This document shows, in pieces, positions 1 through 64,000 of a stretch of 64,000 bases of DNA; the first letter of the stretch is position 1; each line of letters opens with the position of its first letter. The DNA comes from Paramacrobiotus metropolitanus. Lineage: Eukaryota; Tardigrada; Eutardigrada; Parachela; Macrobiotidae. The stretch lies in the NCBI RefSeq assembly GCF_019649055.1, contig NW_026570305.1:496001-560000 (forward strand). The letters are read 5' to 3'. The notes beneath the pieces were generated by a model. The model was given only the letters and a program-made list of their open reading frames with translations, ran no database searches and had not been told where the DNA came from. The translations under genes and the position numbers were made by a program.

Positions 1-149
1 TTTCGGGTTGGGTGTTTCGATATAAATGAGGCCGCTTTTAAAGTTCTCTGACGAAATGATTTTGGATTGGAAGTTATCGGATGGGGGAGGTAGGTATTTC
101 CTGGTGATTGGTGGTTTTGTGAAGCATAGTGTGCTGTGGCCCTGTGGGT

Positions 150-160
150 ATATAAAAGGA
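150..160 (+). promoter_or_regulatory. Candidate TATA box
   Basis: The sequence TATATAAAAG follows a short GC-rich stretch (GGCCCTGTGGG). Nothing else confirms a start site and no coding exon follows closely, so this is weak. Confidence 0.25.
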
Positions 161-1238
161 AATCGGAGTGCGGTGGAAATTTAGTTGGTTAAGGGAAGTT
201 GTGAGAAGTTTGTTGTATGGATTGTGTTGTAAGATCTTATTTGATAGTTTGAATTGTAAAGCTTGTTGTAGTAAGGTGGAGAGTGATTTGGAGTGCCTGG
301 GAAGAGGTGTTTGAAGGGATTTTGGCAGATTTGTGACAAGTAAGGAATATTTGTTTTTAGTGAATTTTTTTTAATTATTGTTAATTTTTTAATGTATTTG
401 GTTTCTTAAGTAAAATAGATTAAGAGATATTAAGGAATAAATAGAGTATTTGTTGGCGTTTGACTTTATGGCAGTGTGGTTTAAAAGGAGAGTTTTAAGG
501 AGATTAGTATTAAGAAGGTTAGTTTTAAGGAGGCTAGTTAATTTTTTCTTGCAATTTTATACAGTATATCTGTATATTCGGATGTTTGGTGTGTAGATGC
601 TGTTGAGAGTACGTTTATAAAGTAGGAAAACTAGGTGTGCATTGGCAGACCGGAGCGTAGCAGCTTTTCGCTTGTGTGAAAGATAAATAATTTTTAACGT
701 GCTACCAGTAGCACTTTTAGTATTTAACATTATCAATAATTTAACCTAAGAATATAACGAGCCAGGAACATTTTCGTAATGACCTTTGGTAACAACCTTT
801 CGTAACGAACACAGATACATTTTTGCATTGGCGCTGAACTTAGAGGACTTTCGCTACGATTTAAGAATGAAAATTGATTTGATTCTACGAAAGATTTGCT
901 TTAAATGTTATATCATCATTTAGTTTTAGAATGTCAAAAAAAGTTGTAAATGAGTGATTTGGATAGGCGGAAGTTAAAATGAAAATTATCTTAAGGTATA
1001 GTGAGTTGATTAATAGAGTGGTAGAAATAATATTTATGTTAATCAATGATGAAAGATATTATGTAAGAAAAGGAAAATATGGAATATATGAAGGAAAATA
1101 GAAAATATATTACGGAAAATATGGAAAAGGATATTGTGGTAAAATATAGAAAGATTAGGTGGCATTATAGGAAATTTATTTGGCATTATGGAGTTATGTT
1201 GTGTAGATATTGTAATTGATAAAATCAAAATGAAGAAA

Positions 1239-1597
1239 CAGGTGGATGTAGTGTTCCGTATGGTTTATTGTATAGTATATGGTGCGTATAATGTACTGTA
1301 AAGTTGACTGGTTTTATGGTTTGAATCTGGGTATATTATGGAGTAAATATAGTTATGGATGAATGATTATGTGTGTGGGAAAAAGATATTTTGAAGAATC
1401 ATGTGGGTGTAACGATCCGTATGATGTGAAGGTTGTTGTATTTAGGGATTTTTATTTTACTAAAGCTGGTAAATATTTTGAAAAAACAGGTGGGTGTAAC
1501 GTTCCGTATCATTCAGTATTTTAGGGTATTTTGATTCGTTTTGAGATTGGCAAGTGAAGTTGGAGTTATGAGAGACAGGTGGGTGCAATGTTCCGTT
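1239..1597 (+). repeat. Four dispersed copies of a ~22-bp unit
   Basis: Units close to CAGGTGGGTGTAACGTTCCG start at 1239, 1400, 1497 and 1576. They differ at a few positions and are spaced 161, 97 and 79 bp apart, with unrelated AT-rich sequence between. The irregular spacing argues against a simple satellite. Function unknown. Confidence 0.6.
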
Positions 1598-1693
1598 TAG
1601 AGGTTTACAAATGTTTTTCATTGTAGATTAAATTCGGAAAAATTTGGAGAACATGATTTTATGGTATTTAATAATGAATTTTTATTTTGATAG

Positions 1694-1882
1694 ACGAAAT
1701 TCCAGGAAGTGCTATGGATATTGTTGTCACTGACGACAATACAACCGTATTGCAGCCTGAATCCAGCAAACGATCTGCTGGTAAGAAATTAAATATAATT
1801 ATTTATTTTAAATTTATTTTTTCTAAATTTATTTATTTACCATTTATTTGTTTATACAGGAACTCAGAAGAAACGAAATTAA
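1694..1882 (+). CDS. Possible 3'-terminal two exons of an unidentified gene
   Basis: An acceptor-like TAG ends at 1693. Exon 1694-1780 reads in one frame (begins DEIPGSAMD, ends SSKRSA) and stops at a good donor, GTAAGA. A pyrimidine-rich intron follows and ends in ATACAG, and exon 1860-1882 adds GTQKKRN and a TAA stop. Splicing keeps the frame. AATAAA-type signals lie near 2195. I do not recognise the protein, and no upstream exons could be identified with confidence. A chance ORF with plausible splice sites remains possible. Confidence 0.35.
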
Positions 1883-2260
1883 TGAATGGAATAGCATGAA
1901 CCGTTGGTTTTACTTTGAGATGGACCAATCGTTTTCATTTTTGTTATTGTTATTTGAGTGATTCATCAATTTATTAGCGCCATTGTACCATTTTATCTAA
2001 GTGCATTATAGTTATCTGTGGTATTATTATCTGATAGTGGTGGTGCGGTATTATTATCTATGTGATGTAATTATGTTGAATTACTCGTTTAATACTTGTA
2101 AAGTTTGTATCTTAGTATTTTTCTTATATTGAACTGCACTATTATTTTGTTATTTTGTATTGGTTTTGTAGTAATTAACTTTTAAAAATACCAATAAATA
2201 AAGGACGAAATAAATAAGGCAATATCTTTGTTTTCAAGTTTGAGTAGATCATACTATTTT
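1883..2260. other. Non-coding, probable 3' UTR and spacer
   Basis: AT-rich sequence with no ORF. Overlapping AATAAATAAA-type polyadenylation signals near 2193-2205 would fit the end of a + strand transcript whose last exon is at 1860-1882. Confidence 0.35.
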
Positions 2261-2480
2261 ATAAATATGCGACCTACTGAGTCCAAGTAACAACTTACTG
2301 GTAGCTGAGAACCTTTAATAATTATCATGGTACGAGTACAAAATATGCATTGGAACAAAACGGCCTTAACGAAAAAAACAGTTGTATTATGCTATCCTGA
2401 TCGGGAATCATACCGATTTTACAAACCGAAAGTCAGCTGATGTGTGGTAACCATAAGTGAAAGTTGTATTTTAAAATATG

Positions 2481-2930
2481 CGCCCAACTGCGCCCAACCA
2501 ACAGTTACTGCCAGCTCGTAGGAGGTGGTATTTAGAGTCAGGTGCGTGACACTGCGTGTTATAAATATGCGCCCACCTGCGCCCAACCAACAGTTACTGC
2601 CAGCTCGTAGGAGGTAGCATTTAGAGTCAGGTGTGTGTTATAAGTATGCGCCCAACTGCGCCCAACCAGCACTTACTGCCAGCTCGTAGGAAGTAGCCTT
2701 TAAAGTCAGGTGTGTGTTATAAGTATGCGCCCAACTGCGCCCAACCAACACTTACTGCCAGCTCGTAGGAGGTAGCATTTAGAGTCAGGTGCGTGTTATA
2801 AATATGCGCCCAACTGCGCCCAACCGACATTTACAGCCTGCTCGTAGGCGGTAGTATTTATTTTTAGAATAAAGTGTACGTTATAAATATGCGCCCAACT
2901 GTGCCTAACCAACAACTTATTTCGAAGGCT
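2481..2930. repeat. Tandem array, six units of ~79 bp
   Basis: Each unit opens with GCGCCCAACTGCGCCCAACC, then a TTACTGCCAGCTCGTAGGAGG block and a GTCAGGTG stretch. Units start at 2481, 2570, 2648, 2727, 2806 and 2891, so periods are 89, 78, 79, 79 and 85 bp. A decayed related unit begins near 2268. The last unit is truncated. There is no coding potential across the array; it looks like a minisatellite. Confidence 0.9.
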
Positions 2931-3345
2931 CAGAACTGCATTCTAGTAAATAGTTCTGTTTACATTTAACTCTGGAAACGTACAAGTGCGCAGTAGAAAT
3001 GCGGAGATCTGTAGAGAACTGTAGAGAAAGAACTGTATATCTTTGAAAGTGAAGAAATTTCAGGGTCATAATTATATATCTTTCCGGATGGACATAATAG
3101 GATATTAAAAATTTGACATAATAGGATAATATCACAGTCTGTCTATCTGTTTGCAGAGTTCGCATTTGTTTGTTGTGTGGGGAGCATTTAGACGGCTTTG
3201 TTACCGAAATTTCCAAAAATTTCTAGGGTTTTCAAATTGACACATTTGTTGTTGATGACTGTCGATTGCGAATCGATGTTGACTATAAATCTTACCAAAA
3301 ATCGTTAAGCGCTCCTTATCGGGGTAATATTAACGACGATCCATC

Positions 3346-4086
3346 CCTCGCCCTGTGCGTCCGCCTCCCTTGCCCAAATTGCCCAAAAAGGATAATACTC
3401 AGGAAGAACTGAAAGTCCTTCCAGAGTGTTCGATGTTACCAGAGGCAAAAGTTTCTATGCCTCAGGTACTTTCCTGCGTTTAAAGTTCGCTGCGTTCTGT
3501 CCTTCTGCATTTAAATTATTTGTCGTGTATTCGAAGATTTCATGCTGTTTCGATAATCTGAAGGTGAATGAACCATTAGAACTCGCTATTCTTCAACGGC
3601 GTCTATTTTTCGTAGGTGGTCGTACGGGATTTTCGCGGGAAGAGATGCATCGAGAGGTTTGGGCACTTTTGCCCTGGATGATTCAGCGGTGCGGGACACG
3701 TATGACGACTTGTCGGATTTGACGCTGGATCAGATGAACACGGTTAAGGACTGGGAATAACAGTTTCAGGATAAAATTTTTATACCTCGAGTATTTTTAG
3801 GTGAATAATTTCAAGAATTGAAATATGCATTTTTACGCTGGAAGAGACACTCAGTTCGCCCTATAGAACTTTTTATGGTCTAGTTTTATTTTTTAAGACA
3901 AAATCTGATGCAGCGTTGTGCCATAGTTATTTGTTGTTTTTAATAACCACCTTATTTGCAGATAAGTACCAACTGGTTGGTCGTCTGCTGCGACCAGCTG
4001 AGGAGCCAACGGACTATACTCTGGAGGAAGAAGAGGAAGCCAGCCAGAAATCTGCGGCGGATAGTCTCGAAAACAAGACTAAATGA
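3346..4086 (+). pseudogene. PGRMC/MAPR-type cytochrome b5-like heme protein, pseudogene
   Basis: Three exon-like blocks, 3346-3465, 3616-3770 and 3962-4086, match membrane-associated progesterone receptor component proteins. Recognisable parts are the proline-rich lead-in (PPPLPKLPKKD), VFDVTRG, the core [13 protein letters not shown], then YDDLSDLT, and YQLVGRLL before an acidic tail ending at TGA. Lesions: about 14 residues and the frame are lost between EEL and VFDV; the frame slips at the first intron; TAA replaces the conserved serine codon after DWE (3758-3760); and the second intron lacks a GT donor. No N-terminal membrane exon is visible. Family members bind heme in the ER membrane and support P450 enzymes. 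This copy cannot make that protein. Confidence 0.8.
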
Positions 4087-6479
4087 GCCAATTGCTTCAA
4101 GTTGAAGCCTTGGTGACGGGCCATAATTGTCATTTTATATGCAAGCACATGCCATGATGCCGATCTTTTTTGATTCCATGCTAAAGTTTAAGTAATTTTT
4201 GGTATTTTCGCAGGTTTTTTGGTATTGGGGTCTGGGGTAAATTATTTCGTTTGTAAGCAGGTTTCTTGTCATTCAGTCGTACTCGACGCATGGATCAGGT
4301 TAATTGTTTTTTGTTCAAGATTTAAGGTTTTGAAATGATTTGTTATCCGTTAAGGAAAATCACGTTTCGATATTTGTTTTGTCGAAAACGTAGAATAAAA
4401 ACTGTGTCGCAAATTCAAACTTTTAAACCGCCTGCCACTTGGCCGCCTCCCCCGAGGTGGCCGCCCGTTAGGTGTTTAATAAAAATTCGCGTGAGCAACT
4501 GTTGTTGAGTGCTATAATCGCTAAGAAAGGCCAGCCGTCTTAATAATTTCAAGGATTTTTGTGGCAGCCGCCAGCAGCGCATAGAAGAGTTCTTTTATTT
4601 GTTTTACCTATTGGATATTTGGGTCTAAGTGTAAAGGGCATTTGCTTGTACAAAGTATGAATCAAAGTACTTGAATACGAAAGAACACGTAGCAGGTACT
4701 TGAATTAAAAATGCCCGTTTGCGTACAGTGACAGACCGGAGACAGTCTACAGAAACACCATGCTTTTCTCTGATTTCGTGTATTTTTTTAATTTTTTACC
4801 TCTTATAGCAGAAATTAAAATCGGTTCGGTATCGGAAGTTGCATAATCGCAGAAAACATGAACTGTTTGTTACACGCATTGTTTCGAATTTTTTCCTAGT
4901 GACGATGGATTAATAATTTAATACCGCTAGTAGCACCGGATTGAAATCCTTAATATTATTTTTGTTAAAAATGGCTAATATGTACGCAGAAAATTTGTCT
5001 TTGTGAGTTATTCTCTGGATTTTAAAAATATATTGGTCGTTTTTAACAGACAGCAGACGAAAGTAACTGTTGAATTCATCCGCCACTAAAGTCCCTTAGT
5101 ACATGTACACTGCTGACAGGAGGGTTTTCTTAGTCATATATATTTCGTCTATACATAATTAAAAATTAAGATAATACTGTCGATTTATTCAGCAAAATTG
5201 CTTGCGCTGGGAGCATAATTATGACATCTCATATGATATAATAATCATATTATCACAGTGCGAGTATTACCTTGATAAAACATCTGAAATGTATAATCTC
5301 AATATCTTAATAATTATCTTATCTTATAAATATAATATAACATAATTCGTACATCTGTTTTGAGATCAGTTTTTTATTTTAAAACTAATGTGGAAAGACG
5401 TAGCAAAGTGACCCCATGCCGAAATTTTTTGATGCCACAAAGTTCAGACTTTACTTCAGCTGCAATTTTACAGGAAAATAAGGCGCTAATTTAAAATCTA
5501 AGGTATTATTTCCAGATGTTGTCACAAAGTTTTGAGCGGTGCGTTTCGTTTTTTATCTCACCAATAATATTATGGAATGGATAAAAAATTTCAGTTGCCG
5601 CTTCGTGCACCTGGTGACCAATTCACTGAATTAATATTTCTTCGAATTCTCGATCCTACCCTAATACATACGATGTAATTCGATTAAACTAGGCTTTACT
5701 CTGAAAGGTCAATTTATTATTTGCCACCATGCATCTGAAAGCTGAGAAATGGAGAATTAACGTAATGGTATTGTTGTAATAATTTCTTCAAATTTTTCGT
5801 GGCTTTAAATTGAGCGGAGCGGCAAACGCAACTGCCGAGGGAAACCGTGAATGTGTAGCTAATTTTGCATATAATTATGTATGTAGTATATAAACGATGC
5901 AGCATTTCCGCGATCAGCAATGGAGAATATCGGTATCTGTTATGCGCGATGAGCATACCGAGCATACCGATGAGATACCGATTTTGGTGTGCGCGCGTAT
6001 ACGTCACACAAAAGCGTTCCAAACCAACTTTAAAATACTAACTTACCTTAGAATAATTACTGTAGCCGCGCGATAAGTTTTCACCGCTTTTAGATCCGCG
6101 CGCTGCTTGCCCCCGTCGGACAGCGCATACGTTTCGTAGAACGTGCTGCAGCGTGTGCGACGATTTCCGTATACCAGACTCTGTGGTGCAAACTCATCGC
6201 GCGGCTACAGTATTTTACCACAACTGTAGAAACCACCATTTCACAAAAAATATTTAAAAGTAAAGCATACTTTTCTCTGCACAACGCTAACTTTCTTATG
6301 TTCATACGGAAATCGCTTCGAAAATGTTTAGCTCGTTAGGTGAATCTTCAAGCGATTTCTATCTGTAGTGCTTTAAATAGTCACTGTAAGAAAACTTGAC
6401 CTTTGAAGTTAACGAATAAGATGTCAGTCGTTACATATATATGGTGATAATTGTTTTATAATGTCATGCCAGGAAAATA
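4087..6479. other. Intergenic, no supported feature
   Basis: AT-rich DNA with a short GC-rich patch around 4425-4475 (runs of CCGCC). The ORFs are short, lack splice context and resemble no family I know. Upstream exons of the BTB gene at 6480 should lie here if that gene is intact, but I could not find a convincing BTB start. Confidence 0.4.
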
Positions 6480-7755
6480 TTGGGCAGAGGGTCGAGTTTC
6501 GTCTGCATTGCGGACGTTTTCGTACAATGCAAGTTCGAGTTGGTCTTTGTAAATGGATTTCTCGGTTATAGCTTTCTGTACACGGACTGCGTGAAGAATC
6601 TGAATTCGGATAACGGGTTTAGCACTTTCTCGTGTGCCCTCAAATACGAGATTCCGGCATTGTGTGATTTATGTGCGAAATTTATCCCCGACGACCTGAG
6701 CCAGGACAGCTGCTTGGTGATCCTTGAAAAAGTAAGACGCACTCTGTTTTTACTGAACTAAAATAAAATCCGAAAAATGGAGAAATTGGTCCGTTAATAA
6801 TCTCCATGGGCTTGTTTCAGGCAGCGGATCTGAACGCCCAGGCTGCTGTTGCGAAGTGTCTCGATGTGATTGATGCGTTTGGCGCTGAATTTCTGAAGTG
6901 CGATGCTTTTCTGACTGTAAAGCGTACCACTCTCGAGATGATAATCAAACGAAACACTTTGATAGTGGAGGAAAATCTTGTTTTCGAGGCTGTGAAAAGG
7001 TGAGTCTCCAGTACCCGGTTTTCCTTAGGCGATTGTTATGCACCATCTCGAACTCATAGAAAAACACTACTACAAAACTTTTGATGTCATGATTTTGCAG
7101 ATGGGCGAGGCACGCATGTGCCGCTGCGGGTCTGCAGCGATCCAGCAAAAACTGCCGGAGACAATTAGGATCTGCGTTTTCGTTCATTCGGTTCCCGCTG
7201 ATGACCTACAAGAAAATTCTGGAACAGGTTAGACAGCCTTCCTTTTCGCCACACTTGACCTTTGCACCACAAAATTACGAAATTGTTTTTTAATTTTTTG
7301 TAACGGTTTGTCTGTAGTCGCATTGGTTGGGTTATGAAGAACTGGGGCAGATCATCTCCTGGAAATATGCCGCCGATGGCATCGTACCATCCATGGAGTA
7401 TTCCGGTACTCCGCGAGGCGCCCAGCCCATGCCGCCAGTTCCACCGAGAGGCCACCATCCGGTCGGAACCGTCCGAAATGAGCGTGAGCCGTCAGTTCGC
7501 GAACTCCCGTACAAGAAGTCCGCACAATCTGTTGCAGGCAAGGAATTAGGATATCTGAAAGCAACCGCATACCATCTGTTTTCTGCTGAAGAACGACGGC
7601 GCGCCAGCCAGGCACGCCATTGCAGCGTCATCACTCAAGCCGAATTGGGGAAACGCTGGAAAGAAGCTCATCGAGACACCCGCTCACGTTATGTGCAAAT
7701 GGCGAAAGTGAAAATCGCGAAAAAGAACAGCACCAGCGCAGTGAACCAGCAGTGA
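6480..7755 (+). CDS. BTB-BACK protein with C-terminal HMG box (5' end not found)
   Basis: Four exons join in frame: ~6480-6731, 6821-6999, 7101-7227 and 7318-7755 (TGA stop). The first holds the C-terminal part of a BTB fold (FLYTD, then KYEIPALCDLC). Exons 2-3 form a BACK domain close to BTBD1/2/3/6 proteins (ADLNAQ, LEMIIKRNTL, VFEAVKRWA, FIRFPLMTY). The last exon carries a proline-rich linker and then an HMG-box-like segment (AYHLFSAEERR, then ELGKRWKE, then RYVQMAK) before a lysine-rich end. BTB-BACK proteins usually recruit substrates to Cul3 ligases, while HMG boxes bend DNA, so the fusion would suggest a nuclear protein. No in-frame ATG or N-terminal half of the BTB is visible, so the gene is either 5'-truncated or has a missed upstream exon. 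Confidence 0.7.
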
Positions 7756-8066
7756 ATGCACGCGAATATCCAAGTTCGCGAAAATCTAGCCACACCAACG
7801 CGGCTGCGAAAATTTATGAGGAATTAACGTTTTTTCAAGTTTTCTGTACATGGTATAGTATATGTTGTCTGACTTGATCATTAATCTTTTACAGCTATAT
7901 TCGGCATTAGGTTTTTTTAGTCGTGGTCATGGTCGGTTTTTTTAACGCGTGATTGTGTCGCTTTGTACATCATACAACGGCAGCTCTACGGAATTAATCT
8001 TTGTTGACCTTTGTTTGTGTTTGCTCGTAAAGTGTAATTCGATGTAAAATTATGTTACAAGCGATC
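7756..8066. other. Spacer between convergent genes
   Basis: Shared 3' region between the + strand BTB/HMG gene and the - strand Ly6 gene. No ORF, repeat or RNA gene was recognised. Confidence 0.5.
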
Positions 8067-9323
8067 TTATAAACTGCGCAGAACTATGCTTAACAGCGAA
8101 ATTAAGAATAACAATAATATGGACGATGCGACGATGGAAGAAGAATTGCATAAATTGGTCTCGCACAAATAGGTGTTCGAAGTCAGGTCAAGCCGGTTGT
8201 ACAAAGCCGGGCCGCCGGAATTAATACGCTGACAGCCGCGGGTGACAGTGCCATCTGTAGAAAAAGCCAACAGCAAATGAATTATTTATTAAATCGCGTA
8301 AACGAATTATTGTTTACGCTAAGTAAATTATGCACAGCGGGTTAGCGACACATCGGCATTGAATTACCGGTACATCTCTGAATCCAACGATTTTGACAGA
8401 TAAGCAGCTGAAGATTTTCCTACTATGTCCTCCTAAGATTTTCCTAACTTGTTTCTTCATAGTATATAATAATTGTTGCCACTTATAGTAATGGCTGAGG
8501 GGCACACTACAACGGAAATCAAAATTAAAGAAAAGTTTTCTATCTAAAACAAATTTACTCCAATAATAACTAGCTTGACAGTGAGTAATTATAAGTAATT
8601 CGTACTTAGTAATTAATAAATTTGTGTTTAAGGTTGAGGGTTGGTTTCACGCAGAACATCGAGGTAACCGACAACATACATTTTGTTGATAATGTAACGC
8701 GCTTGCGTCCAAAATGTAAAATGTTGTACATTTTGCTAATTCGTTGTACGAGTATTAATGGCGTAAGCATAATGCTTGTTACACGGTGATCGCCGCAAAT
8801 GCACTACTCTGTACTTACGGAAAGCTTGCAGCGTGTCGGTGTGTGATTCGGACACAGTCTTGGTGCACACGAACTGACCACTTCCGAACTCACTGCAAGG
8901 ACGCTGTTTCACCGTATTGGTTTTCGGGTTGAACGGATCCAGACAGGATTTGTCAACATCCGTGGCGCTGCCCTGGCATTCGTAACAGGAAAGTCCAGAC
9001 GCTGTACCTGTAATTTTTTAAACAACAATGCATGGACGAAATCCATTGTGAAGCTACACGGCAATGAAAAAGTACAGTATTACTGAATATTACGTATGCT
9101 TACTGTTTGCGAGGATTGCACAATGCTGGCTTGGAAGTTAGACAAAAGGGTAATTATTAAAAATTAACGTAAAGAAAATGCATATCTTAATACTGTAGAT
9201 TACGTAATTTAAATATTTACTAGTACATAAGTAGTCGATCACATAACTTTACAACAAAGTCTTACCGCTCAGACATGCCACAAGAAATACAGCAGCGAAT
9301 ATACTCGTATTAAAGGTCATCAT
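8067..9323 (-). CDS. Ly6/uPAR-domain protein, GPI-anchored type
   Basis: Three exons on the minus strand, 9266-9323, 8819-9007 and 8067-8254, give about 144 residues with all junctions in frame. Exon 1 begins ATGATG and encodes a signal peptide (FAAVFLVACLSG). Exon 2 starts the Ly6 fold with LSCYECQG and carries further cysteines ending FVCTKTV. Exon 3 has RGC and the signature end YLCETNLCNSSS, followed by a hydrophobic tail (SSILLLFLISLLSIVL) typical of GPI attachment. The cysteine pattern fits a three-finger fold. In invertebrates such proteins act in septate junctions, as ion-channel partners or in sleep control; which applies here cannot be told. A second, intronless Ly6 gene lies at 54245. 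Confidence 0.85.
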
Positions 9324-10501
9324 TCTTATCCTTCAAACCTACACCGTAAGGGCTGTACAAAATCTCCGGTCTGACGATATAATATACTTTCTCAGAGCAG
9401 TATTAGAGAGCTTGTCCACCTCAGAATCGCAGATAAATTAAAAAGTATAAAGTAAAAAACTGTACCCGGACACCAACTTTGAATTCAACTTTAGCGCAGA
9501 TTCAAGAAGTACAGTCACCGGTGAATGGGTGATTTACTTTTGCAGTGATCAACCGTTAAGATGTAATGCCGGAACGTCGTGAATGAGCATGCAATATGCA
9601 TCGCGATCGTAGTTTTTACTTTTACGTAATCGCACACTGACAATATATGTACATAGTCTAAAGCTAACAAAATTATGCCGGCTCAACAAAAGCGCCACAG
9701 TATCACGCACTATACTTTAAACATAACATAGTAAGGAATGCGTATCACTAAAATTTAACCATTTCTTCAAATTTACGCAGTGCCTATATTTGGCATTATC
9801 GCCCAAGACAATTTTCCCGGTATTCAAATATTAGAATTTCTGTACTCGTAGCCTTCCGGTACATTTTAAGAGGGGCAAACATCATACTCACCTAGCTGCA
9901 GCGTCGATATTTCTCGGAAATACACACAACTTTTCGAAAGCTGATGTAAAAATATTCCTTCGCAGGAAAAAAGCCCAAAAAAAATTCCAACTTGAATTAT
10001 TAATTGCCCACTCTCAATAAGCTAACGTGGATTTAAAATGAGGGAAGAATTCAAAGATAGTCAGTATGCACCAAACAATCGTGCCACAACACTACGATAC
10101 GCATCGTAACTGTTGCCTTATAAACATATACGTAGTTTATTCCGCACTAGATATTATTCTATTGTCACTAGATATTATTATTCTATTGTCAGCAAGTCAT
10201 GGGTTTTAGATTTTATTGCCCAAGAAAACTGATAACTGCTATTCAGTCAACAGCCGACGCAATTTTATTTCCAATACCCCCGTTTCTCCCGCCCAGATTT
10301 TACACAGACAACAAAGGACTTTCACAAATTTAAAAACTACCAAAAAATTCTCAACTACAGGGAAGAAGGTACAAAATGTAAAAAAATTAATACACACGAA
10401 AACAAATGCCACCGATATAAACAACGCCGATAGGAATTAATTATGTACATCTGAAACCTTAAAAAATGGAAAGAAAAAAGCATCACGTGAAGGGAACACA
10501 G
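9324..10501. other. Intergenic region between the Ly6 and kinase genes
   Basis: Contains the 5' flank of the Ly6 gene and the 3' flank of the kinase. The one notable element is an antisense copy of the 15-base intron motif at 10083-10097. The ORF at 10216-10440 has no splice or family support. Confidence 0.45.
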
Positions 10502-13500
10502 TTAGGCGAAGAGAAGACGCCGCTTGACTTTGGAATGCACCAGCGCCTCCCGCAGTAAATTCGGGGGACTGCGGGGCCGACTGTCCGGATCCTGCGGCAC
10601 CTGGTCGCTCTCGTCCAGACTCAAATCCAACGGCGCACCACTGCTCGCCACACTCGACGCCGAGTTCACGCTGCAAAAAAAAACTTCAATAAATACGCCT
10701 GCCTATTTTGTTCGAAACGCCGGAAAATCCGTATTTAACATTGTATTTAAACTGCAAAATATTTTGATTCAAATTGTCAACTCGCAAATACAGCGTACAT
10801 GTATGCTCCAGCCATCATATATGTACATTTCCCATTACACATAATGATAATGTTTTAATAACCGTTACATACGCGCCGGTTAAATTATGAAAGTAAACTT
10901 AGTTAAGCCCCTTCTGGTATTTAAGTACGTACACAAGTACACAGTACAACTTAGTTAAGTACACAGCTACGCCAATCCTTCAAAATGATAACTGCTTGTA
11001 ACCTCATTACTAAGAAAAATCGCAGAGTAACAAAATCCGACAACATGACAGAAAATTTAAAAAAGTGTTCAAAAATTGACGACTGAAAAATGTTACTTCT
11101 ATTCTAAAACTTTACGTTAACGGTCAAGCGGCAGAAAAAATAAACAATTTACCAGAGATAATCTGTAACTCACAGATCGTTAGATTAAAATTAATACACT
11201 GACAGGGACTACACAGGCGAAGTTATCAGCCACGACACTACGATTGCTTTTAAATTAATGATAATTTTTACGGTCAAGTTGGTTGTCGCTCCTCATTTCA
11301 GCTGTGAGCAGGTGACAACAGTCAAACTGAATCAATTTCGCATATCTCTCCTCTGGACATTACGCCAATATATCGAACAGTATGTTATGGCATGGCGAAA
11401 TCAGAACGCAAAAAAAGAAGGAGAATTCAATAAATTACTGAATTATACAATTGATGAATATGTAATAAAACAAGATCAATGAATAATTAACCACAAATTA
11501 AAATAAAAGCAGGCAGTTGTTAATCGTATACGAAGAAACCATACCAAAACTTACAGGAAATTCTGGCCGTTTTCCACCGACAGACGTTTCCGTGGCCGCT
11601 CATTAGAGCCCGGCGCTTTGGGGATGAACCCGTTCTTCTTCCTGTAGCACTCCGGAACGGGCAGTTCCGTCGGGTGACACGCCGGCGTCTCTTTATCGCT
11701 CTGCGCCAGTACCAGCAAGCACTCCTTCGCGGACAACCGTTTGGCGGCGTTAAACAGCAAACAGCGCCGGATGAGCTCCAAAATCACCAGCGGGGATTGC
11801 GGCAACACACTGGACCATGGCCGGGCTCCACACGCCGGAAACTGGATAACCACACCCCCCACGGGATACTCCGAGGGCAGCGGTGCACCGATCACCTGGC
11901 AGATGGCGTTCAGCTGGGCAATATCACAGTTACCTGCACAGCAGACGAAAATTATAACTATCAAGTACACGGTTTAGTGCAAAATTCGGGATATTGCAAA
12001 AAATTGGGATATCATTTAATCCGATTGTATAAAGCAGTTTTCTCGGTGTTAAAAAATGTAATCATTTTACAAGCTTCATTATATTAAAATTCAAATAGGC
12101 GATAGCCACCAAATTAACATTAACACAAAAGCGTTGATCAAACTGGTACTCAATAATTTAAAACTAAAAATATTTACGTCACCAGAAATTTACACCCAGG
12201 AAAACTGATATGGTTTCTTGCATCTGTATGCAGATTCAAGATGGCTCACGACAAGAAATACTGCTTATGCCACTGCACTACGATGCTTAAATAAATACTG
12301 TGGGCATATGGAAGCCAGTATGTACTGTGGACATTCGTCCTCGTACAGCCCGGCTACACAAACATTATAATATTACTATTTAATCCCAAAATAACTTCCA
12401 AAAAAACAGCAGTATCAAATGACAGAAGTGCCTTACCGACAAACAACGGTTTGCGGATGTAGAATTCGGCCGCGATGCATCCCAGCGCCCACATATCCAC
12501 AGGGAACGCGTACTCCCGCACGCCCAGCAGGATCTCGGGGGCGCGGTAGTAGCGGCAAGCGAAGGGGTTAGTGAAGGCGGCCTTGCCATTCAGCTGCTTA
12601 CTCGACCCCAGATCCCCGATCTTCACGTCCCCGTCCACGCTGACCAGCACGTTGTTGGGCTTCATGTCGCGATGGATGATGTTCTCGCTGTGGAGATAGG
12701 CCAGGCCCTGCGCGACGCCCTGCAGGTAATATTTCACTTGTCCAACTGTAAATAAAAAATACGGTTTTTCAGTTATTCATGTATATCGCTACAATTATTC
12801 AGTATTATTCTGCTTTAAAAAGCAGGCGTTCCTAATAAATAATTAACTAACTGCAAATCAAAAATACGGCTCGTTAGTTATTCCTCTACATCGTATTAAT
12901 ATCAAAATAAAAAATTATTTACGTATGCCGCTTGACACACGGTAGTGCCAAGAGGCAAGAGCCAAGAGATAATGGGCAAGGAAGTTACTCTTGCAATTGA
13001 TGAACACATTGCCGCTGTACTACGTCGTCACTCAACATTCATGAAACGTATTCGCAACTTTCACTGCGATGTTTACACTTTCTCTGTCACAATGTCAAAA
13101 ATATAAATTCATAACAAAAAATGCAATAAACCTGCGGAATATTCTTCGATTAAAGTCATTAAATAACTACACCAATTACCGGAGAAGGCCGCAATGCCGC
13201 GGTCGACGATGAGGGCCTCGAGGGTGAAGTGGACATACTCCATGACCAGCGTCTTCTGGGGTCCGTCGCAGAAGGCCGACAGCAGGCGCACGATGTTGGG
13301 GTGGTCGAGGCGGGCGAGGATCTCCGCCTCGCGGAGGTGGCAGGCCTCGCTGATGCCCAGGTGGTATCGCTCCTCCTGGCTCAGCAGGCGCAGATGCTTG
13401 ATGGCCACGATGCTGCCTTCCTGCAGGTCGCAGGCCCGGTACACCGTGGCGTACTGGCCGCGGCCCAGGATCTCCAGTTTGTGGTAGCGCCGCGGGTCCA

Positions 13501-14402
13501 CGCGCTCGTAGAAACTGTCATCCTCGAAACTGCAGAAAAAAAACAATATAGAAAATTTCGTGAAAATCTCCGAAAGTTTTTGTTGCACAGAATTTCTGAT
13601 AAATATCGTAAATTCAGCTTTTAATTTTAATCAATAAAACATATAAAAATAAGAATTCGAGTTGTAAGGCTGAATAAATAAGGAATTTAATTTCACAATT
13701 TATTTTTACAATTTGGTAAGAATTTACCAAATTCCATCTCATGGCGTCCTTGGCACATATTTTTTGAAATTATTAAAAATCAGCAGTATTAATTAAATTA
13801 AGCATTTTTTTATTTTTAGCTTCATAATCAGGGGATACAGGATTATTGCAATTTTATAGCAGAAAAAATAATTATTTTTGCGAGAAACAGAGAAATAACA
13901 CTATTATAACAGTATTCGGCGATTCGCGTTCAAACGATTATTAAAACTGCTGCGACAGCGTGTACATGTACTTAATATTTATAAATTTGCCATCAAACAG
14001 TTAATTTACAGAAGAATTTACAGCTGGCATTATAATTTACTAAAATAATTCAGGAAATACTTAAGGCATCGCCAGAAGTAAAAAATGCACCGTTTGGTTA
14101 GGTGCAGAAAAAAATTCATAAAAAATAAATTACTTATTAAAAACAACAATGTTTTACAGTTAATCTACACGAAAATTAATGCATTGTTTTCGTTACCTTC
14201 GTTCGGTATCCTGCGAGAAGACGGACTCATTGGCGGTCAGCGTGGACTGCGAGCTGGTGGAGGCGAGCGTGTCCGCGTCAGACGACTGCGTGTGAGTGCA
14301 GCTGCACGCGAGTCCTTCAGCGGATTCGCATGAGAAGATGAGCGAATCCCCCGATTCAACCGACACACCGCTCGTGTCCAACAACTCCGCTTCCTCACTC
14401 AT
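10502..14402 (-). CDS. CDK7-like cyclin-dependent protein kinase
   Basis: Five exons on the minus strand, 14197-14402, 13180-13529, 12437-12745, 11555-11933 and 10502-10670, all with GT-AG borders and matching phases, encode 470 residues. After a Ser/Thr/Glu-rich lead of about 80 residues comes the kinase fold: glycine loop GRGQYATVY, VAIK lysine at about 113, a LREAEIL helix where CDKs carry PSTAIRE-type residues, HRDMKPNN at about 210-217, and RYYRAPEILLG. The metal-binding motif is DLG instead of DFG (about 230-232). The order of motifs and the sequence around ATVY and the C helix fit CDK7 best. CDK7 phosphorylates other CDKs and the RNA polymerase II tail. The C-terminus is long, acidic and ends in a basic patch (KVKRRLLFA). 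Three of its introns carry the 15-base motif in sense orientation. Confidence 0.85.
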
Positions 14403-15292
14403 TGAACCAATTACCCGCGCCGATCAATCCGATTATACTACGCCGCGGGAGCTCCGTGTCTGGCCGACGAAAACCCGAGCGGCGAGCGGAAACCCAAACA
14501 TAAACAAACAATTTCCCAATTTCGGAACGCGAAAATTAATTTCAGGTAAGTATTAAACGTTACACTGCCACGACTGAAAAACAACTCCTGCTGATTTTTT
14601 AAAGCATCCAAAACTTAAAACGTTTGAGTTCTCGAATAATTAATAAATAATCATAGCCAAATATAAAATGTAAACTGAAATTTCAAAAATCAAAAGCAAT
14701 TTATTAGGTCTTAGGATGAATTTCTGTGGGAAAATGAAAAATGTTGTTTGGCGCGTCGATTTTGAGCGCGTAAAAGTAAGAAACAGCATCTGATTGGCTG
14801 ATGCATACGCTGTAAACTATGCGCAGCCACGCCCGTTCCCCGCTCCGATAACGGAACGATACGTCCCTGTTACGTATCGGCTACGTTGAAACGCGTGCGC
14901 TGTACGAGAAAACGTACCGTTTCACACTCGGTTGATTTCATGATTTTTCGGTTTTCCAGCAGAACGTTGGAAATTTAAAAACTGGTTTTTAACGGCTTGA
15001 CTGAACTTTAAATCATCTTTTCCATTCTTCATTCTTTCTTTCCAGGCACATCTCAATTTTCGAAAAGATGCTTTTATGTTTTATCACTGTTTCATGTTTG
15101 CTCTGAGGAAGCGTGCAGGCGCGTAATAGCCAGCGTGAAAAACCGGATTTTTTTGCCAGCATCAGCAGCAACGCGCGGTGGTCTGCGCAGGTTTTTATTC
15201 AACTGGCTTTTCAGTTTTCACATGTGTTCCGTTGTTATTTTCCAGACGGCTTCAGTAGCCAATAAGTTTTAATTCTCTCTGCTGCTTTGCAG
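14403..15292. promoter_or_regulatory. Probable divergent promoter region
   Basis: The stretch separates the kinase start (- strand) from the non-coding + strand exon at 15293. A locally GC-richer part at 14790-14900 has a GATTGGCTG box (inverted CCAAT), CACGCCC, and paired ACGGAACG/TACGTATCGG elements. There is no coding evidence. Assignment as a bidirectional promoter rests on position and composition only. Confidence 0.35.
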
Positions 15293-15516
15293 GAAGTGCA
15301 AATAGGATTTGCGGTGTGTGTTTTGGCAAGCGTCGGATTGGCGTTGTTGTGCATTATGCGGAGGACCTCGATTTTTGGATGATTTTGGAATAATTCGGAG
15401 CCGAAACAAGTCAATATTGACTGTCTGGATTGGAATGTTTCCTTGTCGGATGTTTGGCAACGGAGATTCTCGGCGTGATTGGCGTTGTTAGGAATGCCAG
15501 CCGTCAGAAATTCTTG
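15293..15516 (+). other. Probable non-coding (5' UTR) exon
   Basis: A good acceptor (pyrimidine run then TTTGCAG) precedes 15293 and a strong donor, GTGAGTAAG, follows 15516. The 224 bp between have no ORF that continues. It could be a 5' leader exon of a transcript reading toward MICAL, or an exon of a long non-coding RNA. Confidence 0.4.
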
Positions 15517-18500
15517 GTGAGTAAGAATTATAAAAATGGCGTAAATAATTTTATAAATAGCTGGGAAATTTTTTGAGACGCTCTTTTAATTTTTGGAAAG
15601 TTTTAACTTTTTAGTTTCTATTTTGAATTGTAATAGTTTATTATCAATAATAGCGACTTTGCAGCTGGCATTTCTGACGTTATTTGAGCGAATAAATAAC
15701 GTGGAAATTTTTATTTATTTTCAGTGGAATCGATGCAGTTTTCTCATTTATTGCATAATTTTAATGTGACTGATTATTGCTCTGCTATTTATTATTTTAT
15801 GAATTACCATCTTGCATTTCGGAATGTTTTCAAATATTATTTTGGAAAACGACCAAGCATCATAACTGGCGATTTATTTTTTAAATAAATTTAATTGATA
15901 ATAAATATGCACGCTTTATTTAATTTTTATTGGAATTTATGATCGGTAAAATTATCCAGTTTTGTTTTGACTATTTTCGGAGGCTGAAATTTAAAAAAAA
16001 AAGCGACAGAGAATGATGTCTTTATTGTCACCAAAATGGATTTGCAGTATGCGTTTGTTTTGTAGCCAGTTTTAAAAATTTAAAGCTTTAGAAAACCAGT
16101 TTTGCCAAAAGGAACACTTGGAGCTTTTTCTAATGTGAACGAATAATCGCTTTTCCAGCATAATACGAATACACGTTGTTGTCGACCAGCATTTGCAGGC
16201 ATAACAAACAGCGTCTTGTAACAGTGTTGAAAGGGAAATGTTTAGATTGCTGGCGCTGAATCGGCGCAATCTTCGGCCAGAAGAAGTGTTATGCGGCACT
16301 TCTTTTTGTTCAATTGGTCAATTCGGCGGGGCTTGTTGAAAAACTGACATATGTTGCGGTTGCATGTTTTCTCTTTCGTCAGAAAACGGCGGGCAAAATC
16401 ACCAACGCTTCCGTACGTTCACATGGCTGATGATGAAATGACCGTTTATGTACATGTGCCTCTTCAGCAAAGTTTGACAAGTGATTTTGTAATAAACGCT
16501 ACAATTGACAGAAACGCACTGCGGTTTCATGTTGTGGCACTTTTCCCATCCAGCGGAAATAGCGAAGACACCTGCATAATAATTACGCATATGTTATTTC
16601 ATGTGTTTGTTTCCTGTTTTTAATTCTTGCGCAAGGTTCTTAAGTTTTCCCTGTCAAGCTGTAATTTATTTCTGACGAATTTTTTTTTAATTTTTTGCGA
16701 CATTTTTTCGTGTAATTGCAAGCGTCCTTGCATTTCCGGCATTATTACTAATTTTTTATCTCCGGTTCTACTTCTGTATTTTTTATTGTGTTTTTTACAG
16801 CTTCTTTCGTATTTGAATTTTTTAAAAAATGATATTTTAGAAATGTAGGATATAGAAATGTTTTTTTGGAAATAGATTAGAAAATAGAAGAAAACTACTT
16901 ATAGAAAATAGTATTTTGTTAGAAATAATTAGGAAATAATTTAGGAAATATAGTTTAGTTTTTTTCGTGTACCTTTTGGTCTTTTACTGTCGGAACGGCA
17001 TAAGCGTTACACGGTCTTTTTCAAATCCGCAAAGGCGTATTATACTTTTTGGTTTTGCCACCGTTTCTTGCTTGTTTTATCGCACGCGTTTCCGTTTCGT
17101 AATTTAATAGCCTGTGGTTATTTTTTCCAGTTCGTGTGACCTTTTTTCTCGTCGCTCGCAGTCGGTGCGCATTTTAAAACGCGATGTGGCGGTTGAGATT
17201 TGTTGGAACCGATCTGCTAATTAGTTCCGTCGTTGCTCCGTTTTTTCTCTTTTTTTCTCGTTTCGCTTTCGCTGCCAGCCGGTTGTGTAAGCGCCAAGTT
17301 GGCTAATCGGTTTGCAGAACGGAACACTGTGCGATCGCTGCCGGCACTGCGCACCGCAGAAGAAAACGAACTTTCTTTTGTTATGGATTTCTCTTCAAGT
17401 TCAACTTGACAGATATTTTCTTGTTGTTGAATAAATTTACTTTCCTCGATACATTACAGCCGGCATACATTACCGTATCCGTTGTTTGCCATGGTTATTT
17501 ACGGTGCCGGAAGGAAAACTAAACTATGTTGTTTTAAACATTATTTGCTGCTACTTTTTTGAATTCGAATCGTGTTTCGGGAACGAAAATTGTAATGCAT
17601 TAAAAAGATCGACGCTCGGTGTTTATGTGGGTTTGATAGTGGGGGCTTAGGTTTATTGGTTTTTTTTTTTATTAATTACATTAATTTTATTTGTGGGTTA
17701 CAGTGGTTTATGTGATTTTACCTCTGTACTGTCTGCTCTCAAGTCCGTAGGCTGTTTACAATTTTAAGCACTATTCGCATGCACGTTTAAGTAGGAGATC
17801 GTAGTGCAGAGGCAGTTGATCGACTCTCCGAATCCGATTCCGATTTGTTTACCTGCTTTGTTAAAACTTTACATTTGGAGCGGCACTAAACGGGTTTAAT
17901 ATTTTGCTTATCGAAAACAATTTAATTTTTAAGATTTTTGGGAATAATTACGGTATCAGGTATTCTTATTAACTGCTTTGAATCGGGAACGAGCCAAGAT
18001 TATAGGTAATATATAATTTTAAGAACTGCGAACTCGCCGCAAATTGACATCTCATATTTAATGAGAAGCATAATTATTGTCATTTTTTTGCCAGAACCCC
18101 CAAAAAATATTTAAAAGTTAAAACCGTGTCAAAGAAGCTGTGCATACAATTAAGCAACATTTCGTGGTTCTTTTTTGTGGATATGTTATTGCGAAATTTT
18201 GACATTTGGGCCGTCGTTTGTGGGGTGTCGTCACACCAACTGCCACCGCATCCGGCACGTAAATCACGTAAACAATGTGCTTCTTATCAGCAACATTTGC
18301 TTTCTTATCGTGAAATGTGTTTTCGTTGGCCTGGTTTTATTCTGGATTGATGATAACACAGAGATACAATTGGCTGGCTGCGCCGTGTGAGAAATACTGG
18401 CCGGCACCGGCGAAGAGTGGAAAAACGCTTGCTCCGTGCAGACGGTGAACTTTCCAGTCGGATGGTTATGAAGCATGTCAGACCACTCGAGCAATCTTCG

Positions 18501-21500
18501 ACGGTAGTGTTTTTTTCTTGACCGTTTACTCTCAACCCGATAATTGTTCTCTTTGCTGAATGGAATACGACTTTTCGAGTTTTCGGCTGTGTTTGTGTGG
18601 GATTATATTTACTGTTTGACAGGTGGGTTGGGCTTTTTTACGAAATTCTGCATAATAATGCGCGTAAAATTGCGACTAAAAAAGTTTAATGTTTGACAAA
18701 TTTATTTACTTATTGTCTTCTCTTAATTTATTTAATTTTCGTTTATCGATTTTTTGAAATTTATCTGTCAAAAAGCTGTCTTCTACTATTAAGGATTTGT
18801 TTTATTTATAAATATTAATAAATTATTATTATTATTGTTGATTTATTCTCCTAGTATTGCAGATTTATTAATTTTAATTACGATAATATTTTTAATTAAA
18901 AATATATTTCTTTTACAGGTTAAAAAAGCAGTTATATTTTTGTAGCCATTATTTGAAGAGTGTTTGTCAATTTTGAGGAAAGCACACTGGTCCTTTTCCT
19001 TTTGTTACCCTGTGTCATCTGTTTGAATCGGACTGACTGCTGGCGTAACAGTAAATTGTGCGTGTGTTTTTTTATCCATTCTGTCAATGTTCTGCATTGA
19101 TTTTTTTGTGGCTTCATGCCCGGTTAGTCATATTTGATTTCGTGACATTAGCCAGTATAAATCTGCCACCGTGCTCAACCATGCGCAGCATCTTTTCAGC
19201 GTGATTTTATGCAGCATAAATATTGCTTTATCCGGATGCAGTGTTTAGGTTAAAATCTTTTGCAGGTTGTAAAAATGATTCACTTTGCTATAAAAAAGTG
19301 TGTTCTTGCGGAGCTGTATTTCGCAGTACTGGAGCAAAATGTACTGTGAATTTATTTCAGCTGCACGGTCAGTAAAATAAAATATTTGACCTATTTTTGC
19401 GATAACAAAATAATTAAAATGTCCCTAAATCTTTATGATATTGCCCGAGATCTGTCAATCAACTATCAGGCCAAATATTTGATTATTTTTGTTGTGAAAG
19501 ATATTAAAAATCCATCCAATATTTTCTGAAATATGGATCCGTCCAAAATTAAAAAATTATTTTGCTTTATATGCAGCGAATTTTTCCTTTCTTGAAACTG
19601 CTCTGAATTACAAATTTCTCTCTGGAAACGGTCTTGTTTGTCGCTTACTATTTTTACACAGAGAGGTAGTCGAAAAAATTATTATGCAAAATTACATGAA
19701 AAAAATTCCGCAGTCAACAGACAGTAGAACGAAAAGCAAACAGCGCGGCATATTTTTTCAATGGATGGCACTATGCTGCTTTTTTGCACTGGATGGGCAT
19801 GTCAAGTGGTAAGGTCGTATTGTGACTGGGTAATTTTATCCTGCTGGCCTGGGTTGTGTTTGGCTGTGTGCTGAATAACATATTTCCGTTGTGAGCCCGG
19901 TGTGTGTGCTGGTCGAGCTGGCTTGACCAGTTGGATGTTACTGTAAATAAATCAGGCTGGTATTTTTTTCATCGGCACACACTGCCAGCCACTCGAGAGA
20001 CACCAGACACTTGAGAAAACATTTTACATTTCCGCTGCCGATCAGACTGATCCGCCGGCACCGGTTGCCCACTGGGCGGTGGCCTTGAATCGATGCTCCG
20101 AGAAAAAACTCCAACGCATAATTTGCACATGACGAACTTTGCGCACATGTGGTTATGGCTTTTTTCATTCGCTTCGGCTGGTACATGGCGCGCTTTTTTT
20201 CCGTAATTTGCATGTGACAACAATTAATGCAAACGGCACACGAGTACACACACTGCTGCTGTGTTGAAATTGTTGTGTCAACGTTGTTCGCTCTTTTTAT
20301 TTTGTATATAAATGTTGATAATAATCTTTGAATTATTATAACAGAATAAATGTGTCGTATTTTTAATAATATAAATGCAGCATTTTGCAATGCGCTTGTG
20401 CGTGGTTTGTGTTGTTGCACGATAAATTTATTATGTTTGGAAAACAATAGTCTGTACCCAGATTTTTTATTTCGAATTTTGTTGGCTGAAAATCCGTTGA
20501 AACGTTTTAGCTTTATCTGCACTGGTAATATAATCTGATGCATATTCCCGCTGTTTCATAAATCATTTTGTATGGGTTTTTTTTTGTTTTCGTTAGGTTT
20601 CGTTGATAATAATTCATAAATAATTTATTTTTGTAGCGCGTTTGCAGGCTTTCGATTTCGACTGCAAATGTTATTCATCCTAATTGATAATCCATATTTG
20701 ATTTATTTGTGTCTCGATTTAGTTGGTCGAAGTCAGAATGTCGTGAACTGCGATGTTTGTGTTTTTAGCTGAGCGTGAATAAGCGATGTAGTGTATCGAG
20801 TGCATGACGTTTCGCGTGACACATTTCGGTCAGAATTCTGTATGATGAACTGTATTTAATTGATTATCTTCATCTGCACATCGTTTACACTGATCCATCA
20901 TTTTACTGACATTTTACTTTATTTGTACATTTCCGTAATTGAGATCACGGTTTTTGTTTCCGCTTAGTAAAACCGGTGAAATCAGGCCAATTAATATGTG
21001 ACTTTTGCAGTATTTTTTTGGGAGTACATATAACATTCGATCGACTGCATTTGCTGATATTGAATTTAAATTGGATCAATAACAGTTCCATTTGTTTGAA
21101 CAAAATAACGATACTTACATTGAAATTTGTGTGGCACTGCTATTGTTTTAAAAAGACATCCAACAACGATGAAAGCAGAACGTTTATATTTAAGATCTAC
21201 GATGACTGATATTTAAAAAAATCATTTTTAAAAATGAATAATTTAAATTTAAAAAATATTTTAAAATAACTGGAAATTGTGTAAAATTCGTTGCTTGTAC
21301 ATATATTACGGTAAACACAAATCACGAGGCAGCTGGGTATATATTTGTATTTATTTGATTATGCGCTAAGGGAATACGGAAGACTTCCGTCTGCTGGTGC
21401 TGGCTCGGCAGCTCATCCAGTCTAGTGTGTTTTGACAAATCCGCTAAATCGCTTGGGTCCACAGCGCAGTGCCTGTGTTGGATGGGTGTCAATATGTCGG

Positions 21501-21590
21501 TGGAGATTTTGGTCCCTGACAAACATCTGCCTCTACACACCGACTGACAACACTTGAAAAAAGCAAATTAGGTTGGTTTACATGGCGAGT
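15517..21590. other. Six kilobases without a supported gene
   Basis: AT-rich, T-run-rich sequence. The ORFs here (for example 16351-16623, 18126-18494 and 19938-20543) have no family resemblance or splice context. The 15-base motif occurs once, in sense orientation, at 17799-17813, which would fit a long + strand intron between the exon at 15293 and MICAL. Otherwise I see nothing. Confidence 0.4.
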
Positions 21591-21600
21591 GTGCGGGGGA

Positions 21601-21608
21601 TATAAAAG
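21601..21608 (+). promoter_or_regulatory. Candidate TATA box of MICAL
   Basis: TATAAAAG sits in a GC-rich local setting. About 30-40 bp downstream is CCAGTCAGC, which contains a TCAG-type initiator. A strong donor follows at 21761, as expected for a leader exon spliced to 23512. Confidence 0.55.
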
Positions 21609-21631
21609 CCTCTTAGCGTCAACCGGCACTC

Positions 21632-21760
21632 GTTGCCAGTCAGCTGGGAGTGGAGTTGTCTTTCCTCCACACTTGGCGCAGAATCTGACATTTTTTTGGA
21701 AACATTTTTGTTGTGTTTATGATTGGTTTGTTTGGCTAATTTTTACCTGATGCTGCATTG
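21632..21760 (+). other. Mical: Probable 5' UTR exon of MICAL copy 1
   Basis: Starts about 30 bp after the TATA box and ends at GCATTG with donor GTGAGTTG at 21761. The matching acceptor is TTCTTGCAG just before 23512, which leads into the first coding exon. The 5' edge is approximate. Confidence 0.5.
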
Positions 21761-23245
21761 GTGAGTTGTAGACAAAATATGGATGATTTTATAATTTTCT
21801 TTTATTTTGCGCTGGTTTGTATATCTGCAGACAGTAATGCTTTTGAATCAGTTTTATCTTTTTTAAAGGAAACTTTTTATGTTTTTATTAATTTTGTATT
21901 TTTAATGAGTCGCCTCTCGTTTTTTTCTCGACATTTTTGGCGTCTGAAATTCTCCAGCATATTTTCTGTTATTTATATCGCGGTTTTGCTTTGAGGTTGT
22001 TTTTTGACGTTATTGGAAATTATTTGTATGGGAGCGTTTTTAATATGCGTGGCATTATGATTGTCTGTGAGCATTTCCCATTATTCCACCCTTTAGTTCA
22101 TATTTAATCAGCTGAATACATTGTTGACCCCGCTGTTATTGTTGCCGATTTCTCGTTGAGGTCAGAAAGCAGAATAAATTAGGTGATACAGATTGTCAAT
22201 ACTGCAGTACCGAAATGCCCACGCATGGCTCATGGAAAGAAACATTATTGATCATTATTCATTGCCACTATATTTGCTGACATTGAATTATGATGGCATA
22301 CATGCAACGTTGAACGCCTGCAACGGCTGCAAAGAGACCATAATGTGTAACGTTTTATTTGCACCAGAATTTTATTACATTTTCTGTAAAATGGATTTGG
22401 CGGTTTATGAAGTTATAAAATATTTTTTCTTATTTTTGTTTATATTTTTACTAGTATTATGCATTTGTTTTTTGCAAATTTGCGATTTTTCGTTTAGTGT
22501 CCGAAGCTGCGATATAATGGTAATTAAAAATTATCATAGAATCAGACTTTCTCGTTTACTAAACTGCATTAATCATCGATAATTACGGTATTTAAGAGAG
22601 TTGGTTTTGCGGCTAGTAACAATGACTGTTAGCACTTGTAAACATAGTTTTGGTGAGTAATATGTTTGTTCGCGTGAGGAAAAAAAACAGGAGCAATCGC
22701 CGTTCTTATGACTGATTCATCAGATAGCGCTTTCTTGTCGAACGGAAAAAGTTTGTCAGAATTATTTCTCACTGTCGTGTAGAGTAATTCTTCTGCCCGT
22801 GGAAATGAAGTGGCTAACTGAATAATTGGAAGTTTTGCATTTTAATGTGTTTGCCTGTTCGCACCGAACGGACTTGTCAAAGGGAATTAAATTTGAGAAA
22901 TGGCATATGTCGCTTTTCGCTGAATTATTCTTGTGTGTGCGAGTGTTCGAGCGAAATTCATATGTTCTGCGTGAGCGTGAATCGGTGATGGCGAGCTGGT
23001 CAGTGGGCAATTTTCGATTTCAGTTTACCGTGTCCGTTTCCTTGAATTATGGCCGTCTTCTGAATCTAGGCGTCTGACTTGGGAAAATTGTTGTTGTTTG
23101 TCTGAAGTTTGTTTTCCTATACATAAAAAACGGGGAAATTTTTCTGTTGTTTAACTTGAGCTTTGTTAATCTTGGACTACCTACGAGGAAAGTGTGTAAA
23201 CTGCACTTCAGTTATTTACTAACAAGTAACGATTATTCAGTGAAA

Positions 23246-23260
23246 TCGTAGTGCAGTGGA
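23246..23260 (+). promoter_or_regulatory. 15-base intron motif, best MICAL example
   Basis: TCGTAGTGCAGTGGA in the 5' UTR intron. Other + strand copies (start positions): 17799, 24365, 26054, 28962, 30136, 30942, 31735, 34350, 35165, 36993, 37806, 40824, 41542, 44054, 45443, 47447, 49198, 52876, 53698. Minus strand copies: 10083, 11229, 12269, 13011, 27898, 32949, 42888. The consensus is roughly TCGTAGTGYAGTGGC. Function unknown. Confidence 0.7.
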
Positions 23261-23511
23261 ACGTTAGGGGTATGTCAGTTCCTTACTGACCACATTTGAG
23301 ACATTTTCCCGAATAAAAACGTTTGTTGACTATATAGAGATGATTTTTAAGATTTTCATTTCAAAATTATTTTATTAGTTTTTTGTGATATCTGACGGGT
23401 TAGTTGCAATCGATCGTTTACAGTAATTTTAATAATATATTTAATTGCGTTTTTCTTTTGCGTTTTGCGTTTTTCTAGGCAAAAGTATTTTTATATATGT
23501 TTTTCTTGCAG

Positions 23512-23557
23512 ATTTATGAATGAACGAGTTATTTCGGCAGCCGAAGCGTGATTCACG
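23512..23557 (+). promoter_or_regulatory. Mical: 5' leader with two upstream ATGs
   Basis: Between the acceptor and the MICAL start, ATGAATGAACGAG offers two short uORFs in different frames. One ends at TGA 11 codons later. The other ends at the TGA that overlaps the MICAL ATG (ATGAG). Copy 3 keeps the second ATG with a nearby stop. Such uORFs commonly lower translation; that is inference here. Confidence 0.5.
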
Positions 23558-26500
23558 ATGAGTTGCCGTATCCAGCATGCCGGCCCGGCAGCCCTCCACG
23601 GCCACCACGGGCACACCACCGCCGCCCGGGCGCACAACGTCTCCAGCTTGTCAGCCGGCGAACAGGCCCGCGCCGAGAAGCTCTTCGAGGACTTTTGTGC
23701 CGCCGTTTCTTTGAAGCACATTGTGGGATATTTCCAGCAGTTCTGCGAGTGCGTCAAGCTGCGGCCCAACGACTACCGGACCTTCTACGGGCGATTGCGG
23801 GAGCGCATGAGCTTCTCGTGGAAATGGAAGCACTTCCAGAACAAACTCGACAAACGCGCCGCCCAGAAGGAATACGGCAAGGGACAGATTTGTTCCGGCA
23901 ATAAGGTAATTAATTAATTGTAGCACCTGTTAATTAATTGTGTCTTAAGTGATGGCTGAACTTCTTCCTTTCCCTGACCTTCGCTTTTTCTATAGATTTT
24001 TGTCGAGTTTTTATTTTGCGGTGGTTTCATTTATTTTAGCCATTTTCGTGAGCATGAAGGTCCGAGGTCTGTTATCAGGAGTATGTGACAGTGGAAATTG
24101 GCAAAATCCTTTTACACTCTGCTCTGACTGCTGTTGCTCCTTTTACACTCTGTAGGATTTTGTTTCAATTTGATTTTTTGAACTTCCTTTTTTCTGATCG
24201 TGCGAATATTGAGGCATCGCTTTTCCTTCGAATACCGTAGCAATTGTACATTTCTTTTTTTCCCCTGAGAATGAATAAAAATTGAAAGTATCTAGTGGGA
24301 CAAGACCGGTCACCGCTTCATGTCAGTTTCAGAGTAGTTGGTCACTGACAGTTGTTCAGAGAAATCGTAGTACAGTGGAACATTGTTGCTTGGTTAACGG
24401 CCTAACCATCCATTCTGTATGTACATAATTTCCGGGGCGTATTGTTAACTTGTTGGTTACTGATTTGCGAAGTTTTTTTATGTGCTGATCGAACAAGATG
24501 TGGAATCGGTTTTAGAAAATATTTTATTTCTTCCCGATTGTTTTCGTATCAAAAGGCAATTAGATTGTGTGTTTTTGAGTGCAGATGTATTTTTTCGGTG
24601 GAGTGCGATGATGAGTGTTTTGGGATGGCTCGGTGGTGTCTGTTTGTGAGCAAATATATATCGGTTAGTCGGTTAATCGCGGCTTAAGTCGGCGCGTGTG
24701 TGTGAGAGCGCGACGGGTTTGGTGATGCGGCCATTCGGGACTTGTTGACTGATTGCGCAAAGGGACTAGTCAGGCACGTTGTCGGCGCAATCAGCTGCTG
24801 TTGACGTTGGCGGTCAAAGAACTGCCATTATTTAATCAAGTGCAGTCCCTGCGTCGCCGCCAAGTAAAATTTATCCTCGGCGTGCGCCTCATCAACTGCT
24901 AAGAAAGCACTTGTCAGTTTATTGATTGACTTTTGAAGGGAATTCCCGGGACGGTTGCGCAATGTTTGAATTATTGGGCAATTTGTAGGGATTTTGTTGT
25001 TCAAACTACCAGAGCCACCGTTTTTTTCAACGATCTGGATAACGTTTTTTTAACATTCGGCGATACAAATTTTACAAATTTGAAACAAATCAAGGACTTC
25101 AAGAGATATTTGAGTGTGGTCGTTAAATTATGTTTAAACTATTTAAATCATTTAAAATTGCGCCAAATTGTGTACAAACTTACGAAAACAATTAATCAGA
25201 ATTTTAAATACTTTTTTGGATTGATCTTGTTCTGCATTTGCTTTTACGCAGTTTTCTTTCCAGGTTTTAATTGTGGGCGCTGGACCGTGCGGCTTGCGAA
25301 TGGCCGTTGAAGCGGCGTTATTGGGCGCCAAAGTCGTTGTTGTGGAAAAGCGCGACCGGTTTTCCCGCAATAATGTCCTGCATTTGTGGCCGTTTGTGAT
25401 CACTGATCTCCTCAATTTGGGTGCCAAAAAATTCTACCCGAAATTCTGCAGCGGAAACGTCGATCATATAAGTGAGAGCCGAATATTTTTGTTAACACTG
25501 TTGCAACGGAATTAGGTTATTTATCAGTTCTTCAAGAGGACACATTGCCGGATATATTATTTGAGTTTCTATTATGTTCAGGATTTTGGAACATGTCCGT
25601 ATGCTTGTTAAAATGCATTATGAATATGATACTCGATTTATTCCCTCGATACTACATTTATTTTTATCACAGGTATTCGGATCCTACAGTGTATTCTGCT
25701 GAAAATGGCCCTGCTTTTGGGCGTGGAATTCCACTACGGTGTATCCTTCATCAATTACATCGAACCGCCGGAATACGACGGTGCCGATTGCACGGGGTGG
25801 CGGGCCGAAGTCCATCCGGCGGACCACACCGTGGCCAGTTACGAGTTCGACGTGCTGGTGGGCGCCGACGGACGGAGGAACACGCTGCAGGGATTTCAGC
25901 GCAAAGTCTTTCGCGGGATGCTGGCCATTGTAAGTTCACACACTGTTTCGGTGACGAGTTTATTTTCCATTTTTAACGAAAATACGCTACGTAACGCTTT
26001 CAGAAATCTTGCGTTTTCATTATTAATGTTTGCTACTCTGTTACATCCAGAAATCGTAGTGTATTGGCGCGAGATCCGGAATTGGCTCGAGATCCGGAAT
26101 TTGAACGTTCTAATTTGAAATTCCTTGATGTAATATTTTCAGAATGAGCTTCGATAAATGGTTGTTCTTTCAATTTTTCCCTTGAAGTTCGGTTTTTTAA
26201 AATGGCAGGAATTTTGCTTTGCAGGCAATAACAACTAATTTCATCAATCGGAACACGGCGGAGGAGAACCGGGTGGAGGAGATCAGCGGCGTGGCGCGCA
26301 TCTACAACCAACAGTTCTTCCGCGATCTGTACAACGACTGCGGCATCGATCTGGAGAACATCGTCTACTACCGCGACGCGACGCACTACTTCGTCATGAC
26401 GGCCAAGAAGGCCAGTCTCCTGGCCAAGGGCGTCCTCAGACAGGTACGCGTAACATTGGGACGGTTGCAGAATGCGGTACTCATTAAAGGCGAATAAAAT

Positions 26501-29500
26501 CGAAAGGCGCATGATGTTTTCTTCTATGCCCGTTGCACGTTCAGAAGCACAGTGCGTGCCGCTAAATGGCGACGGAGTGAAGGAAACTATTGTAGAATGT
26601 AGATTACGGGCTCGTGAAATTATTCATCGGATATTCCGAATGGAATGGGAGACGTTATATTAAAAATAATTCATTGATGTCTGTGCTCGAAAGAAAATTT
26701 GGTTTCGTTAGATTTTTATTTTTACTCTTATACTAAATTCAACATTTGTTGACGGTTTTTATCTTTCGGGTTCTTTTTGTAGGATTTTATGGAAGTTGAA
26801 AAGCTATTGCATCGCGACAACATCGACAGACAAGCCCTCAACAACTACGCGCTGGAGGCCGCCAAATTCTCCACCGGCAATCGTCTTCCCGCTTACGATT
26901 TCGCCATTAATCCGCACGGCGATCCCGACGTGTCGGTGTTTGACTTTACCAACATGTACGCGGCCGAGAACGCCTGTCGCATTGTGGAACGCCGCGGACA
27001 CCGGCTGATGATCAACCTCGTTGGTGACAGTCTCATCGAGGTAACTATAAATCTGATCCTGTTCATGGTTTTTCTAAAATAATGTTATAAAAATTATTTA
27101 CAAAAGTTTGTTTTTATGGATGATAATAATTACCTTTGTGATTACTCTCCCAATGACGATCACTTTCAGATGTTGGTTAAATATCTGTGGATGTTTGTGT
27201 TATGATTTAACAACCAGTTACCATAAAATTCCATAATCATCATATGCTGTTGTAGAAGATTGGCTTTAAAGAATTGGTTCTGGTATCCAGTGCAAGTAGA
27301 TATTCCCGTTACTGTGGTCTTAAAACCCTTTAAGAGTTTATTGGATATTTTTTTTAAAAATTATTTCCGTTGGTATGAGGTTTATTTTGGGATAAAACGG
27401 GACCAGGCGCTAGTTGTAGGCTCGCTGGGATCGTGCATGTCCAGCTAATTTATTTTTCCATTCTTGTAGCCGTTTTGGCCGCTGGGCACCGGTTGCGCAC
27501 ACGGATTTCTGGGCGTTTTGGATGCGGCGTGGATGTTGCGCTTCTGGGGATTGGGAACGCGGACGCCGCTGCAGATGATTGTCGAGCGAGAGGCCATTTA
27601 CCGGAGTCTGTCCAGCATCAAGGACGAACATCTCCTGAAGAACTACTCCAATTATTCCATCGATCCCGTCTCGCGATACGTCCATATTGATATATCCAAG
27701 GCCAAGGTGCGTAGTCGGCAGAACACGAACCTTATCTCCCGGGGAATCTGTGGCATGTTATGTGGTTACATATGTCGATGTAGAACGCTGTGATGGTTGA
27801 AAAACTGGTAAAGCAAGAAAAAAAAGTTTATTCGACATTTGCATTGTAACAAATTTGTTCCCGTCACGGCGTTATGTACTATCATACTAAGCGATTTGCC
27901 AATCTACTACGATTCGCTCTCCGTAAAATCCTCCTTCGGTTGCTAAATTGTGAAAATTGGTGTACGTTGTGTAGCCTGTAAGTAAGTATTAATTGAGTTT
28001 TTCGTATTTTATTTTATGGCAAACTGACTTCGGTAATTAATAATCCTGCATAAATATGGTTGCGTTTGTTTTAATATTATTAATGGGTTTGGGCAGGCAT
28101 CAGTATTCATGTGTTGAGCAGCAGCAGAAAATGATATCTGTTGTATAGGTGTTCATCGTGCGTCATCTGCTGGACACGGACTGTCCGGAGAAAGTGGACA
28201 AGAGCGAGTTGCCGGACAACGGGCAGTGGAAGCGCACCGCCGTGACCGGGCACACGCCGAAGCGGCTGCGTCAGCGCCGGGACACCGTGTCGGAGTCGGT
28301 GCTGGTGGACTGGTGCGCCAAGGGGCTGGCCTCGCACGGCATCAGCGTCGACTCGGTCGGACAGTTCTGGGCCACGCCCCTGCCCCTCTGCGCCTTGATA
28401 CACCACTTCCGGCCGGAGTTGTTGTGAGTCTGAGTCTTTTGACCATGAAATTTCAGTTTTTAGAGTCATTTGCATTTTGTTGGTTATTATTTGATTTTGT
28501 TGTCTTGAGTTGTTCCGTTGAACTGTTACGGGTATATTTTGCTTTAAACCTGCTCCTGCTTTTGATTTAATATCGCTGTTCGTATAAATGCTGTTTCTTT
28601 GATTTAATTATGTTTTGCAGAGAAAATTATTACACCTTGGACACGGCAGACGAAGAAACGACGTGGAATCTAGTGAGTTGCAGTAATTTCGTAAAGTACG
28701 GTGTTCGAACGAAGTTCACTGACGAAAATATTCGTTGTGAACATCTCTTAAAGTACACGTTCTGTGTAGATTTTGACCATCTGCGAGAACCAGCTGGGCA
28801 TCGAAGTGCCTTTTACTGCGGCACAAATCCTCCGCGAACGCGAGAACATCGACCGGGAGGTGTTCGGCACGTTACTCCTGCAGTTCTACGACCTGTTCCG
28901 ACGGGAAATACCGGGCGGTGAGTAGAGCCATGATGCAGCACACCGTTATACGTATGGAGCATCGTAGTACATTGGCTTGAGGGATATTTTGAGGCTGTAT
29001 AAGGAATGCATGTACACAAGTATTAAATATGTATTGCAGTGTGGTTCCTGTTTTTTTTTGCTTTTCTGGTGTGATTTCGTCATCTGCGCACAGGTTTTAA
29101 CGGGAAATAATCTTGAATTTGATTTAGACCGTTCCTAGTAGTTAAGTAGAAAAAAGAATTGTTTGAGATAAATATAGATGTAAGAAAACACAGTGAAAGC
29201 TGGAGAACTTATCCCAGGATTTTTTCCGCTTTGCAGAGTTCGTCGCCAATGTCACCATGGACTCCTCGCCCTCCCTGGAAGCCGACCTGCCCCGTCGCGC
29301 CCCCGCTTTCAGCCGGAAAACACCCAGCAGTCCGACGCCAGCGTCGCCGGTTAGCAGCAAACGACGGGTGAGGCATAGGTCACGGTTTGAGTGTGTCTTG
29401 GTGTACGTCGCCTTACTGGCGCTAGTCTGGCTGTATGTCTGTGATCCCTGCCCGCTTGGCGGTCAGCCGCCTCTCGAGAATGCCCACAGACTCGAAACGC

Positions 29501-32500
29501 TGATGCCGTCGCGTGCCGCACCGGTTCTGATCAGTTACGAAGTCCTCTTTGCTCCGCCACTGTTTGTCTAACCTGTTGCATGTGTTCGCTTGTTTTGGGG
29601 GTGATTTTTGCAGGGTTGAGGGTGATTCGTACAACGCGTTTTTGATTGCTCGACTTGTTTTTTATAATGTTCGTCGTTACCAGTAATGCAGTCAATTGGT
29701 GGTTCGAACTCAACGAAAAGTGCTGTGATTGGGGGAGATTTGTCCATGTTTTGATTGTTCCTGTTACTTTGTTCCTGTGGCTGTACGTCTCACGTTGTTG
29801 GTTTGGTTGTTTGTTTTGTTTGCATAACTCTCTGCCTGTGCTTTCCTGTTTTACTTCCGTTTCTCATTGACTTTCCTGTTTTACTTTCCGTTTTTCTGTT
29901 TTGCTGATCAGTGGCGTCGAACATTTTCGACGAACGGCATGATATTAGATTGTTAACACTTTACGCCTTTGTAGTGAAGGTTTTAATGTTGTTGTATACG
30001 TGACTATTGTATTTGTGTTTGCACTTGATACACTATTAATTGATGTCAGAGTCGAGAATTACTGTAATACGTTTTCGCATGAATGCAGTGATTTATGCAG
30101 TCATCACGAGTAATGTAGTACCGTACACCAGTGAATTGTAGTATAGTGGCTAATATTGTATCCACCTGGCTTTCCCTTACAATAAATGTCAGTGGCTGGT
30201 TACTCCCGTGTCTTAGGTTTTTGGTAGCTTTTTCCAGTATCGCTGTCACTACTTGCCACTATAGTGCTCATACTAAAGCTGTTTTTATTTTGTAGCACAT
30301 CGCCGGTCAGGAGATCTCCAAACGGCGTCGGCCTTCCAACAAATCCGACCTGTCGCACACATCTTCTTCCTTATCGCACAAACGCCGCACCAGCATGGAG
30401 CAGATCCAGGTGAACATGGGCGAGAAGATCAAATTCCTGGAGGCCGCCTTCAACCCGCTGCCCAGCCGAGCGCCGCCCGCCCAGTCCGGCGCCCACTGGA
30501 AGAGCAGCGACAATCTGGCCGAGCGGAAGGAGGTCATCGAGCAGAAGATCCGCGGCAGCAGTCTCCACGAGTCGGTCTTAACCGAGAGTAAAGAGAAATT
30601 CCGGCGGAGTTGGTGGAGGAAGTGCGGAGGGAGTTCCGGGACAAGGGAGCCAAGGGGCTGGAGGGGCGGTACCCGGCGGAGCTAGTGAAATTGGTGGTGT
30701 TTCAGGACAGGAAAAGGTACGGGAAGAAACCACATGCGTAGTGTAATCGGAAACTGAAACTAGATAACTGAACTGGTAGCGAAGAAAGAGTTAGTTGGCA
30801 GTATGAGTTAAATTACTTTTGTGTATTTCTTTCTTTACCTTGATAATTTTTGGAAAATTGTGTTATTAAGTTTGGATAAGTTTTCGGTACTTGCACAGTT
30901 GTACTGTTGATCATTTGATATATCGTCATTGTCGTGATATATCGTAGTCCAATGGTTTTAATGCGTTCAGAACCCGTAGGAAAAGCCGTTTAAAATTTGT
31001 GCACGTTTGTGATAATTATTACCCTGTTTTTGGTTTTCTCACCCTGTTTCTTGTCAGAATTGACTGTAAACAGTCGTCCAGTGCCCACGAGCATGATCCG
31101 TGATAGTGAATTATTATTAATACTTAAATCATTTTTTACTTCATTTTGGCTTCGTCGCTTTCTCATATCATTCCGTGTTTTAGATTACTTTTGGCGTTTT
31201 GTATATTTACCTCGGTAATTTTCCTCGTGACAGGGAGATGGTGTTGAAATTATCGGGTGACGACGGGCAGTCGAAATTCGCCGCCATCGACGAGCAGCTG
31301 GCCCGCGCCGACAGCCAACTGCGCGATGGATCCGCTTTATCACGCTCGCCTCGCGGTCACGGCGCGGTGTCGAGCATGGCCGACGACTACCGCAGCGTCA
31401 TCAACATCGCCCCGGTGGCACCCGGCCTCTCGCCGAAGAAGTCGCCCCTCTCGCCGCACAACCTGACGACGGTGCAGGCGTCCAACAGCGAGTGCTACTT
31501 CTGCCACAAACGCGTGTATCTCGCGGAAAGGAAGTCGGTGGAGGGACTCTTCTTCCACCGCACCTGCTTCAAGTGCCACCACTGCAACAAGATGCTGCCC
31601 TTGACGGGCGACTACAGCTTCGACCGGTGAGAACAGTGCAAATAACGTTCTAATTAATAATTGATAGCTTGATTTTTGCTTACAATCTTTGTGTACTCTG
31701 CTGAGAAAAGTTATCTAGCATATGCAGATAGGGATCGTAGTGTAGGGGCGTTGGCAAAATTCGGCAATAATATTGTTATATTACTATAATAATGCTGCAC
31801 GTTTTGATGATGGCTGGCGCCAATTGCTTTTAAATGATTTCTATCCGATTTCGGTAGATGTGACATGGTTTTTTCCAACTTATTTTTTGTCTATATAGCT
31901 ACGATCCCGGCGGCGCGAAATTCTACTGCCCGGCGCACTTCAAATTCCGCAAGCACGACTTCACGCTGCTGCAGTCCCCTCAGAAATCCTCCCGCCCCCC
32001 TTGACCCCGCCCTCCGCCGTCCCCTCCCCCCTGCAGCACTTCCAGCGCTTCCCCAGCCGCGAGGACATCCTCTGCGCCTCGCCGGTGCCCTCGCTGGCCT
32101 CGTCGCGCTACCTGGACGACGACGACAGCGGCGAGGACGATCTGGACGAGGACAACGTCCTGACGCACAACTTCGGCGGGACGACCATCGAGACGGGCGG
32201 GGGCAGTGCCTCCGACAGCGACGACATGGAGCGCGTCTTCGACGGCGACGCGGCGGAGATGGAGGTGGAGGAGTGGCGGAGGAAGCGCGTCGGCAAGATG
32301 CTGCGCGAGCGCGGCGAGTCGGGCTCCAACACCGACAGCAGCTGGGAATCCGGTTAGTACCAGTAAAAGAATCAATAAAATCTAGATGTATTCGAGCAAT
32401 GAATTAGATATCAAGGATCTTGTTTTTGTCTTTATTGCTGAAAAATTTCTGGAAAATATTTCTTGTTTAACTGTGCCACAAATGAAGACATTTTTCGATT

Positions 32501-35500
32501 AACGTCAGCGTCCTTAATGCACGCTTAATCGAATACTGTTGGGTATGTAAGTAATTGTGCAGAGTTAAACAACAAAATTTGCAGGATCATTAATATTTAA
32601 TACTGTACTATGGAAGCAAGCAAGTTAACTATTGTACTAAGCTCAAATTCATTCTTTGAGCGCAGTTCTTGTTGCTTTCCTGCTGTCCAGTAGGTTAAAG
32701 TATGAACTTATTAGCAGTACTTCTACAGTACAAGCGTTTTAAATTGTCTGGTCACAAGAATTTTCTCTGACTATGAAATACGTAGAAGTACAAAAACTTC
32801 TCAAGTACTGATTAATTAATTGTATCTTAGATTTGAAAAAAAATAACGGAGTCCGTTAAATTATTTGAAAATCAATGCATTTTACTATAAGATTCAACAT
32901 TCCAGTGATAGCGTAGCATCGTCAACAACTAGGGTTGCACGAGCTGTAGCCACTATACTACGAATGACGTTGTCATTAACGATTTTGTTGCAGTATTGTG
33001 TGGTTAATGATTGATACTGATTATTCATTATTGAACGTGCAATGAAGCATGACACCTATGTGTTTTTTGCAGGAGAGCCAGTTCAAAACGCGTACGACGA
33101 TTCCTCGGAACCGCTGTGCAACGCGTACGATTCTTCCTCGGACGATTCCGACTCGGACGCCGACCTCCCGGCCACCGTGGTCAAAGTGCCCTCCGAGGAG
33201 CGGCCAGCATTCTCCCCGCCTCCCACCCGCTTCAGCTTCGATATCTTGCCGCATTCCACCGTAAAACCGCACCCTAACGATCTGCACAACGTGCCAACTA
33301 TTTTCGCCAAAGATTACACTCAGTCGCGCAGTTCCCCGCTGACCTCGGTGCGGTCGGACGAAAGCGACACCTTCTTCACGCCCAAGTACTCCTTATCCCC
33401 CCAGCCCACCTTCCCCTTTAGAAAACCGGAAATCAAGTGGGATCAGACCGTCCTGGAGACCTCCCGGCGTCTGCGGGAACTGCGGATGACCGGGCGGGAC
33501 ACGCCCAGTCGGACGGGCTGCGAGTCGGCCGACGAGGTCTTCCACACACCGCGGACGTCCTTCCACGAACGGGATGCCGAGTACCGTCCGGGCACCAGCG
33601 AGTCGAAGGTCTCCGAGGGGAATGACGGGGGCTCCCGTCATTGCGGGAACAACTTGGTCCCGTCGGGAAGTGGGACGGATCCGGTGAGTCGGAAGTTGAG
33701 TTTCGACAGTCCGCCGCGCGAAGACCGCAGTCAGGTGAAGCAGCGCCTGTTGAGTGCGACGCAGGAGCGGAAGGCGGAGGCGCGGGCGAGGGCCAAGCTG
33801 AAGACGGACGAGGAACTGAAGCGCAACAGTCGGCTAAGGGGTCGTCCAGCTCGGAAGGGAGCGACGCGGGGCGGACGTCTAGCGGTGCCAAGGTGATGGT
33901 GGGCGGGGCGCTGAAGGCGGTGGATAGTTCGTCGTCGGACGATGCGGTAAGTCAGCGATTATTGTGCTTTCTGCGAATTTCGTTTGTTTTGCCTTCCTTA
34001 CTACTAAGCCCCTAGCAGAGCATGGTTATCAGCCGCTGTACGCACTGGTCTTGGGGTTGTCATAGGTAGGGTTGAAATCACAATTTCAAAATTTCACATC
34101 CATGCTTCAAATCAAATCATTTAAAATCAAACGAGGGCCCGTTTGAAATGCTTGATTTGAAATGTGATGTGAAAATTTGAAACCACGAAACCACTTGAAA
34201 TGCGGTTGAATCATTAACTGGTGTATATATTTATTGACTATTTCGAATATTTTTACAGTACCCCTGTTTCCTGTTATGTTTTTCGCTTCGTTAGCGGTTA
34301 GCTTCTCCCATTGAATTGTGAGGAGGACGTTTATGGTCATTAGCTGTTGTCGTAGTGTTACGGCTAAATTGGAATGGTAGATCCATTCACTATATAGTAA
34401 TGTGCCGTGTGCACAACGGTGTTAGAGATACTGTAATGATTGTCCGTCAAAATAACGAGTATAAGATTTTTTTGGTTAGCTTTTCTGTACATTCCTTTCG
34501 ATCGCAGGCATTTATTTAGTTTTGCTATAATATTTATAGAATTCGTGCATTTTTTAGTGCAGCATGTTTTCACTACTTTCAGTTGGAGTAAGGAGCGATT
34601 TTCATACAGACTGTATCTAGTATCTACATACTTGCGTCTTGAATAGGAAGCGATATTTGAGCGCCGCACGGCGCAGATCCACGAGAAGAACTTCAAGCAG
34701 GACACGACGAAGATCCTGCATCGCGCGCAGGAAGTGCAGCGTCTGATTGAGGAGACGCAGGTGCGGATTGGCGAACTGGACGAGAAGGCGGCGCAGATTG
34801 AGCGGGCGTTGAAGGGCGACGTGCTGGTCAACGATTCCGAGCAGCAGCTGCAGTCAGACTGGTTCGCGCTCCTCGACGAACAGCGCGCCGCCAACCGGCA
34901 ACTGCAGGAACTCAGATTAACGTAAGTGCGACAACGTTTGCGAGTTTTCTTTATTCATCGTAAATGTAAACGTCGGTTAGTGAATTGGCACTGGATTCTT
35001 TCTATATATTCCATGTTATATATTTTATTCAAAGACAAGACTATTTTTGATGATTTTAATGTCTAATTGAATAAAAAATGTCAATCACTTCCATTGTTAA
35101 AAAAATACGTTTGTTGCGGCCAGCTGCAGTCGGATTTGCTTTGTGGCTGCGAAGAACAACAATGTCGTAGTGCAGTGGCAAATTTTCACTTGGCTTTGAA
35201 TTTCTTAAAATTGTAACACGAAGATAAATGCGCACACGTTACGAGTCTGCCCGGAATTTGTTTATTAGATTAGATTAGATTATCAAATTCCAATATTTTC
35301 TCTGCCACTGCATTCGCGTAAGCAGTGCCACTTCATTTTTGTTTGGCTAAATTGCCGTTTCGTTGATTCAGAGCGGAGAAACTGCAGCTGGAAGACCGGG
35401 CGCGGCGCGCTCAAGAACAACTGCGTCTGTTGATGGGCATCGACGACAGCCAGAAGAACGACGAACAGAAAGCAGACGAAGCGCGGCTGATGAACGAACT

Positions 35501-35827
35501 CATGGATATTCGTTACGCCAAAATGGACAACGAAGAGAAACTGAAACGGCTGCCGGCAAGGTCAGTAACTTGCGGGTTCGAAACATCATTGTGAATAACT
35601 TTGCACTAACGATAATGTTGTACATTTTTATGGTCACGGTTATAAAAATAATTGGGAGCTGAATTTTTATTTTTCGTGAACTGAATTTTTACTGACGGAG
35701 GCCAGAGTTTTTTATTGTACTTTGTGGTTTATTTTAGCGTAGGAATGTTCTTCACTCTTTTCGTTTATCTTATTTTTTCCCTGATTATTGCAGCTCGGGA
35801 AACGCTTCCGTCGTGAATGTTCGCTGA
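23558..35827 (+). CDS. Mical: MICAL copy 1: flavin monooxygenase-CH-LIM-bMERB protein, with frame breaks
   Basis: Seventeen coding exons with consistent GT-AG borders: 23558-23905, 25264-25471, 25673-25929, 26225-26443, 26783-27040, 27470-27706, 28149-28423, 28621-28672, 28770-28917, 29237-29367, 30296-30716, 31234-31626, 31899-32352, 33073-33946, 34647-34921, 35372-35560 and 35794-35827, about 1,590 residues in all. Exons 1-6 are the FAD domain ([53 protein letters not shown]), which oxidises actin methionines. Exons 7-9 resemble the CH domain. Exons 12-13 form the LIM domain ([14 protein letters not shown] to FYCPAHF). Exon 14 is Ser/Pro-rich. Exons 15-16 are the C-terminal coiled coil that in MICALs binds Rab8-family proteins. 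Three faults break the frame: a lost base near 30602, a stop at 32002, and a lost base near 33840. All three lie in or beside short homopolymers, so sequence error is as likely as decay. Confidence 0.85.
24650..24935 (+). promoter_or_regulatory. Conserved non-coding element in MICAL intron 1 (copy 1)
   Basis: About 280 bp without an ORF. By eye it matches 47735-48015 in copy 3 at well over 90%, although intron sequence on either side is much less alike. It is GC-richer than the intron and includes CGGTTAATCGCGGCTTAAG and a CAGTCCCTGCG stretch. Copy 2 lacks it. An enhancer, alternative promoter or structured RNA are possible. Confidence 0.6.
29368..29571 (+). CDS. Mical: Read-through extension of MICAL exon 10 encoding a hydrophobic tail
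   Basis: If the donor after 29367 is ignored, the exon-10 frame stays open for 67 more codons to a TAA at 29569. The tail contains a strongly hydrophobic stretch ([15 protein letters not shown]) flanked by RHRSR on one side. Copy 3 has the same extension (52104-52307). About ten base differences separate the two, roughly half synonymous, with no indel, while flanking intron sequence has diverged by substitutions and indels. This supports selection on coding. An intron-retention isoform would have monooxygenase and CH domains but end in a membrane anchor before LIM. Confidence 0.6.
   Translation: MRHRSRFECVLVYVALLALVWLYVCDPCPLGGQPPLENAHRLETLMPSRAAPVLISYEVLFAPPLFV
32002..32004 (+). other. Mical: In-frame stop just after the LIM domain (copy 1)
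   Basis: Reading on from [13 protein letters not shown] the frame meets TGA at 32002. The acidic region that follows ([11 protein letters not shown], then [11 protein letters not shown]) is open only one base out of frame. The same arrangement occurs in copy 2 at 41803, at an aligned position next to runs of C. Confidence 0.8.
34073..34205. mobile_element. Foldback (inverted-repeat) element in MICAL intron 14
   Basis: Two imperfect arms of about 60 bp meet at a central GGGCCC (34135-34140). The left arm has TTCACATCCATGCTTCAAATC and the right arm its near reverse complement. Absent from copy 2. It looks like an AT-rich MITE or foldback insertion; no clear target duplication was identified. 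Confidence 0.5.
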
Positions 35828-36300
35828 AGCGATCTGGATTTGTGGGACTGAGTTCGAGCGGCGTTTGATCCTGTTTGTAATTTTAATTTTAGAATTTCTA
35901 ATAATTATAACTTTCCATTCCGCGATGGATTTCGGTATTTTGTGATGGAGTGCTCAAAGTGCGGAAATGATTTCGCCGTTGTTTGCCAAGATGTTGTGAA
36001 TACTGCGCAATGCATTTGCTGTGCACACAGCATGACGCTGACCAGTTGTTCGTCCTTGTTGACCTTTTCCACTCTGTGCTGCGATGTCGCGTAATCTGCC
36101 TTTGATTTCGGTTGTTTCCGCCGGTTTTGTTTTCTAATGTTAATTTTGATCTTGTTTTTGTGATGTTCGTCGTTGATTTCTTTTCAGGTTTTTGTACAAT
36201 TTCCCCGCTGTTGACTGGATTTTCGCACCGAATGAGTTCGAGCTGCGAAACATTTTCAGCGAACTGATAGAATCGTGAATAAAAGCAGAATCTAAACTGA
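35828..36300 (+). terminator. Mical: MICAL copy 1 3' UTR and polyadenylation signal
   Basis: Sequence after the stop is closely matched by 46068-46550 after copy 2, better than most introns match. An AATAAA lies at 36278-36283 (46529-46534 in copy 2), in GTGAATAAAAGCAG, and is the likely poly(A) signal. Confidence 0.55.
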
Positions 36301-36336
36301 ATTGTTATGAGTGAAACTGTGATAAAGAATTGCAGG

Positions 36337-36890
36337 ACAAATGCAACGCAGGGGGGAACAGCCGCCTTTCGTTACATACTACTTCGTTGTCAACAGCCTC
36401 ATGGTGACCTTTATCGGCAGGCCTGTTGTCCCAGTGTATATAAATGATATAATAACAGCTGAAATAATTTTAAGTGTTTCGGCGCCGCTGAACATGCTTC
36501 CTGTGGTGCGATGTGAAGTCCAGCTTGTTTGAACATCGACATCGTTCACGACGAAGAAGCGATACGGGCTTCAGAGTACCTGGTTGATTTCTCTTAAAGT
36601 TTCTTTGAAGTTTTCTCAGGTATTCGCATGCATCCCTTGTTTCTGGATGTCGAATTCCACTTCGGAGTATCCTTCTCCAGTTACAGTACATCGTTACCAG
36701 AATGGCAGTCGCATGTGGCTGTTTACAATGTCCTGTAAATGTTTGACTGACAAAACCAAAGTGAAATCTGACAGATCAGCTGCCGGTGTTGATAATACGA
36801 GCATAATTACTGTTTTGGTTTCCGCAGCTTATGTACTTCTTCAAGATCGTACGAATATCGAAGCATTTTATTTCCCTTTAAAACCATAGA
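36337..36890 (+). pseudogene. Unidentified segment plus MICAL exon-3-like fragment (first copy)
   Basis: From ATGCAACGC at 36341 a short ORF reads VTYYFVVNSLMVTFIGRP, then decays. Around 36640-36705 a piece resembling MICAL exon 3 follows (DVEFHFGVSFSSY). The whole segment recurs at 46588-46985, where the reading frame is somewhat better kept. I do not recognise the first part. It marks the end of each duplicated unit. Confidence 0.45.
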
Positions 36891-38452
36891 AATTCTTCGT
36901 TTCGTTTTTCCTGATGAGAGGAAGTATTTTTTGGAATGCAACCCTGCATTTTTCAGTGCATTGATTTCCTAGTATGTAGGTACTCAGAGATATCGTAGTG
37001 CAGTGGAACAGTATGGCCGAATCGATATCGATCGCCGTATTGAATATTCGTGCATACAGTACATGCGTGAATGCATGGAATTTCCGGACAGATTTTCAGC
37101 TGGTTTGTGTATAATTTTTTAATGTGTTCACTGCTGCGTGTAAGTGCTCGTAAGCTAAGCTTAACAGAACCGGACGTTCTACGGGCACCTACGGGAGCGC
37201 ATGAGCTTCTCGTGGAAATGGAAGCATTTCCAGAACAAACTGGATAAACGCGCCGCTCAGAAAGAGTACGGCAAGGGACGGATTTGTTGCGGCAATAAGG
37301 TATTCGAATAACTGTAGCACTTGCGGATCGTTTTCAGCTACATGTGGCTGAAAATGTTTTTCCTTTCCCAGACCTTCGCTTTTTCACATGATTTTTTTCG
37401 AGTTTTTTTTTGCGGTAAATTCATTTATTTTTGTCATTTTAGTGAGCATGAAGGTCTATTTAAAGGAGACAGAGGTTCGTTATTAGGTGTGTCACGCGTG
37501 TCACGCGTGTGACGTGTGGCGTGTGACTGTTAAAACTGGCAGTATCCATTCACACTGTGCTGCAGACTGCTGCTGCTCCTTTTACACTCTGCAGGATTTC
37601 ATTTCAATTTGATTTCTGAAACTTCTTTCTTTCTGGTCGTGCTAATATTGAAGCATCACTTTTCCCTCGAATACCATAGTTTCACATTTCGTTTTTCCTG
37701 AGAATGAATAAAAATTGAAAGTATTTAGTGGCACAAGACCGCTCACCGCTGCATTGTAAATTTCATGGCAGTCTATTAGTAACAGGTACTCACAAGTCAG
37801 AGATATCGTAGAACAGTGGAACATGTTCGCCCGAACGACAATGCAGTTTGTGCATACTAAATGTCCGGGCTTGATGTCAACTGCTAGTGATGGGTAATGA
37901 ACTGCAAAGTTTTTTTGTTGTGCTAAGCGAACAGATGTGGAATCGGCTTTGGCAGAAAATATTCTACTTATTTCTTCCCGATTGTTTTCGTATCAAGAGT
38001 TTGATAAACGGCACTGATAAACGTTCTAACATTGAATTTAGGCGATACAAATGTTAAAACACTGGAACAAATTAATGACCTGAAGAGATCTTTGCGAATG
38101 GTTGTTAAATTAGGTTTAAACGATTTAAGATAATTTAAAACTGCGCCAAATTGGGTACAAACTTCAGACGACAATTAATGAAAATTTTTAATAAGTACTT
38201 TTCTTAGTTGCTTGTGTTTCGCGTTTGTTTTTACGGGGTTTTCTTTGCAGGTTTTAATTGTGGGCGCTGGACCGTGCGGCTTGCGAATGGCCATTGAAGC
38301 AGCGCTGTTGGGCGCCAAAGTCGTTGTCGTGGAGAAACGCGACCGGTTTTCCCGCAATAATGTCCTGCATTTGTGGCCGTTTGTGATCACTGATCTCCTC
38401 CAACTGGGTGCCAAGAAATTCTACCCGAAATTCTGCAGCGGAAACGTCGATA

Positions 38453-38492
38453 CATACATATATACATATGTATACATACATATACATATGTA
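38453..38492. repeat. TACATA-type microsatellite
   Basis: Alternating TACATATA/CATATG units replace the donor of exon 2 in MICAL copy 2 and mark the left edge of the deletion that removed exons 3 and 4. Confidence 0.75.
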
Positions 38493-39352
38493 AGTGATTG
38501 CTCATTTTAATTGACTGTGTAGTGTGTGGTATATACGTATTCTGACATAATGTTTCAATCCGAAGTTACTCAAATGCGAGATACATGTATATTTCTTAAA
38601 ATTTTCTGTTACGTTCAGGATTTTTGAATACGCCTTTTGAAAGAAAAAGAGGAAAATATATTCTGCACTATTTCTTTCCCACATACTGATTTTATTTTTG
38701 ATTTTTTTTACAAGTAATCAGATCATTCGGATCATTCGTATTTACAGGTACGCGCAACACTGGGATGGATGCAGAAATGCGGTACACATTAAAGGCGAAT
38801 AAAACCGAGAGACGCATGACGTTTTTTTTTCTGTGCCCGTTGTACGTTCAGAGATACAGTATGTGCTGCTAAATGGCATGGAGTGAACGAAATGATTGTA
38901 GTGAAAACTTGCGCAAGCGTGGCGATCTGTGCACTGGCTGTAGCCGATTAGAAGTCACAAAATGATCGTAGATTATGGGCTTGCAATCCACATCCTTTGG
39001 GAAATCCGAGAGGAGCCCATGTTAAAAAGTTAACCATTGCTCGAATATATTTAGTATCGTCAGATTTTTATCTGTATAATAAATTCAGAAATTGGTGACA
39101 GTTTTTTACTTTCTTTTTGTAGGATTTTATGGAAGTTGAAAAGCTGTTGCATCGCGATAACGTCGACAGACAGGCGCTCAACAACTACGCGCTGGAAGCC
39201 GCCAAATTCTCCACCGGAAACCGTCTTCCCGCTTATGATTTCGCGATTAATCCGCACGGAGATCCGGACGTGTCGGTGTTTGACTTTACCAACATGTACG
39301 CGGCCGAGAACGCCTGTCGCATTGTGGAACGCCGCGGACACCAGCTGATGAT

Positions 39353-40159
39353 GCTGCTTTATTCACCTGTGGCACAACGTGTTACACAATAATTATTAAA
39401 AACAACGCAATTTTTACAACATTAAAACTGCATTAAACTTTTCCGATCCTTCCATTGTTCCCAAAACTGAAGCCGCGTTCCCCCGTTGTATCTCCAGTGA
39501 CAATCTTTGACGTAAAAATTCGTTTGAACGCTTTTCGCCTGTCTGCTGTTCGAGCCGCTTGCCCAGTTCTTTGATTACGGCGATAGCGGCCGGTCCCCAA
39601 GGGCCCATTGTTTCAAAAGCAATAAGAGTAAAAATATACCTTCCGAGCAAGTACGCATATAGCCGCGACTTTTTCTCTTCCGCTTTCAAAGCAGCTGGGC
39701 CAGCGTTTGCCGCCGTGGATTTCATGTGAGACGGCGCAACAGTGTTCACACAAGTGACATCCCAAGCTAGAAGTAGACACATCCCTCTCTGCCAGGCAAA
39801 GGTTGTGCAGCCATCGGGACGCCGCTCGGACGTATGTGACGTGCCGCGGGGTTCTAACTTCGCCGGAATCCCAGCCGAAACGAAAGAGCGGCACACGATG
39901 CTGTTCAGTGCGCCGTGCCTTGGGTGTCTACCAGCAGAGAAGGCGCAGCACCGGCCGTGGTGACCGTAATTACCGACTTGCTTATGGCACTTCAAGCATT
40001 CGTGGGGTTCGCATATCGCCACTCCCAATCTCAGGCCCACTGAGATTTTAAGAGTGTCATCGTCCAAGAGGTTGCCGATGTGAGCAGAGGGCAATGCCGG
40101 CTTCCGGTTTTGAGTTTTGACTGAGCAAGAAGGCGGGCTTGGTTAAGTTCATCGTCGCG
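39353..40159 (-). mobile_element. 5'-truncated non-LTR retroelement inserted in MICAL copy 2 exon 5
   Basis: An 807-bp insert splits exon 5 and is flanked by GATGAT on both sides, a likely target duplication. On the minus strand (40094 down to 39414) it has an open frame of 226 residues that ends in a stop. Features: a Cys/His cluster (CLKCHKQVGNYGHHG), RRPDG, LAWDVTCVNT, KAEEKKSRLY and a GEKRSNEFLRQRLSLEIQRGN tail. The pattern matches the C-terminal part of the element at 55315-57009 and looks like the zinc-knuckle plus restriction-like (PD-(D/E)XK) endonuclease end of a non-LTR ORF. The RT is missing. Confidence 0.75.
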
Positions 40160-42433
40160 GATGATTGACCTCGTTGGTGATAGCCTCATCGAGGTAACCA
40201 AATGAAAATGCCGTTTGTTCAAAATTTTGGATAAAAAAGGTGTTGGTTCAGTGGCGATCACGTTCCAATCTTAGCTACCTCACTATACCATAGAAAATCC
40301 ATTAACCATAGAAATATAAAATGGACTTTCTATGACTATACTGTGAATTAAACACCAGCTTGCCTTAAGAATCCGCAGTCGTCATGTGCTGTTGTAGAAA
40401 ATTGGCTTAAAAGAAGCATTTACATGTATGTTCGTCATTGCTAGTGGACATTCCAGTTGATGGTGATTTTGATTCTGTGAAAGTTAATGGTTCATTTTTT
40501 CTAAAATTAAGTAATTCTGCTGCCGTCAGATTTGTTTTGAGAAATAACATTACACTGGCGCTGGAAATGGGAAGCGGGAGGGGAGCTGGTGAAGTTGGTG
40601 GTGGTTCAAGACAGGAAAAGGTACGGTGAAAAGCAGCGTGAGAAGTGTAATCACAGTTGTGCTTAAACCAAATAAACTTATCATAAATAATTGATAATGA
40701 GTGATAATTATTGAGCAATTAATAATTGATAATAAATAATTGTTAATAACTAAATACTTTATTTATGGATGGGTTACTTACCTTTAGATAGGCGCAGTCG
40801 TGTTAACCATATGTGGTGATATGTCGTAGTGCAACGGCTTTAGTGTTGTTTGAACCAACCATTAGCCAGAAATCAATTCTGTAAAAATCTGTTCTGTAAA
40901 AATCTGTTAATCTGTTAACGTCTGCTATATGTTGCTTTTGGATTTTTTACCCTGTTTCTTGCCCGAATTGACGTTAAACAGTTTTTTTATCCCGGCCTGT
41001 ATGATCTGTAATACTGAATAATTGATAACTGAATCATTTTTTACTTCGTTTTAACTTCGTCGCTTTCTGATATCGTTTTATGTTTTATAATACTTTTGGC
41101 TTTGGTGTATTTACTTTGGTATTTTAACTATTTTCCGTACGATGGATCCGCTTTATCGCGCTCCCCCGCGGTCACGGCACGGTGTCGAGCATGGCCGACG
41201 ACTACCTCAACGTCATCAACATCGCCCCGGTGGCATCCGGCCTCTCGCCGAAGAAGTCGCCCGTCTCGCCGCACAACCTGACGACGGTGCAGGCGTCCAA
41301 CAGCGAGTGCTACTTCTGCCACAAGCGCGTGTATCTGGCGGAGAGGAAGTCGGTGGAGGGACTCTTCTTCCACCGCACCTGCTTCAAGTGCCACCACTGC
41401 AACAAGTTGCTGCCCTTGACGGGCGACTACAGCTTCGACCGGTAAGAACAGGGCAAATTGTAAAAAAATTATTGCTAGATTTTTTGTTACTCTCTTTTGT
41501 GCGCTGCTCTGAAGAATGGTATCCATGTAAAAGTGTAGAGATCGTAGTGTGGTGGCAATAATAAAGTTGGACGAAATGTTGTTACCACTAATAGTGCATG
41601 TTTTCTTGGCGGACAACAATTAGTATTGATTTTGAATTGTTTTTCTCCAATTTCGGTCGATCAATTTGGCATGTTTTTGATGTAGTTTTATCTGTATAGC
41701 TACGATCCCGGTGGCGCGAAATTCTACTGTCCGGCGCACTTCAAATTTTGCAAGCACGACTTCACTCTCTTGCAATCCCCGCAGAAATCCTCCCCGCTCC
41801 CTTGACCCCGCCCTCCGCCGTCCCCTCCCCCTTGCAGCACTTCCAGCGCTTCCCCAGCCGCGAGGATATCCTCTGCGCCTCGCCGGTGCCCTCGCTGGCC
41901 TCGTCGCGCTACCTGGACGACGACGACAGCGGCGAGGACGATCTGGACGAGGACAACGTCCTGACGCACAACTTCGGCGGGACGACCATCGAGACGGGCG
42001 GCGGCAGTGCCTCCGACAGCGACGACATGGAGCGCGTCATCGACGGCGACGCGGCGGAGATGGAGGTGGAGGAGTGGCGGAGGAAGCGGGTCGGCAAGAT
42101 GCTGCGGGAGCGCGGGGAGTCTGGGTCCAACACGGACAGCAGCTGGGAATCCGGTTAGTACCAGTAAAAAAATGAGTAAAATTTAGTTGTATTCGAGCAG
42201 TAATTAGATATGAAGCATCTTATGTTGTTTTTTTGTCTTGATTGCCCAAAAATTCTAGAAAAAATTCTTGGTTAGCTGTGCCACAAACATTACTCGATTA
42301 AGCGTGAGCGCGCTGATTGACCGCTTAATCGAATAGTTGTTTTCGTTTGTGGCCCAGTTGAACAACAAAATTTTAGGAAAGGGATGCTGTACGATGGAAA
42401 CAAGCTAAAGTTAAACCGCTGTACTCAGCTTAA

Positions 42434-42597
42434 GGGTGGGTCTCACATTCAAAGCGAATCTCGTTATGGTACGGTTGCTCAACCGCACGAGGTGGTTGTT
42501 TGCAGTGGCCACGCCTACAGATACGGTACGCGAAGCCACCTCGCGAGGTGGAGTTGCTGTATCGCAACTAGATTCGCTTTGAATGTGAGACCCACCC
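42434..42597. mobile_element. MITE with 28-bp perfect terminal inverted repeats, TAA target site
   Basis: Arms 42434-42461 and 42570-42597 are exact reverse complements, beginning GGGTGGGTCTCACATTC. TAA flanks both ends (42431-42433 and 42598-42600). Length 164 bp, no ORF. A TAA/TTA three-base duplication and G-rich ends fit the PIF/Harbinger class. It lies in intron 13 of MICAL copy 2 and is absent from copy 1. Confidence 0.9.
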
Positions 42598-44230
42598 TAA
42601 ATTTCTTCAAATCGCAGTTCTGGTTGCTGTCGCGCTGCCCATTGAGGCGTTCTACTTATTGTCAGTACAGTACACTACACAACAATTTTTTGTCTGGTCA
42701 CTAGAGTTCGTATTTCTTTAACTATGAAAAACGTAGAAGTACGAAAATCTCAAGTCCAGAATAATTTATTATTTATATGTGGAGGAAAAATAACCCAGTT
42801 CAATAAACCAAGTGAAAATCAATTCATCGTACCGCAAGATTCAAGTGATAGCGACAGCTTATCTGTCCAACGGTAACAGACACTGTAGCCACTGTACTAC
42901 GAATGACGTGGTCTTGTACGATTTCGCTATTGCTGTAAAATGGTTAAGTACTCTTTATTGCATCACAACTATGTGCTTTTTGCAGGAGAACCAGTTCAAA
43001 ACGCGTACGACGACTCCTCGGAACCTTTATGCAACGCGTACGATTCTTCCTCGGACGATTCCGACTCGGACGCCGACCTCCCGGCTACCGTGGTTAAAGT
43101 GCCCTCCGAGCAGCGGCCAGCATTATCTCCGCCTCCCACCCGCTTCCGCTTCGATATCTTGCCGCACTCCTCCGAAAAACCCCATCTTAACGATCTGCAC
43201 AATGTGCCAACCATTTTCGCCAAAGATTACACTCAGTCGCGCAGTTCCCCGCTGACCTCGGTGCGGTCGGACGAAAGCGACACCTTCTTCACGCCCAAGT
43301 ACTCCTTGTCCCCCCAACCCACCTTCCCCTCTAGAAAACCCGAGATCAAATGGGATCAGACCGTCCTGGAGACCTCCCGGCGTCTGCGGGAACTGCGGAT
43401 GACCGGGCGGGACACGCCCAGTCGGACGGGCTGCGAGTCGGCCGACGACGTCTTCCACACACCGCGGACGTCCTTCCACGAACGCGACGCCGAGTACCGC
43501 CCGGGCACTAGCGAGTCGAAAGTCTCCGAGGGGTCCGACGGGGGTTCCCGTAATTACGGGAACAACTTGGTCCCTTTGGGAAGCGGACGGATCCGGTGAG
43601 CCGGAAGTTGAGTTTCGATAGTCCGCCGCGCGAAGACCGCAATCAGGTGAAACAGCGGCTGTTGAGTGCGACGCAGGAGCGGAAGGCGGAGGCGCGGGCG
43701 AGGGCCAAGCTGAAGACGGACGAGGAACTGAAACGCAACAGTCGACTAAGGGGATCGTCCAGCTCGGAAGGGAGCGACGCGAGACGGACGTCTACCGGCG
43801 TTAAAGTGATGGTGGGCGGGGCGCTGAAGGCAGTGGATAGTTCGTCATCGGACGATGCGGTAAGTCAGCAAATATCGTGCATTCGTCTGTTTTTCACACG
43901 CGCCTCTATATTCGTTTCTTCGGTTTTTTAAATTCGTATTCGAATAACTTCAGTGAAATGGTTTACGTTAATGAACGATAAAGCTAGCTTTGCGGTTCCG
44001 GCGTTTTTTTCTCTCTACGAATTTTGTGGACGCTACTGTTTTATTAGCAGCTTTCGTAGTGTCATGGCTATAACGTCGTATTGTGCGTTTTCTTTGCAAT
44101 TTAGTCATCGTTTACCGCAGTTAGATTGGAAAAATAACAGAAACAATTATTACGTTTTTCGGTAACTGTCGATCTGGCATATGTATCTCCTTCAGTCGCT
44201 ACGTTTGTAGTATTTTTAATCGTACGGGCT

Positions 44231-44488
44231 TTGCATTCCGTTACATACTTTGAATATTTCAATTTCTCTGCTTTGGTTTTTGAAACAATGGGTGTGTGGG
44301 GTAAAGAATCGAAATGTAAGATGTCTATACTCGGTAAGATGCTTTTTGAGAGGACACAGGAGAAACGGTCCACTCAGTTTCTGAAGCAGAGAATCAGTGT
44401 TGCTTTAATGCGAGGTAATGCTGCTTGTGTTCAGGAAACGTTTTGTATCGGTAAGAGACTGGACGAAGTGTATTACGTGTTGAAATGA
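44231..44488 (+). mobile_element. Retroelement C-terminal fragment in copy 2 intron 14
   Basis: The frame reads LVFETMGVWG, then LGKMLFERTQEKRSTQFLKQ and RGNAACVQ, and ends at a stop. This is the same tail as in the elements at 39353 and 55315, but too diverged to be a recent copy of either. Upstream parts are lost. Confidence 0.65.
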
Positions 44489-45060
44489 TGAACTGCGTAA
44501 TTTTGCTTTTAATCTATGTTAACGTGAATAACCCATTAAAGTTTATCTTTGAATATAGATATGAGTATTTAGTGTATTAACCAAAATGTCTCCCGCCTGT
44601 TGACACGCTGGGCTTTTTCGCCAGTTTTGCTTATGTTCAGCACCTCAACAATCCACGTGTATATTCAATGTACACTGTTGTGTATTGCATAGGAAGCGAT
44701 ATTCGAAAGGCGTACGGCACAAATCCACGAGAAGAACTTCAAGCAGGACACGACGAAGATCCTGCATCGCGCGCAGGAAGTGCAGCGTCTGATTGAGGAG
44801 ACGCAGGTGCGGATTGGTGAACTGGACGAGAAGGCGGCGCAGATTGAGCGTGCGTTTAAGGGCGACGTGCTGGTCAGCGATTCCGAACAGCAGCTGCAGT
44901 CAGACTGGTTCGCGCTCCTCGACGAACAGCGCGCCGCCAACCGGCAACTGCAGGAACTCAGATTAACGTAAGTGCGGGAAACGTTCGCGCGCGAGTTAGG
45001 AAGATTTTTTTATTCACTTGGGCGTTGAAGTTACCAAAAATACTTGTCTTCGAACATTAT

Positions 45061-45216
45061 TATCGAATTCAGTGTCTAAATAAAGAATCATTGACCATTG
45101 CTCCAAAAAAGTACATTTCTTTGCTGCGACTGGACACAACACAACGGGGAAACGCGATTTGCGTAATGGGTGCGATCCCCGATCAGGATAGCATAGATGA
45201 AATTTTTCTGTTATAA
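45061..45216 (+). mobile_element. Retroelement C-terminal fragment in copy 2 intron 15
   Basis: Only the last residues of the endonuclease ORF are recognisable (RLDTTQRGNAICVMGAI to IDEIFLL and a stop). A third, independent insertion of this family's 3' end in the array. Confidence 0.5.
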
Positions 45217-46587
45217 ATGGCATTTCTTCGGTACATATGTAGTTTGTACTCGCTTAATGATACTTATCGAAGTTCCTGTATAATGTCTTTTACTTTCTCA
45301 ACGTTTTCTCGCAGGCGGTGGTTGGCGTGGGTAATTCCAATCCGTGTTTTCTAATTAATTTTCGTCTAGTAAAAGTTGAATTCATTTTGGGTTGTCGCAG
45401 ACGATTAACATTGCTGCAGTCGGATGTGAAATATAACGAATATCGTAGTGTAGTGGCAGTTTCCACCTAGAGCTGTTGTTCTGAAATTTAAGCTGGAACA
45501 CGAAGATATATTGCGGACGCTGCAAGCGGAATGTGTTGACTAGATTAATAGGTTTTGGTATTTTTCTGCCGTTGTTGTCGCGCATGCAGTTCCACTTCAT
45601 TTTTGCTGTAGCTGAAATGCCGTTTTGTTGATGCAGGGCGGAGAAACTGCAGCTGGAAGACCGGGCGCGGCGCGCTCAAGAACAACTGCGTCTGTTGATG
45701 GGCATCGACGACAGCCAAAAGAACGACGAGCAGAGAGCAGACGAGGCGCGACTGATGAACGAACTCATGGATATTCGCTATGCCAAAATGGACAACGAAG
45801 AGAAACTGAAGCGGCTGCCGGCAAGGTCAGTTACGGGTTCAAAACATCATTGCGATGAACGATAAGGTTACGTACATTTTTACCATTATTTACGGTACAT
45901 TGTTTTAATGGAAGTTTTAACTTTTTTTGTGAATTAGTTTTTTACTGACGGAAACTAGAGTGTTTTTAGTGTACTTTAGCGTAAGAATTTTACGCTCTAT
46001 TGTTTTTTATTATCTTTTCGCTGTTTCTTGCAGGTCGGGAAACGCTTCCGTTGTGAGTGTCCGCTGAAGCGATCTGGATTTGATGGACTGAATTCAAGCG
46101 GCGCTTGATCGTTTTTGTAATGTTAATTTTTAGAATTTCTAATAATTATAACTTTCCACTGAGTTTCCATTCCCCGATGGATTTCGGTATTTTGTGATGG
46201 AGTGCTCAAATTGCGAAACTGATTTCGCCGTTGTTTGCCAAGATGTTGTGAATACCGTGCAATGCATTTGCTGTGTACACAGCATGACGCTGACCAGTTG
46301 TTTGTCCTTGTTGACCTTTCCACTCTATTCTGCGATGTCGCGTAATCGGCCTTTGATTTCGGTTGTTTCCGCCGGTTTTGTTTTCTATTATTAATTTTGA
46401 TCTTGTTTTTGTGATGTTCGTCGTTGATTTCCTTTCACATTTTTGTACAATTTCCCCGCTGTTGGTTGCATCTTCGTACCAAATGAGTTCGAGCTGCGAA
46501 ACACTTTCAGCGAACTGATAGAACCGTGAATAAAAGCAGAATAAAACTGGTTTGTTATGAGCGAAACTGCGAAAAAGAAACACTGAA

Positions 46588-46985
46588 CAAATGCAACGGA
46601 GCGAGGAAGAGCCGCCTTCCGTTACTTACTACTTCGCTATGAACAGCTTCATGGTGACCTTTATCGGCAGACCTTTTGTCGAAAGGCATAGAATAATAGC
46701 TGAAATAATTCTTAAGTATTTCGGCACCACAGAACATGTTTCCTTTGGTGTGCTAAGTGTGTGTTTCCTTTTCCTAAGCCCAGCATATTTGAATGTATCG
46801 ATACAATTAACGACGAAGAAGCGAAACGGGCTTCCGAGCACTTAGTTGATTTCTTATCTAGTTTCTTCAAAGTTTTCTCAAGTATTCGCATGCTTTTGTG
46901 CATGCATCCCTTGTTTCTGGGTGTCGAATTCCACTACGGAGGATCCTTCTCCAGTTGCTTTGCGTCGTTACCTGAATGGTAGTCG
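46588..46985 (+). pseudogene. Unidentified segment plus MICAL exon-3-like fragment (second copy)
   Basis: Paralogue of 36337-36890. The first ORF reads VTYYFAMNSFMVTFIGRPF and continues for about 50 codons. After a short gap comes DTINDEEAKRASEHLVDFL in another frame, then an exon-3-like piece ([11 protein letters not shown]). It may be a small unknown gene fused to MICAL debris; no family is recognised. Confidence 0.4.
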
Positions 46986-47734
46986 CATGCGACTATTTAC
47001 AATGTCCTGTAAATGTTTGACTGACATAACCGAAGTAGAATTTGACAGATGAGTTGCCGGTGTTGATAAATGATAACATGAGTATAATAACTGTTTTGGT
47101 TTCACTAAACGAAAGTTTTCTTATATTTGCTTTTCTCGCAGATTTGTGAATGAACGAGTCATTTCGGCAGCTACAGCGTGATTGACGATGAGTTGCCGAA
47201 TCCAGCACGCCGGCCCGGCAGCCATCCACGGTCACCACGGGCACACCACCGCCGCCCGGGCACACAACGTCTCCAGTTGGTCAGCCGGCGAACAGGCCCG
47301 CGCCGAGAAACTTTTCGAGGATTTCTGTGCGGCTAATTCGTTGAAGCACATTGTGGGATATTTCCAGCAGTTCTGCGAGTGCGTCAAGCTGCGGCCTCAA
47401 TTTTTCAGGGCAATTGGTTACTAATAGTAACAGGGATTTGGAGAAATCGTAGTACAGTGGAACAGCACGGTTCAAGTGGTCTTGTAACCTACTTACATGC
47501 TGAATGTCCGGGCGTATTACCAACTAACTGGTTGGCTAAGAATTTGCAAATTTTTTCAATGTCCTAAGCGAACAGTTGGCTTTGCAGAAAATATTTTATT
47601 TCTTCCCGATTGTTTTCGTATCAAGAGTCGGTAAGATTGGTGGTGTTTTCAGTTTTGGTGTAGATTTATTTTTTTTAGGTGGTTTGATGATGAGAGTTTT
47701 GGGATGACTCGGTGGTGTCTGTTTTTGAGCAAAT

Positions 47735-48015
47735 ATGTATCGGTTAGTCGGTTAATCGCGGCTTAAGTCGGCGCGTGTATGTGAGAGCGCGACGGGTTGG
47801 TGATGCGGCCATTTGGGACTTGTTGACTGATTGCGCAAAGGGACCAGTCAGGCACGTTGCCGGCGCAGTCAGCTGCTGTTGACGTTGGCGGTCAAATAAC
47901 TGCGATTATTTAATCAAGTGCAGTCCCTGCGCCGCCGCCAAACTATCCTCGGCGTGCGCCTAATCAACTGCTAAGAAAGCACTTGTCGGTTTATTGAGTG
48001 ACTTTTGATGGGGAT
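47735..48015 (+). promoter_or_regulatory. Conserved non-coding element in MICAL intron 1 (copy 3)
   Basis: Counterpart of 24650-24935. It is retained with few changes even though the host copy has lost exons. Confidence 0.6.
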
Positions 48016-50814
48016 TCCCGGGACAGTTACGTAATGTTTGAATTAACGGGCATTTTGTAAGGGATTGTGTTGTTTAAGTTACCAGATCCGTCGATTTGTT
48101 CGACGACTCGACACTGACAATATTTCCAACATTCGAGTTAAGCGATACAAATTTTTTAACAAGTTTGAAAAACTCAAACACTTCCAGAGATTTTGCGAGT
48201 GGTTGTGAAATCAAGTTTAAATGATTTAAATTAATTAAAATTGCGCCAGTATGTGTACAAACGTACTTCAGACGACAATCAATCAAAATTTTTAATACTT
48301 TTTTTAATTGCTTGTGTGGTGCATTTGTATTTTCGGGATTTTCTTTCCAGGTTTTAATTGTGGGCGCTGAACCGTGCGGCTTGCGAATGGCCATTGAAGC
48401 GGCGTTATTGGGCGCCAAATCGTTGTTGTGGAGAAACGCGACCGGTTCTCCCGTAATAATGTCCTGCATTTGTGGCCGTTTGTGATCACTGATCTCCTCA
48501 ATCTGGGTGCCAAAAAATTCTACCCGAAATTCTGCAGCGGAAACGTCGATCATATAAGTGAGTGCAATCTTGACAGTGGTTTATTTTGGTTGACTGTGTG
48601 ATATCGAAATTAAGGTGTTCGTTAATCTGGCAGTTATTCAAGAGGACACAGTGCCAAACATATTTCCTAAGAATTTCTATTACGTGAAGAATTCTTGAAT
48701 GGGTCCGTATGCTTTTTGAAAGAGTAATGAGAAGGATACTCGATTACTAACTTTAGGTTTGACTTTCTTTTTACAGGTATTAATAGCTTTTTACAGGTTT
48801 TTACAGGTAAATTCTTCATGGTATTTTGCTCAAAATGGCCTTGCTTTTGGGAGTGGAATTCCACTACGGTGTTTCTTTTATCAGTTATATTGAACCGCCG
48901 GAATACGACGGTGCCGATTGCACCGGGTGGCGGGCCGAAGTCCATCCGGCGGATCACACCGTCGCCAGTTACGAGTTCGATGTGCTGGTGGGCGCCGACG
49001 GACGCCGAAACACGCTGCCTAGGGATTTCAGCGCAAAGTTTTTCGCGGGGTTCTGGCCATTGTAAGCTGCCCTCTCTTGTGGCTATGGATTTTTTAACGA
49101 ATTTATTTTCCGTTTTTTGACGAAAATACGCTCAGTAATGCTCTCACAAATCTTGCATGTTTGTTATTGATGCTCTCAATTCACTGAGATCGGGGAATCG
49201 TAGTGTATTGGCTCGAGAGTGGGGAACGACGTACCAGACTGTTCAGAATCTGTAATTTCATGACGCAGTATTTTCCTTGTGAGCCTCGATAATGGTTTGT
49301 GTTTTGATTTCTCCATTTGATAAGTTCGGCTGTTGTAAGCGCCTAAGCGGAAACAAATTTTTCTTTGCAGGCCACTACAAACAGTTTCATCAACCGGAAC
49401 ACGGCGGAGGAGAACCGCGTGGAGGAGATCAGCGGCGTGGCGCGCATCTACAACCAGCAGTTCTTCCGCGGTCTGCACAACGACTGCGGCATCGATCTGG
49501 AGAACATCGTCTACTACCGCGATACGACGCACTACTTCGTCATGACGGCCAAGAAGGCCAGTCTGCACGCCAAAGGCGTCCTCAAACAGGTACGCGTGAC
49601 ATGAGGATAAATGCAGATTTTATGGAAGTTGAAAAACTACTGTATCGTGACCACATCGACAGACAGGCCCTCGACAACTACGCACTGGAAGCCGCCAAAT
49701 TCTCCACCGGAAATCGTCTTCCCGCCTACGATTTCGCCATTAATCCGCACGGCGATCCCGACGTGTCGGTGTTTGACTTTACCAACATGTACGCGGCCGA
49801 GAACGCCTGTGGCATTGTGGAACGCCGCGGACACCGGCTCATGATCAACCTCGTTGGTGATAGCCTCATCGAGGTAACCAATAAAAATGCCCGTTTGTTG
49901 AAATTTTCGATAAAAAAAGGTATTGGTCCAGTGACGATCGCGTTCCAGTTTTAGATATCTCACTGGTGTTTAATTCATACTGTTGGGAATTAAACACCCG
50001 TTGTCTAAAGAAACCGTAACCATCATGTGTTGTTGTAGAAGACTGGCTAAAAGTGCCACTGTTATATCCGTTATTGCTAGTGACATTGCTGTTGATTGTG
50101 ATCTTGATTCGGTAATCTTGATTTATTAGTTCATTTTTTCGAAAATTAATTCTGAGGGCGCCAAATTTCTTTTGAGAAATAACACGACTAAGACGCTGGA
50201 GAAAAGCTCGCCGGTATCGGATTTATGCGTACCAAGTATCTGATTTGCTTTTCCCGTTCTTGTAGCCGTTCTGTTCGCTGGACACCGGTTGCGCCCACGG
50301 ATTTCTGGGCGTTTTGGATGCGGCGTGGATGTTGCGCTTTTGGGGACTGGGCACGCGGACGCCGCTGCAGATGATTGTGGTACGCGAGGCTATTTGCCGC
50401 AGTCTGTCCAGCATCAAGGACGAGCATCTGCTGAATTATTCCATCGATCCCGTATCGCGATACGTCCATATTGATATATCCAAAGCAAAGGTGCGTGGTC
50501 GGCAGAACACGAACCTTGTCTCGCGGGGAAACTGTGGCATGGTCTGTGGTTATACATGCCGACGTAGAGCGCTGTAAAACTGATGAAGCAAAAAAGTAAG
50601 CAAGAAAGAAGATTTATTCGACATTTGCATTTCAACAAATTCATTCCAGTCACGGCGTTAGCAGCGATTGTTCAGCGCGATTTGCTTGTTCAGCGCGATT
50701 TGCCAATCTCCTTGAGTGCTCCTTTGGTTGTTCGTTCGTGAAAAGTGGTTTACATTGTGTAGCCTGTAAGTAGTATATCTGTATTCTTTTTTATGTAAAA
50801 ATAAATTGACTTCT

Positions 50815-51072
50815 GTTACGTGGGGCCTTATGGGCGCCCACGTACCTTCGACGGCGAAACAGCGGCGAACCCGGATTGAGGCTTTAATGCCGAAATCTAA
50901 CTCGCGCACCGTGGCGCAGCAACACCAGACTAATGAGATCGGATCCTACAGCCAGCGCAGCTGTGCTGTAGGTCCGTCAAAACAGCAGCAATGTGTGGGA
51001 TGGAAATCCCCAGAACAGCAAAACACAATGGCGAATGGCCAATCATGAAGGCGGAGCTATCGGCCTTCACAC
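50815..51072. mobile_element. Insertion in copy 3 intron 6
   Basis: Compared with intron 6 of copy 1, about 258 extra bases interrupt the paralogous stretch ending CTTCGGTAATTAATAATCC. The insert is GC-richer and begins with a hairpin around GTGGGGC...GCCCAC. It has no terminal inverted repeats. Type unknown; possibly a SINE-like or other mobile fragment. Confidence 0.4.
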
Positions 51073-54000
51073 TTCGGTAATTAATAATCCTGCATAAATA
51101 AGGTTGCGTTTGTTTTATTATTATTAACGTATTTAAGAAGTCATCCGAATTCGTTTGTTGAACAGCAGGAGAAAATGATTTCTGTTGTGTAGGTGTTCAT
51201 CGTGCGTCATCTGCTGGACACGGACTGCCCCGAGAAGGTGGACAAGAGCGAGTTGGCGGACAACGGGCAGTGGAAGCGCACCGCCGTGACCGGACACACG
51301 CCGAAGCGGCTGCGTCAGCGCCGGGACACCGTGTCGGAGTCGGTGCTGGTGGACTGGTGCGCCAAGGGGCTGGCCTCGCGCGGCATCACCGTCGACTCGG
51401 TGGGGCAGTTTTGGGCCACGCCCTTGCCCCTCTGCGCCTTGATCCACCACTTCCGGCCAGAATTATTGTGAGTTTCAGTCTTTGACCATTAAATTTCAGT
51501 TGTTTGCTTTTTGTTGACTTTTATTTGACTTTGTTTACTGAATTGTTCCGTTGAACTGTTCGCTTGCTATTACAGATATATTTAGCTTTAAACAACCAAT
51601 ACATTAAACTGTGCATTAAATTGTAAAACTGGAGGGATATGCTGATGCGAAAGGCAGAATTGTTATGTACAGAGTATCATGTGAAATTTTTTCGTTCTTT
51701 TGGCGTGAAATTGCGTCATCTGCGCAAAGGTGTTAATGGAAAATCATCCTGAACTTAACTAACGCCGTTTCAAGTTTTTAAGTAGAAAAAATCGGGTAAT
51801 AGTTTTGAATAGAAGTTTACTTCGAAAATCGGGTGTTAAAGACAAAAGAAACAAATACTGCAAAAACATGAGTCTGAGATAAATAATGATTGTAATGTGA
51901 GGAAGTATAGCGAAGTTTTGAAAATTTTCATAACTTAAAGCTTGAAACTCAGGATTTTCTTCCGCTTTGCAGAATTCGTGGCCAGTGTCACCATGGACGC
52001 CTCGCCCTCCCTGGAAGCTGACCTGCCCCGCCGCGCCCCCGCTTTCAGTCGGAAAACACCGAGCAGTCCAACGCCAGCGTCGCCGGTCAGCAGCAAACGA
52101 CGGGTCAGGCATAGGTCACGGTTTGAGTGTGTCTTGGTGTACGTCGCCTTACTGGCGCTAGTCTGGCTCTATGTCTGTGATCCCTACCCGCTGGGCGGTC
52201 AGCCGCCACTAGAGAATGTCCACAGTCTCGAAACGCTGATGCCGTCGCGTGCCGCACCGGTTCTGATCAGTTACGAACTCCTCTTTGCTCCGCCACTGTT
52301 CGTCTAACGCACCGAATGTGTTGCTTGTTTGGGCTGGTTTGACGTGGTCGAGGGTAATTCAACGATACGTGTTTGATTGACCAATTGTACTTATTATGTT
52401 CGTGGTTACCAGTGATACAGTCAATCGGTGGTTCAAACTCAACGAAAGGTGATGTGGTTGGGAGAGCTTTGTCCATGTTTTGATTGTTCCTAACTTCCTG
52501 TTAATTTGTTCCTGTTTGTCTCACGTTGATCGTTTGGATGCTTTTTTTGTTTGGATTGCTACTCTCCGCCTGTGCTTTCCTGTTTTACTTTTGTTTCTCA
52601 TTGACTTTCCTATTAATTTTACTTTCCATTTGCTGAGCAGTGGCTCCTGACATTTCCGACGAACAGCATGATGTTGACACTTAACAGAAAAGCCTTTTTT
52701 TAATGAACGTTTCTATGTTATTGTGTACGTGACTGTTGTATTAGCACGCACTGATATTATGTAATAGCACTTGATACACTAGAGTACGATGTGAGAGTCA
52801 AAAATTACTGGAAAGCGGTTTCGTACGAACGACGTAGTCTTAAAGTGTAATGAAGTGTGTTCTGGAGAAGCGAATTTGTAGTGTTGTGGCTTCAAAACGG
52901 GGTGTTTTCTTCCCTTACAGGGCACACTGTTTCGATAATGTTCATCTAAATGGATGTTTACTCCGTCCCTTCGCTTTTTAGTACTTGGTAATTTTTATAG
53001 CAGTATCGTTGTGACTATTCGCAGTGTCGTTGCGACTAATCGTTGTGCTCGCAGTAAAATGTTTTTTTTAATTTCGTAGCACGTCACCGGTCAGGAGATG
53101 TCCAAACGCCGTCGGCCTTCCAACAAATCCGACCTGTCGCACGTTGCTTCTTCCTTATCGCACAAACACTGCACCAGCATGGACCAGATCCAGGTGAACA
53201 CGGGCGAGAAGATCAAATTCCTGGAGGCCGCCTTCAACCCGCTGCCCAGCCGAGCGCCGCCCGCCCAGTCCGGCGCCCACTGGAAGAGCAGCGACAATCT
53301 GGCCGAGCGGAAGGAGGTCATCGAGCAGAAGATCCGCGGCAGCAGTCTCCACGAGTCGGTATTAATAGAGAGTAAAGAGAAGTTCCCAGCGAAGTTGGTG
53401 GAGGAAGTGCGGAGGGAGTTCCGGGACAAGGGAGCCAAGGGGCTGGAGGGGCGGTACCCGGCGGAACTGGTTAAATTGGTGGTGTTTCAGGACAGGGAAA
53501 GGTATGGCAAAAAGTAGCGTGAGAAGTGTAATGCTGCAGCTGTGCTTAAACTAAATAACTGATAATAAATAATTGATAATTAATGATTTATTAATAATTG
53601 GAAGTTGACAATAACTAATTATTGATAATAACTAAATAACTGATGGATGGATTAACTTTAGAAAGGTGCAATCCTGTTCACCATCTGTGGTGATATGTCG
53701 TAGTGCAATGATTTTAGTGTCCTCAAAGATTATCATAAATCAGGCCTGGAAAACTTTCGTTTGCGTTATATCGCGACTAATTTTGGTTTTTTTGCCCTGT
53801 TTCTTGTCCGAATTGACGGTAAACAATTTTTCTATGCCGACGAGCATGATCCGTAATAGTGAATGATCATTGAAAATTAAATATTTTTTACTTCGTTTTA
53901 ACTTCGTCGTTTTCCCATATCTTTCTGTTTTAAATTACTTTTGGCTTTCGGTGTATTGTACCTTATTTATGCATTTTAATTATTTTTCCGTACTTTAGGA

Positions 54001-54244
54001 AGATGGTGCTGAAATTATCGGGTGACCACGGGCAGTCGAAATTCGCCGCCATCGACGAGCAGCTGGCGCGTGCCGACAGCCAACTGCGCGATGGATCGGC
54101 CTTGGCGCGCTCCCCTCGCGGTCACGGCGCGGTGTCGAGCATGGCCGACGACTACCGCAGCGTCATCAACATCGCCCCGGTGGCACCCGGCCTCTCGCCG
54201 AAGAAGTCGCTCGTCTAAGACTATTGCTTCACAGTTCAAAATTT

Positions 54245-54706
54245 TTATGCTGGAGTCAACTTCACAATCACGGTACAAACCAACCAAGGTAAAGAAAACC
54301 AAGCTCGATGGCTGTTAGCACCCTGTATGATCTCCGTTGCGCTCCTAGTATTACATAAATCCGTGCTGCAGATGCAGCGTTTGTACTGGGGGTTTCTGTC
54401 TTCGTGACATCCCACTGCGAGCTCCGTGTAAAATCCGTCTTCTCCACCTTGGCAGCCTCTGATTCGTACCTTCCTTCTATCAATAGTTGGCTTTTTTGGA
54501 TAATCAGGATCAAACGCCTCTTCTATGCAGTTCCCTGGGCAGTCCTTTTGGGAATAACGAGAAATATTGACTGCCTCCCTTTCGGCGCCGCATACGTACC
54601 TCTGAGGCTCACTGTAACTGCCTTCAGTGCAGGAATAACATTTGATTGCACAAACAGCGGACATTGACACAAGCAAGAAATGCCCCAAAACCAATAAGAT
54701 ATGCAT
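54245..54706 (-). CDS. Intronless Ly6/uPAR-domain protein
   Basis: A single open frame of 153 residues on the minus strand. It begins with a signal peptide (HILLVLGHFLLVSMSAVCA) directly followed by IKCYSCTEG, the opening of a Ly6 fold. Cysteine pairs continue through CPGNC, RGCQG, VGCHE and CICSTDLCNTRS, the last matching the family end (C-x-LCN). The hydrophobic C-terminus (WFSLPWLVCTVIVKL) may be a GPI signal. It differs clearly from the three-exon Ly6 gene at 8067. It starts 27 bp past the truncated MICAL exon 12, on the opposite strand, and the absence of introns suggests a retrocopy or an insertion at the breakpoint. ATG at 54706; no alternative start is needed. Confidence 0.75.
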   Translation of the reverse strand: MHILLVLGHFLLVSMSAVCAIKCYSCTEGSYSEPQRYVCGAEREAVNISRYSQKDCPGNCIEEAFDPDYPKKPTIDRRKVRIRGCQGGEDGFYTELAVGCHEDRNPQYKRCICSTDLCNTRSATEIIQGANSHRAWFSLPWLVCTVIVKLTPA

Positions 54707-55314
54707 GTTTTACCGATACTCACTTTACTACGCATTAGTGGGTCGTCATGTATCAAGCCAATATTCATCCGTGCTCGGCTTGTAAATACTTACTCATGTC
54801 AGTTTGCAAGTGGTTTGTGTCAGAAGTTAGAATAACCTGGATACAAAGCAAACCCAAAAACGAAACATGTGCGGTATGCGGCTAACTAGCAACAAAGTAA
54901 ATGGATAGCATAACGCTTGAAAGCTGTAAAAAACGTTGAACAGTGCACTTTGTATTAGTACTTTGTATAAGTACTTAAAACACCTACAACCCTTAAAAAC
55001 GCTATTTTGGATAAAGTCAGAGTATGTTTATTGTTGTTGTTGCATAGATTATGATAGATACATACACCTTCCGTACGGAACTCAGAGATATTTTTTTAAA
55101 TGTGAGCAATATTATAACATTATACAATTCGTTTTTCGAGTTTATTTGCATTCGCGAGTATGCATAATTGAAAAGGTGATCCCGATAGCGAAGGGATTGT
55201 AGGAATCTGCAGCTTATGAGTTCTGAAGTATGTATATTCTTCCTCGTAAAAAATAACGAAGACCATAAGTTAAAATAACTGCTGCCTTTAACACGATCCA
55301 TCGCGACAAAATGC
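54707..55314. other. Spacer between Ly6 gene and retroelement
   Basis: AT-rich, with no supported gene. It contains the 5' flank of the intronless Ly6 gene (TTACTACG at about 54727 resembles the intron motif only weakly). Confidence 0.4.
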
Positions 55315-57009
55315 TACAGTGTGTGCAATCCGAATTACCAGAATATTTGCATTTTGTTAGCCAGTGTTATCGAGATCCCAGTAGTTCAGTATTCGGCGAG
55401 TGGGACATTCTTTCCCAGGCCGGCCCTTAGGCCCTCTGTTATTCTCACTTCTTATACTAGCGCGAATTTTGTCTTTGTTGTCGCCCTTGAATGCATGGTA
55501 TCTGGATGATGGCGTCATAGGCGGCAAATTATGCGAGGTATTAGCTGATGTGGATAGGGTCATTGCTACTGCACAAGTGCACATGAATTTGGTCTAGAAC
55601 TAAATCTCACAAAATGTGAATTCTTTGTTTTCGGCGGCACACCGCTAGATCGTGAAATTGTGCGGGAAACGTTCATTAAGTGTCACCCAGAATTCTTACA
55701 ACCCACTGAAAGTGAATTGTTACTGCTGGGCGCTCCCCTTTTGCAGGCCGCTATTCCTGATGCGATTGCCAAAAAGGCCAAAGATCTCCAAAGGCTCTCT
55801 TCAAAGCTAAGTGTTCTGCCTGCTCATCAAGCATATTATCTCCTGCGTACCTGTATTTGTGTCCCAAAAATGAACTACCTGCTTCGCGCTAGTCCGACCT
55901 GGCTCTGTACAGACGAGCTAGAAGTTTTTGATAGCGTGAGCAAATCGGCACTTGAGTCAGTTACCAACGTCAGATTAGATAGTGTTACCTGGGCTCAGGT
56001 TTCGCTTCCCGTTTCCAGTGGTGGGCTAGGGATCAGGCGTGTGGCAGAACTAGCGACTTCAGCCTATTTGGCTTCGGTTTACGCCACGTCGTCTCTGGTT
56101 TCAAGCATCGCCTCTGGAACGGATAAGCATGACTTAGTGCAACAGTTGTGGCAAGCAGCTTCGGGTACAGAACTACCACCAGAAAACCTTAGACGGCCAC
56201 AGAAAGTGTGGGATACAGCAGTAGTCAAAAAGTCTTGCGAAGTAATTGTAAATTTGTTTAAAAACGATGTTACCCACTGTGCGCGCTTGCTTGCAGTTGC
56301 ACAGCCGGAATCGGGAAAGTGGCTAAACGCCCTCCCTGTACCTTCCCTTGGAACGTTGATGTCTGATGAAAGCTTCCGCGTAGCCGTCGGATTAAGAACT
56401 GGCGCACCAATCTGCAGTCCGCATCTCTGCACTGACTGCCGTCAACCTGTCGACCAATACGGCCACCACGGACTTTCTTGTAAAAAGAGCGCCGGACGTT
56501 TCCTTCGCCACACATCCTTGAACGAAGTGATTCGTAGAAGCCTGGTTACTGTTAATATACCGGCTGTACTCGAACCGAGAGGGACTGACCCCGTGAACAA
56601 TCGCCGGCCGGACGGTTTGTCACTACTGCCTTGGAAAAACGGATTACGACTGGCTTGGGATGTGACATGCGTCGATACAGTTGCCTTGTCTCACGTTATC
56701 AGCAGCAGTATTAAAGCTGGTGAGGCTGCCAGGAAAGCGGAAGAGGAAAAATGTAGTAAATACGAATATTTGGTAACCGAGTACGATTTTGTCGCTTTAG
56801 CTTTTGAGACTTTTGGTGTTGTCGGTCCATCGTGTTTGAAATTTTTACGTGAGCTGGGTAAACGCCTAAAGGATGCTACTGGCGAACGACGATCCTACGA
56901 GTTCTTGTTACAGCGTCTTAGCATCGAAATACAGCGCGGGAATGCGCTGTCGGTTACATCAACTGTTCCACGTTCTGATGGTTTAAGTGCTGTTTACTTT
57001 GTTTTGTGA
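55315..57009 (+). mobile_element. Non-LTR retrotransposon remnant: RT plus restriction-like endonuclease ORF
   Basis: Begins in the palm region of a reverse transcriptase (ELPEYLHFVSQCYRDP, then GPLLFSLL in a shifted frame, then the catalytic YLDD). Frames slip near 55430 and 55590, after which 55660-57009 stays open for 449 residues. That part has a thumb/linker region, a Cys/His knuckle (CTDCRQPVDQYGHHGLSC), a PD-(D/E)XK-like core (RRPDG, then LAWDVTCVDT, then AEEEKCSKY) and an RRSYEFLLQRLSIEIQRGN tail. Non-LTR elements with such an endonuclease downstream of RT cut their target DNA for priming. This copy lacks its 5' half and is dead. Fragments of relatives lie at 39353, 44231 and 45061. 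Confidence 0.8.
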
Positions 57010-57408
57010 TCTGTTTTTGTGTTTGATGTTAAACTGCTAGGTAATGACTAAACCAATAAATACTGAGAGTAAATAACTGCTACGGCTACGGCAGTACCGT
57101 CACTAGCTATGTATGTAGAAGTAGTTATGTTGCGTTATCTTTTGAATTTTCTGCTTTTCTTGTTGGTTAGTTCGTTTTTCGATATTTAAATTTGAAGTTC
57201 TACTATTAAGTTGCTTCAGCCCTCGCAAATATTGTTACTGAAGTGGATATTGCCTTCTGTAGAGTCAATTCGTATTTAACAGAGTTAATTTTTATTTCAT
57301 ATTTGTTGGCGTTGTTTCGGTTCTTTGTTGGTGTCGCTACTTATCCTAACACTGAGGCAAATGATCGGGTTTCCGAAGGAATATGCGCAATGACTGTCGG
57401 TTTTGTAG
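57010..57408. other. Retroelement 3' flank and MICAL intron 4-like sequence
   Basis: No ORF of interest. The last bases (TTTTGTAG) form an acceptor like the one before MICAL exon 5. Confidence 0.4.
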
Positions 57409-57510
57409 GTTTTAATGAAGTGGAAAAATTGCTGCATCGCGATAACATCGACAGACAAGCGCTCAACCACTACACGCTGGAAGCCGCCAAATTCTCCACC
57501 GGCAATCGCC
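57409..57510 (+). pseudogene. MICAL exon 5 fragment (fourth copy)
   Basis: About 100 bp reads [19 protein letters not shown] and then [11 protein letters not shown], nearly identical to exon 5 of the three larger copies, and starts right after an intact acceptor. Similarity stops abruptly at 57510. Confidence 0.8.
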
Positions 57511-57904
57511 AGCCTGTGCAGTACAAGTACCGGGCCACTCTCCTTATATCTTCGCCAAAAGCACTTTTTTGCCGGTAGCCACGGAGAGCACAGTGAGAAA
57601 GACTTCCAGTTTCTCAGATCGGGTACTATTTTGCGTTTTCCAGTATTATTGGAGCTCGCTGGGTGGCGTAGTTATAACCAATGCCCGCAAGTTATGGCTG
57701 TTGGGAGAGGTGGACTTAGTATTTGCCGCACCATCGCAATTGCACATCAGTGCAGCAGCATTTGTTGTCAATAGTCTGTTGATGAAAAAAAGCACGCGCG
57801 AACACCCGACTGGGTTAACACTATCCATTCTATACGCGCAACTACACAGGTATTCAAGCGCTGCCATCCAGCAAACATTACTTCCTCACAACGTTAACCT
57901 GTGA
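57511..57904 (+). CDS. Unknown open reading frame downstream of the exon 5 fragment
   Basis: The MICAL frame continues for 22 codons (VQYKYRATLLISSPKALF) to a stop at 57578. An overlapping frame, 57569-57904, is open for 111 codons (GGVVITNARKLWLLGEVDL, then SAAIQQTLLPHNVNL). A one-base slip would join them. I do not recognise a family. It may be the C-terminal exon of a lost gene. Confidence 0.3.
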
Positions 57905-58039
57905 GTCACTGACTCACTGGTAACATAATTATTGCCATCAGATGTGGGTATTAATACTGTACATGGCACCGGTGGTACTATACTTCCTATCGCTGCTTAA
58001 GACGTTAATTTTTTTGCCCAGGAACCCATCTTCTTCAAG

Positions 58040-59282
58040 ATGAACAATTTGCGTGCACTGCACGCGGTGCTGTATTTGGTGCTGGTGCTCCCCAGGTCCA
58101 TAGCGTGCCCTGTTAAAACAGCCGGATTAAGCCGAGAAACCAGTTAAGTTGCGTATACTGTATGTATGAACACGTCGATACTTACGCGTTACGATTATTA
58201 CCATCATACCATGTACGACAAAAAGAATTGAAGATCGGCCTGTCGGTTCGCGGTTAAAAAATTTACAATTAAATCAATGAACAGTTTTAGCTAATTGAAC
58301 TTGCCAGTGCGCAATATGAGTAATATGCGTTCAAACGAAGCATCCGCTTTTTTTTGCATATAGAGTACAACTTGTTTATACTCGTACAGCAAAAATACTA
58401 AATACTTAACTAACACAATTTGACGTAATTTGATGGCTGACAGTTAATGGAATCCTGGATGCTGCAGTCCAAAATGGCCGTAACGGTGTTGCTCATTTAA
58501 AGGAACCGTCGATGACGGCCAGTAAGTCTGCGGATTCATTTCTAACGGATGGCATCATCAGGAAACCTGAAGGAGAAACGTTACGACTGCACTGCAATGG
58601 AGACACAGCGATGGCTGCTGCCGACGTGGATAAAAACCCACCACGGCTTTCGGTCAATGGAAACCTACTTTTCAGTGCAAAGAAGAAAACGATTCCACCG
58701 AAACCCCTGATACGGCAATGCAGCTGTCTGGCCAGTTCCATAAATGAACCTTACTGGCACAACATTTCATACATCGACAGCGATTCCGCGACCGGATCAC
58801 TGACTGCCGATTTACCCGCATTTTCGCATTTGCATTCCGGAAAATACGAATGCCTACAGCACAACGGCAGCCACTATGTCGTCACCCAAACATTCTTGAT
58901 CAGTCCAACGCTTACCGCGTCCCAGGTCTTCCGGCCACCGATGGTCAACGTGACGGTCAAAGTTGGTGATACCGCCCGTTTTCCATGTTCCGTGAAGTTT
59001 TTAGCCATGGAGGGTGCTCTTAGAAATCGCTTCCTTTGGAGAAACGAAGACCACATTTTATACGCTGCGGGGATCGATGAGTTCGAAGCCCGTCGTTCCG
59101 CAAAGGAAGAGTTTGACGGAAGTATCAATACCGCCTCAGATGGAATATGCCATTGTCATTCAACGTTGACTATTTCTCGTGTAAAGGCGCATCATGCCGG
59201 GCGTTACCAGTGCTGGTTCAAGGTCGATGATCTTTTTCATGAATGGGTGGTGCATGAGGCTCATCTCAATGTGATCACGTGA
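58040..59282 (+). CDS. Secreted two-Ig-domain protein
   Basis: Exon 1 (58040-58142) starts ATGAACAATTTG and encodes a signal peptide (AVLYLVLVLPRSIA). The donor is GTTAAG. Exon 2 (58444-59282) follows an acceptor GACAG and joins in frame, giving 313 residues. The first Ig-like domain runs roughly from GETLRLHC to SGKYECLQ. The second runs from VGDTARFPC to a classic HAGRYQCWFK. No transmembrane helix or GPI tail follows, so it is probably secreted. It resembles general Ig-superfamily recognition proteins; no finer assignment is possible. An extra NxS/T-rich stretch and a CSC motif lie in domain 1. The exon 1 link is inferred from phase and signal peptide. Confidence 0.7.
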
Positions 59283-59892
59283 TAGCGCATCGTTTAACGC
59301 GCATGTGGCTATTGGCCGAATGGTTGGGAGAGTCTGTGATAGAGGTGTTCATGTTCTGTTGGTTACGGTGAGGTGGAGGCCAAGTTCATGGTGGTGTCGT
59401 TTTGTGACTGCTTGTGATGCTTTCGTTTCACATTTTGACAAAATGTGAAAAACAAAATGATTTTGTAACTGCTGCGGCTTCGGGCACGTGTGCATTTAGT
59501 GGTTGCTGTGTGGCAAGACCATACGGATTTACAGTACAACAACAAAGGTAGTCGCTTGCAAGTTTAAGTGGTTTTGCACGGTAGAGTGATTGAGTTATTA
59601 ACAGGTAAGTAAATTACTTCACAGTCAATTTCTTCAAAATAGCATTAGAAAAATTATCTTCAAAGTGAACAACATCTTCGTTCGTAAGTATAAATGTGCA
59701 ATTAGCAGTTCCGTACGTACAATAAGGGAAATAAAAATATAACGAGAACAACAGGAAAAAAAGAATTGAATGCGCTGGTCCGTCACAATCGTTCCAACTT
59801 CCTTCCCTCTGTTTGCACGGCTGCGGACCTCCCAACCCACAACAACATTTTCATCTAACAACGGAGCGTGATTCCACATCATTGCATCACGC
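59283..59892. other. Spacer between convergent genes
   Basis: 3' flanks of the Ig-domain gene and of the kelch gene. A short inverted pair, CATTTTGACAAAATG, is seen near 59432-59446. No coding evidence. Confidence 0.45.
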
Positions 59893-62290
59893 TTATGAGG
59901 ACTTCACGGGTTTCTGGTCCTTCTTCAGCTTCATCACCGCGCACCCGAAAAAATGCTTGACCTCCGGTAATCGGCATTCGTGGAGCGTCCACCTGTCGCT
60001 GCTCTCGTCGTAGACCTCAATGGAATCCGAATCCTCAGAATCCGAATCCTCAGAGTCCGAATCCTCAGAATCCGAATCCCCAGAATCCGAAGAGTCATTG
60101 CCACCGAGAACATAAACCTTTCCGTCCACGCAAGCGGCTCCCGCACCACTGCGCTCCCTGACCATATTCGCTGCCATAAAATAAACCAAGCCCAAATCAG
60201 CATCAGCAAAACCCAAACATGCCAAGAATACCCGTACTCACCTTTTTGCACCCACTGATTAGCTGCGGGGTTGAAGGCCTCCACGCAGCGCGCGTTTTCC
60301 GTAACGTTTCCACCTGATAGCAAACCAGATGCATGTTCACCATTCAGTTGTAAAATTTCTCTGCTTCGTATTAGCACTGTTTCTCATGCGTACCGACAAC
60401 GTAGATCAGTCCGCTGGGACCCACGCAGCCCGCGCAACCGCTACGCGCCGTTGGCATATCGGCCAGTCTACTCCATACATCGGCTGCTGGATCGTACGAA
60501 AAGACTGCATGGCTGCTACCAACTGCGGAAACCCCTCCAAACGTGTACAGTCGATCTCCGCACGCAACCATGGCGAACTTGCTGAGTCCAAAGGGTAGTT
60601 CGGCCACGAACTGCCAGCCGTTGGTTTGCGGATCGTACACCTCCACGAACGTCATGGGCGCATTGCCATGTTCTTGATAACCACCGGCAGTGTAGATTCG
60701 TCCGTTCAGCGTCGCCGTGCAGCCATCATACCGTTCGATGTTCGTCTTCGCGCAATCCACCCACTGGTTAGCCGTGGCATCGTACCGGCGGACGTCTGAT
60801 ACACCGTCCCTGGATCTGGATGGGAATGTTCGTCCGCCACAGACAAACAAGGAGTGTCCGTCCAGCACCGCCACCCCGCATCCGGTCAACAGGGCTGGTA
60901 AATTCGCCAGGCGCCATACGGTTGCGGTGGACGGACTGAAGACGTCCACTGTGGACAGGGAGCGTTCTCCGTCGTAGCCACCCACACATACAATAACTGT
61001 TTGGAACTCTAAACGAAAAAAAGCCGTCTCAGATATCGGACGTAGCACGGAGTTAATTTCAGGAAAACCAACAACAGTTTAAAAGGGAAACTATCATCAT
61101 TACTTCAAGAATAACAAAATAACTATCGTCACAGAAAACGGTTACCACGGGTAATTTAAATACTGGACAGGTTAAAACCGTTTAGAAAGGTACATGGATT
61201 ACGTACTGTTCTTACCGAAATATTCTCGTGGTCGGCGACGCGTTGCAACTGTCTCAGCACTCCAGTAATTTGAAACATTTCCCGGGCCAGAGTTAGTAAG
61301 GAAATCCACAAGATCCAAAAAGTATTTCTCGTGGCAAGTCAAACCGAGGAACGCAGTACGAACTGACTGTAGGACATCGGTTAGGTGTGCCGTTCGTCCA
61401 GCGCGGTCATAATCAATCCATCGATGCACAGCTTCGAAAACCTGATCCTCGGTTTCCACGAACAGATTATCGGACGCAAGCAGCTCCATTATCTGTAACG
61501 TCAGGCTAACTATTTTAGTAGCGTCTCTCAGCAAATAAACCGTCATTGAGATCTGGAGCTTTGCGTGACCTTTTCGGGGTTGATCAGCAAGAAATCCTGG
61601 GTCTTGGCGACTCGAACAAAATTTTGAAGGATGTAGATGTGCGCTTTCTCGGCCAAACGCGGATTATGGTGCATCCCAGCTAAACACTGCACCCGCAGAC
61701 AGTTGGACGCGTTGAGGCGACTCTCCAGGAAATCCCAGCACATTCTCACCACGGGAGCGAAATCCAGAAACAGCGCCGCAACCAGAAGTGGCTCCACGTT
61801 CTCTTCGGCAACTGCAATGTCCAGCGTGTACGCATAGGTCACCAATCTAAAGAATCATACAGAAAGCAATATTTAGGATCTGCCCGCAAATGCAGTGACG
61901 AGAAAGGAAATCACGGCTGAAAATGGTATGGAAATCTTCGTAATGGTCGTGGAAAACCACGCGAACTTGTTAAACATATTCCAAGAAACTACCACAAGTT
62001 CTTTCTGCTACTTACTCTGTTAACGTGCGGCTATCGATGTTGCGCAGCTGGATGTCGCGATCCGCTGATTCTTTGTAGTCCGACGTGAACATGGTGAGGA
62101 AGTACGTGCTGTGCGCACTCAGCACAATGCGATGACAGGGAATACCAGCGGCCGCCTCTTCTGCACCTTTGAGGAACACATCACACAGGATCCCCATCGT
62201 CTGCAAACTACGTAATCGGCCCACGAATCCATCCATGCCGCTGCGAGGGTTGCCGGGTTCTGCTGGCAACGGAGAATCCCCTGAAGACAT
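59893..62290 (-). CDS. BTB-BACK-Kelch (KLHL-type) Cul3 adaptor
   Basis: Six exons on the minus strand: 62016-62290, 61570-61846, 61216-61492, 60394-61008, 60242-60313 and 59893-60170, all phase-consistent, 597 residues. The start is the ATG at 62290 in CACCATGTC. BTB: CDVFLKG, FLTMFTSDYKES, LVTYAYT. BACK: LNASNCLRV, then ELLASDNLFVETEDQVFEAV and HRWIDYD. Six kelch repeats follow, each with GG and a distant W (CVGGYDGER, TFGGVSAV, YVVGGNV, YVLGG). The last blade is interrupted by a Ser/Asp/Glu repeat (SDSED repeated). Such proteins present kelch-bound substrates to Cul3 ubiquitin ligase. Intron 2 (77 bp, donor GTCACG) is the weakest junction. None of its short introns carries the 15-base motif. 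Confidence 0.88.
60022..60097. repeat. Coding minisatellite (SDSED repeat) in kelch gene
   Basis: Units built on CAGAATCCGAATCCT (15 bp) repeat about four to five times with small changes. On the minus strand they encode repeated Ser-Asp-Ser-Glu-Asp between the GGN and IEVYD halves of the last kelch blade. Confidence 0.85.
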
Positions 62291-63890
62291 GGTGGGTCCC
62301 CGTCGGGTATGTGGGTTAGGGAAGTGGAATACTGTGGGAAGGCTCGCGCCTGTGGCTAACGGAGAGACGGTAAGAATCGGGCTAACAATGAGCTCTCTAC
62401 AGTAAGAAATTACAGTCACTGTATGACTGGAAGATTTACATTATACCTTCATACACCAGGTACACCCAACCTGACAGCTTATCAAAATTGATTAATTTTG
62501 GGTCGACAGACTGCAACAAAATACGAATTGAAATTAATGTCAAACGTTTGGATATTGTATACCAGAACGATATTGTGCTGAATTCAGCCTGTATAGCTTC
62601 AGACGGCTAAATCAGCTTAATCCAATTGGGTGACAGCCATTGCGAGACGCCCGATTAATTATCTGCGCTTAAGCAAGGCGAATTAAATAAGTTTTCACCT
62701 TTCTGATTCCCTGAAAAAGGCGTGGCTAAATTTAAGCCGATTTCGGCCGGAGGCTCAAAGCTGACAATGAAACTCAAGCAGCGTATGTACTGTGTACTCG
62801 TATTATCTTAGCCGACCCGAAGGCCAGCGGAACACTGCGCCCGCCGGATCACAACTTATTGCATGCACTATTCTCGCAGTACAGTGGTAGTATGTCTCGC
62901 AGTTCTCTGTAGTATGTACCCTTGTCAGATATGGATTTACTGATATCACTTTTCGTTGTATTATTGACATTTCCATCTTGTTTATGTATTATGGCGAAAT
63001 TGCGTTAACTGTGAACTGAATATTAAAACAGTTAGCGAGAAAAGTGAAGTCAAATCCGTGGAAAATTTCCTGTACGCTTTGATTCAACGTGATTCAGTTG
63101 CCGCCGGCAATTTGCAGACGGAGTGCTATAAAACTGCATTTTCTTTCGATCAATAGTGTTGGCGATCTGCCGGTTTTTTTCTATAAGAATACGTACTTTC
63201 TTTTCCGCTGTTTTCGTTAGCCATCCGAACCGAACAACTTGTCCATCGCCATAAAAAAGACGGTAATAAGTAAAGAAACTGATTTTATTCGCCCCAATAC
63301 ATAAATAAAAAACCGTTTTTAAACTTTACGTCTACATATCTGCACGCCGATCCGATATTTCCGAACATTAGCGTAAATTTAAACCCGACACTTTTACATA
63401 CATGTTCTGAAACGTACCGCCGGTACCGGTACACCGTACACAAGTATAAGTCCCCAATATGTACACGATGATGTCACTGGTATCACACCCTTAAACAACT
63501 TTCTGATAAATTTTTAATCGCTTTTGTTGAAGTTTTATAATAACTGAAGTTGAACCGTGACCGTAAATTTAAATACCGAGGGTCAATCCTGTTAGAAGCC
63601 ATTTCCTTGTCCCATATCGGCTCGTGTGACGTATCGTTTTACAAAATCAGCGTCCTGTATACACAAATTGTCAACCTTAGCACTTTCACGCGGACCGCGT
63701 TATGGAAAATTCACACAGTCAATACGCGGCACAGCATGTATGTGGTTGTTGTTCAAATATTCAATCGACTGCAGGTCTATGCAAATGGCGGACTGATTAA
63801 CACTGTTTAATTTACCAAGTAAAAAAGCCATACAGGAATGACTGGCCTGTTTCGAATAGAATAATGGATTTTCTATATAAACTCTGAAAC
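62291..63890. other. 5' flank of the kelch gene, no supported gene
   Basis: The exon-1 frame is open upstream of the chosen ATG but lacks another ATG. A GC-richer patch lies near 62810-62860. Nothing else recognised. Confidence 0.4.
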
Positions 63891-63988
63891 TGCATTCTCG
63901 GCTAAACACTTACCATGACATTGGATTAGGCTAAATAGCTGCATTCTCGGCTAAACACTTACCATGACATTGGATTAGGCTAAATAGC
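63891..63988. repeat. Perfect 49-bp tandem duplication
   Basis: 63891-63939 and 63940-63988 are identical (beginning TGCATTCTCGGC). Each unit contains CACTTACCATGAC, whose reverse strand reads ATG followed at once by a consensus donor GTAAGTG. Confidence 0.9.
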
Positions 63989-64000
63989 TGACTGCTTAAG

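Follow-up and report, generated by a model that had tools for sequence, protein, structure and literature searches.

The motif in the window

What does a 15-base motif do that occurs in intron after intron of a MICAL gene and a kinase gene, and that is kept where paralogous introns have diverged? The question arises from a 64,000-nt stretch of DNA (the window), in which we found 31 TCGTAGTGYAGTGGC-like matches with at most 3 mismatches; 100 shuffles gave a mean of 1.78 and no more than 5. Excluding four matches with 3 mismatches (at 163, 21529, 53019, and 62874) leaves 27 sites between 10083 and 53712, the number given in a preliminary description of the window. Six of the retained sites likewise have 3 mismatches, and the exclusion was fixed before the T-run described below was noticed. 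The identities of the host genes were confirmed. The MICAL gene, present in several copies in the window, matches the Pfam families Rossman_Mical and LIM and has MICAL3 as its best PDB match, and the kinase is CDK7-like (best PDB match CDK7). Exons and introns were placed by reading exons from the sequence together with a coding score.

The 27 A-box-like motifs are given here with the distance downstream to the first run of five Ts (T5) on the motif strand and its approximate position in brackets. Four sites on the kinase side are on the minus strand. The one at 10083..10097, TCGTAGTGTTGTGGC, is not intronic, being some 430 bases beyond the stop codon of the kinase (113, near 9984). Three kinase introns have one each, at 11229..11243 (103, near 11140), 12269..12283 (113, near 12170), and 13011..13025 (111, near 12914). 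A plus-strand site at 17799..17813 (127, near 17926) is well upstream of the coding start of MICAL copy 1, perhaps inside a long 5' UTR intron. MICAL copy 1 itself has one plus-strand site in its 5' UTR intron at 23246..23260 (98, near 23344) and one each in introns 1 at 24365..24379 (108, near 24473), 3 at 26054..26068 (120, near 26174), 9 at 28962..28976 (89, near 29051), 10 at 30136..30150 (82, near 30218), 11 at 30942..30956 (85, near 31027), 12 at 31735..31749 (134, near 31869), 14 at 34350..34364 (117, near 34467), and 15 at 35165..35179, where T5 is absent from the range examined, against the rule given below. Introns 6 and 13 have one antisense site each, on the minus strand, at 27898..27912 (87, near 27825) and 32949..32963 (120, near 32843), and introns 2, 4, 5, 7, and 8 have none.

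The remaining sites are in paralogous positions. The site of the 5' UTR intron (23246) has a plus-strand paralog at 36993..37007 (122, near 37115), and that of intron 1 (24365) has two, at 37806..37820 (104, near 37910) and 47447..47461 (104, near 47551). The plus-strand site at 49198..49212 is the paralog of 26054 and has a late first T5 (160, near 49358), against the rule. Further plus-strand paralogs are those of 30136 at 52876..52890 (99, near 52975), of 31735 at 41542..41556 (98, near 41640), of 34350 at 44054..44068 (101, near 44155), and of 35165 at 45443..45457 (118, near 45561). The intron 11 site (30942) has one plus-strand paralog at 40824..40838 (119, near 40943) and another, decayed one (TCGTAGTGCAATGAT) at 53698..53712 (89, near 53787). 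The site at 42888..42902 (112, near 42790) is the paralog of 32949 and is also on the minus strand, meaning that the inversion in intron 13 is kept in MICAL copy 2. The preliminary description had reported correctly the layout of the 5' UTR intron and introns 1-15 of copy 1, the sites of the three kinase introns, the inversion, and the persistence of the motif across diverged paralogous introns.

Distribution across the genome

The strict motif TCGTAGTRYANTGGM has 389 copies (204 forward, 185 reverse) in the 169.8 Mb and 533 contigs of the genome, and the reversed pattern has 2. If up to 2 mismatches are allowed, TCGTAGTRYARTGGC has 5,642 matches and the reversed pattern has 2,077, which leaves an excess of about 3,500. 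The suggestion that the motif occurs about once per long intron does not extend to the genome: strict sites are found about once per 440 kb, and the window is a dense cluster, in which 28 sites are within 2 mismatches of TCGTAGTRYARTGGC where the genome rate would give 2.1. Clustering is also seen elsewhere. Among 92 strict sites (of 100 listed, the eight Tc1-like copies being removed), 10 neighbour pairs are less than 10 kb apart, against 1.3 expected when the sizes of some contigs are guessed. The two sites share the strand in 9 of these 10 pairs and in 23 of the 55 pairs further apart. Same-strand close neighbours may reflect local duplication, since two units of locus L066 are 73% identical in a 264-base alignment. 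The flanks of 60 strict sites outside the window look unrelated, except for paralog pairs, the pair of arrays L015/L016, and a repeat family of eight copies. Beyond the motif core there are weak preferences only, at -5 to -1, +15, and +18.

The motif was also thought to follow the strand of its host gene. In the window, it is in sense in 12 of 14 independent introns (two-sided p 0.013). This bias does not clearly reach genome scale. Around 49 loci, mostly of 1 kb and without the eight Tc1-like copies and L015, L016, and L064, coding-like stretches were on the same strand in 14, on the opposite strand in 15, on both in 7, and on neither in 13. The placement of 36 sites with a T-run in 13 longer stretches leans to sense, with 12 intron-like sense and 6 intron-like antisense sites, together with 6 between genes on opposite strands and 12 at an edge. 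None of the 36 is exonic, and random positions are 15% exon, 32% intron-like, 10% between opposite strands, and 43% edge. The stretches were picked around sites, and the intron and intergenic densities are thus estimates. No fixed distance from the motif to either splice site was seen by eye in the MICAL and kinase introns of the window.

A T-run downstream of the motif

T-runs are the stop signal of polymerase III. We searched for them around 78 sites, 27 from the window and 51 from the rest of the genome, from which seven of the eight Tc1-like copies and L015, L016, and L064 had been removed. The first run of at least five Ts begins 80-144 bases downstream of the motif in 63 of the 78, against 10.9 expected from nearby positions. 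First runs before 80 are scarce (5 against 17.5 expected). Hardly any T5 runs start between about 30 bases before the motif and 79 after it (8 in all), and the starts peak at 80-139. Runs of five As give no signal (8 against 8.8 expected). The 80-144 rule is followed by 25 of the 27 window sites and 38 of the 51 genome sites, and 15 of the 78 break it. The four excluded weak matches of the window are off the rule (one has a T5 at 43, three have none in range), and the window score including them is 25/31.

The rule was also examined in sites outside the patterns by which the regions had been chosen, where the control rate is 14.4%. It was followed by 4 of 6 sites with 1 mismatch, 12 of 16 with 2, 5 of 18 with 3 (p 0.11, not significant), and 19 of 79 with 4. 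Genome-wide, T5 starts lie at +40..69 in 8, at +80..109 in 80, and at +110..139 in 91 of the 204 forward strict sites, where one site can count in two bins. The reverse-strand counts (15, 129, and 124 in the same order) were left unused because long T-runs were counted repeatedly. The T-run signal is strand-specific, which suggests transcription from the motif strand. The absence of a strand preference genome-wide had been named in advance as an observation against a functional motif. It applies to the strand of the host gene, and strandedness is present in the T-run on the motif's own strand, a signal absent from the preliminary description.

Likeness to the tRNA A box and search for other elements

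The internal promoter of tRNA genes has an A box with consensus TRGYNNARYNGG and a B box with consensus GGTTCRANNCC. The core of the motif, TAGTRYARTGG, fits the A box with one loop base absent, which bears out the likeness to a tRNA proposed earlier. In tRNA numbering, T 8, G 10, and G 18 are found in 58 of 58 sites, G 19 in 56, and A 14 in 48; these sites were picked by the motif (at most 2 mismatches) and the T-run, and picking by motif inflates the counts. The string GTAGTGTAGTGG turns up in papers with tRNA fragments in their title. The earlier remark that no B box follows also stands. In dispersed units B boxes show no excess over the control, whether within the body, before the motif, or beyond the T-run, and dispersed sites have no excess of TATA.

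Several known types of gene were considered. ARAGORN, run with the bacterial code setting, found no tRNA in the window or in 37 of the 92 loci, and this lack of a cloverleaf, together with the lack of a consensus structure in 17 aligned array units, led us to reject an identity as tRNA genes. Rfam gave no match in the window or in the 11 loci scanned. The bodies of 65 units with a T-run in range fold no better than their flanks (mean z against shuffles of 0.10, against 0.13 upstream and -0.08 downstream, 65 each). Around 65 sites, snoRNA boxes are near control levels, with 9 D boxes against 5.9, 3 C boxes (at most 1 mismatch) against 2.7, and 7 ACA boxes against 10.1. A C/D or H/ACA snoRNA unit of the UM2 type was rejected on these box counts, the lack of excess folding, and the lack of an Rfam match in the window and the loci scanned. 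We compared the motif with U1 and U2 genes, by eye only, for complementarity or a common promoter. A pairing of the motif variant AGTGCAATGG with the U1 loop (10-base complement) was dropped, as it would be disrupted by the G-to-A change that is common at position 8 of the motif.

Motif discovery, applied to the body and to the regions upstream and beyond the T-run, gave no clear second element and returned weak patterns of low content that scored a little above resampled controls. With 70 sites having a T-run in range, paralogs included, and a resampled control, the body scored 37.6 against 31.0 (width 8) and 49.0 against 39.3 (width 11), and the upstream region 40.5 against 34.3 (width 8) and 55.9 against 41.6 (width 11). 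With 52 sites and two resampled controls, the upstream region scored 42.9 (controls 38.5 and 37.7) and 60.9 (controls 52.1 and 58.4). The patterns past the T-run, which are T-rich, scored 48.1 (controls 32.6 and 31.8) and 64.0 (controls 50.4 and 46.1). Such weak patterns amount to no clear second element and are not proof that there is none.

Tandem arrays and repeat families

Four loci (L015, L016, L064, and L073) contain tandem units every 200-290 bases, with an A box, a T-run, and, in most of the units aligned, a B box. Two further loci, L088 and L089, match the same family. The A boxes of arrays vary more than those of dispersed sites. We aligned 17 units, drawn from 32 candidates filtered for a B box with at most 3 mismatches, overlapping ones included. 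The B box is at +56..60 in 16 of the 17 and at +73 in one, and it has 0 or 1 mismatch in 16 and 2 in one. T5 runs are found at +98..118, mostly near +102. The B-box match is poor in some array units, such as those of L016 at 1799 and L074 at 732. The 17 aligned units have no consensus fold, ARAGORN found no tRNA in the six loci of the family, and Rfam gave no match in the four arrays. We infer that the dispersed units and the array units represent the same kind of gene.

Other copies belong to repeats of different kinds. The members of family A (L010 and L082-L087) can be aligned along some 770 bases, and L010 has a motif-like unit roughly every 140 bases. The eight copies of the Tc1-like family have a TATAAA 31 bases upstream of the motif, and L011, the one copy kept in the count, has no run of four Ts up to +400. 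These features would suit a polymerase II start better. Finally, L092 has its first 30-40 bases in common with L090/L091, and its flanks are unrelated.

Evolution of the unit body

We found no clear common body sequence among the matches listed for dispersed units. Paralogs, the arrays, family A, and L090/L091/L092 are exceptions. In 16 pairs of paralogous introns, mean identity is lowest at +30..+59, where it is 44%. It is 53-64% before the motif and 65-76% in the bins between +90 and +180. Introns and exons both enter into these values, and the pairs are overlapping. Of the three pairs of intron 11, two align on the promoter and terminator sides but not in the body. The third can be aligned along its whole length at 73% and the seven-copy family has no excess of change in the body, both of which weaken the case for a fast-changing body and leave it as a lead only.

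Putative polymerase III units and alternative explanations

It is likely, judging from the sequence signals, that each motif serves as the internal A box in a putative small polymerase III unit, located in an intron or between genes and terminated by a T-run on the motif strand. By analogy with the UM2 promoters of C. elegans, polymerase III would begin transcription some 10 bases before the A box and would stop at the first run of T5 or longer, giving a transcript of about 100-130 bases from a unit of about 120 bases, with roughly 100 bases of free sequence between A box and T-run. Since dispersed units keep promoter and terminator without a clear common body, the body would act through its own individual sequence, or else the act of transcription or the binding of TFIIIC would be what is kept. 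The main argument against the polymerase III reading is the missing B box of the dispersed units. A polymerase signal was one of the options raised at the outset, and the T-run on the motif strand speaks for it.

The preliminary description also favoured a functional site over a dead repeat, and our results agree. It is improbable that the sites are what remains of an old tRNA-derived SINE, with the promoter head alone still recognisable and the T-run marking the end of a retroposed copy. Such relics would account for the A-box head, for the head of 30-40 bases that L092 has in common with L090/L091 amid unrelated flanks, and for locally duplicated units such as those of L066. However, a decaying repeat would not hold 15 bases nearly perfect while losing the rest, and the edges of the motif are sharp. 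There is also no clear common body among the matches listed and no B box, and the motif persists where paralogous introns have diverged. The motif could instead be a DNA site for TFIIIC or another chromatin-organising factor, without a functional transcript, and the A-box likeness, the lack of a clear common body and of structure, and the clustering (10 pairs below 10 kb against 1.3 expected, 92 sites) would all suit such a site. We consider this quite unlikely because the T-run is strand-specific and at a set distance, and earlier T-runs are scarce, all of which points to a transcript that has to avoid a premature end.

That the motif is a start-site element of polymerase II is suggested by the TATAAA 31 bases before it in the Tc1-like family; with no TATA enrichment at the other sites, and T-runs not being stop signals of polymerase II, we regard this as very unlikely. 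Hardly any weight can be given to an RNA element of the host pre-mRNA that serves the splicing of long introns. The sense orientation in 12 of 14 independent window introns (two-sided p 0.013) would fit it, but there is no clear sense bias genome-wide (14 same against 15 opposite; 12 sense against 6 antisense) and the distance to either splice site is not fixed.

Returning to small polymerase III units, the excess of about 3,500 loci with at most 2 mismatches invites a bolder and rather doubtful proposal, namely a class of minimal polymerase III genes in which the A box is the sole promoter part detected, promoter and terminator are conserved, and the body is free to change or changes fastest. 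Such a class would be a genome-wide source of individual small RNAs, with a logic comparable to that of piRNA or guide-RNA loci. If the units are transcribed, the small polymerase III genes of this animal would number in the hundreds to thousands; many would be intronic, and they would be unrecognised by the RNA library searched and seemingly lack a nearby B box. They would test whether an A box alone drives polymerase III in an animal and open the search for a class of small RNAs with start and stop signals alone in common. The motif and the T-run rule together make a ready genome scan.

Comparison with known systems

We found no report of the motif in searches of the open-licence PMC literature. 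The nearest published relative that we found is the UM2 promoter of C. elegans, a tRNA-like promoter embedded in the primary transcript, mostly of snoRNA genes (PMC2527325). As described there, UM2 transcripts start 9-13 bases before box A and end at T-runs, and UM2 is suggested to need both boxes in vivo, whereas box A alone suffices in vitro in yeast work cited by the same paper (PMC2527325). The units resemble UM2 in having a tRNA-like A box inside the putative transcript, in being short and often intronic, and in ending at a T-run. In UM2 the A and B boxes are 33 bases apart and drive a snoRNA that lies after them, whereas the dispersed units have neither B box nor snoRNA boxes, are of about 120 bases, and occur at a far larger number of loci.

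Type 2 polymerase III genes, such as those of tRNA and vault RNA, share with the units the letters of a tRNA-type A box and the T-run end, and the array units have the B box as well. The differences are that ARAGORN found no tRNA (window and 37 of 92 loci), that Rfam gave no match (window and 11 loci), and that dispersed units lack a B box. In their A-box head and many dispersed copies the units are like tRNA-derived SINEs, from which they differ by the lack of a clear common body and of a B box and by the tight conservation of the motif. The type I piRNA (21U) loci of C. elegans have a promoter motif upstream and are transcribed by polymerase II. Unlike these, the units have an internal A box and a T-run end, and they resemble them in consisting of many small autonomous units with a common promoter motif and unrelated RNA sequences.

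Repeats with motif-like or tRNA-like units

Tandem arrays of tRNA-like units were found at six loci of the same genome (L015, L016, L064, L073, L088, and L089). Their units combine an A box with a downstream run of at least five Ts, and many also have a B box. ARAGORN called no tRNA in these six arrays, and an Rfam scan of four of them (L015, L016, L064, and L073) gave zero matches. Another repeat has seven copies on six contigs (L010 and L082-L087) that align over ca. 770 bases; in L010, motif-like units are spaced by about 140 bases.

Within the window, self-comparison revealed a tandem repeat of ca. 79 bases at 2473-2915. Several MICAL copies lie in tandem at 23500-54200; they are partly mosaic and differ in their exon sets.

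The motif variant AGTGCAATGG could pair over 10 bases with the U1 loop CCATTGCACT (U1 taken from loci L003-L005), a complementarity that is probably due to chance.

A Tc1-like family carrying the motif

Eight loci (L011, L020, L022, L026, L038, L050, L055, and L056) are near-identical around the motif, which is preceded by TATAAA, 31 bases upstream, and also by the octamer ATGCAAAT. Of these, the five copies read further (L011, L022, L050, L055, and L056) resemble a short transposable element whose ends are inverted, and a stretch within L022, judged by eye, reads like a Tc1-type transposase.
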